Source: Thalassovita aquimarina
GTDB taxonomy: Bacteria; Pseudomonadota; Alphaproteobacteria; Rhodobacterales; Rhodobacteraceae
Assembly: GCF_018219815.1 (NCBI RefSeq)
Contig: NZ_JADMKU010000027.1
Coordinates: 1-39,961 of the forward strand
Length of the DNA stretch: 39,961 nt
Direction: 5' to 3'
Part shown: piece by piece, positions 1-39,961 of the stretch
Layout: the number at the start of each line of letters is the position of its first letter
Position numbering within the stretch: position 1 is the stretch's first letter
Notes under the pieces: model-generated
The model's database searches: none
The model's input: only the letters and a program-made list of their open reading frames with translations
Told to the model about the DNA's origin: nothing
Made by a program: the position numbers and the translations under genes

Positions 1-75
1 TACCTGCGCTTTTCCTACGCCAACAGCACCGACAACATCCTCGAAGCTATCCGCCGCATCCGCGAAATCCTCTGA
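1..75 (+). CDS. C-terminal end of a PLP-dependent aminotransferase (partial)
   Basis: The first 24 codons of the window are open from base 1 and stop with TGA at 73-75. The peptide begins YLRFSYANS and ends in an amphipathic ILEAIRRIREIL helix. This is the usual C-terminal signature of fold-type I class I/II aminotransferases, where the Arg of the R-x-S-Y/F-A motif binds the substrate carboxylate. The rest of the gene lies outside the window, so the substrate cannot be named. It ends 17 bp before the next gene and is probably in the same operon as the 2-hydroxyacid dehydrogenase. Confidence 0.7.
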   Translation, partial: YLRFSYANSTDNILEAIRRIREIL

Positions 76-92
76 CACGAAAGGAACCTTCG

Positions 93-1031
93 ATGACCCA
101 AGTTCTGGCCCTCGGCAATTACTCGGATACCGATCAAGCGGCGTTGAAGCGCGACCTCGACCCGGTCTTTGTCAAGACGGCGTCGGACATCGCCGCCCTG
201 CCCGAAAAAGACAGGTCGCGGATCACCGCCTTGGCCTTCATGGGCCATCATCCGTTCAGCGGGGGCGAAATGCACCTGCTGCCCAACCTTGGCCTGATCG
301 CCAATTACGGGGTCGGCTATGACGCCATCGACGTGTCTGCCGCCGATGCGCGCGGAATAAAGGTCACCAACACCCCCGACGTTCTGAATGACGACGTGGC
401 GGACCTGGCGGTGGCGCTGTTGATCGCACAGGGGCGGCAGATGATCCCGGCTTCCGAATGGGTAAGTTCGGGCAACTGGGCGGCCAAGGGCAATTTCGCA
501 CTGGCCCGCAAGATCAGCGGCGGCCGTGCCGGGATCGTCGGGCTTGGCCGGATCGGGCGCGCCATCGCCGACCGGCTGACCGGGTTCGACATGGAAATCC
601 ACTACTCTTCACGGCGCGAGAAAGACACGCCCGGCTGGACCTATCACGCCGACCCAGTGTCGCTGGCCGAAGCGGTGGATTACCTGATCGTCGCGCTGGT
701 CGGCGGACCAGAGACCGAGAACCATGTTTCGAAAGATGTCATCGCGGCGCTTGGCCCGTGCGGCATCATCGTCAATATCTCGCGCGGGTCGACCATCGAC
801 GAGGCGGCGCTGCTCGACGCGCTGGAAAACGGCGCGATCGCCGGCGCGGGGCTCGACGTGTTCCTGAACGAACCCGCCATCGACCCGCGCTTCCTGAAGC
901 TCGACAACGTCGTTCTGCAGCCGCACCAGGGATCGGCCACGGTGGAAACCCGTACCGCGATGGGCCAGCTGCAGCGCGACAATGTCAGCGCCTTCCTGAA
1001 CGGCAAGGCGCTGCTGACACCAGTCAACTGA
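93..1031 (+). CDS. D-isomer-specific 2-hydroxyacid dehydrogenase (glyoxylate/hydroxypyruvate reductase type)
   Basis: This 312-residue cytosolic protein has the two-domain layout of the D-2-hydroxyacid dehydrogenase family. The NAD(P)-binding GLGRIG motif is at residues 150-155. The catalytic triad is visible as Arg231 (ISRGS), Glu260 and His278 (PHQGSAT). Such enzymes reduce glyoxylate, hydroxypyruvate or other 2-oxoacids. The ATG at 93 follows an AAAGGAA ribosome site. The next gene is an HpcH/HpaI aldolase 28 bp downstream, whose products (pyruvate plus an aldehyde) or related 2-oxoacids could be its substrates. The family call is firm; the exact substrate is inference. Confidence 0.9.
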   Translation: MTQVLALGNYSDTDQAALKRDLDPVFVKTASDIAALPEKDRSRITALAFMGHHPFSGGEMHLLPNLGLIANYGVGYDAIDVSAADARGIKVTNTPDVLNDDVADLAVALLIAQGRQMIPASEWVSSGNWAAKGNFALARKISGGRAGIVGLGRIGRAIADRLTGFDMEIHYSSRREKDTPGWTYHADPVSLAEAVDYLIVALVGGPETENHVSKDVIAALGPCGIIVNISRGSTIDEAALLDALENGAIAGAGLDVFLNEPAIDPRFLKLDNVVLQPHQGSATVETRTAMGQLQRDNVSAFLNGKALLTPVN

Positions 1032-1059
1032 ATAGGGCGCGCGCTCGGAAAGGAACCGC

Positions 1060-1839
1060 ATGGATCTGCCAAAGAACGCCTTCAAAGCCGCGATCGCCGA
1101 AGCCCGCCCGCAGCTGGGCCTGTGGAGCGCGATCCGCGATCCCGGAGTCAGCGAAATGCTGGCGGGCTGCGGTTTCGACTGGATCGTGCTGGATTGCGAA
1201 CATTCCGCGCGCGACGTGCCCGAAGTTCTGGCAGGGCTGCAGGCGATGGCGCCCTACCCGGTTCAGCCGGTGGTGCGGGTGAAAAGCCTTGATGTCGCCG
1301 AGATCAAGAAAATGCTGGATGCCGGCGCCCAGTCGATCCTGGTGCCTTACGTGCAGAACGCTGAAGAAGCGCGGCTTGCCGCCGCCGCCGTCACCTACCC
1401 GCCAGAGGGTCTGCGTGGCGTTGCCGGTTCGGTGCGCGCCAACCGGTTCAGCGCGATCCCGGATTATTTCAACCGCGCCCGCGACGAAATCTGCCTGATC
1501 GTGCAGATCGAAACCCGCGAGGCGATGGACAATCTCGAGGAAATCGCGGCCATTCCCGGCATCGACGGCATTTTCATCGGCCCCGCCGATTTGGCCGCGA
1601 GCCTCGGCCATCCCGGCAATCCCGGGCATCGCGAGGTGCGCGCCGCCATCTCGGAAGCGATCGGCCGTGTGCGCGCCGCTGGCAAACCGGCCGGCTTCCT
1701 GTCCCCCGATGAAGACCTGATGGCGCTGGCACTGGAGGCGGGATGCGTTTTCGCCGCAATAGATGTCGATATCGTAGCGCTCCGCCGCATTGTCATGCGC
1801 CGTCTGAGCGAGTATCGACAGAACTCCACACAGGAATAA
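1060..1839 (+). CDS. HpcH/HpaI family class II 2-oxoacid aldolase
   Basis: This 259-residue TIM-barrel protein belongs to the metal-dependent HpcH/HpaI family, which includes 2-keto-3-deoxy-L-rhamnonate aldolase and 5-keto-4-deoxy-D-glucarate aldolase. It would cleave a 2-keto-3-deoxy sugar acid to pyruvate and an aldehyde. Visible active-site elements are His48 in LDCEH, Arg73 in VVRVK, Glu151 in QIETREA and Asp177 in IGPADLAASLG; the last two are the metal ligands. Length is normal. The start at 1060 has a GGAAAGGA-like site upstream. Lying in a sugar-acid locus, it is a candidate non-phosphorylating KDG-type aldolase, but the family is promiscuous and the substrate is not readable from sequence. 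Confidence 0.88.
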   Translation: MDLPKNAFKAAIAEARPQLGLWSAIRDPGVSEMLAGCGFDWIVLDCEHSARDVPEVLAGLQAMAPYPVQPVVRVKSLDVAEIKKMLDAGAQSILVPYVQNAEEARLAAAAVTYPPEGLRGVAGSVRANRFSAIPDYFNRARDEICLIVQIETREAMDNLEEIAAIPGIDGIFIGPADLAASLGHPGNPGHREVRAAISEAIGRVRAAGKPAGFLSPDEDLMALALEAGCVFAAIDVDIVALRRIVMRRLSEYRQNSTQE

Positions 1840-1902
1840 CCTGGGCAGCAATTCCCCCAGATCGGCCGCGACGCCGATCCAACAAGAACAGAAGGCACGG
1901 CA

Positions 1903-2574
1903 ATGACAGACGAGGTCTTGGCAGAACAGATCGCCGCGCAGCTGCGAAGGGACATCCTGCGCGGCAAATTCCAGCCCGGCGCCTCGATCAAGGAACGCGA
2001 CAATGCCGCCGAGATGGGTGTCAGCCGCACCCCGATGCGCGAAGCTATCCGCATCCTAGCCAAGGAGGGGCTGCTGGCACTGCGCCCCTCGCGCAGCCCG
2101 ATCGTGGTGCAGCCGACCTTCAAGCAGGTCAAGGATGCGGTTGAGGTGCTGCTGGCGCTGGAATACCTGTCGGTCGAACTGGCCTGCCGCAACGCCACCG
2201 AGGAAGATCTGGCCGAAATCCGCCGCATCCACGATGAATTCTCCGAGAAATATGACCTTCTCGATCCGCTCGACCTGTTCGATATCGATATGGCCTTCCA
2301 CAAGGCCATTGTGAAGGCGTCGCACAACGACACCCTGCTGGTTACTTACCGGTCCTATCTCGAACGGTTGTGGCGGGCGCGGTATCTGTCGGCGAAACAG
2401 AAGCGTAACCGCGAGCGCGCGATAAGGCACCACGCGGCCATTCTCGACGCGCTCGAGGCCCGGGACCCGAAGGCCGCCGTGGCGGCGATCGAACAGCACC
2501 TGGGCAATCTGGCGGAACACATCCGCCCGGTGATCGAGATGGAATCCGGCAGCGGCGAGCAAGCCGCAGGCTGA
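1903..2574 (+). CDS. GntR-family (FadR/FCD subfamily) transcriptional regulator 1
   Basis: The 223-residue protein has an N-terminal winged helix (about residues 5-70) with recognition helix SRTPMREAIRILAKEG at 41-56, then a helical FCD ligand domain. The FCD metal/effector ligands appear as DIDMAFH (about 127-133), the HH pair in IRHHAAIL and the EQH near 200. FCD regulators usually repress sugar-acid or organic-acid genes and are released by an intermediate. The gene lies 63 bp after the aldolase. The palindrome TGGTATACCA lies between its stop and the next gene. Residues 38-58 are identical to those of the regulator at 39034, so both may share an operator. Confidence 0.9.
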   Translation: MTDEVLAEQIAAQLRRDILRGKFQPGASIKERDNAAEMGVSRTPMREAIRILAKEGLLALRPSRSPIVVQPTFKQVKDAVEVLLALEYLSVELACRNATEEDLAEIRRIHDEFSEKYDLLDPLDLFDIDMAFHKAIVKASHNDTLLVTYRSYLERLWRARYLSAKQKRNRERAIRHHAAILDALEARDPKAAVAAIEQHLGNLAEHIRPVIEMESGSGEQAAG

Positions 2575-2606
2575 ACGCCCCGGCGCATTGCCAAGCCTCG
2601 ACAATT

Positions 2607-2616
2607 TGGTATACCA
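2607..2616. promoter_or_regulatory. TGGTATACCA operator, copy 1
   Basis: Perfect 10-bp palindrome with A/T flanks (AATT on the left, TTTT on the right) in the 110-bp gap between GntR regulator 1 and the MR-family gene. Its centre is 73 bp upstream of the ATG at 2685. It is one of six exact copies in the window, all intergenic. The TGGT-AT-ACCA form matches, from memory, the ExuR/UxuR-type operator of the FCD-GntR family, so it is read as the binding site of one or both GntR proteins. Confidence 0.75.
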
Positions 2617-2684
2617 TTTTTGCAGCCACCTTCGGCCCGGCGCTGCGCCGGCCCGATTCAACGCCAGCCGTGCGAGGTCTGCAG

Positions 2685-3854
2685 ATGAAGATCACCAAGG
2701 TCACCAGTCATGTGCTGCAATATGAGTTGCCCGAATTATTGGGCTATTCGCAGCAATATTACGCCAAGCGCAGCGCCCATCTTGTTGAGGTCGAAACCGA
2801 CGACGGCATTACCGGCTGGGGCGAATGTTTCGGCCCCGGCAATATCGCGCTGGCCAACAAGTCGATCGTCGAAAAAGTGATCCAGCCACTGATCCTGGGC
2901 GACGACCCGCTGGACCGCGACGTGATCTGGCACAAGGTCTACAACCTGACCCGCGACCACGGCCAGAAGGGGATGCCGCTGCAGGCGCTGTCAGGAGTAG
3001 ACATCGCGCTGTGGGACATCGCTGGCAAAGTCGCCGGACTGCCGATCCACAAGCTGATCGGCGGCGCCCATCGCAACGAGGTTGGTGTCTATGGTTATGG
3101 CATGATGCTGCGCCCCGAAGACACCGCATCGCTGGCCGCACGCTTCACCGACGAAGCTGCCGCGATCCGCGACATGGGCTTCGAAGCGACCAAGATGAAA
3201 GTCGGTTTCGGACCGAAGGACGACGTGAAACTGGCCGAGGCGGTGCGCCGCGGCGTGGGCGACGACTATCCTTTCATGGTGGATGCAAATCATTGCTACA
3301 CCACCTCGGACGCCTTCTATGTCGGCCGTGCGCTGGAGGAACTGGAGGCCTACTGGTTCGAAGAACCGGTGGCACCGGAGGACCTAGACGGCTACCGCGA
3401 ATTGCGCGCGGGCCTGTCGGTGAACATCGCCGGCGGCGAAGCCGAGTTCAATCGCTGGGGCTGGCGCGCGATCCTGGAAAACCGCGGGCTGGACATCGCC
3501 CAGCCCGAGGTCTGCGCGCTTGGCGGCATATCGGAATATCTGCGTGTGCTGGCGCTGGCCCATGCGCATTTCACGCCGGTGGCCAACCATGTCTGGGGAT
3601 CGGCCATCGCGGTGGCCGCCAACCTGCAATTGCTGGCCGTCATGCCGCCTTTGCCCGGCGGCATGCACCAATGGGAACCCTGGCTGGAATTCGACACCAC
3701 CGACAACAGGTTCCGCGACCATCTTCTGCTGGAACCGCTGGATATTCAGGGACAGGTCAAGCGTTCGGGCGGCAAGGTGGCGATCCCCACCGGTCCCGGA
3801 CTGGGGGTGGAACCGGACCGCGACTTCATCGCCCGCCACGAGATCGACGGCTGA
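2685..3854 (+). CDS. Mandelate racemase/muconate lactonizing family enzyme, D-galactarolactone cycloisomerase-like
   Basis: This 389-residue enolase-superfamily protein has the full mandelate-racemase-type active site: Lys170-x-Lys172 (TKMK), metal ligands Asp200, Glu226 and Glu252, and catalytic His302 in NHVWG. The overall sequence resembles, from memory, the Agrobacterium galactarolactone cycloisomerase. That enzyme opens aldarolactones to a 3-deoxy-2-keto-hexarate in the oxidative uronate pathway. A plain sugar-acid dehydratase (for example mannonate-type) is the alternative. I chose ATG 2685 over the GTG at 2670 because a CGAGG site sits 7 bp before it. It heads the uxaC-uxuB operon and has a TGGTATACCA operator 73 bp upstream. 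Confidence 0.8.
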   Translation: MKITKVTSHVLQYELPELLGYSQQYYAKRSAHLVEVETDDGITGWGECFGPGNIALANKSIVEKVIQPLILGDDPLDRDVIWHKVYNLTRDHGQKGMPLQALSGVDIALWDIAGKVAGLPIHKLIGGAHRNEVGVYGYGMMLRPEDTASLAARFTDEAAAIRDMGFEATKMKVGFGPKDDVKLAEAVRRGVGDDYPFMVDANHCYTTSDAFYVGRALEELEAYWFEEPVAPEDLDGYRELRAGLSVNIAGGEAEFNRWGWRAILENRGLDIAQPEVCALGGISEYLRVLALAHAHFTPVANHVWGSAIAVAANLQLLAVMPPLPGGMHQWEPWLEFDTTDNRFRDHLLLEPLDIQGQVKRSGGKVAIPTGPGLGVEPDRDFIARHEIDG

Positions 3855-3878
3855 GCCAGGACGGATAACGGGGGGGAA

Positions 3879-5285
3879 ATGGCTTTTCTGGATGACAACC
3901 GGCTGCTGCCGGCGGAGCCGTCGCAACGTATCGCGGCGCACGAACTCTATGATGCGGTGCGGGCGTTGCCGCTGGTCTGCCCGCATGGCCACACCGATCC
4001 GCAATGGTTCGCCGAAGATGCGCCCTTCCCCGATCCGGCGCAGCTTTTCGTGATCCCGGATCATTACGTGTTCCGGATGCTGTGTTCGGCCGGAATCGAC
4101 CTGTCCGCGCTCGGCGTGCCGCGGGTTGACGGCGGCAGGACGGAAACCGACAGCCGCAAAATCTGGCGGCTGTTTGCCGATAACTACCACCTGTTCCGCG
4201 GCACCCCCAGCCGGCTGTGGCTGGATCATGCCTTTCAGGACCTGTTCGGGATCGACGAACGGCTGAGCGCAGCCAATGCCGACGCGTATTTCGACCAGAT
4301 CGCAGATTGCCTGTCGCGCCCCGAATTCCGCCCACGCGCGCTGTACGACCGTTTCGGGATTGAGGTGATCTCGACCACCGACAGCCCGCTGGACGATCTG
4401 CGCTGGCACCGACAAATCCGCGACGAAGGCTGGCACGGGCGCGTCATTCCGACCTACCGCCCCGACGCTCTGGTAGATCCCGAATTCGAGGGCTTTGCCG
4501 GAAATGTCGAACGCTTCGCCGACCTGACCGGGGCCGACACCACCAGCTGGCCCGGATATCTTGAAGCCCACCGCATCCGTCGCGCGGCGTTCAAGGCGAT
4601 GGGCGCGACCGCCACCGATCACGGGCATCCCACCGCCCTCACCGCCGATTTGCCACAAGCAGAGGCGGCCACCCTGTTCGACCGGGTGCTGAGCGGCAAG
4701 GCCACTGCGGGCGAAACCGAACTGTTCCGCGCCCAGATGCTGACAGAAATGGCGCGGATGAGCCTCGATGACGGGCTGGTGATGCAATTGCACGCGGGGT
4801 CGCGCCGCAACCATTCGCCGCACGTGATGGCCCGGCATGGCCGCGACAAGGGCTTCGACATTCCCGGCCGCACCGATTACGTAAGCGCGCTGAAACCGCT
4901 GCTCGACGCGGTGGGCATGGAACCGGGTCTGACGCTGATCCTGTTCACACTGGACGAAACCGCCTACGGCCGGGAACTTGCGCCGCTGGCCGGGGCCTAC
5001 CCGTCGCTGAAACTGGGACCGGCGTGGTGGTTCTTCGACAGCTACGAAGGCATGCTGCGCTATCGTGAGATGACTACGGAAACCGCCGGTTTCTACAACA
5101 CGGCGGGTTTCAACGACGACACCCGCGCCTTCTGTTCCATCCCGGCCCGCCATGACGTGGCCCGCCGCGCCGACTGCACCTATCTGGCGCGGCTGGTGAC
5201 GACCGGGCGTCTGGACCTCGACGAGGCGCATGACCTGGCCGGCGAAATGGCCGCCGGGCTGGCGCGGAGGGCCTACAAGCTGTGA
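3879..5285 (+). CDS. uxaC: Uronate isomerase (glucuronate/galacturonate isomerase)
   Basis: The 468-residue protein is a full-length UxaC of the amidohydrolase superfamily. It interconverts D-glucuronate and D-fructuronate, or D-galacturonate and D-tagaturonate, the first step of the isomerase route for hexuronates. The N-terminal metal-site motif is PHGH (His36, His38). Further family segments are RFGIEVISTTDSPLDD, the long central helical insert, LHAGSRRNH and GPAWWFFDS near the C-terminus. The ATG follows a run of G that serves as the ribosome site, 24 bp after the previous stop. The next gene overlaps its stop codon, so translation is probably coupled. Confidence 0.95.
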   Translation: MAFLDDNRLLPAEPSQRIAAHELYDAVRALPLVCPHGHTDPQWFAEDAPFPDPAQLFVIPDHYVFRMLCSAGIDLSALGVPRVDGGRTETDSRKIWRLFADNYHLFRGTPSRLWLDHAFQDLFGIDERLSAANADAYFDQIADCLSRPEFRPRALYDRFGIEVISTTDSPLDDLRWHRQIRDEGWHGRVIPTYRPDALVDPEFEGFAGNVERFADLTGADTTSWPGYLEAHRIRRAAFKAMGATATDHGHPTALTADLPQAEAATLFDRVLSGKATAGETELFRAQMLTEMARMSLDDGLVMQLHAGSRRNHSPHVMARHGRDKGFDIPGRTDYVSALKPLLDAVGMEPGLTLILFTLDETAYGRELAPLAGAYPSLKLGPAWWFFDSYEGMLRYREMTTETAGFYNTAGFNDDTRAFCSIPARHDVARRADCTYLARLVTTGRLDLDEAHDLAGEMAAGLARRAYKL

Positions 5286-6745
5286 ATGATCGGATCCGCC
5301 TTTCCGCCCGCGATCTTCCCCGCGGCGGCAAACGCCCGGTGCCGGGGATCATTCACCTTGGTCTGGGGGCGTTTTTCCGCGCCCATGTGGCGACCTATCT
5401 GGCCGATGCGATCGCTGAAAGCGGAGGCGACTGGGGCGTGATCGGCGCCAGCCTGCAAAGCCCCGCGACCCGTGACAAGCTGGCACCGCAGGACAATGTC
5501 TATATCGCCGTCGAACTGGGGCCCAAAGACCGGGATTACCGGCTGATGGACCTGATTTCCGATGTGGTGGTCGCGCCCGAGGATCCCGGCCACCTGATCG
5601 GGCTGATGGCTGCGCCCGCGATCCGGCTGGTGACGCTGACGGTGACCGAGAAGGGCTATTGCCACGAACCGGCGACGGGGCGGCTGATGACCGATCATCC
5701 CGTTATCGCCCACGACTTCGCCCATCCCGACAGCCCACGCAGCGCGATCGGTTTTCTTGTCTCCGCTCTCGATCAGCGGCGACGAAACGGGCAGCGCCCC
5801 TTCACCATGCTGAGCTGTGACAACCTGCCGGAAAACGGCCGGGTGCTGCGGGGGCTCGTGCTGGAATTCGCGGGCGCCCTCGACCCGGATCTGGCCCGCT
5901 GGATCGAGACGGAAGCGCGGTTTCCCTGCTGCATGGTCGACCGGATCGTGCCGGCCACGACCGAGGACGATATCGCAGCGGTGGTCGAGGCGACCGGACG
6001 GTTGGACCTTGCCCTGGTGATGCACGAACCGTTCCGCCAATGGGTGATCGAGGACGATTTCGTCGATGGTGACCGCCCCAACCTCGCCGCTGCGGGGGCC
6101 GAGATGGTCGCCGATGTCTCCCCATTCGAAGCGATGAAGCTGCGCTGCCTGAACGGCACCCATTCGACATTGGCCTATCTGGGTTACCTTGCCGGTCACG
6201 CCACGATCCACGACGCAGTGTCCGATCCGGTCTTCGAACGGCTGTGCCGGCGGCTTTGGCGGGACGAAATCATCCCGATCCTGATACCGCCGCAGGGCAC
6301 CGACCTGACGGCCTATGCCGAAGCATTGCTGGAACGCTATCGCAATCCGGCAATCCGTCATGCCACTTGGCAGATCGCGATGGACGGATCGCAGAAACTG
6401 CCGCAGCGGATTCTGGGCACGATCGCCGACAACCTGCGGGCGGAACGCCCCTGCCCAGCCCTGACACTAGCTGTGGCGGGGTGGATGAAATACGTTTCGG
6501 GTTACGATGAGGCGGGCCGGGAAATCGACGTGCGAGACCCGCTGGCCGACCGGTTGCGCGGGATATGGCAGGCCCATCCGGATCCCGAAACACGCGCCGA
6601 TGCCTATCTCGCCCAGGGCACGGTGTTCGGCATGCTGGCCGGTCAGCCCGGTTTCCGCGCCGATCTGGCCCGCGCCTGCGCGGAATTGGATATTTATGGC
6701 GCGCGCGGCGCGGCGGAGCGGGTCAGGGGCAGGCCCCTGCCCTAG
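5282..6745 (+). CDS. uxuB: Mannitol-dehydrogenase-family hexuronate reductase (fructuronate/tagaturonate reductase)
   Basis: This 487-residue protein belongs to the polyol-specific long-chain dehydrogenases and has the length of UxuB. It would reduce D-fructuronate to D-mannonate, or D-tagaturonate to D-altronate. The Rossmann start IIHLGLGAFFRAH is at about 23-35. The catalytic KxxxxNGxH segment is present as Lys286, Asn291 and His294. The start is a GTG whose last bases overlap the uxaC stop (GTGA), with GGAGG 11 bp upstream. It follows UxaC directly and supplies the second pathway step. No uxuA is adjacent, and the dehydratase in the window is UxaA, so an altronate-forming role is also possible. 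Its stop shares the palindrome CTAG with the convergent dgoA stop. Confidence 0.9.
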   Translation: MNDRIRLSARDLPRGGKRPVPGIIHLGLGAFFRAHVATYLADAIAESGGDWGVIGASLQSPATRDKLAPQDNVYIAVELGPKDRDYRLMDLISDVVVAPEDPGHLIGLMAAPAIRLVTLTVTEKGYCHEPATGRLMTDHPVIAHDFAHPDSPRSAIGFLVSALDQRRRNGQRPFTMLSCDNLPENGRVLRGLVLEFAGALDPDLARWIETEARFPCCMVDRIVPATTEDDIAAVVEATGRLDLALVMHEPFRQWVIEDDFVDGDRPNLAAAGAEMVADVSPFEAMKLRCLNGTHSTLAYLGYLAGHATIHDAVSDPVFERLCRRLWRDEIIPILIPPQGTDLTAYAEALLERYRNPAIRHATWQIAMDGSQKLPQRILGTIADNLRAERPCPALTLAVAGWMKYVSGYDEAGREIDVRDPLADRLRGIWQAHPDPETRADAYLAQGTVFGMLAGQPGFRADLARACAELDIYGARGAAERVRGRPLP

Positions 6746-7353
6746 TCCTGTTCTCGCAACGCCGCGTCATAGGCGGCGACCATCGCCCGGGCCCTTTCGC
6801 GGACCTGTCCGGCGCTGTCGCCGGGCCGATAGAGCGAGGTTCCGATCCCGAACCCGTTGGCCCCGGCGCGCAGGAAATCCGCGAAATTGTCGGGGCCGAC
6901 ACCGCCCACCATCAACAGCTGCGCCTCGGGCGGCAGCACTGCTCGGATCGCGCCCAGCCCCTTCACCCCCAACAGGAAGGACGGGAATAGCTTCACCCCC
7001 GTCGCCCCGGCCTGCAGCGCGGCGAAACATTCGGTCGGCGTCAGCGCACCGGGAAAGCTCTGCATCCCTAACCGCAGGGTTTCGCCGATGACGGCGGTAT
7101 CGGTGTTGGGCGACACCACCATGCGTCCACCGGCATCGGCCACATGCGCGACCTCATCCGGGATCAGCACGGTGCCCGCGCCGATCAGCGCCTCGCCCGC
7201 CACTTGCGCCATACGGGCGATGCTGTCGAAGGGGCGTGGCGAATTCAGCGGCACCTCGATCCTGTCGATGCCGGACTCGATCAGCGCCGCGGTAATGCTT
7301 TCGGCCTCATCCGGGGTGATGCCGCGCAGGATAGCGATGAGGTTTCGGCTCAT
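6742..7353 (-). CDS. dgoA: 2-dehydro-3-deoxy-6-phosphogalactonate aldolase
   Basis: The 203-residue class I aldolase of the KDPG/KDPGal family splits the phosphorylated 2-keto-3-deoxy acid into pyruvate and glyceraldehyde 3-phosphate. Arg10 (ILRGITPDEA), Glu33 (EVPLNSP) and Schiff-base Lys121 (GVKLFPS) are in place. The opening NLIAILRGITPDEA closely resembles E. coli DgoA rather than Eda. ATG 7353 was chosen over a longer frame because GGAAAGGGG precedes it. It starts 2 bp after the dgoK stop. No eda is visible, so this enzyme may also take KDPG formed by the KDG kinase at 15983. Confidence 0.92.
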   Translation of the reverse strand: MSRNLIAILRGITPDEAESITAALIESGIDRIEVPLNSPRPFDSIARMAQVAGEALIGAGTVLIPDEVAHVADAGGRMVVSPNTDTAVIGETLRLGMQSFPGALTPTECFAALQAGATGVKLFPSFLLGVKGLGAIRAVLPPEAQLLMVGGVGPDNFADFLRAGANGFGIGTSLYRPGDSAGQVRERARAMVAAYDAALREQD

Positions 7354-7355
7354 GA

Positions 7356-8258
7356 TCAGCCCCTTTCCAATGCGTCGCGCGCGGCACAAAGCCCGCGCAG
7401 GGTTGCGGTTTCGGCGTCGATGATACGCGCGGATATCCCGGTCAGGTCAAATGCCTTGCGATAAAGATCGGCGATAGCCCCCCCGCCGATCACCGCCACC
7501 GCACCGGTCAGAGCATCGCGCCCCATCGCGGCGAATTCGGCCCCGACCAGCAATCCCGACAGCCGCGCCCGCGCCACGCCAGGGGGCACATCACGCAACA
7601 ACCCGGCGGCACGGATCGCGAAAAGCGACCGCGCCATCGCCGCGGCATCGTCCCGCGCCGCTGCAAAGCCCGCGGCGAAGGCATCGTCGTTCCATAGCTC
7701 GTCCGGCATCGAATGGCGCAGCACCGACTGGCCGGAGAGCAGCGCGAAAAGCTCGCCCGTCATGAAGGTCTGGAATCCCGCGACCCCGCCCTGCGCCACC
7801 CGGACCCACTTGGAATGGGTACCGGGCAAGCAGACCAGACCGGAAAATCCCGGATCTTCCAGCAACAGGCCGGCGATCTGGGTTTCCTCGCCCCGCATCA
7901 CGTCGGGCGGGGCCTGCTGACTGAGCCCCGGCAGAATCCGCATGTCGAGGCGCGGATCGCGCACCGGGGCGGCCACCGCCGCCGACGGATCACCCGGCGC
8001 GGCCGGGGTGGCGACATAGGGGGCTTCGATCCAGCCCTGGCGGGCGCCCACCATGCCGCAGGCCAGAACCTGAACCCGCTCGGCCCCCTGTATCCAGGGG
8101 CCGATCAGGTCGAGCAGCGCCGGTTCGAACGCCTCGGGCGCCAGCCGCCCCATGCCCTGATCAGAATGGGCCTCGTTCGTCGCCTCATGCCTGTGCATCC
8201 GCCAGACCCGTAGGTGGCTGGTGCCCCAATCGACAGCGATCCAGAACGCACCTGACAT
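7356..8258 (-). CDS. dgoK: 2-dehydro-3-deoxygalactonokinase
   Basis: This 300-residue sugar-acid kinase phosphorylates 2-keto-3-deoxy-galactonate at O6. The N-terminal phosphate loop WIAVDWGTSHLRVW (residues 6-19) and the segments ACGMVGARQGW, VMRGEETQ, LPGTHSKWV, MTGELFALL and SGLLVGAEF follow E. coli DgoK in order. It sits between the dioxovalerate dehydrogenase and dgoA with gaps of 9 and 2 bp, so the three are one operon. Together with dgoA it forms the De Ley-Doudoroff branch for galactonate. The partner galactonate dehydratase could be either of the two enolase-superfamily proteins in the window. Confidence 0.93.
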   Translation of the reverse strand: MSGAFWIAVDWGTSHLRVWRMHRHEATNEAHSDQGMGRLAPEAFEPALLDLIGPWIQGAERVQVLACGMVGARQGWIEAPYVATPAAPGDPSAAVAAPVRDPRLDMRILPGLSQQAPPDVMRGEETQIAGLLLEDPGFSGLVCLPGTHSKWVRVAQGGVAGFQTFMTGELFALLSGQSVLRHSMPDELWNDDAFAAGFAAARDDAAAMARSLFAIRAAGLLRDVPPGVARARLSGLLVGAEFAAMGRDALTGAVAVIGGGAIADLYRKAFDLTGISARIIDAETATLRGLCAARDALERG

Positions 8259-8267
8259 GCCCGCCCC

Positions 8268-9782
8268 TTACTTCAAATCGTCGGGCAGCAGCGCGTCGGG
8301 CATGTTCTGATAGCTGACCGGACGCAGGAAACGGCGGATCGACAGCGTGCCCACCGACGTATGGCCGAAATTGGTAGAGGCCGGATAAGGCCCGCCATGA
8401 ACCATCGCGTCGCAGACCTCGACCCCGGTCGGATAACCGTTGGCCAGAACCCGCCCGGCCTTGCGTTCCAGCACCGGCATCAGTTTCCGCCCCAGCCCGG
8501 TATCGCCCTCGTCGAGATGCAGAGTACAGGTCAGCTGCCCCTGAAGGTTTTGGGCGACCTGCATCAACTCGTCTTCATCGGCGACCCGCACGATCAGGCC
8601 AAGCGGGCCGAACACCTCTTCGCCAAGCGCCTCGTTGGCCAGCCATTCCTTGCCGGTGGTGGCAAACAGATAGGGAGTGGCGTTGCGCAGATCGCAGACC
8701 GAGGTCAGCACTTCCTGCACCCCCTTGCTGCCCGCCACCCGGTCGCGTCCGGCGCGGAAGGCCGAGGCGATGCCGTCGGTCAGCATTGTCTGCGCCCCGA
8801 TCGGTTCCAGCGCCTTAGCAGCCGCGTCGATGAAGGCATCCGCCTGCGGACCGTCAATCACTACCGAAATGCCGGGATTGGTGCAGAACTGCCCCGCCCC
8901 CAAGGTCAGCGAGCCGGCCCAGTCGGCGGCGATATCCGCTCCGCGCTCGGAGAGGGCCTCCGGCAGGATGAACATCGGATTGACCGATCCCAGTTCGCCG
9001 AAGAACGGGATCGGGGTTTCCCGCTGGGCGCAGAGATCGAACAGAGCCCGTCCCCCGCCCAAGCTGCCGGTAAAGCCGACCGCGTTGATCAGAGGGTGCT
9101 GCACCAGTGCCTGTCCGACATCACGCTTGCCGCCCTGAATCAGCGAAAAGACACCGGGATGCACGCCGCATTTCTTGATCGCGGCATTGATGGCCTCGGC
9201 GACGATTTCGCCGGTGCCGGGATGGGCGCTGTGGCCCTTGACCACTACCGGGCAGCCGGCAGCCAGCGCGGCGGCGGTGTCGCCGCCAGCAGTCGAAAAG
9301 GCCAACGGGAAGTTCGATGCGCCGAACACCGCCACCGGGCCGATCGGGCGCTGCACCATCTTCAGGTCCGGGCGCGGCAACGGCTGCCGGTCGGGCAGTG
9401 CGACATCATGCCGCCGATCGAGGTAATCGCCCTTCAAGATGTGGTCCGCGAACAGCCGCAACTGGCCGGTGGTGCGGCCGCGTTCGCCTTCCAGGCGGGC
9501 TTCGGGCAGGCCGCTTTCCTGCGTGCCGATTTCGGTGATCAGGGCGCCGCGCGCCTCGATCTCGTCAGCGATGGTGTTCAGGAAGGCCGCGCGCTCGGCG
9601 CGAGTGCTGTATCCGTAGGCCCAGAAAGCCTTTTCCGCCGCCTCGCAGGCTTCGCCCACCAATGCCGGGGTGCCGATGGAGAATGCGTGCGGTTCTCCGT
9701 GCGCCGGTTCCGAAGAAAACGTCGCGTCGCCCTCCACCCAGTTGCCCGCAATCAGGTGTTTGCCATGCGGTTTAAAAGTCAT
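8268..9782 (-). CDS. 2,5-dioxovalerate (2-oxoglutarate semialdehyde) dehydrogenase, NADP-type aldehyde dehydrogenase
   Basis: The 504-residue aldehyde dehydrogenase has Asn157 (GASNFPL), Lys182 (VVKGHSAHPGT), catalytic Glu263 (GELGSVNP) and nucleophile Cys300 (GQFCTNPG). This N-terminal HLIAGNWVEG arrangement and the SHP-type cofactor loop are typical of 2-oxoglutarate semialdehyde dehydrogenases of pentose and aldarate pathways. It would yield 2-oxoglutarate. ATG 9782 is preferred over the upstream start because GGGAGGG lies just before it. It heads the minus-strand operon with dgoK and dgoA and is the exit step for the pentonate dehydratases encoded at 16927, 18114 and 27566. A TGGTATACCA operator lies 94 bp upstream. 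Confidence 0.87.
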   Translation of the reverse strand: MTFKPHGKHLIAGNWVEGDATFSSEPAHGEPHAFSIGTPALVGEACEAAEKAFWAYGYSTRAERAAFLNTIADEIEARGALITEIGTQESGLPEARLEGERGRTTGQLRLFADHILKGDYLDRRHDVALPDRQPLPRPDLKMVQRPIGPVAVFGASNFPLAFSTAGGDTAAALAAGCPVVVKGHSAHPGTGEIVAEAINAAIKKCGVHPGVFSLIQGGKRDVGQALVQHPLINAVGFTGSLGGGRALFDLCAQRETPIPFFGELGSVNPMFILPEALSERGADIAADWAGSLTLGAGQFCTNPGISVVIDGPQADAFIDAAAKALEPIGAQTMLTDGIASAFRAGRDRVAGSKGVQEVLTSVCDLRNATPYLFATTGKEWLANEALGEEVFGPLGLIVRVADEDELMQVAQNLQGQLTCTLHLDEGDTGLGRKLMPVLERKAGRVLANGYPTGVEVCDAMVHGGPYPASTNFGHTSVGTLSIRRFLRPVSYQNMPDALLPDDLK

Positions 9783-10166
9783 GTTTCGCCCTCCCATCCA
9801 TTTTCCAAGCCAGCTCGATTTTCACTTGCTCGATTTGACATTTAGCACAATTAGCTTGACTCGACTCAATTTGGTATACCATTTTTTTACAGGATTGTAG
9901 GGCAATCTGCTGCGCCGTTGGGAGGCGGCGGGCGGCACGGGGGAAAATTGCGATCGTCGCGGCTAGTGACCCGGATCGGAGAGCTCACAACCGGTCGGTG
10001 ACAGGAAGTCAGGATATGCGCTTGAGTGCCATGGCTTGGGGGGAAATTTCACAACTGGCCTCCCCCTGATGCTCAAGTGCGACACCGTGATTAGCCGTTA
10101 CGCCGGCATTCCCCCATGGGAAGGCCTGCAGTGAATTTTACGAATTCAACACCACAGGAGGAGAAG
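9783..10166. promoter_or_regulatory. Divergent promoter region between dioxovalerate dehydrogenase and ABC importer operons
   Basis: This 384-bp gap holds no gene. It is AT-rich near 9830-9895 and carries operator copy 2. A TTGACA hexamer at 9835-9840 on the plus strand could be a -35 element, but no convincing -10 follows at the right spacing, so promoter positions are not assigned. The stretch 9900-10150 shows no recognisable site beyond the ribosome site AGGAGGA at 10156-10162. Its length suggests a long leader for the importer mRNA. Confidence 0.5.
9872..9881. promoter_or_regulatory. TGGTATACCA operator, copy 2
   Basis: Exact palindrome with flanks AATT on the left and TTTTTT on the right, nearly the same extended sequence as copy 1. 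It is 94 bp from the start of the dioxovalerate dehydrogenase and 290 bp from the start of the ABC binding protein. It could control both divergent operons, but the distance favours the minus-strand dgo/dehydrogenase operon. Confidence 0.75.
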
Positions 10167-11171
10167 ATGTTGAAAAAGACCTTGATGGGAGCAACGGTTC
10201 TTGCCGGAGCGCTGAGTGCCGCTGCATTCGCTGACACGTCGGACAAACGCATCGCGCTGTCCAACAACTACGCCGGGAATTCGTGGCGTCAGGCCATGCT
10301 GGCCAGCTGGGACAAGGTGACCTCGGCCGCGGTCGCCGATGGCGTGGTCGCGGAGGCGCCGGCCTTCACCACCGCCGAAAACCAGGTGACCGAACAGGCG
10401 GCGCAGATCCAGAACATGATCCTGGAAGGCTACGACGCCATCGTGATCAACGCCGCGTCGCCCGACGCCCTGAACGGCGCGGTCAAGCAGGCCTGCGATG
10501 CCGGTATCGTGGTGGTGTCCTTCGACGGCATCGTGACCGAACCCTGCGCCTACCGCATCGCGGTCGACTTCAAGGCGATGGGCAAGCTGGAAGTGGATTA
10601 CCTTGCCACGCGTATGGACGGCGGCAACCTGCTGGAAATCCGCGGCCTTGCGGGCGTGTTCGTCGATGACGAGATTTCGGCGGGCATCCACGAAGGCGTG
10701 GCCGAACATTCGGGCTTCAAGATCGTCGGTTCGGTGCATGGCGACTGGGCCCAGGACGTGGCACAGAAGGCCGTCGCGGGCATCCTGCCTTCGTTGCCCG
10801 AAGTCGCTGGTGTGGTGACCCAGGGCGGTGACGGTTATGGCGCCGCACAGGCCTTTGCCGCCGCCGGCCGGCCGACCCCGCTGATCGTGATGGGCAACCG
10901 TTACGACGAACTGCAGTGGTGGAAGGAACAGAAGGACGCCAACGGCTACGAAACCATTTCTGTTTCGATCGCTCCGGGCGTCAGCACCCTGGCATTCTGG
11001 GTCGCCCAGATGGTTCTGGACGGCAAGGATGTCCCGCAGGACCTTACCGTTCCGTTCCTGAAGATCACCCAGGACACGCTGGAAGAAAGCCTGGCAGGCA
11101 CCCAGCCCGGCGGCGTGGCGAATGTGGAATATTCGCTGGAAGATGCCATGGCGGTGGTGTCCGGTAATTAA
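10167..11171 (+). CDS. Periplasmic sugar-binding protein of a ribose-type ABC importer
   Basis: A 334-residue type I periplasmic-binding protein. It starts with a Sec signal peptide (Lys-Lys, hydrophobic core, Ala-x-Ala cut near residue 22, ASAAAFA/D). The mature part shows ISLSNNYAGNSWRQ-like ligand-pocket start, then NQVTEQAAQIQNMI and the DAIVINAASP motif typical of RbsB-like proteins. ATG 10167 is chosen over the upstream in-frame ATG because AGGAGGA lies 4 bp before it and the signal peptide begins there. It is the first gene of the importer operon. The ligand is not readable; the neighbours suggest a pentose, hexuronate or aldonate. Confidence 0.88.
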   Translation: MLKKTLMGATVLAGALSAAAFADTSDKRIALSNNYAGNSWRQAMLASWDKVTSAAVADGVVAEAPAFTTAENQVTEQAAQIQNMILEGYDAIVINAASPDALNGAVKQACDAGIVVVSFDGIVTEPCAYRIAVDFKAMGKLEVDYLATRMDGGNLLEIRGLAGVFVDDEISAGIHEGVAEHSGFKIVGSVHGDWAQDVAQKAVAGILPSLPEVAGVVTQGGDGYGAAQAFAAAGRPTPLIVMGNRYDELQWWKEQKDANGYETISVSIAPGVSTLAFWVAQMVLDGKDVPQDLTVPFLKITQDTLEESLAGTQPGGVANVEYSLEDAMAVVSGN

Positions 11172-11205
11172 GCCGCGTGTGAAATGAAAGGCAAGGGCAA
11201 GGCAT

Positions 11206-12681
11206 ATGACTGCATCCGACGGAACCATCGTCAGCCTGGAAAACGTCGCCAAGCATTTCGGTGCGGTGCGGGCTCTAGACGGCGTCGATCTGAGAGTTGA
11301 TCCGGGCATGTGCCTTGGCCTTGTCGGCCATAACGGCGCCGGCAAGTCGACGTTGATGAACGCGCTTGCCGGCATCCTGGCCCCCGACCGCGGGGTCATG
11401 AAAGTTCACGGACACGACCTGACCGACCGCTACAGCGTGGCCGTCGCAGGGCAAAACGGCATCCGCTGCGTGTTCCAGGAATTGTCGCTTTGCCCCAACC
11501 TGACGGTGGCGGAAAACGCGCGTATCTTTCACCCGTCGCTGACTGGCTGGGGCTGGAAACGCCGTGCCGGCGACATGATTGCCGGCAAGCTGGACGAGAT
11601 ATTTCCCGGTCACGGCATCCAGCCCGACGACATCGTCGGCGACCTGTCCATAGGCAAGCGGCAGATGGTCGAAATCGCCCGTGCCTTTACCGTCACCGAT
11701 GCGTCGCTGCACCTCGTGATTCTGGACGAACCGACCTCGTCGCTCGACGCGGTCACCTCGAAGCAACTGCTGGATTTCGTCCGTGTGGAGGTGGACCAGG
11801 GACTGAGCTGCATCCTGATCAGTCACATGCTGGGCGAGGTTCTGGATTACTGCGACCGGATCGTGGTGATGAAGGACGGGCTGGTGGTCGCCGCCCGTGC
11901 GGGTGCAGAATTCAACCGCGACACGCTGGTCGCGGCGATGGGCAACGTCGTCGAGATGGAAGAGATCGAAGAACACGAGGCCCGCGAGTGGCAGCGCGGC
12001 AAGACCCCGGTCGCCGTCGAAGCCAAGACTGACACTGGCAACGACTGGGCCCCGTTCATCGCGCACAAGGGTGAAATCGTCGGGCTGGCCGGGCTGGCGG
12101 CCCACGGTCAGACCCGGATGCTGCTGAAGATCTACGAGGCGGCGATGCGCGGCAGGAAAACCGCCACCGTCAGCGGCCCGGTGGCGCTGGTGGCGGGCGA
12201 CCGGCAGACAGACGGGATTTTTCACCTGTGGTCGATTTCCCGCAATATCGGCATTCGCAGCCTGCGCGGCATGGTCCGGCGCGGGTTGATCGACCCGGTC
12301 GCCGAGGCTGCGATGGGCCGCGAATGGCAGGACCGCATCAAGATCAAGACGCCGGACATGAACGACAACATTCTGTCGCTTTCGGGCGGCAATCAGCAAA
12401 AGGCGCTGTTCGCCCGGGCGCTGGCCTCGGATGCGGAAATCATCCTGATGGACGACCCGATGCGCGGCGTCGACGTGGGCACCAAGCTGGAAGTCTACGA
12501 CCTGATACGCGACGAGGCCGAAAAGGGCCGCACTTTCCTGTGGTACACGACCGAAATGGACGAGCTTTACAACTGTGACCACACCTATGTCTTCCGCGAC
12601 GGCGCCATCGTGGCCGACCTGACCCGCAAGGAATTGTCGGAAGAAAAAGTGCTGCAATCGTCGTTCAAGGAAAGTGCCTGA
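11206..12681 (+). CDS. Sugar ABC importer, tandem ATPase subunit (RbsA-like)
   Basis: This 491-residue protein has two fused nucleotide-binding domains. Domain 1 has Walker [10 protein letters not shown] (41-49), signature LSIGKRQ and Walker B LVILDEP. Domain 2 keeps the signature LSGGNQQK but lacks a Walker A lysine (GLAAHGQT). Its Walker B reads ILMDDP, with Asp where the catalytic Glu normally is. Degenerate second sites are normal in RbsA/MglA-type importers. Asp in place of Glu and the YTTEMDEL switch segment are less usual. It lies 34 bp after the binding protein and 2 bp before the first permease. Confidence 0.9.
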
Positions 12682-12683
12682 CC

Positions 12684-13619
12684 ATGCTCGACGCCCTGAC
12701 GTCCCCCCGTTTCCTGCGCGCCGCGTTACCGGCGGCTTCGTTTGCCATTCTGCTGGCAGCCATCTTTTATGTGCAGCCCCGCGCGATGAGCTATTTCGGC
12801 ATGAACCTGATGCTGCAATACACCGTGCCAATCGCGCTGGCGACCATCGCGCAGATGTTCATCATCACGGTCAACGACCTTGACCTGTCGATCGGGCCCT
12901 TTGTCGGGCTGACTGCCTGTATCGGCGCGACGATGCTGGCCGATACGCCCCTGCTGGGGCTGGTGGCGCTGGCCGCCTGCGTCGCCGCCTATGCCGCGCT
13001 CGGGGCACTGATCCATCTGCGCAACCTGCCGTCGCTGGTGGTCACGCTGGGCATGTCCTTTGTCTGGCTCGGTATCGCGGTGCTGGTCCTGCCGACGCCG
13101 GGGGGCACCGCGCCGGGCTGGGTCAAGGCGGTGGTTGGCCTCAAGACCCCCTATGTCCCCTACCCGATCATCGCGGCCGTCGCGATCGGCCTCGTCGTTC
13201 ATCTGGCCCTGATGACATCGAGTTATGGCGCTGTACTGCGTGGCGCCGGCGGCAATCCCAGGGCCATCGGCCGCGCCGGGTGGTCGCTGCTGAAAATCAA
13301 GATGGTGATGTATTCCGCGGCCGGCTTCTTCGGCGTGCTGTCGGGACTGTCGCTGATCGGACTGACCTCGGCCGCGGACGCCCATATCGCCGACCGCTAC
13401 ACTCTTTATGCCATTGCCGGGGTGATCTTGGGCGGCGGCGAATTCGTCGGCGGCCGGGTGTCGCCCATCGGCGCCGTCATCGGCGCGATGACCCTGACGC
13501 TGACCGGGTCGTTCCTGACCTTCCTGAAGATTTCGCCGGACTGGCAGATCGGGGCGCAAGGCGGCATCCTGATCATCGTCCTGGCGCTGCGCGCCCTGAT
13601 CAACCGGCGGGAGGGATAA
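12684..13619 (+). CDS. Sugar ABC importer permease 1
   Basis: This 311-residue inner-membrane protein has about eight to nine hydrophobic segments and is of the RbsC/BPD_transp_2 family. The family signatures are VNDLDLSIGPFVGL near residue 65, GNPRAIGRAGW in the cytoplasmic coupling region and GVILGGGEFVGGRVSPIGAVIGA near the C-terminus. ATG 12684 follows the ATPase stop by 2 bp. It probably pairs with permease 2 to form a heterodimeric channel. Confidence 0.9.
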   Translation: MLDALTSPRFLRAALPAASFAILLAAIFYVQPRAMSYFGMNLMLQYTVPIALATIAQMFIITVNDLDLSIGPFVGLTACIGATMLADTPLLGLVALAACVAAYAALGALIHLRNLPSLVVTLGMSFVWLGIAVLVLPTPGGTAPGWVKAVVGLKTPYVPYPIIAAVAIGLVVHLALMTSSYGAVLRGAGGNPRAIGRAGWSLLKIKMVMYSAAGFFGVLSGLSLIGLTSAADAHIADRYTLYAIAGVILGGGEFVGGRVSPIGAVIGAMTLTLTGSFLTFLKISPDWQIGAQGGILIIVLALRALINRREG

Positions 13620-13622
13620 GCC

Positions 13623-14570
13623 ATGACCCTGATCAAGCAGCTTTCCGCCAAGGCATGGATCTGGTCCTTCATCGGCATGGTGCTGGTCTGGCTGGTGACC
13701 GCCATATACACCGGCGGCAAAGGCAGCGCCGACGTGATCACCGCCGCCCTGTCCTTCGCCACCTTCACCGTGATCGTCGGCATCGGCCAGATGTTCGTGA
13801 TCACCACCGGGCCCGGCAATGTCGACCTGTCGATCCCGTCGACGATTTCCCTTTCAGGGGCGGTGGCGATGAAGATCATGGGCGGGTCCGACGCTATGCT
13901 GATCGTCGGATTTCTCGCCTCGCTCGGCTGCGGGCTGGCGGTCGGCATGTTCAACTACATGCTGATCCGGGTGCTGCGCATCCCGCCGATCATCGCCACG
14001 CTGAGTTCCAGCTTCCTGATCCTGTCCACCGCCATCGCCTATGGCCGCGGACTGAAGATCAAGCCGCCGCCGTTGCTGGCCGATTTCACCACCGCGCAGG
14101 TGTCTGGCGTGCCGGTTCTGGCGGTGGTCATCATCCTGTTCGCGGTGGTGATGAGCGTGGTGCTGAACCGCACGCTTTACGGGCGCGCGGTACTGGCCAT
14201 CGGCCAGAACATGCGCGCCGCGTGGCTGGCAGGCATCAATGTCGAACGGATCCGCTTCATGACCTATGTGCTCAGCGCCGTTCTGGCCGCGATTTGCGGC
14301 TTCCTGCTGTCGGGTTTCTCGGGCGGCGCGTCGCTCAACATGGGGCAGGAATACCTGCTGGCCTCGATCGCCGTGGTGGTGATCGGCGGCACCTCGGTGG
14401 CGGGCGGCAAGGCCAACATTCCGGGCATCTGGGGCGCGGCCATGTTCATGTTCCTGCTGGTAACGATGCTCAACACCTTCGGGGCCAGCGCCGGTATCCG
14501 CCTGATCATGACCGGATTGATCATCGTCGCGGTGATCACCATTGCAGGCGGCGACGAACCGCAGAGATAG
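13623..14570 (+). CDS. Sugar ABC importer permease 2
   Basis: A 315-residue RbsC-family membrane protein with GPGNVDLSIPSTISLSGAVAMKIMG near residues 61-85, a GRAVLAIGQNMRAAWLAGINVER coupling segment and the VIGGTSVAGGKANIPGIWGA motif. It starts 3 bp after the first permease stop. Two different permeases with one tandem ATPase and one binding protein make a complete importer. The stop codon overlaps the ribosome site of the lactonase, a sign of a continuous operon. Confidence 0.9.
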   Translation: MTLIKQLSAKAWIWSFIGMVLVWLVTAIYTGGKGSADVITAALSFATFTVIVGIGQMFVITTGPGNVDLSIPSTISLSGAVAMKIMGGSDAMLIVGFLASLGCGLAVGMFNYMLIRVLRIPPIIATLSSSFLILSTAIAYGRGLKIKPPPLLADFTTAQVSGVPVLAVVIILFAVVMSVVLNRTLYGRAVLAIGQNMRAAWLAGINVERIRFMTYVLSAVLAAICGFLLSGFSGGASLNMGQEYLLASIAVVVIGGTSVAGGKANIPGIWGAAMFMFLLVTMLNTFGASAGIRLIMTGLIIVAVITIAGGDEPQR

Positions 14571-14579
14571 GAGGCCCCA

Positions 14580-15497
14580 ATGGCATTGGTTGGCGACAGC
14601 TATGAATATTACGACGATCGGTTCTACGACCTGACGGTCCCCATTGCCGAGGTCGAACGGCTTTATGACGGATGCCGCTGGGCCGAGGGCCCGGTCTGGT
14701 TCAACGACCACGCCAGCCTGATCTGGAGCGACATCCCCAACCAGCGCCTGCTGCGCTGGATCGAGGGACAGGGCGTGTCGGTGTTCCGCGCCCGTTCGGA
14801 TTTCGCCAACGGTAATACCCGCGACCGGCAGGGCCGGCTGGTCAGCTGCGAACACGGGACAAGGAGAGTGACGCGCACCGAACCGGATGGATCGATCGCC
14901 GTGATCGCCGACAGCTACCGGGGCAAACGGCTGAATTCGCCCAATGACGTGGTGGTCAAATCGGACGGCACCGTGTGGTTCACCGATCCCAATTACGGCA
15001 TCATGTCCGATTACGAAGGCTACAAGTCCGAGATGGAACAGGACGGTTGCTATGTTTTCTGCGCCAATCCCGAAACCGGCGAATTGAAAGTGGTGGCCGA
15101 CGATTTCGTGAAACCCAACGGGCTGTGCTTCAACGCTGATGAAAGCCGGCTTTACATTGCCGACAGCGGCCGCAGCCACTCCCCCGACGGGCCGCATCAT
15201 ATCCGCGTCTTCGACGTGGGCGATGACAACAGCCTGCGCAATGGCCGGGTGTTCTGCGAGGTCGATCCCGGCGTGCCGGACGGATTCCGGCTCGACATCC
15301 ACGAAAACGTCTGGAGCTCCTGCCAGAACGGCGTGATCTGTTTTGACCGCGAGGGCACGCCGCTGGGCAAGATCAAGATCCCCACGATGGTCGCCAACCT
15401 GACCTTCGGCGGGCCGCGCCACAACCGGCTGTTCATCACCGCGACCAACGCGCTTTACGCCGTCTATGTCGCCACCACCGGCATTCAGACCCCGTAA
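14580..15497 (+). CDS. SMP-30/gluconolactonase family sugar lactonase
   Basis: The 305-residue six-bladed beta-propeller lactonase would hydrolyse an aldono- or aldarolactone to the free acid. Metal ligands are visible as Glu36 (WAEGPVW), Asn180 (KPNGLCF) and Asp234 (PDGFR). Asn122 (SPNDVVV) matches the usual substrate-side residue. ATG 14580 has a strong AGGAGG. It follows the importer permeases by 9 bp, so uptake and lactone opening are co-transcribed. It fits the step between a sugar 1-dehydrogenase and the IlvD/Edd dehydratase at 27566. Which lactone it takes is inference. Confidence 0.9.
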   Translation: MALVGDSYEYYDDRFYDLTVPIAEVERLYDGCRWAEGPVWFNDHASLIWSDIPNQRLLRWIEGQGVSVFRARSDFANGNTRDRQGRLVSCEHGTRRVTRTEPDGSIAVIADSYRGKRLNSPNDVVVKSDGTVWFTDPNYGIMSDYEGYKSEMEQDGCYVFCANPETGELKVVADDFVKPNGLCFNADESRLYIADSGRSHSPDGPHHIRVFDVGDDNSLRNGRVFCEVDPGVPDGFRLDIHENVWSSCQNGVICFDREGTPLGKIKIPTMVANLTFGGPRHNRLFITATNALYAVYVATTGIQTP

Positions 15498-15506
15498 GGC
15501 CCCACG

Positions 15507-15986
15507 ATGCTTGATTTGATCCTGATTGGCTGCGCCATCGGCGCCGTGGCGACGCTGGCGATGGATGTCTGGGCGCTGCTGCTGAACCGCGTGGCGGGTT
15601 TACCGATGCCGAACTGGGGTAATGTTGGGCGCTGGTTCTGGCACCTGCGCACCGGCCGGGTGTTTCACGACGACATCGCCACAGCCGCGCCGCATCCGCG
15701 GGAAACCGCGATCGGCTGGGCCGCGCATTACGCCGTGGGGGTGATTTATGGCGCGGTCTTCGCGCTGATCGCAGGGCCTGTCTGGGTCGCCACGCCGAGC
15801 TTCGGGGCGGCCTGGATCTTCGGTATGATCACCATCGGGGCTGGCTGGTTCCTGCTGCAGCCGGGCATGGGGCTGGGATGGGCCGCATCGAAGACACCTA
15901 ATCCTTGGAAATCGCGCGCGATGAACGTCGCCGCGCATAGCGTTTTCGCGCTCGGCCTCTGGGGCGGTGCGTTGGCCTTGGGCTAG
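15507..15986 (+). CDS. DUF2938-like small integral membrane protein
   Basis: This 159-residue protein has about four hydrophobic segments and conserved polar spots (LAMDVWALLLNR, GRWFWHLRTGRVFHDDI, GWAAHYAVG). The pattern matches, from memory, the DUF2938 family, whose function is unknown. It starts 9 bp after the lactonase stop and is the last gene of the importer operon. Co-transcription suggests a link to sugar uptake or membrane adaptation, but this is only context. Its TAG stop lies within the palindrome CTAG, which also supplies the stop of the convergent KDG kinase gene. Confidence 0.7.
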   Translation: MLDLILIGCAIGAVATLAMDVWALLLNRVAGLPMPNWGNVGRWFWHLRTGRVFHDDIATAAPHPRETAIGWAAHYAVGVIYGAVFALIAGPVWVATPSFGAAWIFGMITIGAGWFLLQPGMGLGWAASKTPNPWKSRAMNVAAHSVFALGLWGGALALG

Positions 15987-16894
15987 CCGGTTTCGACCAG
16001 CGCCCCGCGCGCCTGCACCACGTGCCCGGCCAGTTCAGCGCCCTGCACCACGGCCCGCCGCAGCCCCTGCCCCTGCAGATAGGCCGCGAGGAAGGCGGCA
16101 TCGAAACTGTCGCCCGCCGCCGTGGTGTCAATCACTTCCGCGACCGGTTCCGGGCTGTGGTTGAAACTGCCCTCCGCCTGGTCGGAGACCAGGATATCGC
16201 CCGCGCCGTTCTTGACCACCACCAGCCCCGCACCTGCCGCGTGATAACGCGCCGCGACCGATTGCGGCGTGGCATCTCCGAAGGTCGCTTCTTCCTCGTC
16301 GAAGCTGGGCAGCACGATATCGGCCTGCGCCGCGCCCTGCATGATGCCCGCGCGCATCGCTTCCGTCCCCGGCCACAGCCGCGCGCGCATGTTGGTGTCG
16401 AAGACCGTCGTCGCCCCGCGCGCGCGCGCCTGCGCCAGCGCGGCGCAGAACGTGGCCCGCGCCGCATCGGTCAGGATCGCCAGGGTAATCCCCGAATAGA
16501 ACACCACGTCGGCCGAGCCGAACGCCTCGGACAGCCAGCCGGGATCGTCGGCCAGCGCCCGCGCGGCCGATTCCCCGCGCCAATAGGCGAAGCTGCGTTC
16601 GCCATCTTCGAGCTGGATCATGTAAAGCCCCACCGTGCGGTCGGGGATCCGTCGCACCGTGGCGGTATCGATCCCGGCCTGCCGCATCTTCGCCAGCATC
16701 CGGTCCGAAATCGCGTCGGAGCCGACACAGCTGACATAGCCGACGGTCCAGTCCTCGCCCAGCAGGTGCCGCGCGTACCACGCGGTGTTGAACGTGTCGC
16801 CGGCAAAGCCCATGCGAAAACCGTCGCCATCACCCGGCGACAGTTCCACCATGCATTCGCCGACACTGAGGAAGGCCTTGGGCGCGGTCATCAT
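15983..16894 (-). CDS. kdgK: 2-keto-3-deoxygluconate kinase, PfkB/ribokinase family
   Basis: The 303-residue PfkB-family kinase phosphorylates KDG to KDPG. The N-terminal GECMVELSP and substrate-site FAGDTFNTAWYARHL segments are typical of KdgK. The C-terminal ATP/anion-hole motif is DTTAAGDSF, with catalytic Asp near residue 262. It is the last gene of the six-gene minus-strand operon that begins at 21908, 32 bp after the FAH-family gene. It joins the output of the UxaA and other dehydratases to a KDPG/KDPGal-type aldolase (dgoA at 6742). ATG 16894 or the next codon can be the start. Confidence 0.9.
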   Translation of the reverse strand: MMTAPKAFLSVGECMVELSPGDGDGFRMGFAGDTFNTAWYARHLLGEDWTVGYVSCVGSDAISDRMLAKMRQAGIDTATVRRIPDRTVGLYMIQLEDGERSFAYWRGESAARALADDPGWLSEAFGSADVVFYSGITLAILTDAARATFCAALAQARARGATTVFDTNMRARLWPGTEAMRAGIMQGAAQADIVLPSFDEEEATFGDATPQSVAARYHAAGAGLVVVKNGAGDILVSDQAEGSFNHSPEPVAEVIDTTAAGDSFDAAFLAAYLQGQGLRRAVVQGAELAGHVVQARGALVETG

Positions 16895-16926
16895 TCCCGT
16901 CCTGTCACGTCATGGGCGGCGCGCGG

Positions 16927-18081
16927 TTACAGCAGTCCGCGCGCGGCCAGGTTGCGCATCGTCGCGGCGATGCCATTGGTCCATTCCGGGCAGTCGGTGG
17001 ACAGCCGCACGGTGTTCTGCAGCATCCCCAGCCCGGGTTCGGAAATCGTCACCACGTCGCCGACCTTGTGGGTGAACCCCTGCCCCGGTTCGTCGCGGTC
17101 CTGGATCGGCGCGAAGAGCGTACCGAGGAACAGCATGAATCCATCGGGATACTGGTGATGCCGGCCGATGGTCTGGGCCACGATGCTTTCGGGATCGCGG
17201 CTGATCTGGGTCATCGAGGATCGCCCCTCCAGAACGAAACCGTCCTCGCCCTCCACCGTCAGGGTCAGTTCGGCGCGGTTCACGTCGTCGATGCCGTAGC
17301 TGCCGTCGAACACCCGGATGAACGGTCCGATGGAACACGACGCGTTGTTGTCCTTGGCCTTGCCCAAGAGCAGCGCCGAACGCCCCTCGACATCGCGCAG
17401 ATTCACGTCGTTGCCCAGAGTCGCACCGCGGATTCGGCCGCGGCTGTCGACCGCCAGCACGATTTCGGGTTCCGGATTGTTCCAGCTGGAAATCGGGTGC
17501 AGCCCCACCGACGCGCCCCAGCCCACCGAGGATGTCGGCTGCGCCTTGGTGAAAACCTCGGCATCCGGGCCGATCCCGACCTCGAGATATTGCGACCACA
17601 GGCCTTCGTCGATCAGCACCCGCTTCACCTGCATCGCCTTGTCCGATCCCGGCACGATGCCGCGCAGCGAATCCCCGATAATGCCCGCCACCTTGGCGCG
17701 GATTTCCTGCGCCAGGTCGGCATTACCGGCGGCCTGTTCCTCGATCACCCGTTCGACCATGGATTCGGCAAAAGTGACGCCGCTGGCCTTGATCACCTGC
17801 AGATCGGCCGGCGACAGCAGCCTCAGTTGCCCGCCCGGCGCGGCTTCGTCGGAATTGGCAGTGATTTCGGCGAGACTGCCCAGATCCTCGCCTTGGGCAG
17901 CGGTCAGGTAGCCGGGAATGTCGTCAAGTTCCATCAGGTCGCGCATCGTCGGCACCTCGCGGCTGGTGATGTCGATCACCCGGTCGCCGCGCAGCGTCAC
18001 CAATGCCGCGCCCTGCACGTCGGGGCGCCAGACCCGGCCGACCAGCGTCGCGCCGGAAAGTGTGTTTTCCTTGGGTAGCAT
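16927..18081 (-). CDS. FAH-family 2-keto-3-deoxypentonate dehydratase-like protein
   Basis: A 384-residue protein with an N-terminal extension of about 180 residues and a fumarylacetoacetate-hydrolase fold at the C-terminus. Metal ligands are Glu204, Glu206 and Asp225 in PEPEIVLAV...GNDVNLRD, and Lys243 (LGKAKDNNASC) is the usual catalytic lysine. Length and the GNDVNLRDVEGRSALLLGKAKDNNAS block resemble the XylX-type dehydratase, which turns 2-keto-3-deoxyxylonate into 2-oxoglutarate semialdehyde (Weimberg route). ATG 18081 has AGGAAGGA upstream. The neighbouring AraD-like gene would do the same step on the L-arabinonate epimer, so the two may serve different pentonates. The substrate is inference. 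Confidence 0.78.
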   Translation of the reverse strand: MLPKENTLSGATLVGRVWRPDVQGAALVTLRGDRVIDITSREVPTMRDLMELDDIPGYLTAAQGEDLGSLAEITANSDEAAPGGQLRLLSPADLQVIKASGVTFAESMVERVIEEQAAGNADLAQEIRAKVAGIIGDSLRGIVPGSDKAMQVKRVLIDEGLWSQYLEVGIGPDAEVFTKAQPTSSVGWGASVGLHPISSWNNPEPEIVLAVDSRGRIRGATLGNDVNLRDVEGRSALLLGKAKDNNASCSIGPFIRVFDGSYGIDDVNRAELTLTVEGEDGFVLEGRSSMTQISRDPESIVAQTIGRHHQYPDGFMLFLGTLFAPIQDRDEPGQGFTHKVGDVVTISEPGLGMLQNTVRLSTDCPEWTNGIAATMRNLAARGLL

Positions 18082-18113
18082 ATCTTGTCCTTCCTTCTGT
18101 TCCCCGGCCTGGG

Positions 18114-19031
18114 TCACTTGCCCCAGTTAAGCACGACGGGATCAAGCGGCTGCAGAAGTTCCAGCAGCATTGCGCGGGTCTGCGGATGCAGCGGCGGGAT
18201 CGGATGGCGGCAGAAATCCGAGGCGATCACCCCGCCCGCCACCATCGCGGCCTTGGCGGCGCGGAAGCCGCATTGACGGTTTTCGTGGTTCACCACCGGC
18301 AGCACCTTAGCATATTGCGCCATCGCAGCAGCGCGGTCACCGGCCAGATGCGCGGTGACCACCGGCTTGATCAGGTCGGGGATCAGCGCCGATGTCATGG
18401 TGCCGCTGGCCCCAGCATCGAGATCGGCCAACAGCGTGATCGCCTCCTCGCCGTCGAACGGGCCTTCGATCGCGGCGCCGCCCGCTTCGATCAGCGCGCG
18501 CAGCTTGGCCGCAGCCTGCGGGCATTCGATCTTGAACAGTTTCAGCATCTCGATGTCCTGCGCCATCTTCACCAGCAGCGGCACCGGCAATTCGACGCCC
18601 GACAGCGGCGCGTCCTGCAGCATGATCGGGATGCCGACCTCCCCCACCCGGCGGAACTGTTCGAAGGTCTGTTCAGGCGTGCCTTTCAGCAGCGCGCCGT
18701 GATAGGGCGGCATCATCATCACCATCGCGGCGCCCAGGTCCTTCGCTTCGCGGGCGCGGGCCACCACGATATCGGTGGCGAAATGGCTGATGGTGACGAT
18801 CACCGGCACCCGGCCAGCCACATGTTCCAGCGACAGCTTGGTCAGCGCCGCGCGTTCCGCGTCGGAAATCAGGAACTGTTCCGAGAAATTGGCGAGGATA
18901 CAGATCCCGTCCACGCCCTGATCGACCATGCAGTCGAGCACGCGCTTCATGCCTTCCATGTCCACTTGGCCATCAGGATGAAACGGTGTGGGCGCGACGG
19001 GCCAGATGCCGGAATAGGTGTAGTGCGTCAT
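18114..19031 (-). CDS. araD: L-2-keto-3-deoxyarabinonate dehydratase-like, DHDPS/NAL superfamily
   Basis: This 305-residue (beta/alpha)8 class I enzyme has Schiff-base Lys167 (KLFKIE) and Tyr110 (MPPYHG). The ICILANFSEQF stretch at 43-53 and the IEGPFDGEEAITLLADLDAGASG block match, from memory, Azospirillum L-2-keto-3-deoxyarabonate dehydratase, which makes 2-oxoglutarate semialdehyde. An alternative is 5-keto-4-deoxyglucarate dehydratase (KdgD), which gives the same product from hexarates. Both fit the dioxovalerate dehydrogenase at 8268. It lies 13 bp after the MR-family gene and 32 bp before the FAH-family gene in one operon. The symbol follows the Azospirillum usage, not E. coli araD (epimerase). 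Confidence 0.8.
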   Translation of the reverse strand: MTHYTYSGIWPVAPTPFHPDGQVDMEGMKRVLDCMVDQGVDGICILANFSEQFLISDAERAALTKLSLEHVAGRVPVIVTISHFATDIVVARAREAKDLGAAMVMMMPPYHGALLKGTPEQTFEQFRRVGEVGIPIMLQDAPLSGVELPVPLLVKMAQDIEMLKLFKIECPQAAAKLRALIEAGGAAIEGPFDGEEAITLLADLDAGASGTMTSALIPDLIKPVVTAHLAGDRAAAMAQYAKVLPVVNHENRQCGFRAAKAAMVAGGVIASDFCRHPIPPLHPQTRAMLLELLQPLDPVVLNWGK

Positions 19032-19044
19032 GATCTGTTTCCTC

Positions 19045-20241
19045 TTAGCGGGTCAGTCTGCGTGTGGTGGTGAAGGCGCGGTCCAGATCGGGCGACAGTT
19101 CCATGCCCAGCCCGGTCCCTTCGGGCACGGTGATCATCCCGTTCTCGACGATCGGCAGAGCGGTCACCAGATCACGATACCAAGTCCGGTAGAAGGCGCG
19201 CACGCTTTCCTGGATCAGGGCATTGGGCGCGGCCAGCGACAGGTGGGTGGAGGCGGCCAGAACCACCGGCCCGGTGCAATCATGCGGCGCGATGGGCAGC
19301 TTGTGCGCCTCAGCCATCGCGGCCATCTTGCGCGCCGCCGTCAGCCCGCCGCACCAACTGAGATCCAGCATCACGATGCCCGCCACCCCGGTATCGAGCA
19401 GGTCCCTGAACGGGCCGATCCCGCCCAGCGTTTCGGATGCGCAGACCGGCGCGGGCGATGCTTCGGCATAGCGTTTCAGCAGGCCCAGGCTGTCCATCCG
19501 GATCGGGTCTTCGTGCCAATAGGTGCCGAAGGGTTCCAGTGCACGGGCGATCTGCATCGCCGGCAGCAGCTGCCACATAGAATGGAACTCGACCATGATA
19601 TCTATCCTGTCGCCCACGGCGGCACGGATCTTCTCGAACGGCTCGATCGCGCGTTTCAGCTGGTCCTTGCTGATCTCGCGGCCATTGCTGGCCTCGGCCG
19701 CCTCGTCAAAGGGCCAGATCTTCATCGCGGTGATGCCGTCTTCGAGCAGCGACAGCGCTAGTTCGTCGGCGCGGTGCAGGAATCCGTTCAGGTCGTCATA
19801 ACCGGTATGGGCGTTCGTTGAGAGGCCGTAATTCGCGGTCTTCTGCCCTTCGGTGTTCTTGACGTATTCGGTGCCTGCGCAGGTATTGTAGGTGCGGATG
19901 CGGTCGCGGGTGAAGCCGCCCAGAAGCTGCGCCACCGGCTGCCCCGTGGCCTTGCCCAGCAGGTCCCACAGAGCGATGTCGAAAGCCGAATTGCCGCGCA
20001 TTTCGGCCCCCGTCCCCCAAGCCCCGAGATAACCCTCGGCGGCGCGCGCCAGGTGTTCGATCCGGCGCGGGTCCTCGCCCAGAACACGCGGGGCCAGTTC
20101 GCTGTGGACGTAGGTTTCCACCGTTTCGGCACCCATGAAGGTTTCGCCCAAGCCCGTCACGCCTTCGTCGGTCTTCACCTGCAGCCACAAAAGGTTGGGG
20201 CGTTCGGCAATCCGGATGGTTTCTATCCCGGTGATCTTCAT
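19045..20241 (-). CDS. Enolase-superfamily sugar-acid dehydratase, MR subgroup, substrate unassigned
   Basis: A 398-residue enolase-superfamily protein. The barrel residues visible are Lys174 in MKIWPFD, Glu218 in VEFHSMW, Glu244 in EDP, Glu270 in ASETLGG and His320 in APHDCTGP. The first metal ligand is Glu instead of the common Asp, and the lysine motif is KxW rather than KxK. This marks a subgroup different from the MR enzyme at 2685. It probably dehydrates an aldonate, for example a galactonate or pentonate. ATG 20241 overlaps the LysE stop (ATGA), so translation is coupled. The substrate is not known to me. Confidence 0.8.
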   Translation of the reverse strand: MKITGIETIRIAERPNLLWLQVKTDEGVTGLGETFMGAETVETYVHSELAPRVLGEDPRRIEHLARAAEGYLGAWGTGAEMRGNSAFDIALWDLLGKATGQPVAQLLGGFTRDRIRTYNTCAGTEYVKNTEGQKTANYGLSTNAHTGYDDLNGFLHRADELALSLLEDGITAMKIWPFDEAAEASNGREISKDQLKRAIEPFEKIRAAVGDRIDIMVEFHSMWQLLPAMQIARALEPFGTYWHEDPIRMDSLGLLKRYAEASPAPVCASETLGGIGPFRDLLDTGVAGIVMLDLSWCGGLTAARKMAAMAEAHKLPIAPHDCTGPVVLAASTHLSLAAPNALIQESVRAFYRTWYRDLVTALPIVENGMITVPEGTGLGMELSPDLDRAFTTTRRLTR

Positions 20242-20840
20242 TGCGCGCCCCCGAAACTGGACCAAAGCGCCAGCGCCACCACCACGAGCATCGACAGAGC
20301 CATCAGGATGTTGATGTGGAATTGCCGCCGCGCCCCGAGGTTCAGCCGTTCTAGCGAATGCCCGGCATACAGCCAGACCAGATGGATCGGGATCCAGATC
20401 GCGGCCATGATCAGCAGTTTCCACGTCGTTTCGACCGGGAAATTACCGGGATAGAAGGCGAAACCGGTGAACAGGGTGGTGTTCACCGCATAGGCCTTGG
20501 GATTGATGATCTGCAGCAGGATGCCCGATCCGATCCCCGGCGGCTGCTTCGCCTCGATGAAGGCGATGTTGCTGCCTGCCAGCGCGATGCGCGCGGCGAG
20601 GTAAAGCAGGTACCCCGCCGAAGCGACCAGCAGCACGTTACGGACCACAGGCATCCCCAGCACGACCGCCGCCAGCCCCGAAATCACCGCCAACGCGACA
20701 AGGTTGGTGCCCAGGAACAGCCCCAGCACATATCGCAGCCCCGGCCGGAATCCGTAACCGGCTCCCATACCGGCGGCCGACAGAACCCCCGGCCCGGGCG
20801 TTATGATCAGGAAAAACACCGCCCCTGCAAAGCTCAGCAT
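20238..20840 (-). CDS. LysE/RhtB-family exporter
   Basis: A 200-residue membrane protein of about six helices with the LysE/RhtB signature FLIITPGPGVLSAAGMGAGYGFRPGLRYVLGLFLG near the N-terminus. The family exports amino acids or small metabolites. It lies between the IdnD-like dehydrogenase and the MR-family dehydratase, and its TGA overlaps the latter's ATG. That placement suggests relief of overflow of a pathway intermediate, but no direct evidence is visible. Confidence 0.88.
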   Translation of the reverse strand: MLSFAGAVFFLIITPGPGVLSAAGMGAGYGFRPGLRYVLGLFLGTNLVALAVISGLAAVVLGMPVVRNVLLVASAGYLLYLAARIALAGSNIAFIEAKQPPGIGSGILLQIINPKAYAVNTTLFTGFAFYPGNFPVETTWKLLIMAAIWIPIHLVWLYAGHSLERLNLGARRQFHINILMALSMLVVVALALWSSFGGAQ

Positions 20841-20876
20841 CGCGTGCCCCCTTTGTTTATCGCGCCGCGGCGCCGG

Positions 20877-21908
20877 TCAGGAAAAATCAAATTGCACCTT
20901 CATCGATTGCCCCTTGTCCACCGCCATCGCGAAGGCCGCGTCGTGGTCGGCAATCGGGAATGTATGGGTCAGAAGCGGCGTCACGTCGATCAGCCGCTTC
21001 TGCATCAGCGCCACGGCGGTGGCGAATTCGGCATGGAAGCGGAACGATCCCTTGAGCGACAGTTCCTTCACCGTAATCTGCTGCAGCGGCAGGGTCGCAT
21101 CACCACTCAGCCCCAGCTGCACGATGGTGCCACGCGGACGCATCGCCGCGATTCCGCCCGCCAGCGCCGGTTCGGCGCCGGAACATTCGAAATGCGCGTC
21201 GAAATACCCTTTTTTCTGCTGATAAACCGACATCGCACCGGGATCGTCCTTCGTGTTGATCGCCCGGTCGGCCCCGGCCTTCACCGCGAAGTCGAGCGGC
21301 TTGCCGAGGATGTCGCAAACCACGATTTCGGCGGCACCGCCGCGGCGCGCCGCCAACACCATCAGCACCCCGATCGGGCCGCTGCCGGTGATCAGCACCC
21401 GCTTGCCCAGCAGGTCGCCGGCCTGTTTAGCCGCATGCAGGCAGACGGCCAGCGGTTCGGCCATCGCGGCCTCGGCCGGGCTCAGCCCGGCGGCCGGTAC
21501 GCATTGTTCCGCCTCGACGATCAGTTCCTCGCGGAAGGCGCCCTGGATATGCGGCATCGGCATCGCCGATCCGTAGAAACGCATGTTCAGGCACTGGTTC
21601 GGCAGGCCTTCAAGGCAGTATTCACATGTGCCGCAAGGGCGCGACGGCGACACCGCCACCAAGTCGCCCGGAGCCAGCCCCGCGACCCCTGCCCCGGTTT
21701 CGACCACTTCGCCGGAAACCTCGTGACCCAAAACCATCGGTTCGCGCAGCTGGATCGCCCCGATCCCGCCGTGGAAATAGTAATGAAGGTCCGATCCGCA
21801 GATACCGCCGCGTCTGATCCGCAGCCGGACCTGTCCGGGTCCCAGCGGCGCCGGGGCGAGATCCTCGAGCCGAAGATCGCGCTTACGGTGGATGACCAAT
21901 GCCTTCAT
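20877..21908 (-). CDS. Zinc-dependent medium-chain dehydrogenase, L-idonate 5-dehydrogenase-like
   Basis: The 343-residue medium-chain dehydrogenase has catalytic-zinc ligands Cys37, His62 and Glu63 and structural-zinc Cys92, Cys95, Cys98 and Cys106. The Rossmann motif GSGPIG lies near 178. RGGICGSDLHYY matches E. coli IdnD. It would oxidise L-idonate at C5 to 5-ketogluconate, the substrate of the divergent SDR at 22071. ATG 21908 was preferred over a longer frame whose upstream part runs over the operator. It is the first gene of the six-gene minus operon, with the TGGTATACCA palindrome 74 bp upstream. Confidence 0.82.
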   Translation of the reverse strand: MKALVIHRKRDLRLEDLAPAPLGPGQVRLRIRRGGICGSDLHYYFHGGIGAIQLREPMVLGHEVSGEVVETGAGVAGLAPGDLVAVSPSRPCGTCEYCLEGLPNQCLNMRFYGSAMPMPHIQGAFREELIVEAEQCVPAAGLSPAEAAMAEPLAVCLHAAKQAGDLLGKRVLITGSGPIGVLMVLAARRGGAAEIVVCDILGKPLDFAVKAGADRAINTKDDPGAMSVYQQKKGYFDAHFECSGAEPALAGGIAAMRPRGTIVQLGLSGDATLPLQQITVKELSLKGSFRFHAEFATAVALMQKRLIDVTPLLTHTFPIADHDAAFAMAVDKGQSMKVQFDFS

Positions 21909-21977
21909 GACGCAACCGCCTCCCCCGCGGTCAGACTCGAGTCTTTCGTCCGATTGATACTTGCAGCCCGGCAAAAA

Positions 21978-21987
21978 TGGTATACCA
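21978..21987. promoter_or_regulatory. TGGTATACCA operator, copy 3
   Basis: The palindrome extends to a perfect 20-bp repeat at 21973-21992 (five A, core, five T), the most symmetric copy in the window. It lies between divergent start codons, 74 bp from the minus-strand dehydrogenase and 89 bp from the plus-strand SDR, so one site can control both operons. Confidence 0.8.
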
Positions 21988-22070
21988 TTTTTCCAGGACT
22001 GCAAGCAGGCTCGTCCCGGGGCACACGGGCTTCGGGGCGGCCTGCCCGTGCAGCATCAGGAAGGATAGTT

Positions 22071-22835
22071 ATGACAGGGATGTTCGACCTCTCCGGCAAG
22101 ACCGCACTCGTGACCGGATCGACAATGGGAATCGGCAAGGGGCTGGCCCGCGGTCTGGCCGAAGCCGGGGCCGAAATCATCCTGAACGGGCGCGACCGGG
22201 ACCGGCTGGTGCAGGTGGCCGAAGAATTCCGCGCCGACGGGTTCCGGGTGCATACCCTGCCCTTCGATGCCACCGATGCCGAAGCCGCGGCGGCGGCAAT
22301 CGACCGGTTCGAATCCGAAACCGGCCCGATTGAGATCGTGGTGAACAATGCCGGGATGCAGCATCGCGGTCCGCTGGAAAGCTTCGCCCCGGCGGATTTC
22401 GACCAGCTGATGAAAACCAATGTGAATTCGGTCTTCTACGTCGCGCAGGCGGCGGCCCGGCACATGATCGACCGCGGCCATGGCAAGATCGTCAACATCG
22501 CCTCGGTTCAAACCGCGCTGGCCCGCCCCGGCATCGCGCCCTACACGGCATCGAAAGGGGCCGTGGCCAACCTGACCAAGGGCATGGCCACCGACTGGGC
22601 GAAATACGGGCTGCAGATCAACGCCATTGCGCCCGGCTATTTCGACACGCCGCTGAACAAGGCGCTGGTCGAGGATCCGGAATTCTGCGTCTGGCTGGAA
22701 AAACGCACCCCGGCCGGTCGCTGGGGCCAGATCAAGGAACTGGTGGGCGCCTGCGTCTTCCTGTGCTCCGAGGCATCGAGCTTCGTCAACGGCCACACGC
22801 TTTTCGTGGATGGCGGTATCACCGCCAGCCTTTGA
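22071..22835 (+). CDS. SDR-family gluconate 5-dehydrogenase-like
   Basis: The 254-residue classical SDR has the cofactor motif TGSTMGIG (15-22), NNAG (92-95) and catalytic Asn117, Ser145, Tyr158 and Lys162. MQHRGPLESF, the APGYFDTPLNKALVED stretch and KRTPAGRWG follow E. coli IdnO closely. It would reduce 5-ketogluconate to D-gluconate. ATG 22071 is preceded by AGGAAGG; the much longer in-frame extension runs antisense to the IdnD-like gene and is not coding. It is the first gene of a three-gene plus-strand operon. Confidence 0.87.
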   Translation: MTGMFDLSGKTALVTGSTMGIGKGLARGLAEAGAEIILNGRDRDRLVQVAEEFRADGFRVHTLPFDATDAEAAAAAIDRFESETGPIEIVVNNAGMQHRGPLESFAPADFDQLMKTNVNSVFYVAQAAARHMIDRGHGKIVNIASVQTALARPGIAPYTASKGAVANLTKGMATDWAKYGLQINAIAPGYFDTPLNKALVEDPEFCVWLEKRTPAGRWGQIKELVGACVFLCSEASSFVNGHTLFVDGGITASL

Positions 22836-22874
22836 ACCTTCATAAAAAATATCAGGACAGTATTAGGAGACGAC

Positions 22875-23804
22875 ATGTCAGACAGCAGCAAGAAACCGGT
22901 CATCGGCTTTATCGGCGTAGGCTTCATGGGCCACGGTATGGCCAAGAACATCCGCCTGGGCGGCTATGATCTGTGGGTCAAGGGCCACCGCAACCGTACT
23001 CCGGTCGACAACCTTGTTTCGATGGGCGCCAAGGAAGCCGAAAGCGTCAAGCAGATGGCGGAAAACTGCGACATCATCCATATCTGCCTGCCTAACAGCG
23101 ACTATGTCGAGGCGGTGATCCGCGGCGAGGACGGCATCCTGGCCGGCGCGCGCGAGGGGCTGATCGTCATCGACACCACCACCGCCGACCCCACCTCGAC
23201 CGTCCGTCTGGCCGAGGACATGGCCACGCGCGGCGTGACCATGGTCGATGCGCCGCTGGGCCGCACCCCGAAAGAGGCCGAGGAAGGCATGCTGGACGCG
23301 ATGGTAGGCTGCGACGACGCCACTTTCGAAATCGTCCACCCGGTGATCGATTGCTGGGCCGGCACCATCACCCATATCGGCCCGGTCGGCAGCGCCCACA
23401 AGATGAAGCTGCTGATGAACTTCATGGGCACCAGCTATGCCGCGATCTATTCCGAGGCTCTCGCGCTTGGCGCCAAGGTCGGTATCGCGCCGCAGAAGCT
23501 GCGCGAGGTGATCGCCCCCAGCCGCATGGGCAACGGGTTCTTCGACACCTTCATGAACTATGCAATCGACCGCAACCGCGACGCGCACAAGTTCAGCATC
23601 GAAAACGCGTCCAAGGACATCCGTTATGTGAACAACATGGCCAGCGGCGCCGGTGTGGTGGGTATCATGGCCGCCGCCACCAAGCATTATTTCACCCATG
23701 TCGAGGCGATCGGCCACGGCGACGATTACGTTCCGATGCTGTCGGATCACGTTGCCCGGCTGAACGGCATGGATCTGGAAGAAGAAGTGAAGAAAGGGGC
23801 CTGA
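22875..23804 (+). CDS. 3-hydroxyisobutyrate-dehydrogenase-family reductase (GarR/LtnD-like)
   Basis: A 309-residue beta-hydroxyacid dehydrogenase with the NAD(P) motif GFIGVGFMG (11-19) and catalytic Lys178 in GSAHKMKLLMNF. Family members act on tartronate semialdehyde, L-threonate or hydroxyisobutyrate. The usual DAPVSGG substrate loop is here DAPLGRTP (125-132), the same variant as in the paralogue at 32733, so the two probably share a substrate type different from GarR. ATG 22875 has AGGAGA upstream. Its TGA is the loop of a strong hairpin. Confidence 0.85.
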   Translation: MSDSSKKPVIGFIGVGFMGHGMAKNIRLGGYDLWVKGHRNRTPVDNLVSMGAKEAESVKQMAENCDIIHICLPNSDYVEAVIRGEDGILAGAREGLIVIDTTTADPTSTVRLAEDMATRGVTMVDAPLGRTPKEAEEGMLDAMVGCDDATFEIVHPVIDCWAGTITHIGPVGSAHKMKLLMNFMGTSYAAIYSEALALGAKVGIAPQKLREVIAPSRMGNGFFDTFMNYAIDRNRDAHKFSIENASKDIRYVNNMASGAGVVGIMAAATKHYFTHVEAIGHGDDYVPMLSDHVARLNGMDLEEEVKKGA

Positions 23805-23815
23805 GGGCCCCTTTC
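23792..23815 (+). other. Hairpin around the stop codon of the GarR-like gene
   Basis: GAAAGGGGCC at 23792-23801 pairs perfectly with GGCCCCTTTC at 23806-23815, leaving the tetraloop TGAG. The TGA stop codon (23802-23804) sits inside that loop. On the plus strand no T-run follows, so it is not a standard terminator. It may limit read-through into the dioxygenase gene or protect the upstream mRNA end. Confidence 0.6.
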
Positions 23816-23845
23816 CCTACCGTCATCCTGGGGAGGAGACAGGCG

Positions 23846-24736
23846 ATGCTGAGCACGCAACAGAAGGCTTTCTATAACGAAAACGGCTATCTCAAGGTCG
23901 AACAGGCGGTCACGCCCGAACAGCTCGACGAATTGCGCCGCATAACCTACGACCTGCTGGAGCAGGCCCGTGAGGTCACCGAAACCAACGATGTATTCGA
24001 ACTGGATACCGGGCACAGCCGCGAAACCCCGCGGCTGACCCGGATCAAGCTGCCGCACAAGCAACACCCCTATTTCTGGGAAATCCTGCGTGGTTCCGGC
24101 GTCACCGAGGTTTTGACCGATCTTCTGGGCCCCGACACCATGCTGCAGACCTCGAAACTGAACACCAAGGCGCCCGGCGGCGGCGCGGCGGTGGAATGGC
24201 ATCAGGACTGGGCCTTCTACCCGCACAGCAACGACAGCATGCTGGCCTTCGGACTGATGCTGGAAGACGTGGACAAAGCCAACGGGCCATTGCAGGTCAT
24301 TCCCGGCACCCACCAAGGGCCGATCCTGAGCCATCACGCCAACGGCGTATTCTGCGGCGCGATCGATCCCGTCGATCCGCTGTTTGAGGCCGACAAGGCG
24401 GTGACACTGACCGGTAAGGCCGGCGACATGACGGTGCATCACGCCCGTATCCTGCACGGATCGGCCCCCAATCTGAGCGACCGTAACCGGATGATCCTGT
24501 TCTACGAATGCCACGCGGCGGATGCCTGGCCGCTGCTGGGCGCGGGGTCCTATATCCATTCGCTGGGACAAACCCGGCTGTGGAACGATCTGAACGAGCG
24601 GCTGATCACCGGCAAACTGTGCCTGACGCCACGAATGGAACAGGTGCCGGTTACGATCCCCCTGCCGCCGGCCCCGGATGCCAGTTCGATCTTCCGCTCG
24701 CAGCAATCGGGCGGCGCCAAGAGCGCCTTCGCCTGA
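23846..24736 (+). CDS. Phytanoyl-CoA-hydroxylase-type Fe(II)/2-oxoglutarate dioxygenase
   Basis: The 296-residue PhyH-family protein has the iron triad His119-x-Asp121 (EWHQDW) and His204 (ILHGSAPN), with Arg214 (SDRNRM) placed to bind 2-oxoglutarate. It should therefore be catalytically intact. The family hydroxylates acyl-CoA or small molecules. It starts 41 bp after the GarR-like gene, downstream of the hairpin, with GGAGG at 23832-23836. Its role in a sugar-acid operon is not known to me; hydroxylation or demethylation of a modified sugar acid is only a guess. It uses the pathway end-product 2-oxoglutarate as co-substrate. Confidence 0.85.
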   Translation: MLSTQQKAFYNENGYLKVEQAVTPEQLDELRRITYDLLEQAREVTETNDVFELDTGHSRETPRLTRIKLPHKQHPYFWEILRGSGVTEVLTDLLGPDTMLQTSKLNTKAPGGGAAVEWHQDWAFYPHSNDSMLAFGLMLEDVDKANGPLQVIPGTHQGPILSHHANGVFCGAIDPVDPLFEADKAVTLTGKAGDMTVHHARILHGSAPNLSDRNRMILFYECHAADAWPLLGAGSYIHSLGQTRLWNDLNERLITGKLCLTPRMEQVPVTIPLPPAPDASSIFRSQQSGGAKSAFA

Positions 24737-24748
24737 GGCCGTTCTTGT

Positions 24749-25858
24749 TCAGCCCGGCAGGTTCGAGACCGAATCCGACAGCGCCCGGATCCCATCCCCG
24801 GCCAGCACATAGTCGTTCTCGATCCGCACCCCGGCGCGCAATTCAGCGCTGTAAAGCCCCGGTTCGAGCGTGAACACGTCGCCTTCCATGAACACGTCGT
24901 CCCAATGCGGGTTGATGCGCGGGGTTTCCACCGGCAAGAGTCCGATCCCGTGCCCCAGATGCGTCGGGAAGGTATGGCCCTGATAGCCGTCGAGGAAGCG
25001 TTGCAATTCCTGGTAGACATGGCGGCAGGACACGCCCGGGGCGATCATCGAAAGCGCCAGATCATGCGCTTCGGCCACCCGGCGCGCGGCAGCAAGCTGG
25101 GTGGCGCTCCACTCTCCCCCCACCGGGTAGGTGCGGCACAGATCGGAATGATAGCCGTGCAGCATCACGCCGGTATCGATCGGGATCAAATCGCCGGTTT
25201 TCAACAGCTCCCGCCGGGGCGAACCGCCCATCGCACCGCCACGGTAGTCGTTGCCAAGCTCGCCGATCTGGTCCCCGGCGGCCGAAATCGCCGCCGCCTG
25301 GTAGGCCGCGAAAACGTCGATTTCGCGCGTCCCTTCGACCAGCATCGGTTCGATCGCCGCGAAGGCCGCTTCGCCCGCGGCGGCGGCGGCCTCGATCAGC
25401 GCCACCTCGTCGGGGTCCTTGCGCCGCTTCTGCCGCGCCAGCACCGGGCGCATGTCGACCGGATCGACCCGGCCCGCCAGCGGCAATGGCAGCGGACCGT
25501 CCATGCCCAGCCGGGCGCCGCCGGGGATCAGGTCCATCAGCTGTTCCAGCGCCAGATCGACGGGATCGGGCCTGAGCGAAAACAGGAAGGCCGGTTCGTA
25601 CTGGCGCAGTTCGTCCGCGTGGACCGCGCAATCGCTGCCGATCGTGCCGAAGGACAGAACGGCGGGCCCGTCGGTCAGGATTACCCCCGCCGCCGGAAAC
25701 ACCTCGCGTGCGCGGTAATTGAACAGCCGGGTCAGTTGACCGCGGTCCAGCACCAGAAGGCCCGCGCAATTCGCCCGCCGCAATTCCTCGCGCAAAGCGT
25801 CACGGCGGGACCGGCAGCAGGAAGCCTTCAGTTCATGGCGCGGGGTCTGGTCCGTCAT
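24749..25858 (-). CDS. M24-family metallopeptidase (Xaa-Pro aminopeptidase-like)
   Basis: This 369-residue protein has a creatinase-type N-domain and a pita-bread C-domain. All five dimetal ligands are present: Asp228 (PIDTG), Asp239 (HSDLCRTY), His303 (HLGHGIG), Glu332 (TLEPG) and Glu347 (RIENDY). It should hydrolyse Xaa-Pro peptides or a related C-N bond. It ends 12 bp from the convergent dioxygenase gene and starts 42 bp downstream of the AzlD stop, so it probably closes the secreted protein-azlC-azlD operon. No link to sugar acids is evident. Confidence 0.87.
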   Translation of the reverse strand: MTDQTPRHELKASCCRSRRDALREELRRANCAGLLVLDRGQLTRLFNYRAREVFPAAGVILTDGPAVLSFGTIGSDCAVHADELRQYEPAFLFSLRPDPVDLALEQLMDLIPGGARLGMDGPLPLPLAGRVDPVDMRPVLARQKRRKDPDEVALIEAAAAAGEAAFAAIEPMLVEGTREIDVFAAYQAAAISAAGDQIGELGNDYRGGAMGGSPRRELLKTGDLIPIDTGVMLHGYHSDLCRTYPVGGEWSATQLAAARRVAEAHDLALSMIAPGVSCRHVYQELQRFLDGYQGHTFPTHLGHGIGLLPVETPRINPHWDDVFMEGDVFTLEPGLYSAELRAGVRIENDYVLAGDGIRALSDSVSNLPG

Positions 25859-25900
25859 CGGGTCGTCTCCGTCACTCTGTGGGGCGTCGCGCCCGCGCGG

Positions 25901-26224
25901 TCATCCGAAAAGGTAACGCAGAAGGTAAAGCGTGCCCATCCCCGCCACGATGGCGAAGACCGCGTTGAACCGCAGCCCCACCAGGAACACTGCAGCCGCC
26001 GCGATCAGGCGATTGGGGTCGATGGTGCCACCCGTCACCTCGGGCCACAGCACATGCGGTGTTATCAGCGCGGGAAAGATCGCCACCGCGGTATAGTGCA
26101 GATGCGCCATGATCCATTCCGGTATCCTGCGGTCGCCAAGGATGCCCAGAAAGGAAAACCGGATCAGGAAGGTGCCGATCCCCAGCAGGATGGTCACGGT
26201 CCAGAAGATGTCCTGCGCAATCAT
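25901..26224 (-). CDS. azlD: AzlD-family branched-chain amino acid exporter, small subunit
   Basis: A 107-residue membrane protein with about four hydrophobic helices and the AzlD-like segments GIGTFLIRFSFL, LHYTAVAIFPALI and FLVGLRFNAVFAIVAG. It forms a two-component exporter with AzlC. ATG 26224 overlaps the azlC TGA (ATGA), so the subunits are translationally coupled. Confidence 0.88.
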   Translation of the reverse strand: MIAQDIFWTVTILLGIGTFLIRFSFLGILGDRRIPEWIMAHLHYTAVAIFPALITPHVLWPEVTGGTIDPNRLIAAAAVFLVGLRFNAVFAIVAGMGTLYLLRYLFG

Positions 26225-26931
26225 CGCGCCACTTTTCGCTTGAGGTAGAATTCGGTCTGCGCCCCGGCCATCATGGCCAACATCCCCGCCGCGATCAGCC
26301 ACAGGTTATAGGGCATCCAGCCCAGCACGATCGCGGCCACGACCGACACGAAAGCGGCCACCACATGCGGCAGGCTGCGCAGCATCGGCGCGGTCATCGC
26401 GATGAAGCAGACCGGCACCGCAAATTCCAGCGAGAAGACAGGCGGGATCGCCTGCCCGATCACCGCCCCGGCGAAGGTGCAGATGTACCAAAGCGGCGCC
26501 ACCGCCACCAGCGTGCCGAAATAATAGGCCGCCTTGGCCTGCCGCGTCATTTCGGGTTCGGTTTCGTATTTGCGCACAGACAGCGCGAAGCTCTGATCGA
26601 CCATCATGTAGGCCACCAGCCCGCGCAGCCAAAACCGCAGATGGCCCAGATGCGGCGCCAGCGCGGCGGAATACATCGCCATGCGCAGGTTCACCGCCAG
26701 CGAGGCCATCAGGATGATCAGTACCGGCGCATGGTCCTGCATCAGCGCCACGGCGGTAAATTGCGATGCCCCGGCGATCACCAAAACCGACATCGCCATC
26801 ACCTCGTAAACCTCGAGCCCCGCATCCCGCGCCACCACACCGAACAGCGTGGCATAGGGGATAACGATGACGATGAAGGGCGCGCAATCAAGAAAACCGC
26901 GCCGGAAGATACGGCCCATTTCCGATGTCAT
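26221..26931 (-). CDS. azlC: AzlC-family branched-chain amino acid exporter, large subunit
   Basis: This 236-residue membrane protein of the AzlC/YgaZ family has the hallmark segments ATLFGVVARDAGL, ASQFTAVALM, NLRMAMYSAALAPHL and DQSFAL. With AzlD it exports branched-chain or related amino acids. It begins 14 bp after the small secreted protein gene. Met1 and Met5 are both possible starts. Confidence 0.9.
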   Translation of the reverse strand: MTSEMGRIFRRGFLDCAPFIVIVIPYATLFGVVARDAGLEVYEVMAMSVLVIAGASQFTAVALMQDHAPVLIILMASLAVNLRMAMYSAALAPHLGHLRFWLRGLVAYMMVDQSFALSVRKYETEPEMTRQAKAAYYFGTLVAVAPLWYICTFAGAVIGQAIPPVFSLEFAVPVCFIAMTAPMLRSLPHVVAAFVSVVAAIVLGWMPYNLWLIAAGMLAMMAGAQTEFYLKRKVAR

Positions 26932-26945
26932 TCCGCCCGCCCCGG

Positions 26946-27437
26946 TTACCTGATTTGCTGCGACTGATAGTGGAGCTTGGCATAAGCCATCCCGACCGCG
27001 GTCGCTTCGCAGCGCATCCGGACGTAGACCGTGCCGTCATCGGGATCTTTCTGCACCAGCGACAGTTCTTCCATCCGGTCGCATTGCATCAGGTTACCCC
27101 TGAGGTCGTATTTCACCTCGATCGCGGCAATGGCCGACAGTTCCTCGCTGGCGCTGGCGCGGATCTGCTCCATCCGCTGCGCGATCAGTTCGCCCCACTG
27201 ATCCTTGGCGCGGCGGTAGCAATCGGTGCCCGCCAGGCTGGGCGCGTCGAAAGACAGGCACGACGCCTGCGCTTCCTTCACGCAATCGGCTATTGGTTCG
27301 TTCGCTGCGATCCGCGCATCAAGACAGGCCTGTGCGCCATCGAGTCCCCCGGCCCGAGCCGCTGGCGCGGCCAGACAAAGCCCCATCGCGGGGATCGCGA
27401 CCACTTGAAGAATCTTATTCAAAGCTATGGTTTTCAA
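26946..27437 (-). CDS. Small secreted cysteine-rich protein of unknown function
   Basis: A 163-residue protein with a signal peptide (core LQVVAIPAMGLCLAAP, cut near ARA at residue 29). The mature part has six cysteines (38, 52, 60, 73, 119, 143), enough for three disulfides. The spacing faintly recalls LprI/DUF1311 domains, but I do not claim the family. The TTG at 27437 is chosen because AGGA precedes it and the signal peptide starts there; a longer frame from 27551 would run through the operator palindrome. It precedes azlC by 14 bp. Confidence 0.6.
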   Translation of the reverse strand: MKTIALNKILQVVAIPAMGLCLAAPAARAGGLDGAQACLDARIAANEPIADCVKEAQASCLSFDAPSLAGTDCYRRAKDQWGELIAQRMEQIRASASEELSAIAAIEVKYDLRGNLMQCDRMEELSLVQKDPDDGTVYVRMRCEATAVGMAYAKLHYQSQQIR

Positions 27438-27507
27438 CTGACTTTCCTGACTTTCTGACCGTAGAACCGGGATTTTCAGCCCCTGTGCGCCTGTTCCTTC
27501 TTGAATT

Positions 27508-27517
27508 TGGTATACCA
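27508..27517. promoter_or_regulatory. TGGTATACCA operator, copy 4
   Basis: The palindrome extends perfectly to 18 bp (27504-27521, AATT at one end and its complement at the other). It lies 53 bp upstream of the IlvD/Edd dehydratase ATG and 75 bp upstream of the TTG of the divergent secreted protein gene. Control of the dehydratase is the obvious reading; control of the amino-acid exporter operon is possible. Confidence 0.78.
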
Positions 27518-27565
27518 AATTGCAATCCTGCTTCAAGCACGCAACAGACACTGCGGGAGAGAATC

Positions 27566-29347
27566 ATGTCAGACACGCGCGCCCATAAAAAATTCCGGTC
27601 GCAGGAATGGTTCGACAACCCGAATAACCCCGGCATGACCGCGCTTTACCTGGAACGCTACCAGAACCAGGAATACAGCCGGGAAGAGCTTCAAAGCGAA
27701 CGCCCGGTCATCGGCATTGCCCAGACCGGCAGCGATATCGCGCCCTGCAACAAGATCCACGTCTTCCTGATGGACCGGATCAAGGCCGGCATCCGCGACG
27801 GCGGCGGCATCCCGATGGAATTCCCGGTTCACCCGATCCAGGAAACCGGCAAGCGCCCCACTGCGGCACTGGATCGTAACCTCGCCTACCTGTCGCTGGT
27901 CGAGGTGCTTCATGGCTATCCGATCGACGGGGTGGTTCTGACCACCGGCTGCGACAAGACCACACCGGCGATGCTGATGGGCGCGGCCACCGTGGACCTG
28001 CCCGCGATCGCGCTGAATGGCGGCCCGATGCTGGATGGCTGGTGGCAGGGCAAGCGCGCGGGATCGGGCACCATCGTGTGGGAAAGCCGCCGACTTCTGG
28101 CCGAGGGCAAGATCGATTACGATGAATTCATCAGCCGGGTCTGCGCCTCGGCCCCCAGCTTGGGCCATTGCAACACCATGGGCACCGCCAGCACGATGAA
28201 CGCCATGGCCGAGGCCCTGGGCATGAGCCTGACCGGCAATTCGGCAATTCCCGCACCGTTCCGCGAACGCATGGCGATGGCTTATGAAACCGGCAAACGC
28301 ATCGTGCAAATGGTCTACGACGACCTGAAACCGTCTGACATCCTGACCCGCGAAGCCTTCGAAAACGCCATCGTGGTCAATGCGGCGATCGGCGGATCGA
28401 CCAACGCGCCGCCGCACCTGCAGGCGGTCGCCCGCCATGCCGGGGTCGACCTGGACGTGAAGGACTGGGAAACCATCGGCTTCGACGTGCCGCTTTTGGT
28501 CAACATGCAGCCGGCAGGCGAATATCTGGGCGAAAGCTTCTTCCGTGCCGGCGGCGTACCGGCGGTGATGGGCGAGCTGCGCAAGGCCGGGCGCATCCAT
28601 GACGGGGCGATGACCGCCACCGGCAAGACGATGGGCGAAAACCTGTCCGGCTGCGGCAGCGAAGACACCGACGTGATCAAGACCTACGACGCTCCGATGC
28701 GGAGGAACGCGGGCTTCAAGGTGCTGTCGGGCAACCTGTTCGACTCGGCGCTGATGAAGACCTCGGTGATTTCCGCGGATTTCCAGCAACGCTTCCTGTC
28801 CGAACCGGGTAATGAAGGCGTATTCGAAGCGCGGGCGGTCGTGTTCGAGGGCCCCGAGGATTACCACGAGCGGATCAACGATCCCGATCTGAAAATCGAC
28901 GAGAAATGCATGCTGTTCATCCGCAATGTCGGCTGCGTGGGCTATCCCGGATCGGCCGAGGTGGTGAACATGCAGCCGCCGGATGCGCTGATCCGGCAGG
29001 GCATCAACCACCTGCCGACGGTGGGCGACGGGCGGCAATCGGGCACCTCGGAAAGCCCCTCGATCCTCAATGCCTCGCCGGAATCGGTCGTGGGTGGCGG
29101 GCTGGCCTATCTGCAGACCGGCGACCGGGTGCGGCTGGACCTGAACGCGTCGCGCATGGACGCGCTGGTGGACGAGGCGGAGTGGCAGGCCCGGATCGAC
29201 GGCTGGCAACCGCCCGAGATCGTGAACCAGACCCCGTGGCAGGAAATCTACCGCACCCATGTCGGGCAGCTGGCCGATGGCGGATGCCTGGAACTGGCCA
29301 CCGCCTATCAGAAGGTGGGCCGCACCCTGCCCCGCGACAACCACTGA
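27566..29347 (+). CDS. IlvD/Edd-family pentonate dehydratase (L-arabinonate/D-xylonate dehydratase-like)
   Basis: The 593-residue protein is a full-length IlvD/Edd dehydratase. The [2Fe-2S] cysteines are at 61 (APCNK), 129 (GCDKTTPAM) and 202 (GHCNTMG). These positions match those known for Caulobacter xylonate dehydratase within one residue. It would convert a pentonate (or a hexonate) into the 2-keto-3-deoxy acid, the substrate of the FAH- and AraD-type dehydratases in the minus operon. The ATG at 27566 is preferred over an in-frame extension that crosses the operator. The downstream SDR is 17 bp away. Confidence 0.9.
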   Translation: MSDTRAHKKFRSQEWFDNPNNPGMTALYLERYQNQEYSREELQSERPVIGIAQTGSDIAPCNKIHVFLMDRIKAGIRDGGGIPMEFPVHPIQETGKRPTAALDRNLAYLSLVEVLHGYPIDGVVLTTGCDKTTPAMLMGAATVDLPAIALNGGPMLDGWWQGKRAGSGTIVWESRRLLAEGKIDYDEFISRVCASAPSLGHCNTMGTASTMNAMAEALGMSLTGNSAIPAPFRERMAMAYETGKRIVQMVYDDLKPSDILTREAFENAIVVNAAIGGSTNAPPHLQAVARHAGVDLDVKDWETIGFDVPLLVNMQPAGEYLGESFFRAGGVPAVMGELRKAGRIHDGAMTATGKTMGENLSGCGSEDTDVIKTYDAPMRRNAGFKVLSGNLFDSALMKTSVISADFQQRFLSEPGNEGVFEARAVVFEGPEDYHERINDPDLKIDEKCMLFIRNVGCVGYPGSAEVVNMQPPDALIRQGINHLPTVGDGRQSGTSESPSILNASPESVVGGGLAYLQTGDRVRLDLNASRMDALVDEAEWQARIDGWQPPEIVNQTPWQEIYRTHVGQLADGGCLELATAYQKVGRTLPRDNH

Positions 29348-29364
29348 ACCGCCGGAGACCGGAC

Positions 29365-30102
29365 ATGAGCAAGACCATCCTGATCACCGGCGCCGGCAGC
29401 GGCGTCGGCAAGGCCACCGCCCGCGCCTTTCTCGATGCGGGCTGGCGGGTCGGGTTCGTCGGCCGTCGCGCCGAGCCGCTGGAGGACGCGGCGACGGGAC
29501 ATGCAAACGCGCTGATCCTGCCCTGCGACGTGCGCGATGAAACGGCGGTCGAGGCCGCCTTCGGCCGGGCGCTGGAAGAATGGGGGCATCTGGACGCGCT
29601 GTTCAACAATGCGGGCGTCAGCCTGCCCGGCGCGCCGATCGACGAGATCGCCGTCGACGACTGGCGCGACCTGATCGACATCAACCTGACCGGCGCCTTC
29701 ATCGCCGCCCGCGCCGCCTTCGGCATCATGCGCCGGCAGGACCCGCAGGGCGGGCGGATCATCAACAACGGATCGGTTTCGGCCTATGTGCCGCGTTGGG
29801 GATCTGCCCCCTATACCGCCTCGAAACACGCGATCACCGGGCTGACCCGGACGATTTCGCTGGATGGCCGGGCCTACAACATCGCCTGCGGCCAGATCGA
29901 TATCGGCAACGCGCTGACCGACATGGCGCAATCGATGACGACGGGGATGCCGCAGGCCGACGGCAGCATCAAGGTCGAGGCAGTGATGGACGTGGCCAAT
30001 GTCGCCAGCTCGGTCCTGCACATGGCCGGCCTGCCCTTGGAAGCGAACGTTCAGTTCATGACGGTGATGGCGACCACCATGCCCTATATCGGACGCGGCT
30101 GA
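29365..30102 (+). CDS. SDR-family dehydrogenase, substrate unknown
   Basis: A 245-residue classical SDR with TGAGSGVG (8-15), NNAG (81-84) and catalytic Asn107, Ser137, Tyr150 and Lys154. It starts 17 bp after the IlvD/Edd dehydratase and has GGAG upstream. It is the only dehydrogenase co-transcribed with that dehydratase, so an aldose 1-dehydrogenase role feeding the lactonase is attractive. Nothing in the sequence fixes it. Acting on a 2-keto-3-deoxy acid is the alternative. Confidence 0.85.
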   Translation: MSKTILITGAGSGVGKATARAFLDAGWRVGFVGRRAEPLEDAATGHANALILPCDVRDETAVEAAFGRALEEWGHLDALFNNAGVSLPGAPIDEIAVDDWRDLIDINLTGAFIAARAAFGIMRRQDPQGGRIINNGSVSAYVPRWGSAPYTASKHAITGLTRTISLDGRAYNIACGQIDIGNALTDMAQSMTTGMPQADGSIKVEAVMDVANVASSVLHMAGLPLEANVQFMTVMATTMPYIGRG

Positions 30103-30117
30103 ACCTTACGCCGCGCC

Positions 30118-31005
30118 CTACCCCGCACGCACCCTTTCACGCTGCCAGATATAGATGCCGGACCCGATGATGATCGCGGTGCCGAGAGCGGTCCAGACCG
30201 TCGGCAGCGTGCCGAAGACCAGCAATCCTACGGCGGTGGCATAGATCACCTGAACATAGGTCACCGGCGCCACGACCGAGGCCGGGGCGAAGCGATAGGC
30301 GAGCGTCGCAAGGATATGGCTGGTGCCGCCCAAGACACCGATGAACAGCAGAATACCCATGTTCAACGGATCGTCCGGCCAAATCCAGTCCTGCAGGGCA
30401 ATCGGCGCAAGGCAGGCCGTCGCCACGCCGTTCGACCATAGCTGGCTGGTAGAACTGTTATCGGTCCCGGCCAAGAGCCGGGTCAGCACGAAATAGGTCG
30501 CCGCGCAGCACAGCGCGCCGATCGACAGGAACACCGCCCAGTGGAATTGCGCACCCCAGGGCTGCACGATCACCAGAACCCCGAAAAATCCGACCACAAC
30601 CGCGACGAAGCGGCGCAATCCGACCTGTTCGCCAAGGATCGGGATGCTAAGCAGCGTGGTGACGATCGGCATCGCGAAAAACAGCGCGATGGTCAGCGTG
30701 ATGGGCAGATAACTGAGCGCATAGAAATTGAACATGGTGCTGCCCAGCAGCATCAGCGCCCGCAAAAGCTGCAGCCAGGGACGGTTCGACCGGAAGGCCG
30801 AGAGCCCGCCGCGCGGCAGGAACAGCAGCAGCGCCATGATCAGCGCCCCGGCATAGCGGGCAAAGACCACCTGCAATGCCGGCAGCCCCGCCAAGATCAG
30901 CCACTTCGCCGAGGAGTCGATCAGCGTGAACAGGAACACCGCCACCGCCATGATCATCACGGCGGCGACAGGACGATCCTCGCGGGGGCTGGCCGCCCGC
31001 GCCAA
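30118..31005 (-). CDS. EamA/DMT-family transporter
   Basis: A 295-residue inner-membrane protein with about ten helices in two EamA repeats (first repeat near residues 12-145, second near 155-290). The family exports or imports metabolites. The frame opens with TTG at 31005 immediately after the denD-like TGA, with AAGG upstream. Met17 at 30957 is an alternative start that would still keep the first helix. It is the last gene of the TRAP operon and its ligand is unknown. Confidence 0.83.
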   Translation of the reverse strand: MARAASPREDRPVAAVMIMAVAVFLFTLIDSSAKWLILAGLPALQVVFARYAGALIMALLLFLPRGGLSAFRSNRPWLQLLRALMLLGSTMFNFYALSYLPITLTIALFFAMPIVTTLLSIPILGEQVGLRRFVAVVVGFFGVLVIVQPWGAQFHWAVFLSIGALCCAATYFVLTRLLAGTDNSSTSQLWSNGVATACLAPIALQDWIWPDDPLNMGILLFIGVLGGTSHILATLAYRFAPASVVAPVTYVQVIYATAVGLLVFGTLPTVWTALGTAIIIGSGIYIWQRERVRAG

Positions 31006-31983
31006 TCAGGCGGGCCTTCGCTGGATGTCGTCTTCGAGGAACCAGCGCACGGTATCCTCGAAGGACTTGTCCTGAACAAAGCCGAGCCGCAGCGCCTTTT
31101 CGGAAATCACCCGGTTGCGCCAGCTATGCACGATCTTTTCGATCACCGGGTCGGCCTCCCATGTGATCCGCGCCTCGGCCTCGGGACCGAAGACACGGGT
31201 CATCGCGTCGATCATTTCGCCCACCGTGTCGCTACGGCCGGGAAGGTTGAGACAGCGGTTGAACCCAAAACCCGCCCCATCCAGTTCCGCCGCGATCACC
31301 AGGTTTTCGATGATCGTGCGCGGCGCGGTGTGGAAGATCAGGAAATCGCGGCCCACCGGGCAGTTCGACGCATCGCCCTGCATCGTGTCGCGGAAGATCG
31401 AGGACATGAAGCTCGACGCTGCCGCGTTGGCCTTGCCCGGGCGGATCGACACGGTCGGCAGGCGCAGCCCGCGCCCGTCGAGAAATCCCTTGCGGCTCAT
31501 GTCGTTGAGCAGCAACTCGCCCATCACCTTCTGGCTGCCATAGGAGGTCTGCGGGTTCAGCTCGACCCCGTCGACTATCACCTCGGGTTCCTCCCCGCCA
31601 TGCGCCGCGATTGAAGACGCATAGACCACCACCGGGCAATTGCCCTGCGCGCGGGCGGCCTGGAACAGGTGGATGCTGCCCATCAGGTTGATCCGCATAC
31701 CGAGATCGAAATCCGCCTCGGCCGCGCCGGAAACAACCGCCGCCAGGTGATAGATGACATCGAAAGGCCCGTGATCGGCAAACAGCGCCTTGACCGCCAC
31801 GTCGTCGGCGATGTCACAGGCCAGCGAGGTGACGGGGAACCCCGCCTTGGGCTTTGCCGGTTCCGCGACGTCCATCAGAGTCATCGCGGTGATCGGCTGT
31901 CCGCGCAGGGCGCCGTGTTCGGTCAGCTTGCGCGACAGTTTCTGGCCAAGGAAACCGCCCCCGCCGGTGATCAGTATCCGCAT
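31006..31983 (-). CDS. denD: NAD-dependent epimerase/dehydratase-fold protein, D-erythronate dehydrogenase-like
   Basis: The 325-residue extended SDR has GGGGFLG (7-13) and the active-site Ser123/124, Tyr148 and Lys152 (TSYGSQK). Length and the YASSIAAHGG, LRLPTVSIRPGKANAAASSF and GRDFLIFHTAPRTI segments resemble DenD, which oxidises D-erythronate to 2-oxotetronate. No otnK, otnI or otnC is in the window, so the substrate may be a different aldonate. It starts 24 bp after the preceding SDR and touches the EamA gene. Confidence 0.78.
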   Translation of the reverse strand: MRILITGGGGFLGQKLSRKLTEHGALRGQPITAMTLMDVAEPAKPKAGFPVTSLACDIADDVAVKALFADHGPFDVIYHLAAVVSGAAEADFDLGMRINLMGSIHLFQAARAQGNCPVVVYASSIAAHGGEEPEVIVDGVELNPQTSYGSQKVMGELLLNDMSRKGFLDGRGLRLPTVSIRPGKANAAASSFMSSIFRDTMQGDASNCPVGRDFLIFHTAPRTIIENLVIAAELDGAGFGFNRCLNLPGRSDTVGEMIDAMTRVFGPEAEARITWEADPVIEKIVHSWRNRVISEKALRLGFVQDKSFEDTVRWFLEDDIQRRPA

Positions 31984-32007
31984 ACTTCAGTTCTCCCTGC
32001 CTGCCGG

Positions 32008-32736
32008 TCAGCCTGCGGCCCAGCCGCCATCGATGACATGTGCCTGACCTGTCGTGAAGCCGCTTTCATCGGACCCTAGATAAAGCGCCAGCGCGGCGAT
32101 TTCCTGCGGCGTACCGATCCGGCCCATCGGTTGGCGCTCGATGAAGGCCTTCATCGCTGCCTCGTAATCCCCCGTGGCCCGCAGCCGTTCATGAAGCGAC
32201 GGACTGTCCACCGTACCAGGACAGATCGCGTTGCAGCGGATGCCCTTGGTGACGTAATCGACCGCGACCGACTTGGTCATCCCGATTACCGCCGCCTTGG
32301 TGGTGCCGTAGACGAAGCGGTTGGGCGCGGCCAGGATCGAGGACGCGACCGAGGCGATATTGACGATCGACCCCTTGCCACGCTCCAGCATCCCCGGCAG
32401 CGCCGCCTGGATCGAATGGACCATCGCCCGCACGTTCAGGTTCACGGCGAAATCCAGTTCCTCGTCGGTGGCCTCCAGCACGGTACCGCCATGCACGATC
32501 CCGGCGCAGTTCACCAAAATGTCGGGCGCAGCCTCGGTGACGGCACCCTGCAGCGCCGCCTTGTCGGTCACGTCCAGCGCGAAGCATTCCGCGCCCGTAA
32601 GCCCCACCAGCAGATCACCGTTGAGGTCGGTGGCAGTCACCTGCGCCCCTTCAGCCAAATAGGCCTCGGCGATGGCGCGTCCGATCCCCTGCCCGGCCGC
32701 CGTGACGAACGCGCGTTTTCCAGCCAGCCTGCTCAT
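32008..32736 (-). CDS. SDR, 2-keto-3-deoxy-L-fuconate dehydrogenase-like
   Basis: The 242-residue SDR has TAAGQGIG (12-19), Asp37 (NAD preference), NCAG, catalytic Ser129, Tyr143 and Lys147. RCNAICPGTVDSPSL and RQPMGRIGTPQEIAAL match, from memory, 2-keto-3-deoxy-L-fuconate dehydrogenases and the related DHRS6 group. It would oxidise a 2-keto-3-deoxy acid at C4 to a 2,4-diketo acid. The FAH-family gene at 39711 resembles the hydrolase that would cleave that product. ATG 32736 overlaps the upstream TGA by the ATGA arrangement. Confidence 0.82.
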   Translation of the reverse strand: MSRLAGKRAFVTAAGQGIGRAIAEAYLAEGAQVTATDLNGDLLVGLTGAECFALDVTDKAALQGAVTEAAPDILVNCAGIVHGGTVLEATDEELDFAVNLNVRAMVHSIQAALPGMLERGKGSIVNIASVASSILAAPNRFVYGTTKAAVIGMTKSVAVDYVTKGIRCNAICPGTVDSPSLHERLRATGDYEAAMKAFIERQPMGRIGTPQEIAALALYLGSDESGFTTGQAHVIDGGWAAG

Positions 32737-33617
32737 TGGCCCAGCACTTCTGCGAAATAGTCGACCATCTGCGGCACCATGATGTCGCCCTTGCCGTCGG
32801 CGATCGCCGATTTCAGCGCGTTATCCGCGGCGACGGACATGCGCGACGGCGCGCCCAGATCCTGCGACATGGTGTTGTAATACCCTACGTCCTTGGACGC
32901 ATTGGCGACCGAGAAAGCGAGGTCGATCTGCTGATCGGTGGCATAGTTCTTGATGAAATCCATCATGCCCGAACGCAGCGGCCCGGCCGACATCACGTCA
33001 TAAAGCTTCTGCCGTTCGATCCCGGCGCGATCGGCCATGGCGAAGGCTTCGGACATTGCGCAGGCGGTGGTCATGGCGAAGAAGTTGTTGATCAGCTTGA
33101 TCGTGTGGCCCGATCCCAGGTCGCCCAGGTGGAACACGTTTTCGCCCAGCACGTCGAGTTCCGGCTTGACCTTGTCAAAGGCGGCCTTGTCACCCGAGCA
33201 CATGATATTCAGCAGCCCGTCGACCGCATGCGCCGGGGTGCGACCCAGCGGTGCATCGAGATAGATCGCGCCCTTTGCCGCCATGTCGGCGCCGATCTTC
33301 TTGGTAGATCCGGGCAGCGAGGTACCGAAATCGATCACGATCTGGCCTTCGCGCACACCGGCCAGAACGCCGTCATCGCCATAGACACGGGATTCGACAT
33401 GCTCCGAGGTGCCCATGCAGAACATCACGATGTCGGACTTTTCCGCCACTTCGCAGGCATTGGCCGCCTCGGTCGCGCCACGGTCAAGCGCCGCCTCGAC
33501 CCCGGTGCGGTCACGGTGGCCCAGCACGGTCACCGCGTAGCCCGCCTTCTGCAGGCATTCGACCATCGCCGCGCCCATCAGGCCGAGGCCGATAAATCCA
33601 ATCTTTGGCTTGCTCAT
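32733..33617 (-). CDS. 3-hydroxyisobutyrate-dehydrogenase-family reductase, second copy (LtnD/GarR-like)
   Basis: This 294-residue protein has GFIGLGLMG (7-15) and catalytic Lys174 in SGHTIKLINNF. As in the paralogue at 22875, the substrate loop is DAPLGRTP (121-128) instead of DAPVSGG. It could oxidise a short aldonate such as L-threonate or reduce tartronate semialdehyde. Two adjacent ATGs (33620, 33617) can start it; GGGAG precedes both. It follows uxaA after 63 bp that contain a GC-rich stem-loop. Confidence 0.85.
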   Translation of the reverse strand: MSKPKIGFIGLGLMGAAMVECLQKAGYAVTVLGHRDRTGVEAALDRGATEAANACEVAEKSDIVMFCMGTSEHVESRVYGDDGVLAGVREGQIVIDFGTSLPGSTKKIGADMAAKGAIYLDAPLGRTPAHAVDGLLNIMCSGDKAAFDKVKPELDVLGENVFHLGDLGSGHTIKLINNFFAMTTACAMSEAFAMADRAGIERQKLYDVMSAGPLRSGMMDFIKNYATDQQIDLAFSVANASKDVGYYNTMSQDLGAPSRMSVAADNALKSAIADGKGDIMVPQMVDYFAEVLGQ

Positions 33618-33653
33618 CATTCCAACTCCCTGTCTGGTTAAAGTCATTCGGCC

Positions 33654-33670
33654 GCCGCGGGATGCGCGGC
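33654..33670 (-). other. Intercistronic GC stem-loop between uxaA and the GarR-like gene
   Basis: GCCGCG at 33654-33659 pairs with CGCGGC at 33665-33670 around a 5-nt loop. No T-run follows on the transcribed strand, so it is more likely an mRNA-processing or attenuation element than a terminator. Confidence 0.35.
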
Positions 33671-33680
33671 AGACGGGACA

Positions 33681-35168
33681 TCACATCACCGCGCCGATCT
33701 GCCAGGGCACGAATTCATAGTCGCCCAGGCCCTGCGCCTCGGATTTCGATTGCTTGCCCGACGCCACGTCGAGCAGCAGCTGGAAAATCTCGCGCCCGAC
33801 CTCCTCGACGCTGGCGCCCTCGGTGATGATCCGGCCCGCGTTGACGTCCATGTCCTCGGTCATTCGGTTGAACATCTCGGAATTGGTGGCGATCTTGATC
33901 GACGGTGACGGTTTCGCACCAAAGGCCGAACCGCGCCCGGTGGTGAAGGCCACGAGGTTGCAGCCCGAAGCGATCTGCCCGGTCACGGACGCCGGATCGT
34001 AGCCAGGGCTGTCCATGAAGGTGAAGCCCTTCGCGGTCACCGGTTCGGCATATTTATAAACACCGGTCAGCGGCGTGGTGCCGCCCTTGGCCGCCGCGCC
34101 CAGCGATTTTTCCAGGATCGTGGTCAGCCCGCCCTTCTTGTTTCCCGGGCTGGGATTGTTATCCATGCTGCCGCCGTTGCGGGCTGTGTAATCTTCCCAC
34201 CAGTGGATCAGCCCGATCAGTTTCTCGCCGACCTCGCGGTTGACGGCACGGGCGGTCAGCAGGTGTTCGGCGCCATAGATTTCGGGCGTTTCGGCCAGAA
34301 CCCCGGTGCCCCCCTGCGCCACCAGCATGTCGCAGGCATAGCCCAATGCCGGGTTGGCGGTGATCCCCGACCACGCATCCGAACCACCGCATTGCAACGC
34401 CACCGTCAGTTCCGAAGCCGGGCACGGTTCGCGTTCGAACTCGTTGACCAGCGGCAGCATCGCCTCGACCTTCTTGATGCCCAGCTCGATGGTCTTGCGC
34501 AGCCCGCCGACGTCCTGGATGTTCATGGTCTGAAACAGCGGGCCGGGAGTGATACCCATCGCTTCGACCAGCCAGTCGATCTGGTTGGTTTCACAGCCCA
34601 GGCCAGCCATCAGCACGCCGCCCACGTTCGGGTTACGGGCATACCCCCACATCACCCGCTGCAGCGCTTCGAAGCCTTCGCCATTGGTTGCCATGGCGCA
34701 GCCGGTGCCGTGGTGGAAGGCGGCCACGCCGTCAACATTGGGATAGGCGGCCAGTTTTTCTGCGGTAAAGTGATCGGCGATCATCCGCGCGGCGGTGGCG
34801 GAACAGTTCACGCTGGCCATGACCGCGATGTAGTTGCGTGTGCCCACCTTGCCGTTGGGGCGGCGATAGCCCTGGAAGGTCGCCGGTTCCTGCGGCTCCG
34901 GCGGACGCAGGTTGGTGCCGAATTCATATTCGGCATCCACGTTGCGGAATTCGACGTTGTGGGTGTGTACGTGATCGCCCACGGCGATATCGCTGGCGGC
35001 ATAGCCGATGATCTGGGCGTATTTACGCACCGGATCTCCCTTGGGGATCGGGGCGGTGGCCATCTTGTGACCGCGGGGGATCACGGCGGTGGCACCTTCG
35101 TCACCGACTGCCAGTTGCGATATCGCCGTAACGACATTGTCGGCGGGGGAAAGACGAACGGTTTTCAA
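33681..35168 (-). CDS. uxaA: Altronate dehydratase
   Basis: This 495-residue protein has the same length as E. coli UxaA. It has an N-terminal SAF domain (about residues 1-90, GHKMA...GDHVHTHN) and the large UxaA domain with GTGCAMA, GLGCETNQ, LQCGGSDAWSGITANP, NPSPGNKKGG and TTGRGSAFG. It dehydrates D-altronate to KDG, or possibly a related aldonate. The TTG at 35168 is chosen as start: AAAGGTGA precedes it, homologues begin there, and no in-frame ATG fits. It lies in the TRAP operon, 158 bp after dctM. Confidence 0.9.
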   Translation of the reverse strand: MKTVRLSPADNVVTAISQLAVGDEGATAVIPRGHKMATAPIPKGDPVRKYAQIIGYAASDIAVGDHVHTHNVEFRNVDAEYEFGTNLRPPEPQEPATFQGYRRPNGKVGTRNYIAVMASVNCSATAARMIADHFTAEKLAAYPNVDGVAAFHHGTGCAMATNGEGFEALQRVMWGYARNPNVGGVLMAGLGCETNQIDWLVEAMGITPGPLFQTMNIQDVGGLRKTIELGIKKVEAMLPLVNEFEREPCPASELTVALQCGGSDAWSGITANPALGYACDMLVAQGGTGVLAETPEIYGAEHLLTARAVNREVGEKLIGLIHWWEDYTARNGGSMDNNPSPGNKKGGLTTILEKSLGAAAKGGTTPLTGVYKYAEPVTAKGFTFMDSPGYDPASVTGQIASGCNLVAFTTGRGSAFGAKPSPSIKIATNSEMFNRMTEDMDVNAGRIITEGASVEEVGREIFQLLLDVASGKQSKSEAQGLGDYEFVPWQIGAVM

Positions 35169-35190
35169 ATCATCACCTTTTCTTTGGGGC

Positions 35191-35209
35191 CCGCCCCCTG
35201 CCGGGGCGG
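35191..35209. other. GC-rich stem-loop upstream of uxaA
   Basis: CCGCCCC pairs with GGGGCGG around a 5-nt loop, about 25 bp upstream of the uxaA TTG. On the uxaA strand the stem is followed by GCCCCAAAG, without a T-run, so it is not a clear terminator. It could tune uxaA translation or mRNA ends between dctM and uxaA. Confidence 0.35.
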
Positions 35210-35311
35210 ACGTCTTTTCGTTCAGTTGCGGATCGTCTCCGGTCGGCCAAGTCCGGACACCGCCCATACCGGGCCCACACAGCGGCCGGCACGGGGGCAT
35301 TCCGTTTTGTC

Positions 35312-35348
35312 CATGATATCAACACCCTACAGGAATATTGATATCATG
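35312..35348. repeat. Inverted repeat with two TGATATCA palindromes at the end of dctM
   Basis: CATGATATCAA (35312-35322) and TTGATATCATG (35338-35348) form 11-bp inverted arms with a 15-bp spacer. Each arm contains the palindrome TGATATCA, centres 25 bp apart. One arm overlaps the last codons of dctM. It could be a two-site operator for uxaA or a weak AT-rich hairpin. Confidence 0.45.
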
Positions 35349-36922
35349 TTCGGCCAGATCAGCAGCACCGACAGCGCCAAAAGCTGGATGCCGATGAACG
35401 GCAGGAAGCCCTTGAAGATGTCGGTCAGGGTAATATGAGGCGGCGCCACCGATTTCAGGTAGAACGCAGCCGGTCCGAAGGGTGGTGACAGGAAACTGAC
35501 CTGCATATTCATGCAGAATACCACCCCAAACCAGATCGCCACGTGGCGCGGGTTCAGTTCGCCGATGAAGCCCAGTTCCTCGACCGGCAGACGCAGCACG
35601 ATTGGCAGAAACACCGGCATCACCAGAAGAACGATACCGACCCAGTCCATGAAGGCGCCGAGGAACAGGAAGATCACCATCATCACCAGGATGATGCCCA
35701 TCGTCGGCAATTCCGCCCCCACGATCGTATTGGCGATATAAGTCGGGCCGCCGGCGATCGTATAAGCCCCGGCCAGCGCCGTCGCGCCGATCGTCACCCA
35801 GATGATCGTACCGGTCGCACGCAGCGTCCGCTTGAGGCTGTCCCACAGCAGATGGAAATTCATCTCGCCGCGCATGGTGGCGATCACGCCAACCGCGATT
35901 ACGCCCATGCCGGCGGCCTCGGTGATGCCGGTGATGCCGCCGTAGATCGACCCCAGCACCACGCCGATCACCACGATCGGCGCCACCAGGCCCTTGCCCA
36001 TCTGCCAGCCAATCCTGATGCGTTCACGCCCCGCGATGAAGAAGAGAACGCCCAGGAACAGCGCCAGAGCGATCCCGAATTTCAACACGAAATCGGGGGT
36101 CCCGAAGGCGATTGAATCGACGCCTTCCAACGCGGCGTTCTGCCCGGTCAGGGTAAAGAACAGCGCCCGCAGGAAAAGTACCGACGCGAAACCAGAGGCG
36201 ACCAGCAACAGGAATGTGCCGAACAGCGCGGCCTTTTCGCGTCCTTCTGGATCACCCGGTTTCTTTTCCGGCAGCGGCGCCTTTTCCGGATTCAGCTGGG
36301 TGGTGACGATGATGTAGATGATAAAGAAGCTCGCCAGCATGAAGCCGGGCAGGAAGCTTGCCGTGAACAGCGCCTTGATCGAGGTATCGGTGATCAATCC
36401 GTAGATGATCAGAACAATCGACGGCGGGATCATCGTCCCCAGCGAACCCGAGGCGCAGATCGTGCCGATGGCCAGGTTCTGACTGTAGCCAAGCCGCAGC
36501 ATCTGCGGCAACGCGATCAGCCCCAGCAGGACGACTTCGCCGCCGATGATGCCCGACATCGCCGCCATGATCACCGCCATGATCGAGGTCACGATGGCGA
36601 TACCGCCACGGGTCCGTGCAAGCCAGATGTTTAGCGAATTGTACATCTCGCCCGCGATGCCGGAGCGTTCCAGCAAATTGGCCATGAATATGAATAACGG
36701 GATGGATATCAGCACATAATCCGTAAGCAGGCCATAGATGCGCTGCGCCAGGATATTGAGCGGCCCCGCCCCGAAATTTCCGAACAGGAAGTCCGGTCCG
36801 AATTTCATCAGCAGGACGCCGGCCGCCAGCACCGCCGAAGCGAAGCCAAGCGGCATGCCGATCGCCAGCAGGAGCAGCATGGCAAGCAGCAGGATCAGAG
36901 AGATGGTTCCAATGTCAAACAT
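35327..36922 (-). CDS. dctM: TRAP transporter large permease subunit (DctM-like, enlarged)
   Basis: This 531-residue membrane protein of the IT superfamily forms the sodium-coupled translocation channel of a TRAP importer. Family landmarks are GMPLGFA near the start, SIPLFIFMANLLERSG, SGIIGGEVVLLGLIALP and GSLGTMIPPSIVLIIYG. It is about 100 residues longer than typical DctM because of an insertion in the middle (about residues 210-330) with a charged stretch and extra helices. It starts 3 bp after dctQ. The C-terminus overlaps an inverted repeat. Confidence 0.92.
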   Translation of the reverse strand: MFDIGTISLILLLAMLLLLAIGMPLGFASAVLAAGVLLMKFGPDFLFGNFGAGPLNILAQRIYGLLTDYVLISIPLFIFMANLLERSGIAGEMYNSLNIWLARTRGGIAIVTSIMAVIMAAMSGIIGGEVVLLGLIALPQMLRLGYSQNLAIGTICASGSLGTMIPPSIVLIIYGLITDTSIKALFTASFLPGFMLASFFIIYIIVTTQLNPEKAPLPEKKPGDPEGREKAALFGTFLLLVASGFASVLFLRALFFTLTGQNAALEGVDSIAFGTPDFVLKFGIALALFLGVLFFIAGRERIRIGWQMGKGLVAPIVVIGVVLGSIYGGITGITEAAGMGVIAVGVIATMRGEMNFHLLWDSLKRTLRATGTIIWVTIGATALAGAYTIAGGPTYIANTIVGAELPTMGIILVMMVIFLFLGAFMDWVGIVLLVMPVFLPIVLRLPVEELGFIGELNPRHVAIWFGVVFCMNMQVSFLSPPFGPAAFYLKSVAPPHITLTDIFKGFLPFIGIQLLALSVLLIWPNMISIFL

Positions 36923-36925
36923 GTA

Positions 36926-37726
36926 TTACGACCCCTTCGCCGTGTCGTCCTGAAGATCTGCGAGATCGTGTTTCAGTTCTTCGATTTCCGCCTCGTCAAC
37001 GGGCGCGTGATGTTCCGGGGCCTTGTTCCAATCCGCGATCAGGTTGGCCAACGCCTGGATCGACACCAGCAGAATGACCAGCAGAACCATCGGCTTCATC
37101 GTGGCCGGGATCGGCGGATCGAATGCGGTGCCGAAGGTTTCCCACCGCAGGATTTTCGCCTGCGCCTCGTTCAGACCGCCCCAGATCATCGAGATCGTGA
37201 AGGCCCAGATCAGCGCCACCGACACCGTGTCCGACAGTTTCTGCGCCCAGCCCGGCAGGATATCGTAAAGCAGGTAGATACGGATGTGGCTCCGTTGCTG
37301 CATGGCATAAAGCCCGGAAAGCAAGAAGATGAACCCAGCCATCCACAGCGAAAGCTCATTCGCCCAAAGTGTCGGTTTTTCAAAGACGTAGCGGACGACC
37401 ACCTCATAGAACATCACCGACACCAGCAACAGGATCAGCATCATCGCGACCCGTCCCAGGAAGAGGCTTACATTATCCAGCAGCCCCTCTGAATCTGTCT
37501 CCAACGCGGAAACGGTAACACTGCGCACCCCCAGAACGATCGCAACGATCACGACGAGCGCCGCCGCGTAGTCGGCGAGGCCCGCCGGAGCATAGGTTGA
37601 GGTGATCGCATCATTCGCCCATCCGAAAGCCAGGATGAATTTCGGAAAGTTCCAGACCACGTATGCCATTGCTGCCACGAAGACAGCCGGCCAAAGCATT
37701 TCTCGATATGTTTCGTTAGCCCGCAC
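36926..37726 (-). CDS. dctQ: TRAP transporter small permease subunit (DctQ-like, enlarged)
   Basis: A 266-residue membrane protein. The four-helix DctQ core is in the C-terminal two thirds (VMFYEVVVRYVFEKPTLWANELSLW, then QQRSHIRIYLLYDILP). Two extra N-terminal helices precede it, and a charged tail of about 40 residues follows, so it is longer than the usual 160-180. The GTG at 37726 is a tentative start after a GGGGGG run; Met at 37699 is another choice. An earlier GTG at 37777 is rejected because it falls inside the dctP-dctQ stem-loop. Confidence 0.8.
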   Translation of the reverse strand: MRANETYREMLWPAVFVAAMAYVVWNFPKFILAFGWANDAITSTYAPAGLADYAAALVVIVAIVLGVRSVTVSALETDSEGLLDNVSLFLGRVAMMLILLLVSVMFYEVVVRYVFEKPTLWANELSLWMAGFIFLLSGLYAMQQRSHIRIYLLYDILPGWAQKLSDTVSVALIWAFTISMIWGGLNEAQAKILRWETFGTAFDPPIPATMKPMVLLVILLVSIQALANLIADWNKAPEHHAPVDEAEIEELKHDLADLQDDTAKGS

Positions 37727-37766
37727 CAACAAAGCCCCCCGATGTTTCTTGGTTATACGAGAAAAC

Positions 37767-37795
37767 AGGCGGACCACCCCGAAAGCGGCCCGCCT
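37767..37795 (-). terminator. Stem-loop between dctP and dctQ (attenuator)
   Basis: On the minus strand a 9-bp stem with one G-U pair (37787-37795 with 37767-37775) encloses an 11-nt loop. It is followed by GTTTTC, a short T-run. It lies 16 bp after the dctP stop, where TRAP operons often reduce expression of the membrane subunits relative to the binding protein. A partial terminator is the likely role. Confidence 0.55.
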
Positions 37796-37811
37796 GCCTG
37801 ACCGTCAGGTC

Positions 37812-38816
37812 TTATTCCGCGACCAGGCCCAGTTGGCTCAGGAACGCGGTATGGCTGTCGACGAGCGCACGCGCTTCAGGGGTCTTGTCAGCCCAGCCCT
37901 GCCATGCACCCTGCGCGGCCTTGCGGAAGGCAGCACGGTCCTCGGGCGACCAGTCGTGGATGGTCACGCCGGCAGCTTCCAGTGCCGCCTTGGCTTTCAG
38001 ATTTTCCACGTCCATCGCCATGGTCAGCTGGAACGACAGTTTCTGCATCGCCACGTCGAGGATGCGGCGATTCTGTTCGCTCAGACCTTCATAGGCGTCG
38101 ATGCGGCAGGCCAGGTGGTCCGACGGCATCGAATGGAAGCCGGGATAGGTGGCGTGCTTGACGATGTCATACAGACCCAAGCCAACATTGTTGGCCAGCG
38201 TCGACGCGTCGGCGCCGTCGATGATACCGGTTTCAAGCGCGGTGAAGATTTCGTTGAAGTCCATCACGATGGGGCTTGCGCCCATCGCCGCGAAGATTTC
38301 GGTTTCCAGGCCCGGCGGAGAACGGAATTTCCAGTCTTTCAGGTCTTCGGGGCCGCGCAGCGGCTTGGACGAGGACATCGTTTCCTGGCCGTTGATCCAC
38401 CAGCCGATCAGCTTCATGTTGTACTGGCCATAAAGCGCGTCGGCCGCTTCGAAGCCACCGCCGTGATACAGCCAGGAATACTGCTGCCACGGGGTATCAT
38501 AGCCGCCCATGATGTCGCCGACGAATTGGAACGCGGGGTTCTTGCCGGTCTGGTAGGCACCGCCGGTCATATCGCAATCCAGAATCCCCGACGACGCGGC
38601 GTCGAAGGTTTCCACCGACTTCACGACCGAAGACGAAAAGAACATTTCGATCTTCAGGTCGCCGCCCGACATCGTTTCGATATCGTCGATGAAGCCCTGG
38701 ATCTGCTGTCCCGAAATGGTTTCCGGTGCATAGTGTGTTTGAATCCGCAGAGTATCAGCGGTTGCGGGCACGGCAATCGTTGTTGCAAGCGCCGCTGCGA
38801 GAATGGTCGATTTCAT
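37812..38816 (-). CDS. dctP: TRAP transporter substrate-binding protein (DctP-like)
   Basis: The 334-residue periplasmic protein has a Sec signal peptide (residues 1-20, cut after ATA). The family Arg that binds the ligand carboxylate is Arg165 in WKFRSPPG. A carboxylate ligand such as a uronate or aldonate fits the family and the co-transcribed UxaA. ATG 38816 follows GGGAGGAAA. It is the first gene of the operon; two TGGTATACCA operators lie upstream at 122 and 146 bp. Confidence 0.92.
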   Translation of the reverse strand: MKSTILAAALATTIAVPATADTLRIQTHYAPETISGQQIQGFIDDIETMSGGDLKIEMFFSSSVVKSVETFDAASSGILDCDMTGGAYQTGKNPAFQFVGDIMGGYDTPWQQYSWLYHGGGFEAADALYGQYNMKLIGWWINGQETMSSSKPLRGPEDLKDWKFRSPPGLETEIFAAMGASPIVMDFNEIFTALETGIIDGADASTLANNVGLGLYDIVKHATYPGFHSMPSDHLACRIDAYEGLSEQNRRILDVAMQKLSFQLTMAMDVENLKAKAALEAAGVTIHDWSPEDRAAFRKAAQGAWQGWADKTPEARALVDSHTAFLSQLGLVAE

Positions 38817-38933
38817 TTGGACATTTCCTCCCTACGACTGTCCCCGGCAAGTCGGTCAAAAGGTCTCCTCCACCCTGTCCGAACAACCGGTTTTCAACGA
38901 ACGCCGACCCAAATCGAATCCGCGCTCGTTTTT

Positions 38934-38943
38934 TGGTATACCA
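38934..38943. promoter_or_regulatory. TGGTATACCA operator, copy 5
   Basis: Exact palindrome with five T on the left but a less symmetric right flank (TTCACC). It is 122 bp from the dctP start and 24 bp centre-to-centre from copy 6. It lies in the 217-bp divergent region between dctP and GntR regulator 2. Confidence 0.75.
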
Positions 38944-38957
38944 TTCACCTCGCCATT

Positions 38958-38967
38958 TGGTATACCA
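38958..38967. promoter_or_regulatory. TGGTATACCA operator, copy 6
   Basis: Exact palindrome flanked by CATT on the left and AAAA on the right. It lies 71 bp upstream of the GntR regulator 2 start, the same distance as copy 1 from its gene. Together with copy 5 it makes a tandem site, which suggests cooperative binding and autoregulation of the regulator. Confidence 0.78.
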
Positions 38968-39033
38968 AAAACATAGCCAAGCCACGGAAATCTCGTAAAC
39001 GGTCCATCTTCCGCGGCTCGGGGAGGAAACGGC

Positions 39034-39684
39034 ATGACAGCGCCTACATTGGCAGACCAGATCGCGAACCGCCTGCGCCACGCGATATTGCTGGGAGAAC
39101 TCGCTCCCGGCTCCAGCGTCGGCGAACGCGACTACGCTCAGAAGATGGGAGTGAGCCGCACTCCCATGCGCGAAGCGATTCGCATCCTCGCGAAAGAAGG
39201 GCTGCTGGTCCTGCGCCCTTCGTTCAGCCCGGTGGTCGCCGATCCCAGCCTGAAGCAGGTCGAGGACGAACTGACGATCATCCGCGCTCTGGAAGTCCTG
39301 TCCGGCGAACTGGCCTGCGCCCATGCCACCGAAGCCCAGATCGGCGCCATCCGCGCGCTGCATGAACGCATGGTCGTCCTTGCTGAGACGGAAGAGATGC
39401 TGCAATTCTTCGAAACGGACATGGCGTTTCACCGCGCCATCGCACGGGCTTCGGACAATGCGCGGCTAGACGAGTTGCACGGCCAGTTACTCGCCCGCCT
39501 ATGGCGGGTGCGGTTTCTTTCGGCGCGTCAGGCTTGGGATCGCGACCGGGTGCTGAAACAGCACACACTGATCGTCGCCGGGCTCGAAGCGCGCGACGCG
39601 GATCTGGTTCGGCTGGAAACCGACAGCCACATCCAGCATATCAAACGCAATATCCAGGGGCATTTCCGCAGGGAAAGCCTCTGA
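39034..39684 (+). CDS. GntR-family (FadR/FCD subfamily) transcriptional regulator 2
   Basis: The 216-residue protein has an N-terminal winged helix and a C-terminal FCD domain with ETDMAFH (about 129-135), the KQH of LKQHTLI and the SHIQH near the end as ligand histidines. Residues 38-58 are identical to those of the regulator at 1903 and the rest is clearly paralogous. Tandem operators lie 71 and 95 bp upstream, so it probably represses itself and the divergent TRAP operon. ATG 39034 has GGGGAGGAAA upstream. Confidence 0.92.
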   Translation: MTAPTLADQIANRLRHAILLGELAPGSSVGERDYAQKMGVSRTPMREAIRILAKEGLLVLRPSFSPVVADPSLKQVEDELTIIRALEVLSGELACAHATEAQIGAIRALHERMVVLAETEEMLQFFETDMAFHRAIARASDNARLDELHGQLLARLWRVRFLSARQAWDRDRVLKQHTLIVAGLEARDADLVRLETDSHIQHIKRNIQGHFRRESL

Positions 39685-39710
39685 CCAACCGATCAAAGGA
39701 AAAAACATCC

Positions 39711-39961
39711 ATGAAACTTCTACGTTACGGCCCCAAGGGTCAGGAAAAGCCCGGCATTCTCGACGCGGACGGTAATGTCCGCGACCTGAGCGGCAAGGTC
39801 GATGATTTCGCGGGCGAAGCCGTGTCGCTCACCGCGATCGACGCGATCCGCGCCATCGATATCGACACCCTGCCGGTGGTGACACCCGAGCGCATCGGCG
39901 CCTGCCTGGCCGATGTGCCGAATTTCTACTGCATCGGGCTGAACTACGCCAAACACGCGGC
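39711..39961 (+). CDS. Fumarylacetoacetate-hydrolase family protein (partial), 2,4-diketo-3-deoxy-L-fuconate hydrolase-like
   Basis: The first 83 residues of a gene cut by the window end. MKLLRYGPKGQEKPGILDADG and FYCIGLNYAKHA are the usual N-terminus of the FAH subfamily annotated as 2,4-diketo-3-deoxy-L-fuconate hydrolase or, loosely, ureidoglycolate lyase. The metal ligands lie beyond the window. It follows GntR regulator 2 by 26 bp with AAAGGA upstream. With the SDR at 32008 it would complete cleavage to pyruvate and lactate, or an analogous pair. Confidence 0.75.
   Translation, partial: MKLLRYGPKGQEKPGILDADGNVRDLSGKVDDFAGEAVSLTAIDAIRAIDIDTLPVVTPERIGACLADVPNFYCIGLNYAKHA

Follow-up and report, generated by a model that had tools for sequence, protein, structure and literature searches.

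A conserved palindrome as the predicted operator of a sugar-acid regulon under GntR/FCD regulators in Thalassovita aquimarina and related Rhodobacteraceae

For UxuR and ExuR, the hexuronate regulators of Escherichia coli and other Gammaproteobacteria, autorepression, cross-regulation and the formation of heterodimers have been reported (PMC9369180). Operators of the FadR subfamily share a consensus with TKGT/ACMA boxes (PMC4494728). According to the motif groups given there, the UxuR motif has two nucleotides between GT and AC, whereas ExuR falls into the group with three, together with DgoR, FadR, GlcC, LldR and PdhR (Suvorova 2015, PMC4494728). In Rhodobacteraceae, a "Novel GntR-family regulator (UxuR)" has been predicted for the genome bins 08 and 18 (Leyn 2017, PMC5507952). 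The L-gluconate pathway of Paracoccus 43P has been described as comprising a dehydrogenase, a reductase, a dehydratase, a KDGal kinase and a KDPGal aldolase (PMC12632266).

Here we analyzed a stretch of 39,961 nt from Thalassovita aquimarina (the window), which contains exactly six exact copies of the palindrome TGGTATACCA. In GGTATACC, two bases separate GT from AC, and the flanks of the palindrome are A/T-rich. TGGTATACCA agrees with the operator type of the FadR subfamily, in which TKGT/ACMA boxes form an A/T-rich palindrome near the target genes. Base composition predicts 0.015 copies per window, the palindrome appeared in none of 100 dinucleotide shuffles of the window, and copies with one mismatch were not found across the window. 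All six copies lie outside gene calls; intergenic DNA makes up 5.8% of the window. Distances to start codons were measured after shifting two starts to ATGs (sdr, 22071; ilvD, 27566); they are short for all neighboring genes except the ABC importer and dctP (Table 1). Sites are present in three divergent regions, one of which holds a pair. The initial annotation had reported six positions, all intergenic and fewer than one copy per 40 kb expected by chance, with three sites or regions between divergent operons and distances of 50-95 bp except for the importer operon and dctP. All positions were exact and the distances were right within 2 bp; the remaining statements held as well.

Table 1. Predicted operators and genes of the window (distances run from site to start codon).
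Feature	Position	Strand	Basis or remark
2-hydroxyacid dehydrogenase + HpcH/HpaI aldolase	93..1839	+	upstream of gntR1, co-directional; Pfam; gene order in G148
gntR1, GntR/FCD regulator of conserved clade	1903..2574	+	Pfam GntR + FCD; tree; homologues track site
operator palindrome TGGTATACCA	2607..2616	.	53 bp 5' of enolase-family dehydratase GTG, heading enolase/uxaC/uxuB-like run
enolase-family dehydratase, UxaC-family uronate isomerase, mannitol-DH-family (UxuB-like) reductase	2670..6745	+	Pfam, NCBIfam
KDPG/KHG-type aldolase, 2-keto-3-deoxygalactonokinase family (DGOK), aldehyde dehydrogenase	6742..9797	-	Pfam
operator palindrome	9872..9881	.	between aldehyde DH/dgoK/aldolase (-; 74 bp) and sugar ABC importer (+; 234 bp)
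sugar ABC importer (binding protein, ATPase, two permeases), SMP-30 lactonase, DUF2938	10116..15986	+	Pfam
PfkB (KdgK-like) kinase, FAA hydrolase, DHDPS-family, enolase-family dehydratase, LysE, IdnD-like Zn dehydrogenase	15983..21908	-	Pfam, NCBIfam
operator palindrome	21978..21987	.	between IdnD-like Zn dehydrogenase (-; 69 bp) and SDR (+; 83 bp)
SDR, LtnD-like dehydrogenase, PhyH oxygenase	22071..24736	+	Pfam; SDR start reassigned
operator palindrome	27508..27517	.	48 bp 5' of IlvD/EDD-like dehydratase
IlvD/EDD-like dehydratase + SDR	27566..30102	+	Pfam; NCBIfam PRK13017 998.6 bits, cut-off 684
EamA, NAD epimerase, SDR, LtnD-like dehydrogenase, GarD/altronate-dehydratase family, TRAP DctM-DctQ-DctP	30118..38816	-	Pfam
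operator palindrome, first of pair 24 bp apart	38934..38943	.	between dctP (-; 117 bp) and gntR2 (+; 90 bp)
operator palindrome, second of pair	38958..38967	.	66 bp 5' of gntR2; 141 bp from dctP
gntR2, paralogue of gntR1	39034..39684	+	Pfam GntR + FCD; beside dctP

A genome-wide motif scan, a check that the initial annotation had suggested, was run for exact and one-mismatch copies and showed that the palindrome is rare: the whole genome (4.33 Mb) contains nine exact copies, three of them beyond the window (C37:4067, C65:91 and C65:2973). The genes downstream of these three are an Ldh_2/tartrate-DH-like pair, a DUF1537-kinase/PdxA pair and a PhyH oxygenase, the last of which adjoins threonate/erythronate-type genes. 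These neighbors support an extension of the predicted regulon past the window to four-carbon acid-sugar, tartrate-type and PhyH genes. The WW-flanked one-mismatch scan gave one additional place, C1:116503, which was dropped as a site because it lies just inside the gene for a monomeric isocitrate dehydrogenase (L037:4004, ORF 3979-6201); the protein stayed in our reference gene set but was the best match of no fetched gene. The hyi-like family was detected once in the genome, on C18, and not at contig ends; by synteny with G148, a presumed gap between C65 and C19 would contain a hyi-like and an aminotransferase-like gene.

GntR1 and GntR2 both score above the Pfam cut-offs for an N-terminal GntR helix-turn-helix and a C-terminal FCD domain. 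They are 48% identical paralogues with the same recognition helix and agree throughout SRTPMREAIRILAKEGLL. Among the 15 FCD proteins of the genome they are each other's closest relatives, and the other 13 share at most 37% identity with either over the aligned part. In the alignment of the regulator clade, D129, H133, H177 and H199 are invariant (33/33); we take them to be the Asp and His residues that serve as metal ligands in the FCD pocket. Within the recognition helix, S41, R42, T43, P44, E47 and A48 are present in 33/33 sequences and R46 in 32/33. Orthology with UxuR or ExuR was rejected, since the two proteins reach 43.1 and 27.7 bits with NCBIfam NF007588 (cut-off 442) and 45.8 and 24.4 bits with NF008571 (cut-off 396).

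The number of sites was compared with the presence of the regulator in 198 relatives, grouped by GntR1 bit score, a strong homologue being one of 200 bits or more. The 27 genomes with a strong GntR/FCD homologue have 5.8 sites on average, the remaining groups 0.6-1.8, and at least three sites are found in 26/27 of the former versus 15/171 of the others (Mann-Whitney p 3e-17, reversed-pattern control p 0.24; the genomes are related, so p is not strict). The exception is G079, which has a strong homologue but only two sites. Conversely, 12 of 149 genomes have no homologue above 100 bits yet contain at least three sites (up to five in G058 and seven in G123). Four genomes scored as homologue-less (G032, G097, G162 and G173) were matched at E 1e-30 by GntR2 alone, with 109-120 bits; G097 has four sites. 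In another family, three genomes belonging to a single genus contain 6-7 copies with no homologue at E 1e-45. Among 241 sampled genomes of the class, one from outside the family (G325) encodes a homologue (44%) at an E-value of up to 1e-45, and its single site lies about 2.3 kb away. A scan of named genomes with GntR1 as the sole query yielded five distant relatives. Loktanella salsilacus, with a single regulator gene, has five sites within a plasmid stretch of 45 kb.

Sites are also conserved at individual target promoters. In relative G148, a site (L137:4341) lies at the promoter orthologous to that of window site 2607, and two sites lie in the divergent promoter matching the 9872 region (L136). 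For the IlvD-like gene, the first 46 places listed (our own genome, 29 + 16 relatives; identity down to 69%) were inspected. A site precedes the gene in 22/23 genomes with a strong regulator, the exception being G124, but in 1/21 without (Fisher p 4e-10, which kinship makes non-strict). The second G192 copy (L257) was excluded from the 21, and L254 had just 273 bp upstream. The lone site-bearer of the second group, G020, has a homologue of 171 bits; among its 20 siteless members, three (G013, G112 and G092) encode weaker homologues, scoring 118-160 bits. In 23/27 relatives with a strong homologue, a site precedes the regulator match by at most 300 bp; within this distance none was found in G081, G079 and G188. 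Exact site pairs precede the regulator in 17 relatives and are spaced 54-57 bp in 15 of them.

The 26 relatives sampled for site neighborhoods hold 154 sites, all but seven of which were fetched. Of these 147, 107 have a reference-matching gene start within 330 bp, none lies inside such a gene, and 40 have no such start within that distance; the reference set consists of our genome's site-linked genes and their neighbors, which biases the 107/147 toward that set. Some site-adjoining genes are unlike the sugar-acid type, namely those for a 4Fe-4S protein, a ClpA-like ATPase and a glutathionylspermidine synthase. Genomes without the regulator still carry about one copy each, as a chance repeat of no regulatory meaning would; given six intergenic copies where none is expected, and the conserved promoters, this reading can practically be dismissed. 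In the comparison that the initial annotation had suggested, related Rhodobacteraceae have sites at the same promoters; site numbers follow the GntR regulator.

The sites could also be read by a different regulator, such as any of the 13 remaining FCD proteins of the genome, if the co-occurrence with the clade reflected linkage in a shared catabolic island. The gene for one of the 15 FCD proteins is separated from C65:2973 by about 2.6 kb, and in many relatives the sites cluster about the regulator's own locus. We consider this quite improbable: the 13 proteins share at most 37% identity with GntR1 or GntR2, sites occur on further contigs in our own and in relative genomes, and IlvD-like orthologues in genomes lacking a strong regulator are siteless in 20/21 cases. 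The comparisons make it very probable that TGGTATACCA is the operator of one sugar-acid regulon under the GntR1/GntR2 clade of GntR/FCD (FadR-subfamily) regulators. The single hexuronate, aldonate and pentonate regulon of the initial annotation is supported by the rarity of the site, the conserved promoters and the GntR co-occurrence; its predicted reach exceeds the window.

Conserved columns, read post hoc as promoter elements in the IlvD-like and SDR alignments, hint at how this operator would act. In 23 aligned IlvD-like promoters (omitting G192, with sites 210 and 303 bp out, and G124, with none), two T residues stand 7 and 6 bp 5' of the site (19/23 and 17/23), and a hexamer 17 bp further on has A in second and T in last place (18/23 each), so that the operator would fill the promoter spacer. 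Fifteen IdnD-type and 16 SDR-type promoters, chosen because a site was present, were aligned as well. A regulator dimer would sit on TGGTATACCA with its A/T-rich flanks, within or beside the apparent core promoter of its targets, and the default state is therefore probably repression; release from the operator would follow when a sugar acid, or a product of its breakdown, binds in the FCD pocket. Some FCD proteins act as activators, and the sign of regulation cannot be read from sequence alone. Activation from identical sites nevertheless appears unlikely, since sites in the apparent spacer or over the apparent -10 (IlvD and SDR alignments) are where a dimer would block polymerase. We infer both the sign and the substrates: the products of the repressed genes would import (TRAP, ABC) and degrade hexuronates, aldonates, idonate/pentonate-type and four-carbon acids. 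The regulator would usually belong to its own regulon.

The two paralogues may differ in their roles. GntR2 groups with its G148 counterpart in a clade of their own (support 100/99); these are the only two of 33 sequences without arginine 64 (F and M), and both have G instead of K at position 30. These differences would fit a reading, possible but rather unlikely, in which GntR1 of the main clade alone reads the sites and GntR2 has drifted to another operator or merely modulates GntR1. The identity over SRTPMREAIRILAKEGLL, however, and the position of gntR2 behind an exact site pair, like most single-copy regulators, suggest that both recognize the same site. In most fetched relatives the single regulator is likewise encoded beside dctP. 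We tentatively propose a lineage-specific duplication that left two regulators sensing different ligands at one shared operator. GntR1 would have preserved the DNA contacts of the ancestor, its gene relocating to the end of the 2-hydroxyacid dehydrogenase/aldolase operon, while GntR2 would have taken the usual TRAP-side place, lost the wing arginine and come to stand behind the close operator pair. By competing with each other or forming mixed dimers, the two proteins would allow the target promoters to combine two sugar-acid signals.

For a predicted sugar-acid regulon of the window genome and 27 sampled relatives from its family, we thus propose a regulator, an operator and targets. Dehydratases and dehydrogenases whose substrates are unsettled would thereby come under a single control unit. 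A GntR sugar-acid regulon in this setting is well supported as a familiar kind, preceded by the UxuR prediction in related Rhodobacteraceae. As predicted for that UxuR, the regulators described here would jointly control an ABC transporter and glucuronate genes of the UxaC type; the passages on UxuR in Leyn 2017 (PMC5507952) describe it without a motif and without TRAP, IlvD/IdnD, tartrate or four-carbon targets, and it is a candidate for the same regulator. Among the matches listed in a literature search for the operator word were just primers, virus and taxonomy work. By description, the step order of the L-gluconate pathway of Paracoccus 43P (LgnH/LgnI/LgnE; PMC12632266) is similar to that of the IdnD-like/SDR/IlvD-like core taken together with DgoK and aldolase. 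Its regulator LgnR belongs to the IclR family, according to a title in the reference list of that paper, in contrast to GntR/FCD here. The operators of PdhR, LldR, DgoR and GlcC share TGGT/ACCA-type half-sites with the window but, in the published motif groups, have one base more between GT and AC. Of the ExuR/UxuR likeness put forward initially, the UxuR part stands, as the two-nucleotide spacing is that of UxuR and not of the PdhR/LldR type; an ExuR-type motif, with three, is excluded on the same published spacing. As with UxuR and ExuR, a pair of GntR-family paralogues is linked to hexuronate genes, and site 2607 precedes UxaC and mannitol-DH-family genes, a UxuR-like target set by position. 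In contrast to that pair, the targets here also include IlvD/IdnD-type and four-carbon acid genes, and the proteins fall below both models and are each other's closest FCD relatives in the genome. If the proposed duplication is correct, GntR1 and GntR2 would be an independent counterpart of the UxuR/ExuR pair and a second natural case of duplicated repressors dividing one operator.

All six coordinates in the initial annotation for exact copies of the 10-bp palindrome TGGTATACCA are correct. The low chance expectation claimed for them was matched by a complete lack of copies in 100 dinucleotide shuffles, and no copy lies within a gene, all six being located in intergenic DNA, which makes up 5.8% of the window by our own gene calls. 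With the starts of sdr and ilvD shifted to the ATG codons at 22071 and 27566, sites were found 48-90 bp from start codons, and the exceptions are those already named, the importer (234 bp) and dctP (117 and 141 bp). One-mismatch copies of TGGTATACCA were not found anywhere in the window. The genome consists of 67 contigs (4,329,792 bases), the window being the entire contig C19. A genome-wide search for the exact word detected nine copies, and the reversed word used as control occurred once. A flanked one-mismatch scan with WWTGGTATACCAWW added one place, within an isocitrate dehydrogenase gene (control: 2).

Palindrome sites in the Thalassovita aquimarina genome and regulator genes of the window
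Location	Feature	Genomic setting
2607	site	window
9872	site	window
21978	site	window
27508	site	window
38934	site	window
38958	site	window
1903..2574 (+)	gntR1	window
39034..39684 (+)	gntR2	window
C37:4067	site	ahead of PhyH oxygenase gene; 5.5-kb contig
C65:91 and C65:2973	sites	one ahead of an Ldh_2 and isocitrate/isopropylmalate dehydrogenase-family pair, one ahead of a DUF1537-type kinase and PdxA-family pair

Pfam assigned the window enzymes to uronate isomerase, mannitol dehydrogenase-family reductase, DGOK kinase, KDPG-type aldolase, two enolase-family dehydratases, IlvD/EDD-like and GarD-family dehydratases, Zn dehydrogenase and SDRs, accompanied by a sugar ABC importer, a TRAP transporter and the two GntR/FCD regulators. 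For ten window proteins compared with NCBIfam, cut-offs were reached only by two subfamily models, both for the IlvD-like protein (for the aldehyde dehydrogenase, among the best 25 of 39 matches); the top model for the Zn dehydrogenase, L-idonate 5-dehydrogenase, scored below its cut-off. M24 peptidase and AzlC/AzlD-family genes (24749-26931) are situated amid this locus with no site nearby, the one at 27508 being 576 bp away; AzlC adjoins IlvD in several relatives. Contig C37 also carries NAD-binding-2, DUF1537-type kinase and class II aldolase genes. At the sites outside the window we infer any substrate name finer than the family level, and calling the dehydrogenase-family partner of Ldh_2 tartrate dehydrogenase-like is a guess.

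In the relative G148, C65:9-2400 and window positions 1-3857 align to a single unbroken stretch with about 1.8 kb between them, ordered Ldh_2, site, hyi-like ORF, aminotransferase-like ORF (both named by eye), 2-hydroxyacid dehydrogenase, HpcH, gntR1, site and dehydratase. Because of this synteny, C65:91 is likely to be the operator of the operon ending in gntR1; the synteny would also place eight of the nine sites in a single chromosomal region. By the same comparison, window positions 1-92 and C65:1-90 of our genome (G000) appear to flank a single short assembly gap. The orthologous G148 promoters carry a site in eight of nine cases, the exception being C37.

GntR1 and GntR2 are 48% identical, with the other 13 of the 15 FCD proteins in the genome reaching at most 37% in the aligned part. 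Matches at E <=1e-30 were found in 50 (GntR1) and 52 (GntR2) of 199 family genomes, our own included. The 198 relatives were binned by GntR1 bit score to compare site numbers.

Exact sites in relatives according to their GntR1 homologue
Bit score	Genomes	Mean sites	Genomes with >=3 sites	Reversed-pattern control
>=200	27	5.78	26	1.63
140-200	12	1.83	3	1.00
100-140	10	0.60	0	1.80
<100	149	0.84	12	1.73

Since the genomes are related, the p value of 3e-17 for this association is not a strict probability. Judged by these counts, each genome should have roughly one copy as background; the highest numbers in the lowest group are 7 (G123) and 5 (G058). Outside the family, only G325 among 241 class genomes has a GntR1 homologue at E <=1e-45. 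Three genomes of genus g224 (G223, G332, G413; family f26, Alphaproteobacteria) contain 6-7 copies of TGGTATACCA and no such homologue, and perhaps a different GntR uses the same word there; some further class genomes have 3-5 sites.

The IlvD promoter was examined in loci picked by protein and not by site (best orthologues of 29 relatives and 16 more in list order). An exact site was present within 400 bp upstream of the gene in 22 of 23 genomes with a strong regulator (GntR1 homologue of at least 200 bits) versus 1 of 21 without, namely G020, whose homologue scores 171 bits; three of the 20 siteless genomes have weaker homologues (118-160 bits), and a second IlvD-like copy in G192 has no site upstream. 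For the regulator gene, the 300 bp ahead of the match contain a site in 23 of the 27 best homologues; an exact pair is present in 17, spaced 54-57 bp in 15 of them. No site was found in this interval in G188, G148 (gntR1 copy), G081 and G079, nor ahead of our own gntR1. The gntR2 copy of G148 is preceded by a pair spaced 24 bp.

Loktanella salsilacus has five exact sites in one 45-kb plasmid stretch: ahead of IlvD, between SDR and L-idonate dehydrogenase, ahead of 2-hydroxyacid dehydrogenase, between TRAP and gntR, and ahead of L-threonate dehydrogenase. A 42-kb Marivivens stretch has one, ahead of gntR. In Roseinatronobacter (NZ_CP121115.1, L266), a 45-kb plasmid stretch with an 87% IlvD orthologue adjoining a LacI gene contains no palindrome, as if the regulator differed. 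In the fetched regions of 26 relatives, 107 of 147 sites lie no more than 330 bp from the start of a gene that matches the reference set, most frequently dctP, gntR, IlvD, SDR and IdnD; ten more site-adjoining genes include UxuA, a RuBisCO-like protein, aminotransferases, a ClpA-like ATPase, a 4Fe-4S protein and glutathionylspermidine synthase. In G175, two sites 23 bp apart (L128:2042-2074) precede the RuBisCO-like gene, followed by a DUF1537-type kinase, suggesting that the regulon has another acid-sugar branch.

The most interesting point of the regulon is its duplicated regulator. GntR1 clusters with G148a and G188 (support 99/95) and GntR2, on a longer stem, with G148b (100/99), deeper forks being weakly supported; only G148 among the 198 relatives has two members of at least 190 bits. 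The recognition helix is identical in both proteins. Among 33 sequences, the arginine at GntR1 position 64, which by family analogy would be located in the wing, is missing only in GntR2 and G148b.

TTGCAT directly precedes the palindrome in most of 23 aligned IlvD promoters (our own and 22 relatives); beyond a 17-bp spacer, an A and a T at the second and last places of a hexamer are each conserved in 18 of 23. SDR promoters have TTGCA 13-17 bp ahead of the site, so that the -10 element would overlie the palindrome, and gntR promoters have TCGACA 13-18 bp ahead. With promoters predicted from such conserved columns, site placement fits a repressor that would block polymerase from the palindrome.

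The proposal of one regulon for the sugar-acid genes of the window is supported by co-occurrence with the GntR regulator and by conserved promoters; sequence comparison supports it well as a real regulon, of an ordinary kind. The wider regulon was not described in the titles and abstract openings listed, and may be in print in subscription papers, RegPrecise or supplements. A Rhodobacteraceae GntR regulator, 'UxuR', was earlier predicted to control UxaC-type genes together with an ABC transporter (Leyn 2017, PMC5507952). A second study links sites close to their own genes with independent action, and a constant inter-site distance with co-operative action on both operons (Suvorova 2015, PMC4494728). 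In the regulator-dctP divergon of relatives with the 54-57 bp pair, each site lies about 53-100 bp from the nearer gene, and the near-constant spacing points to possible co-operative action on both operons.
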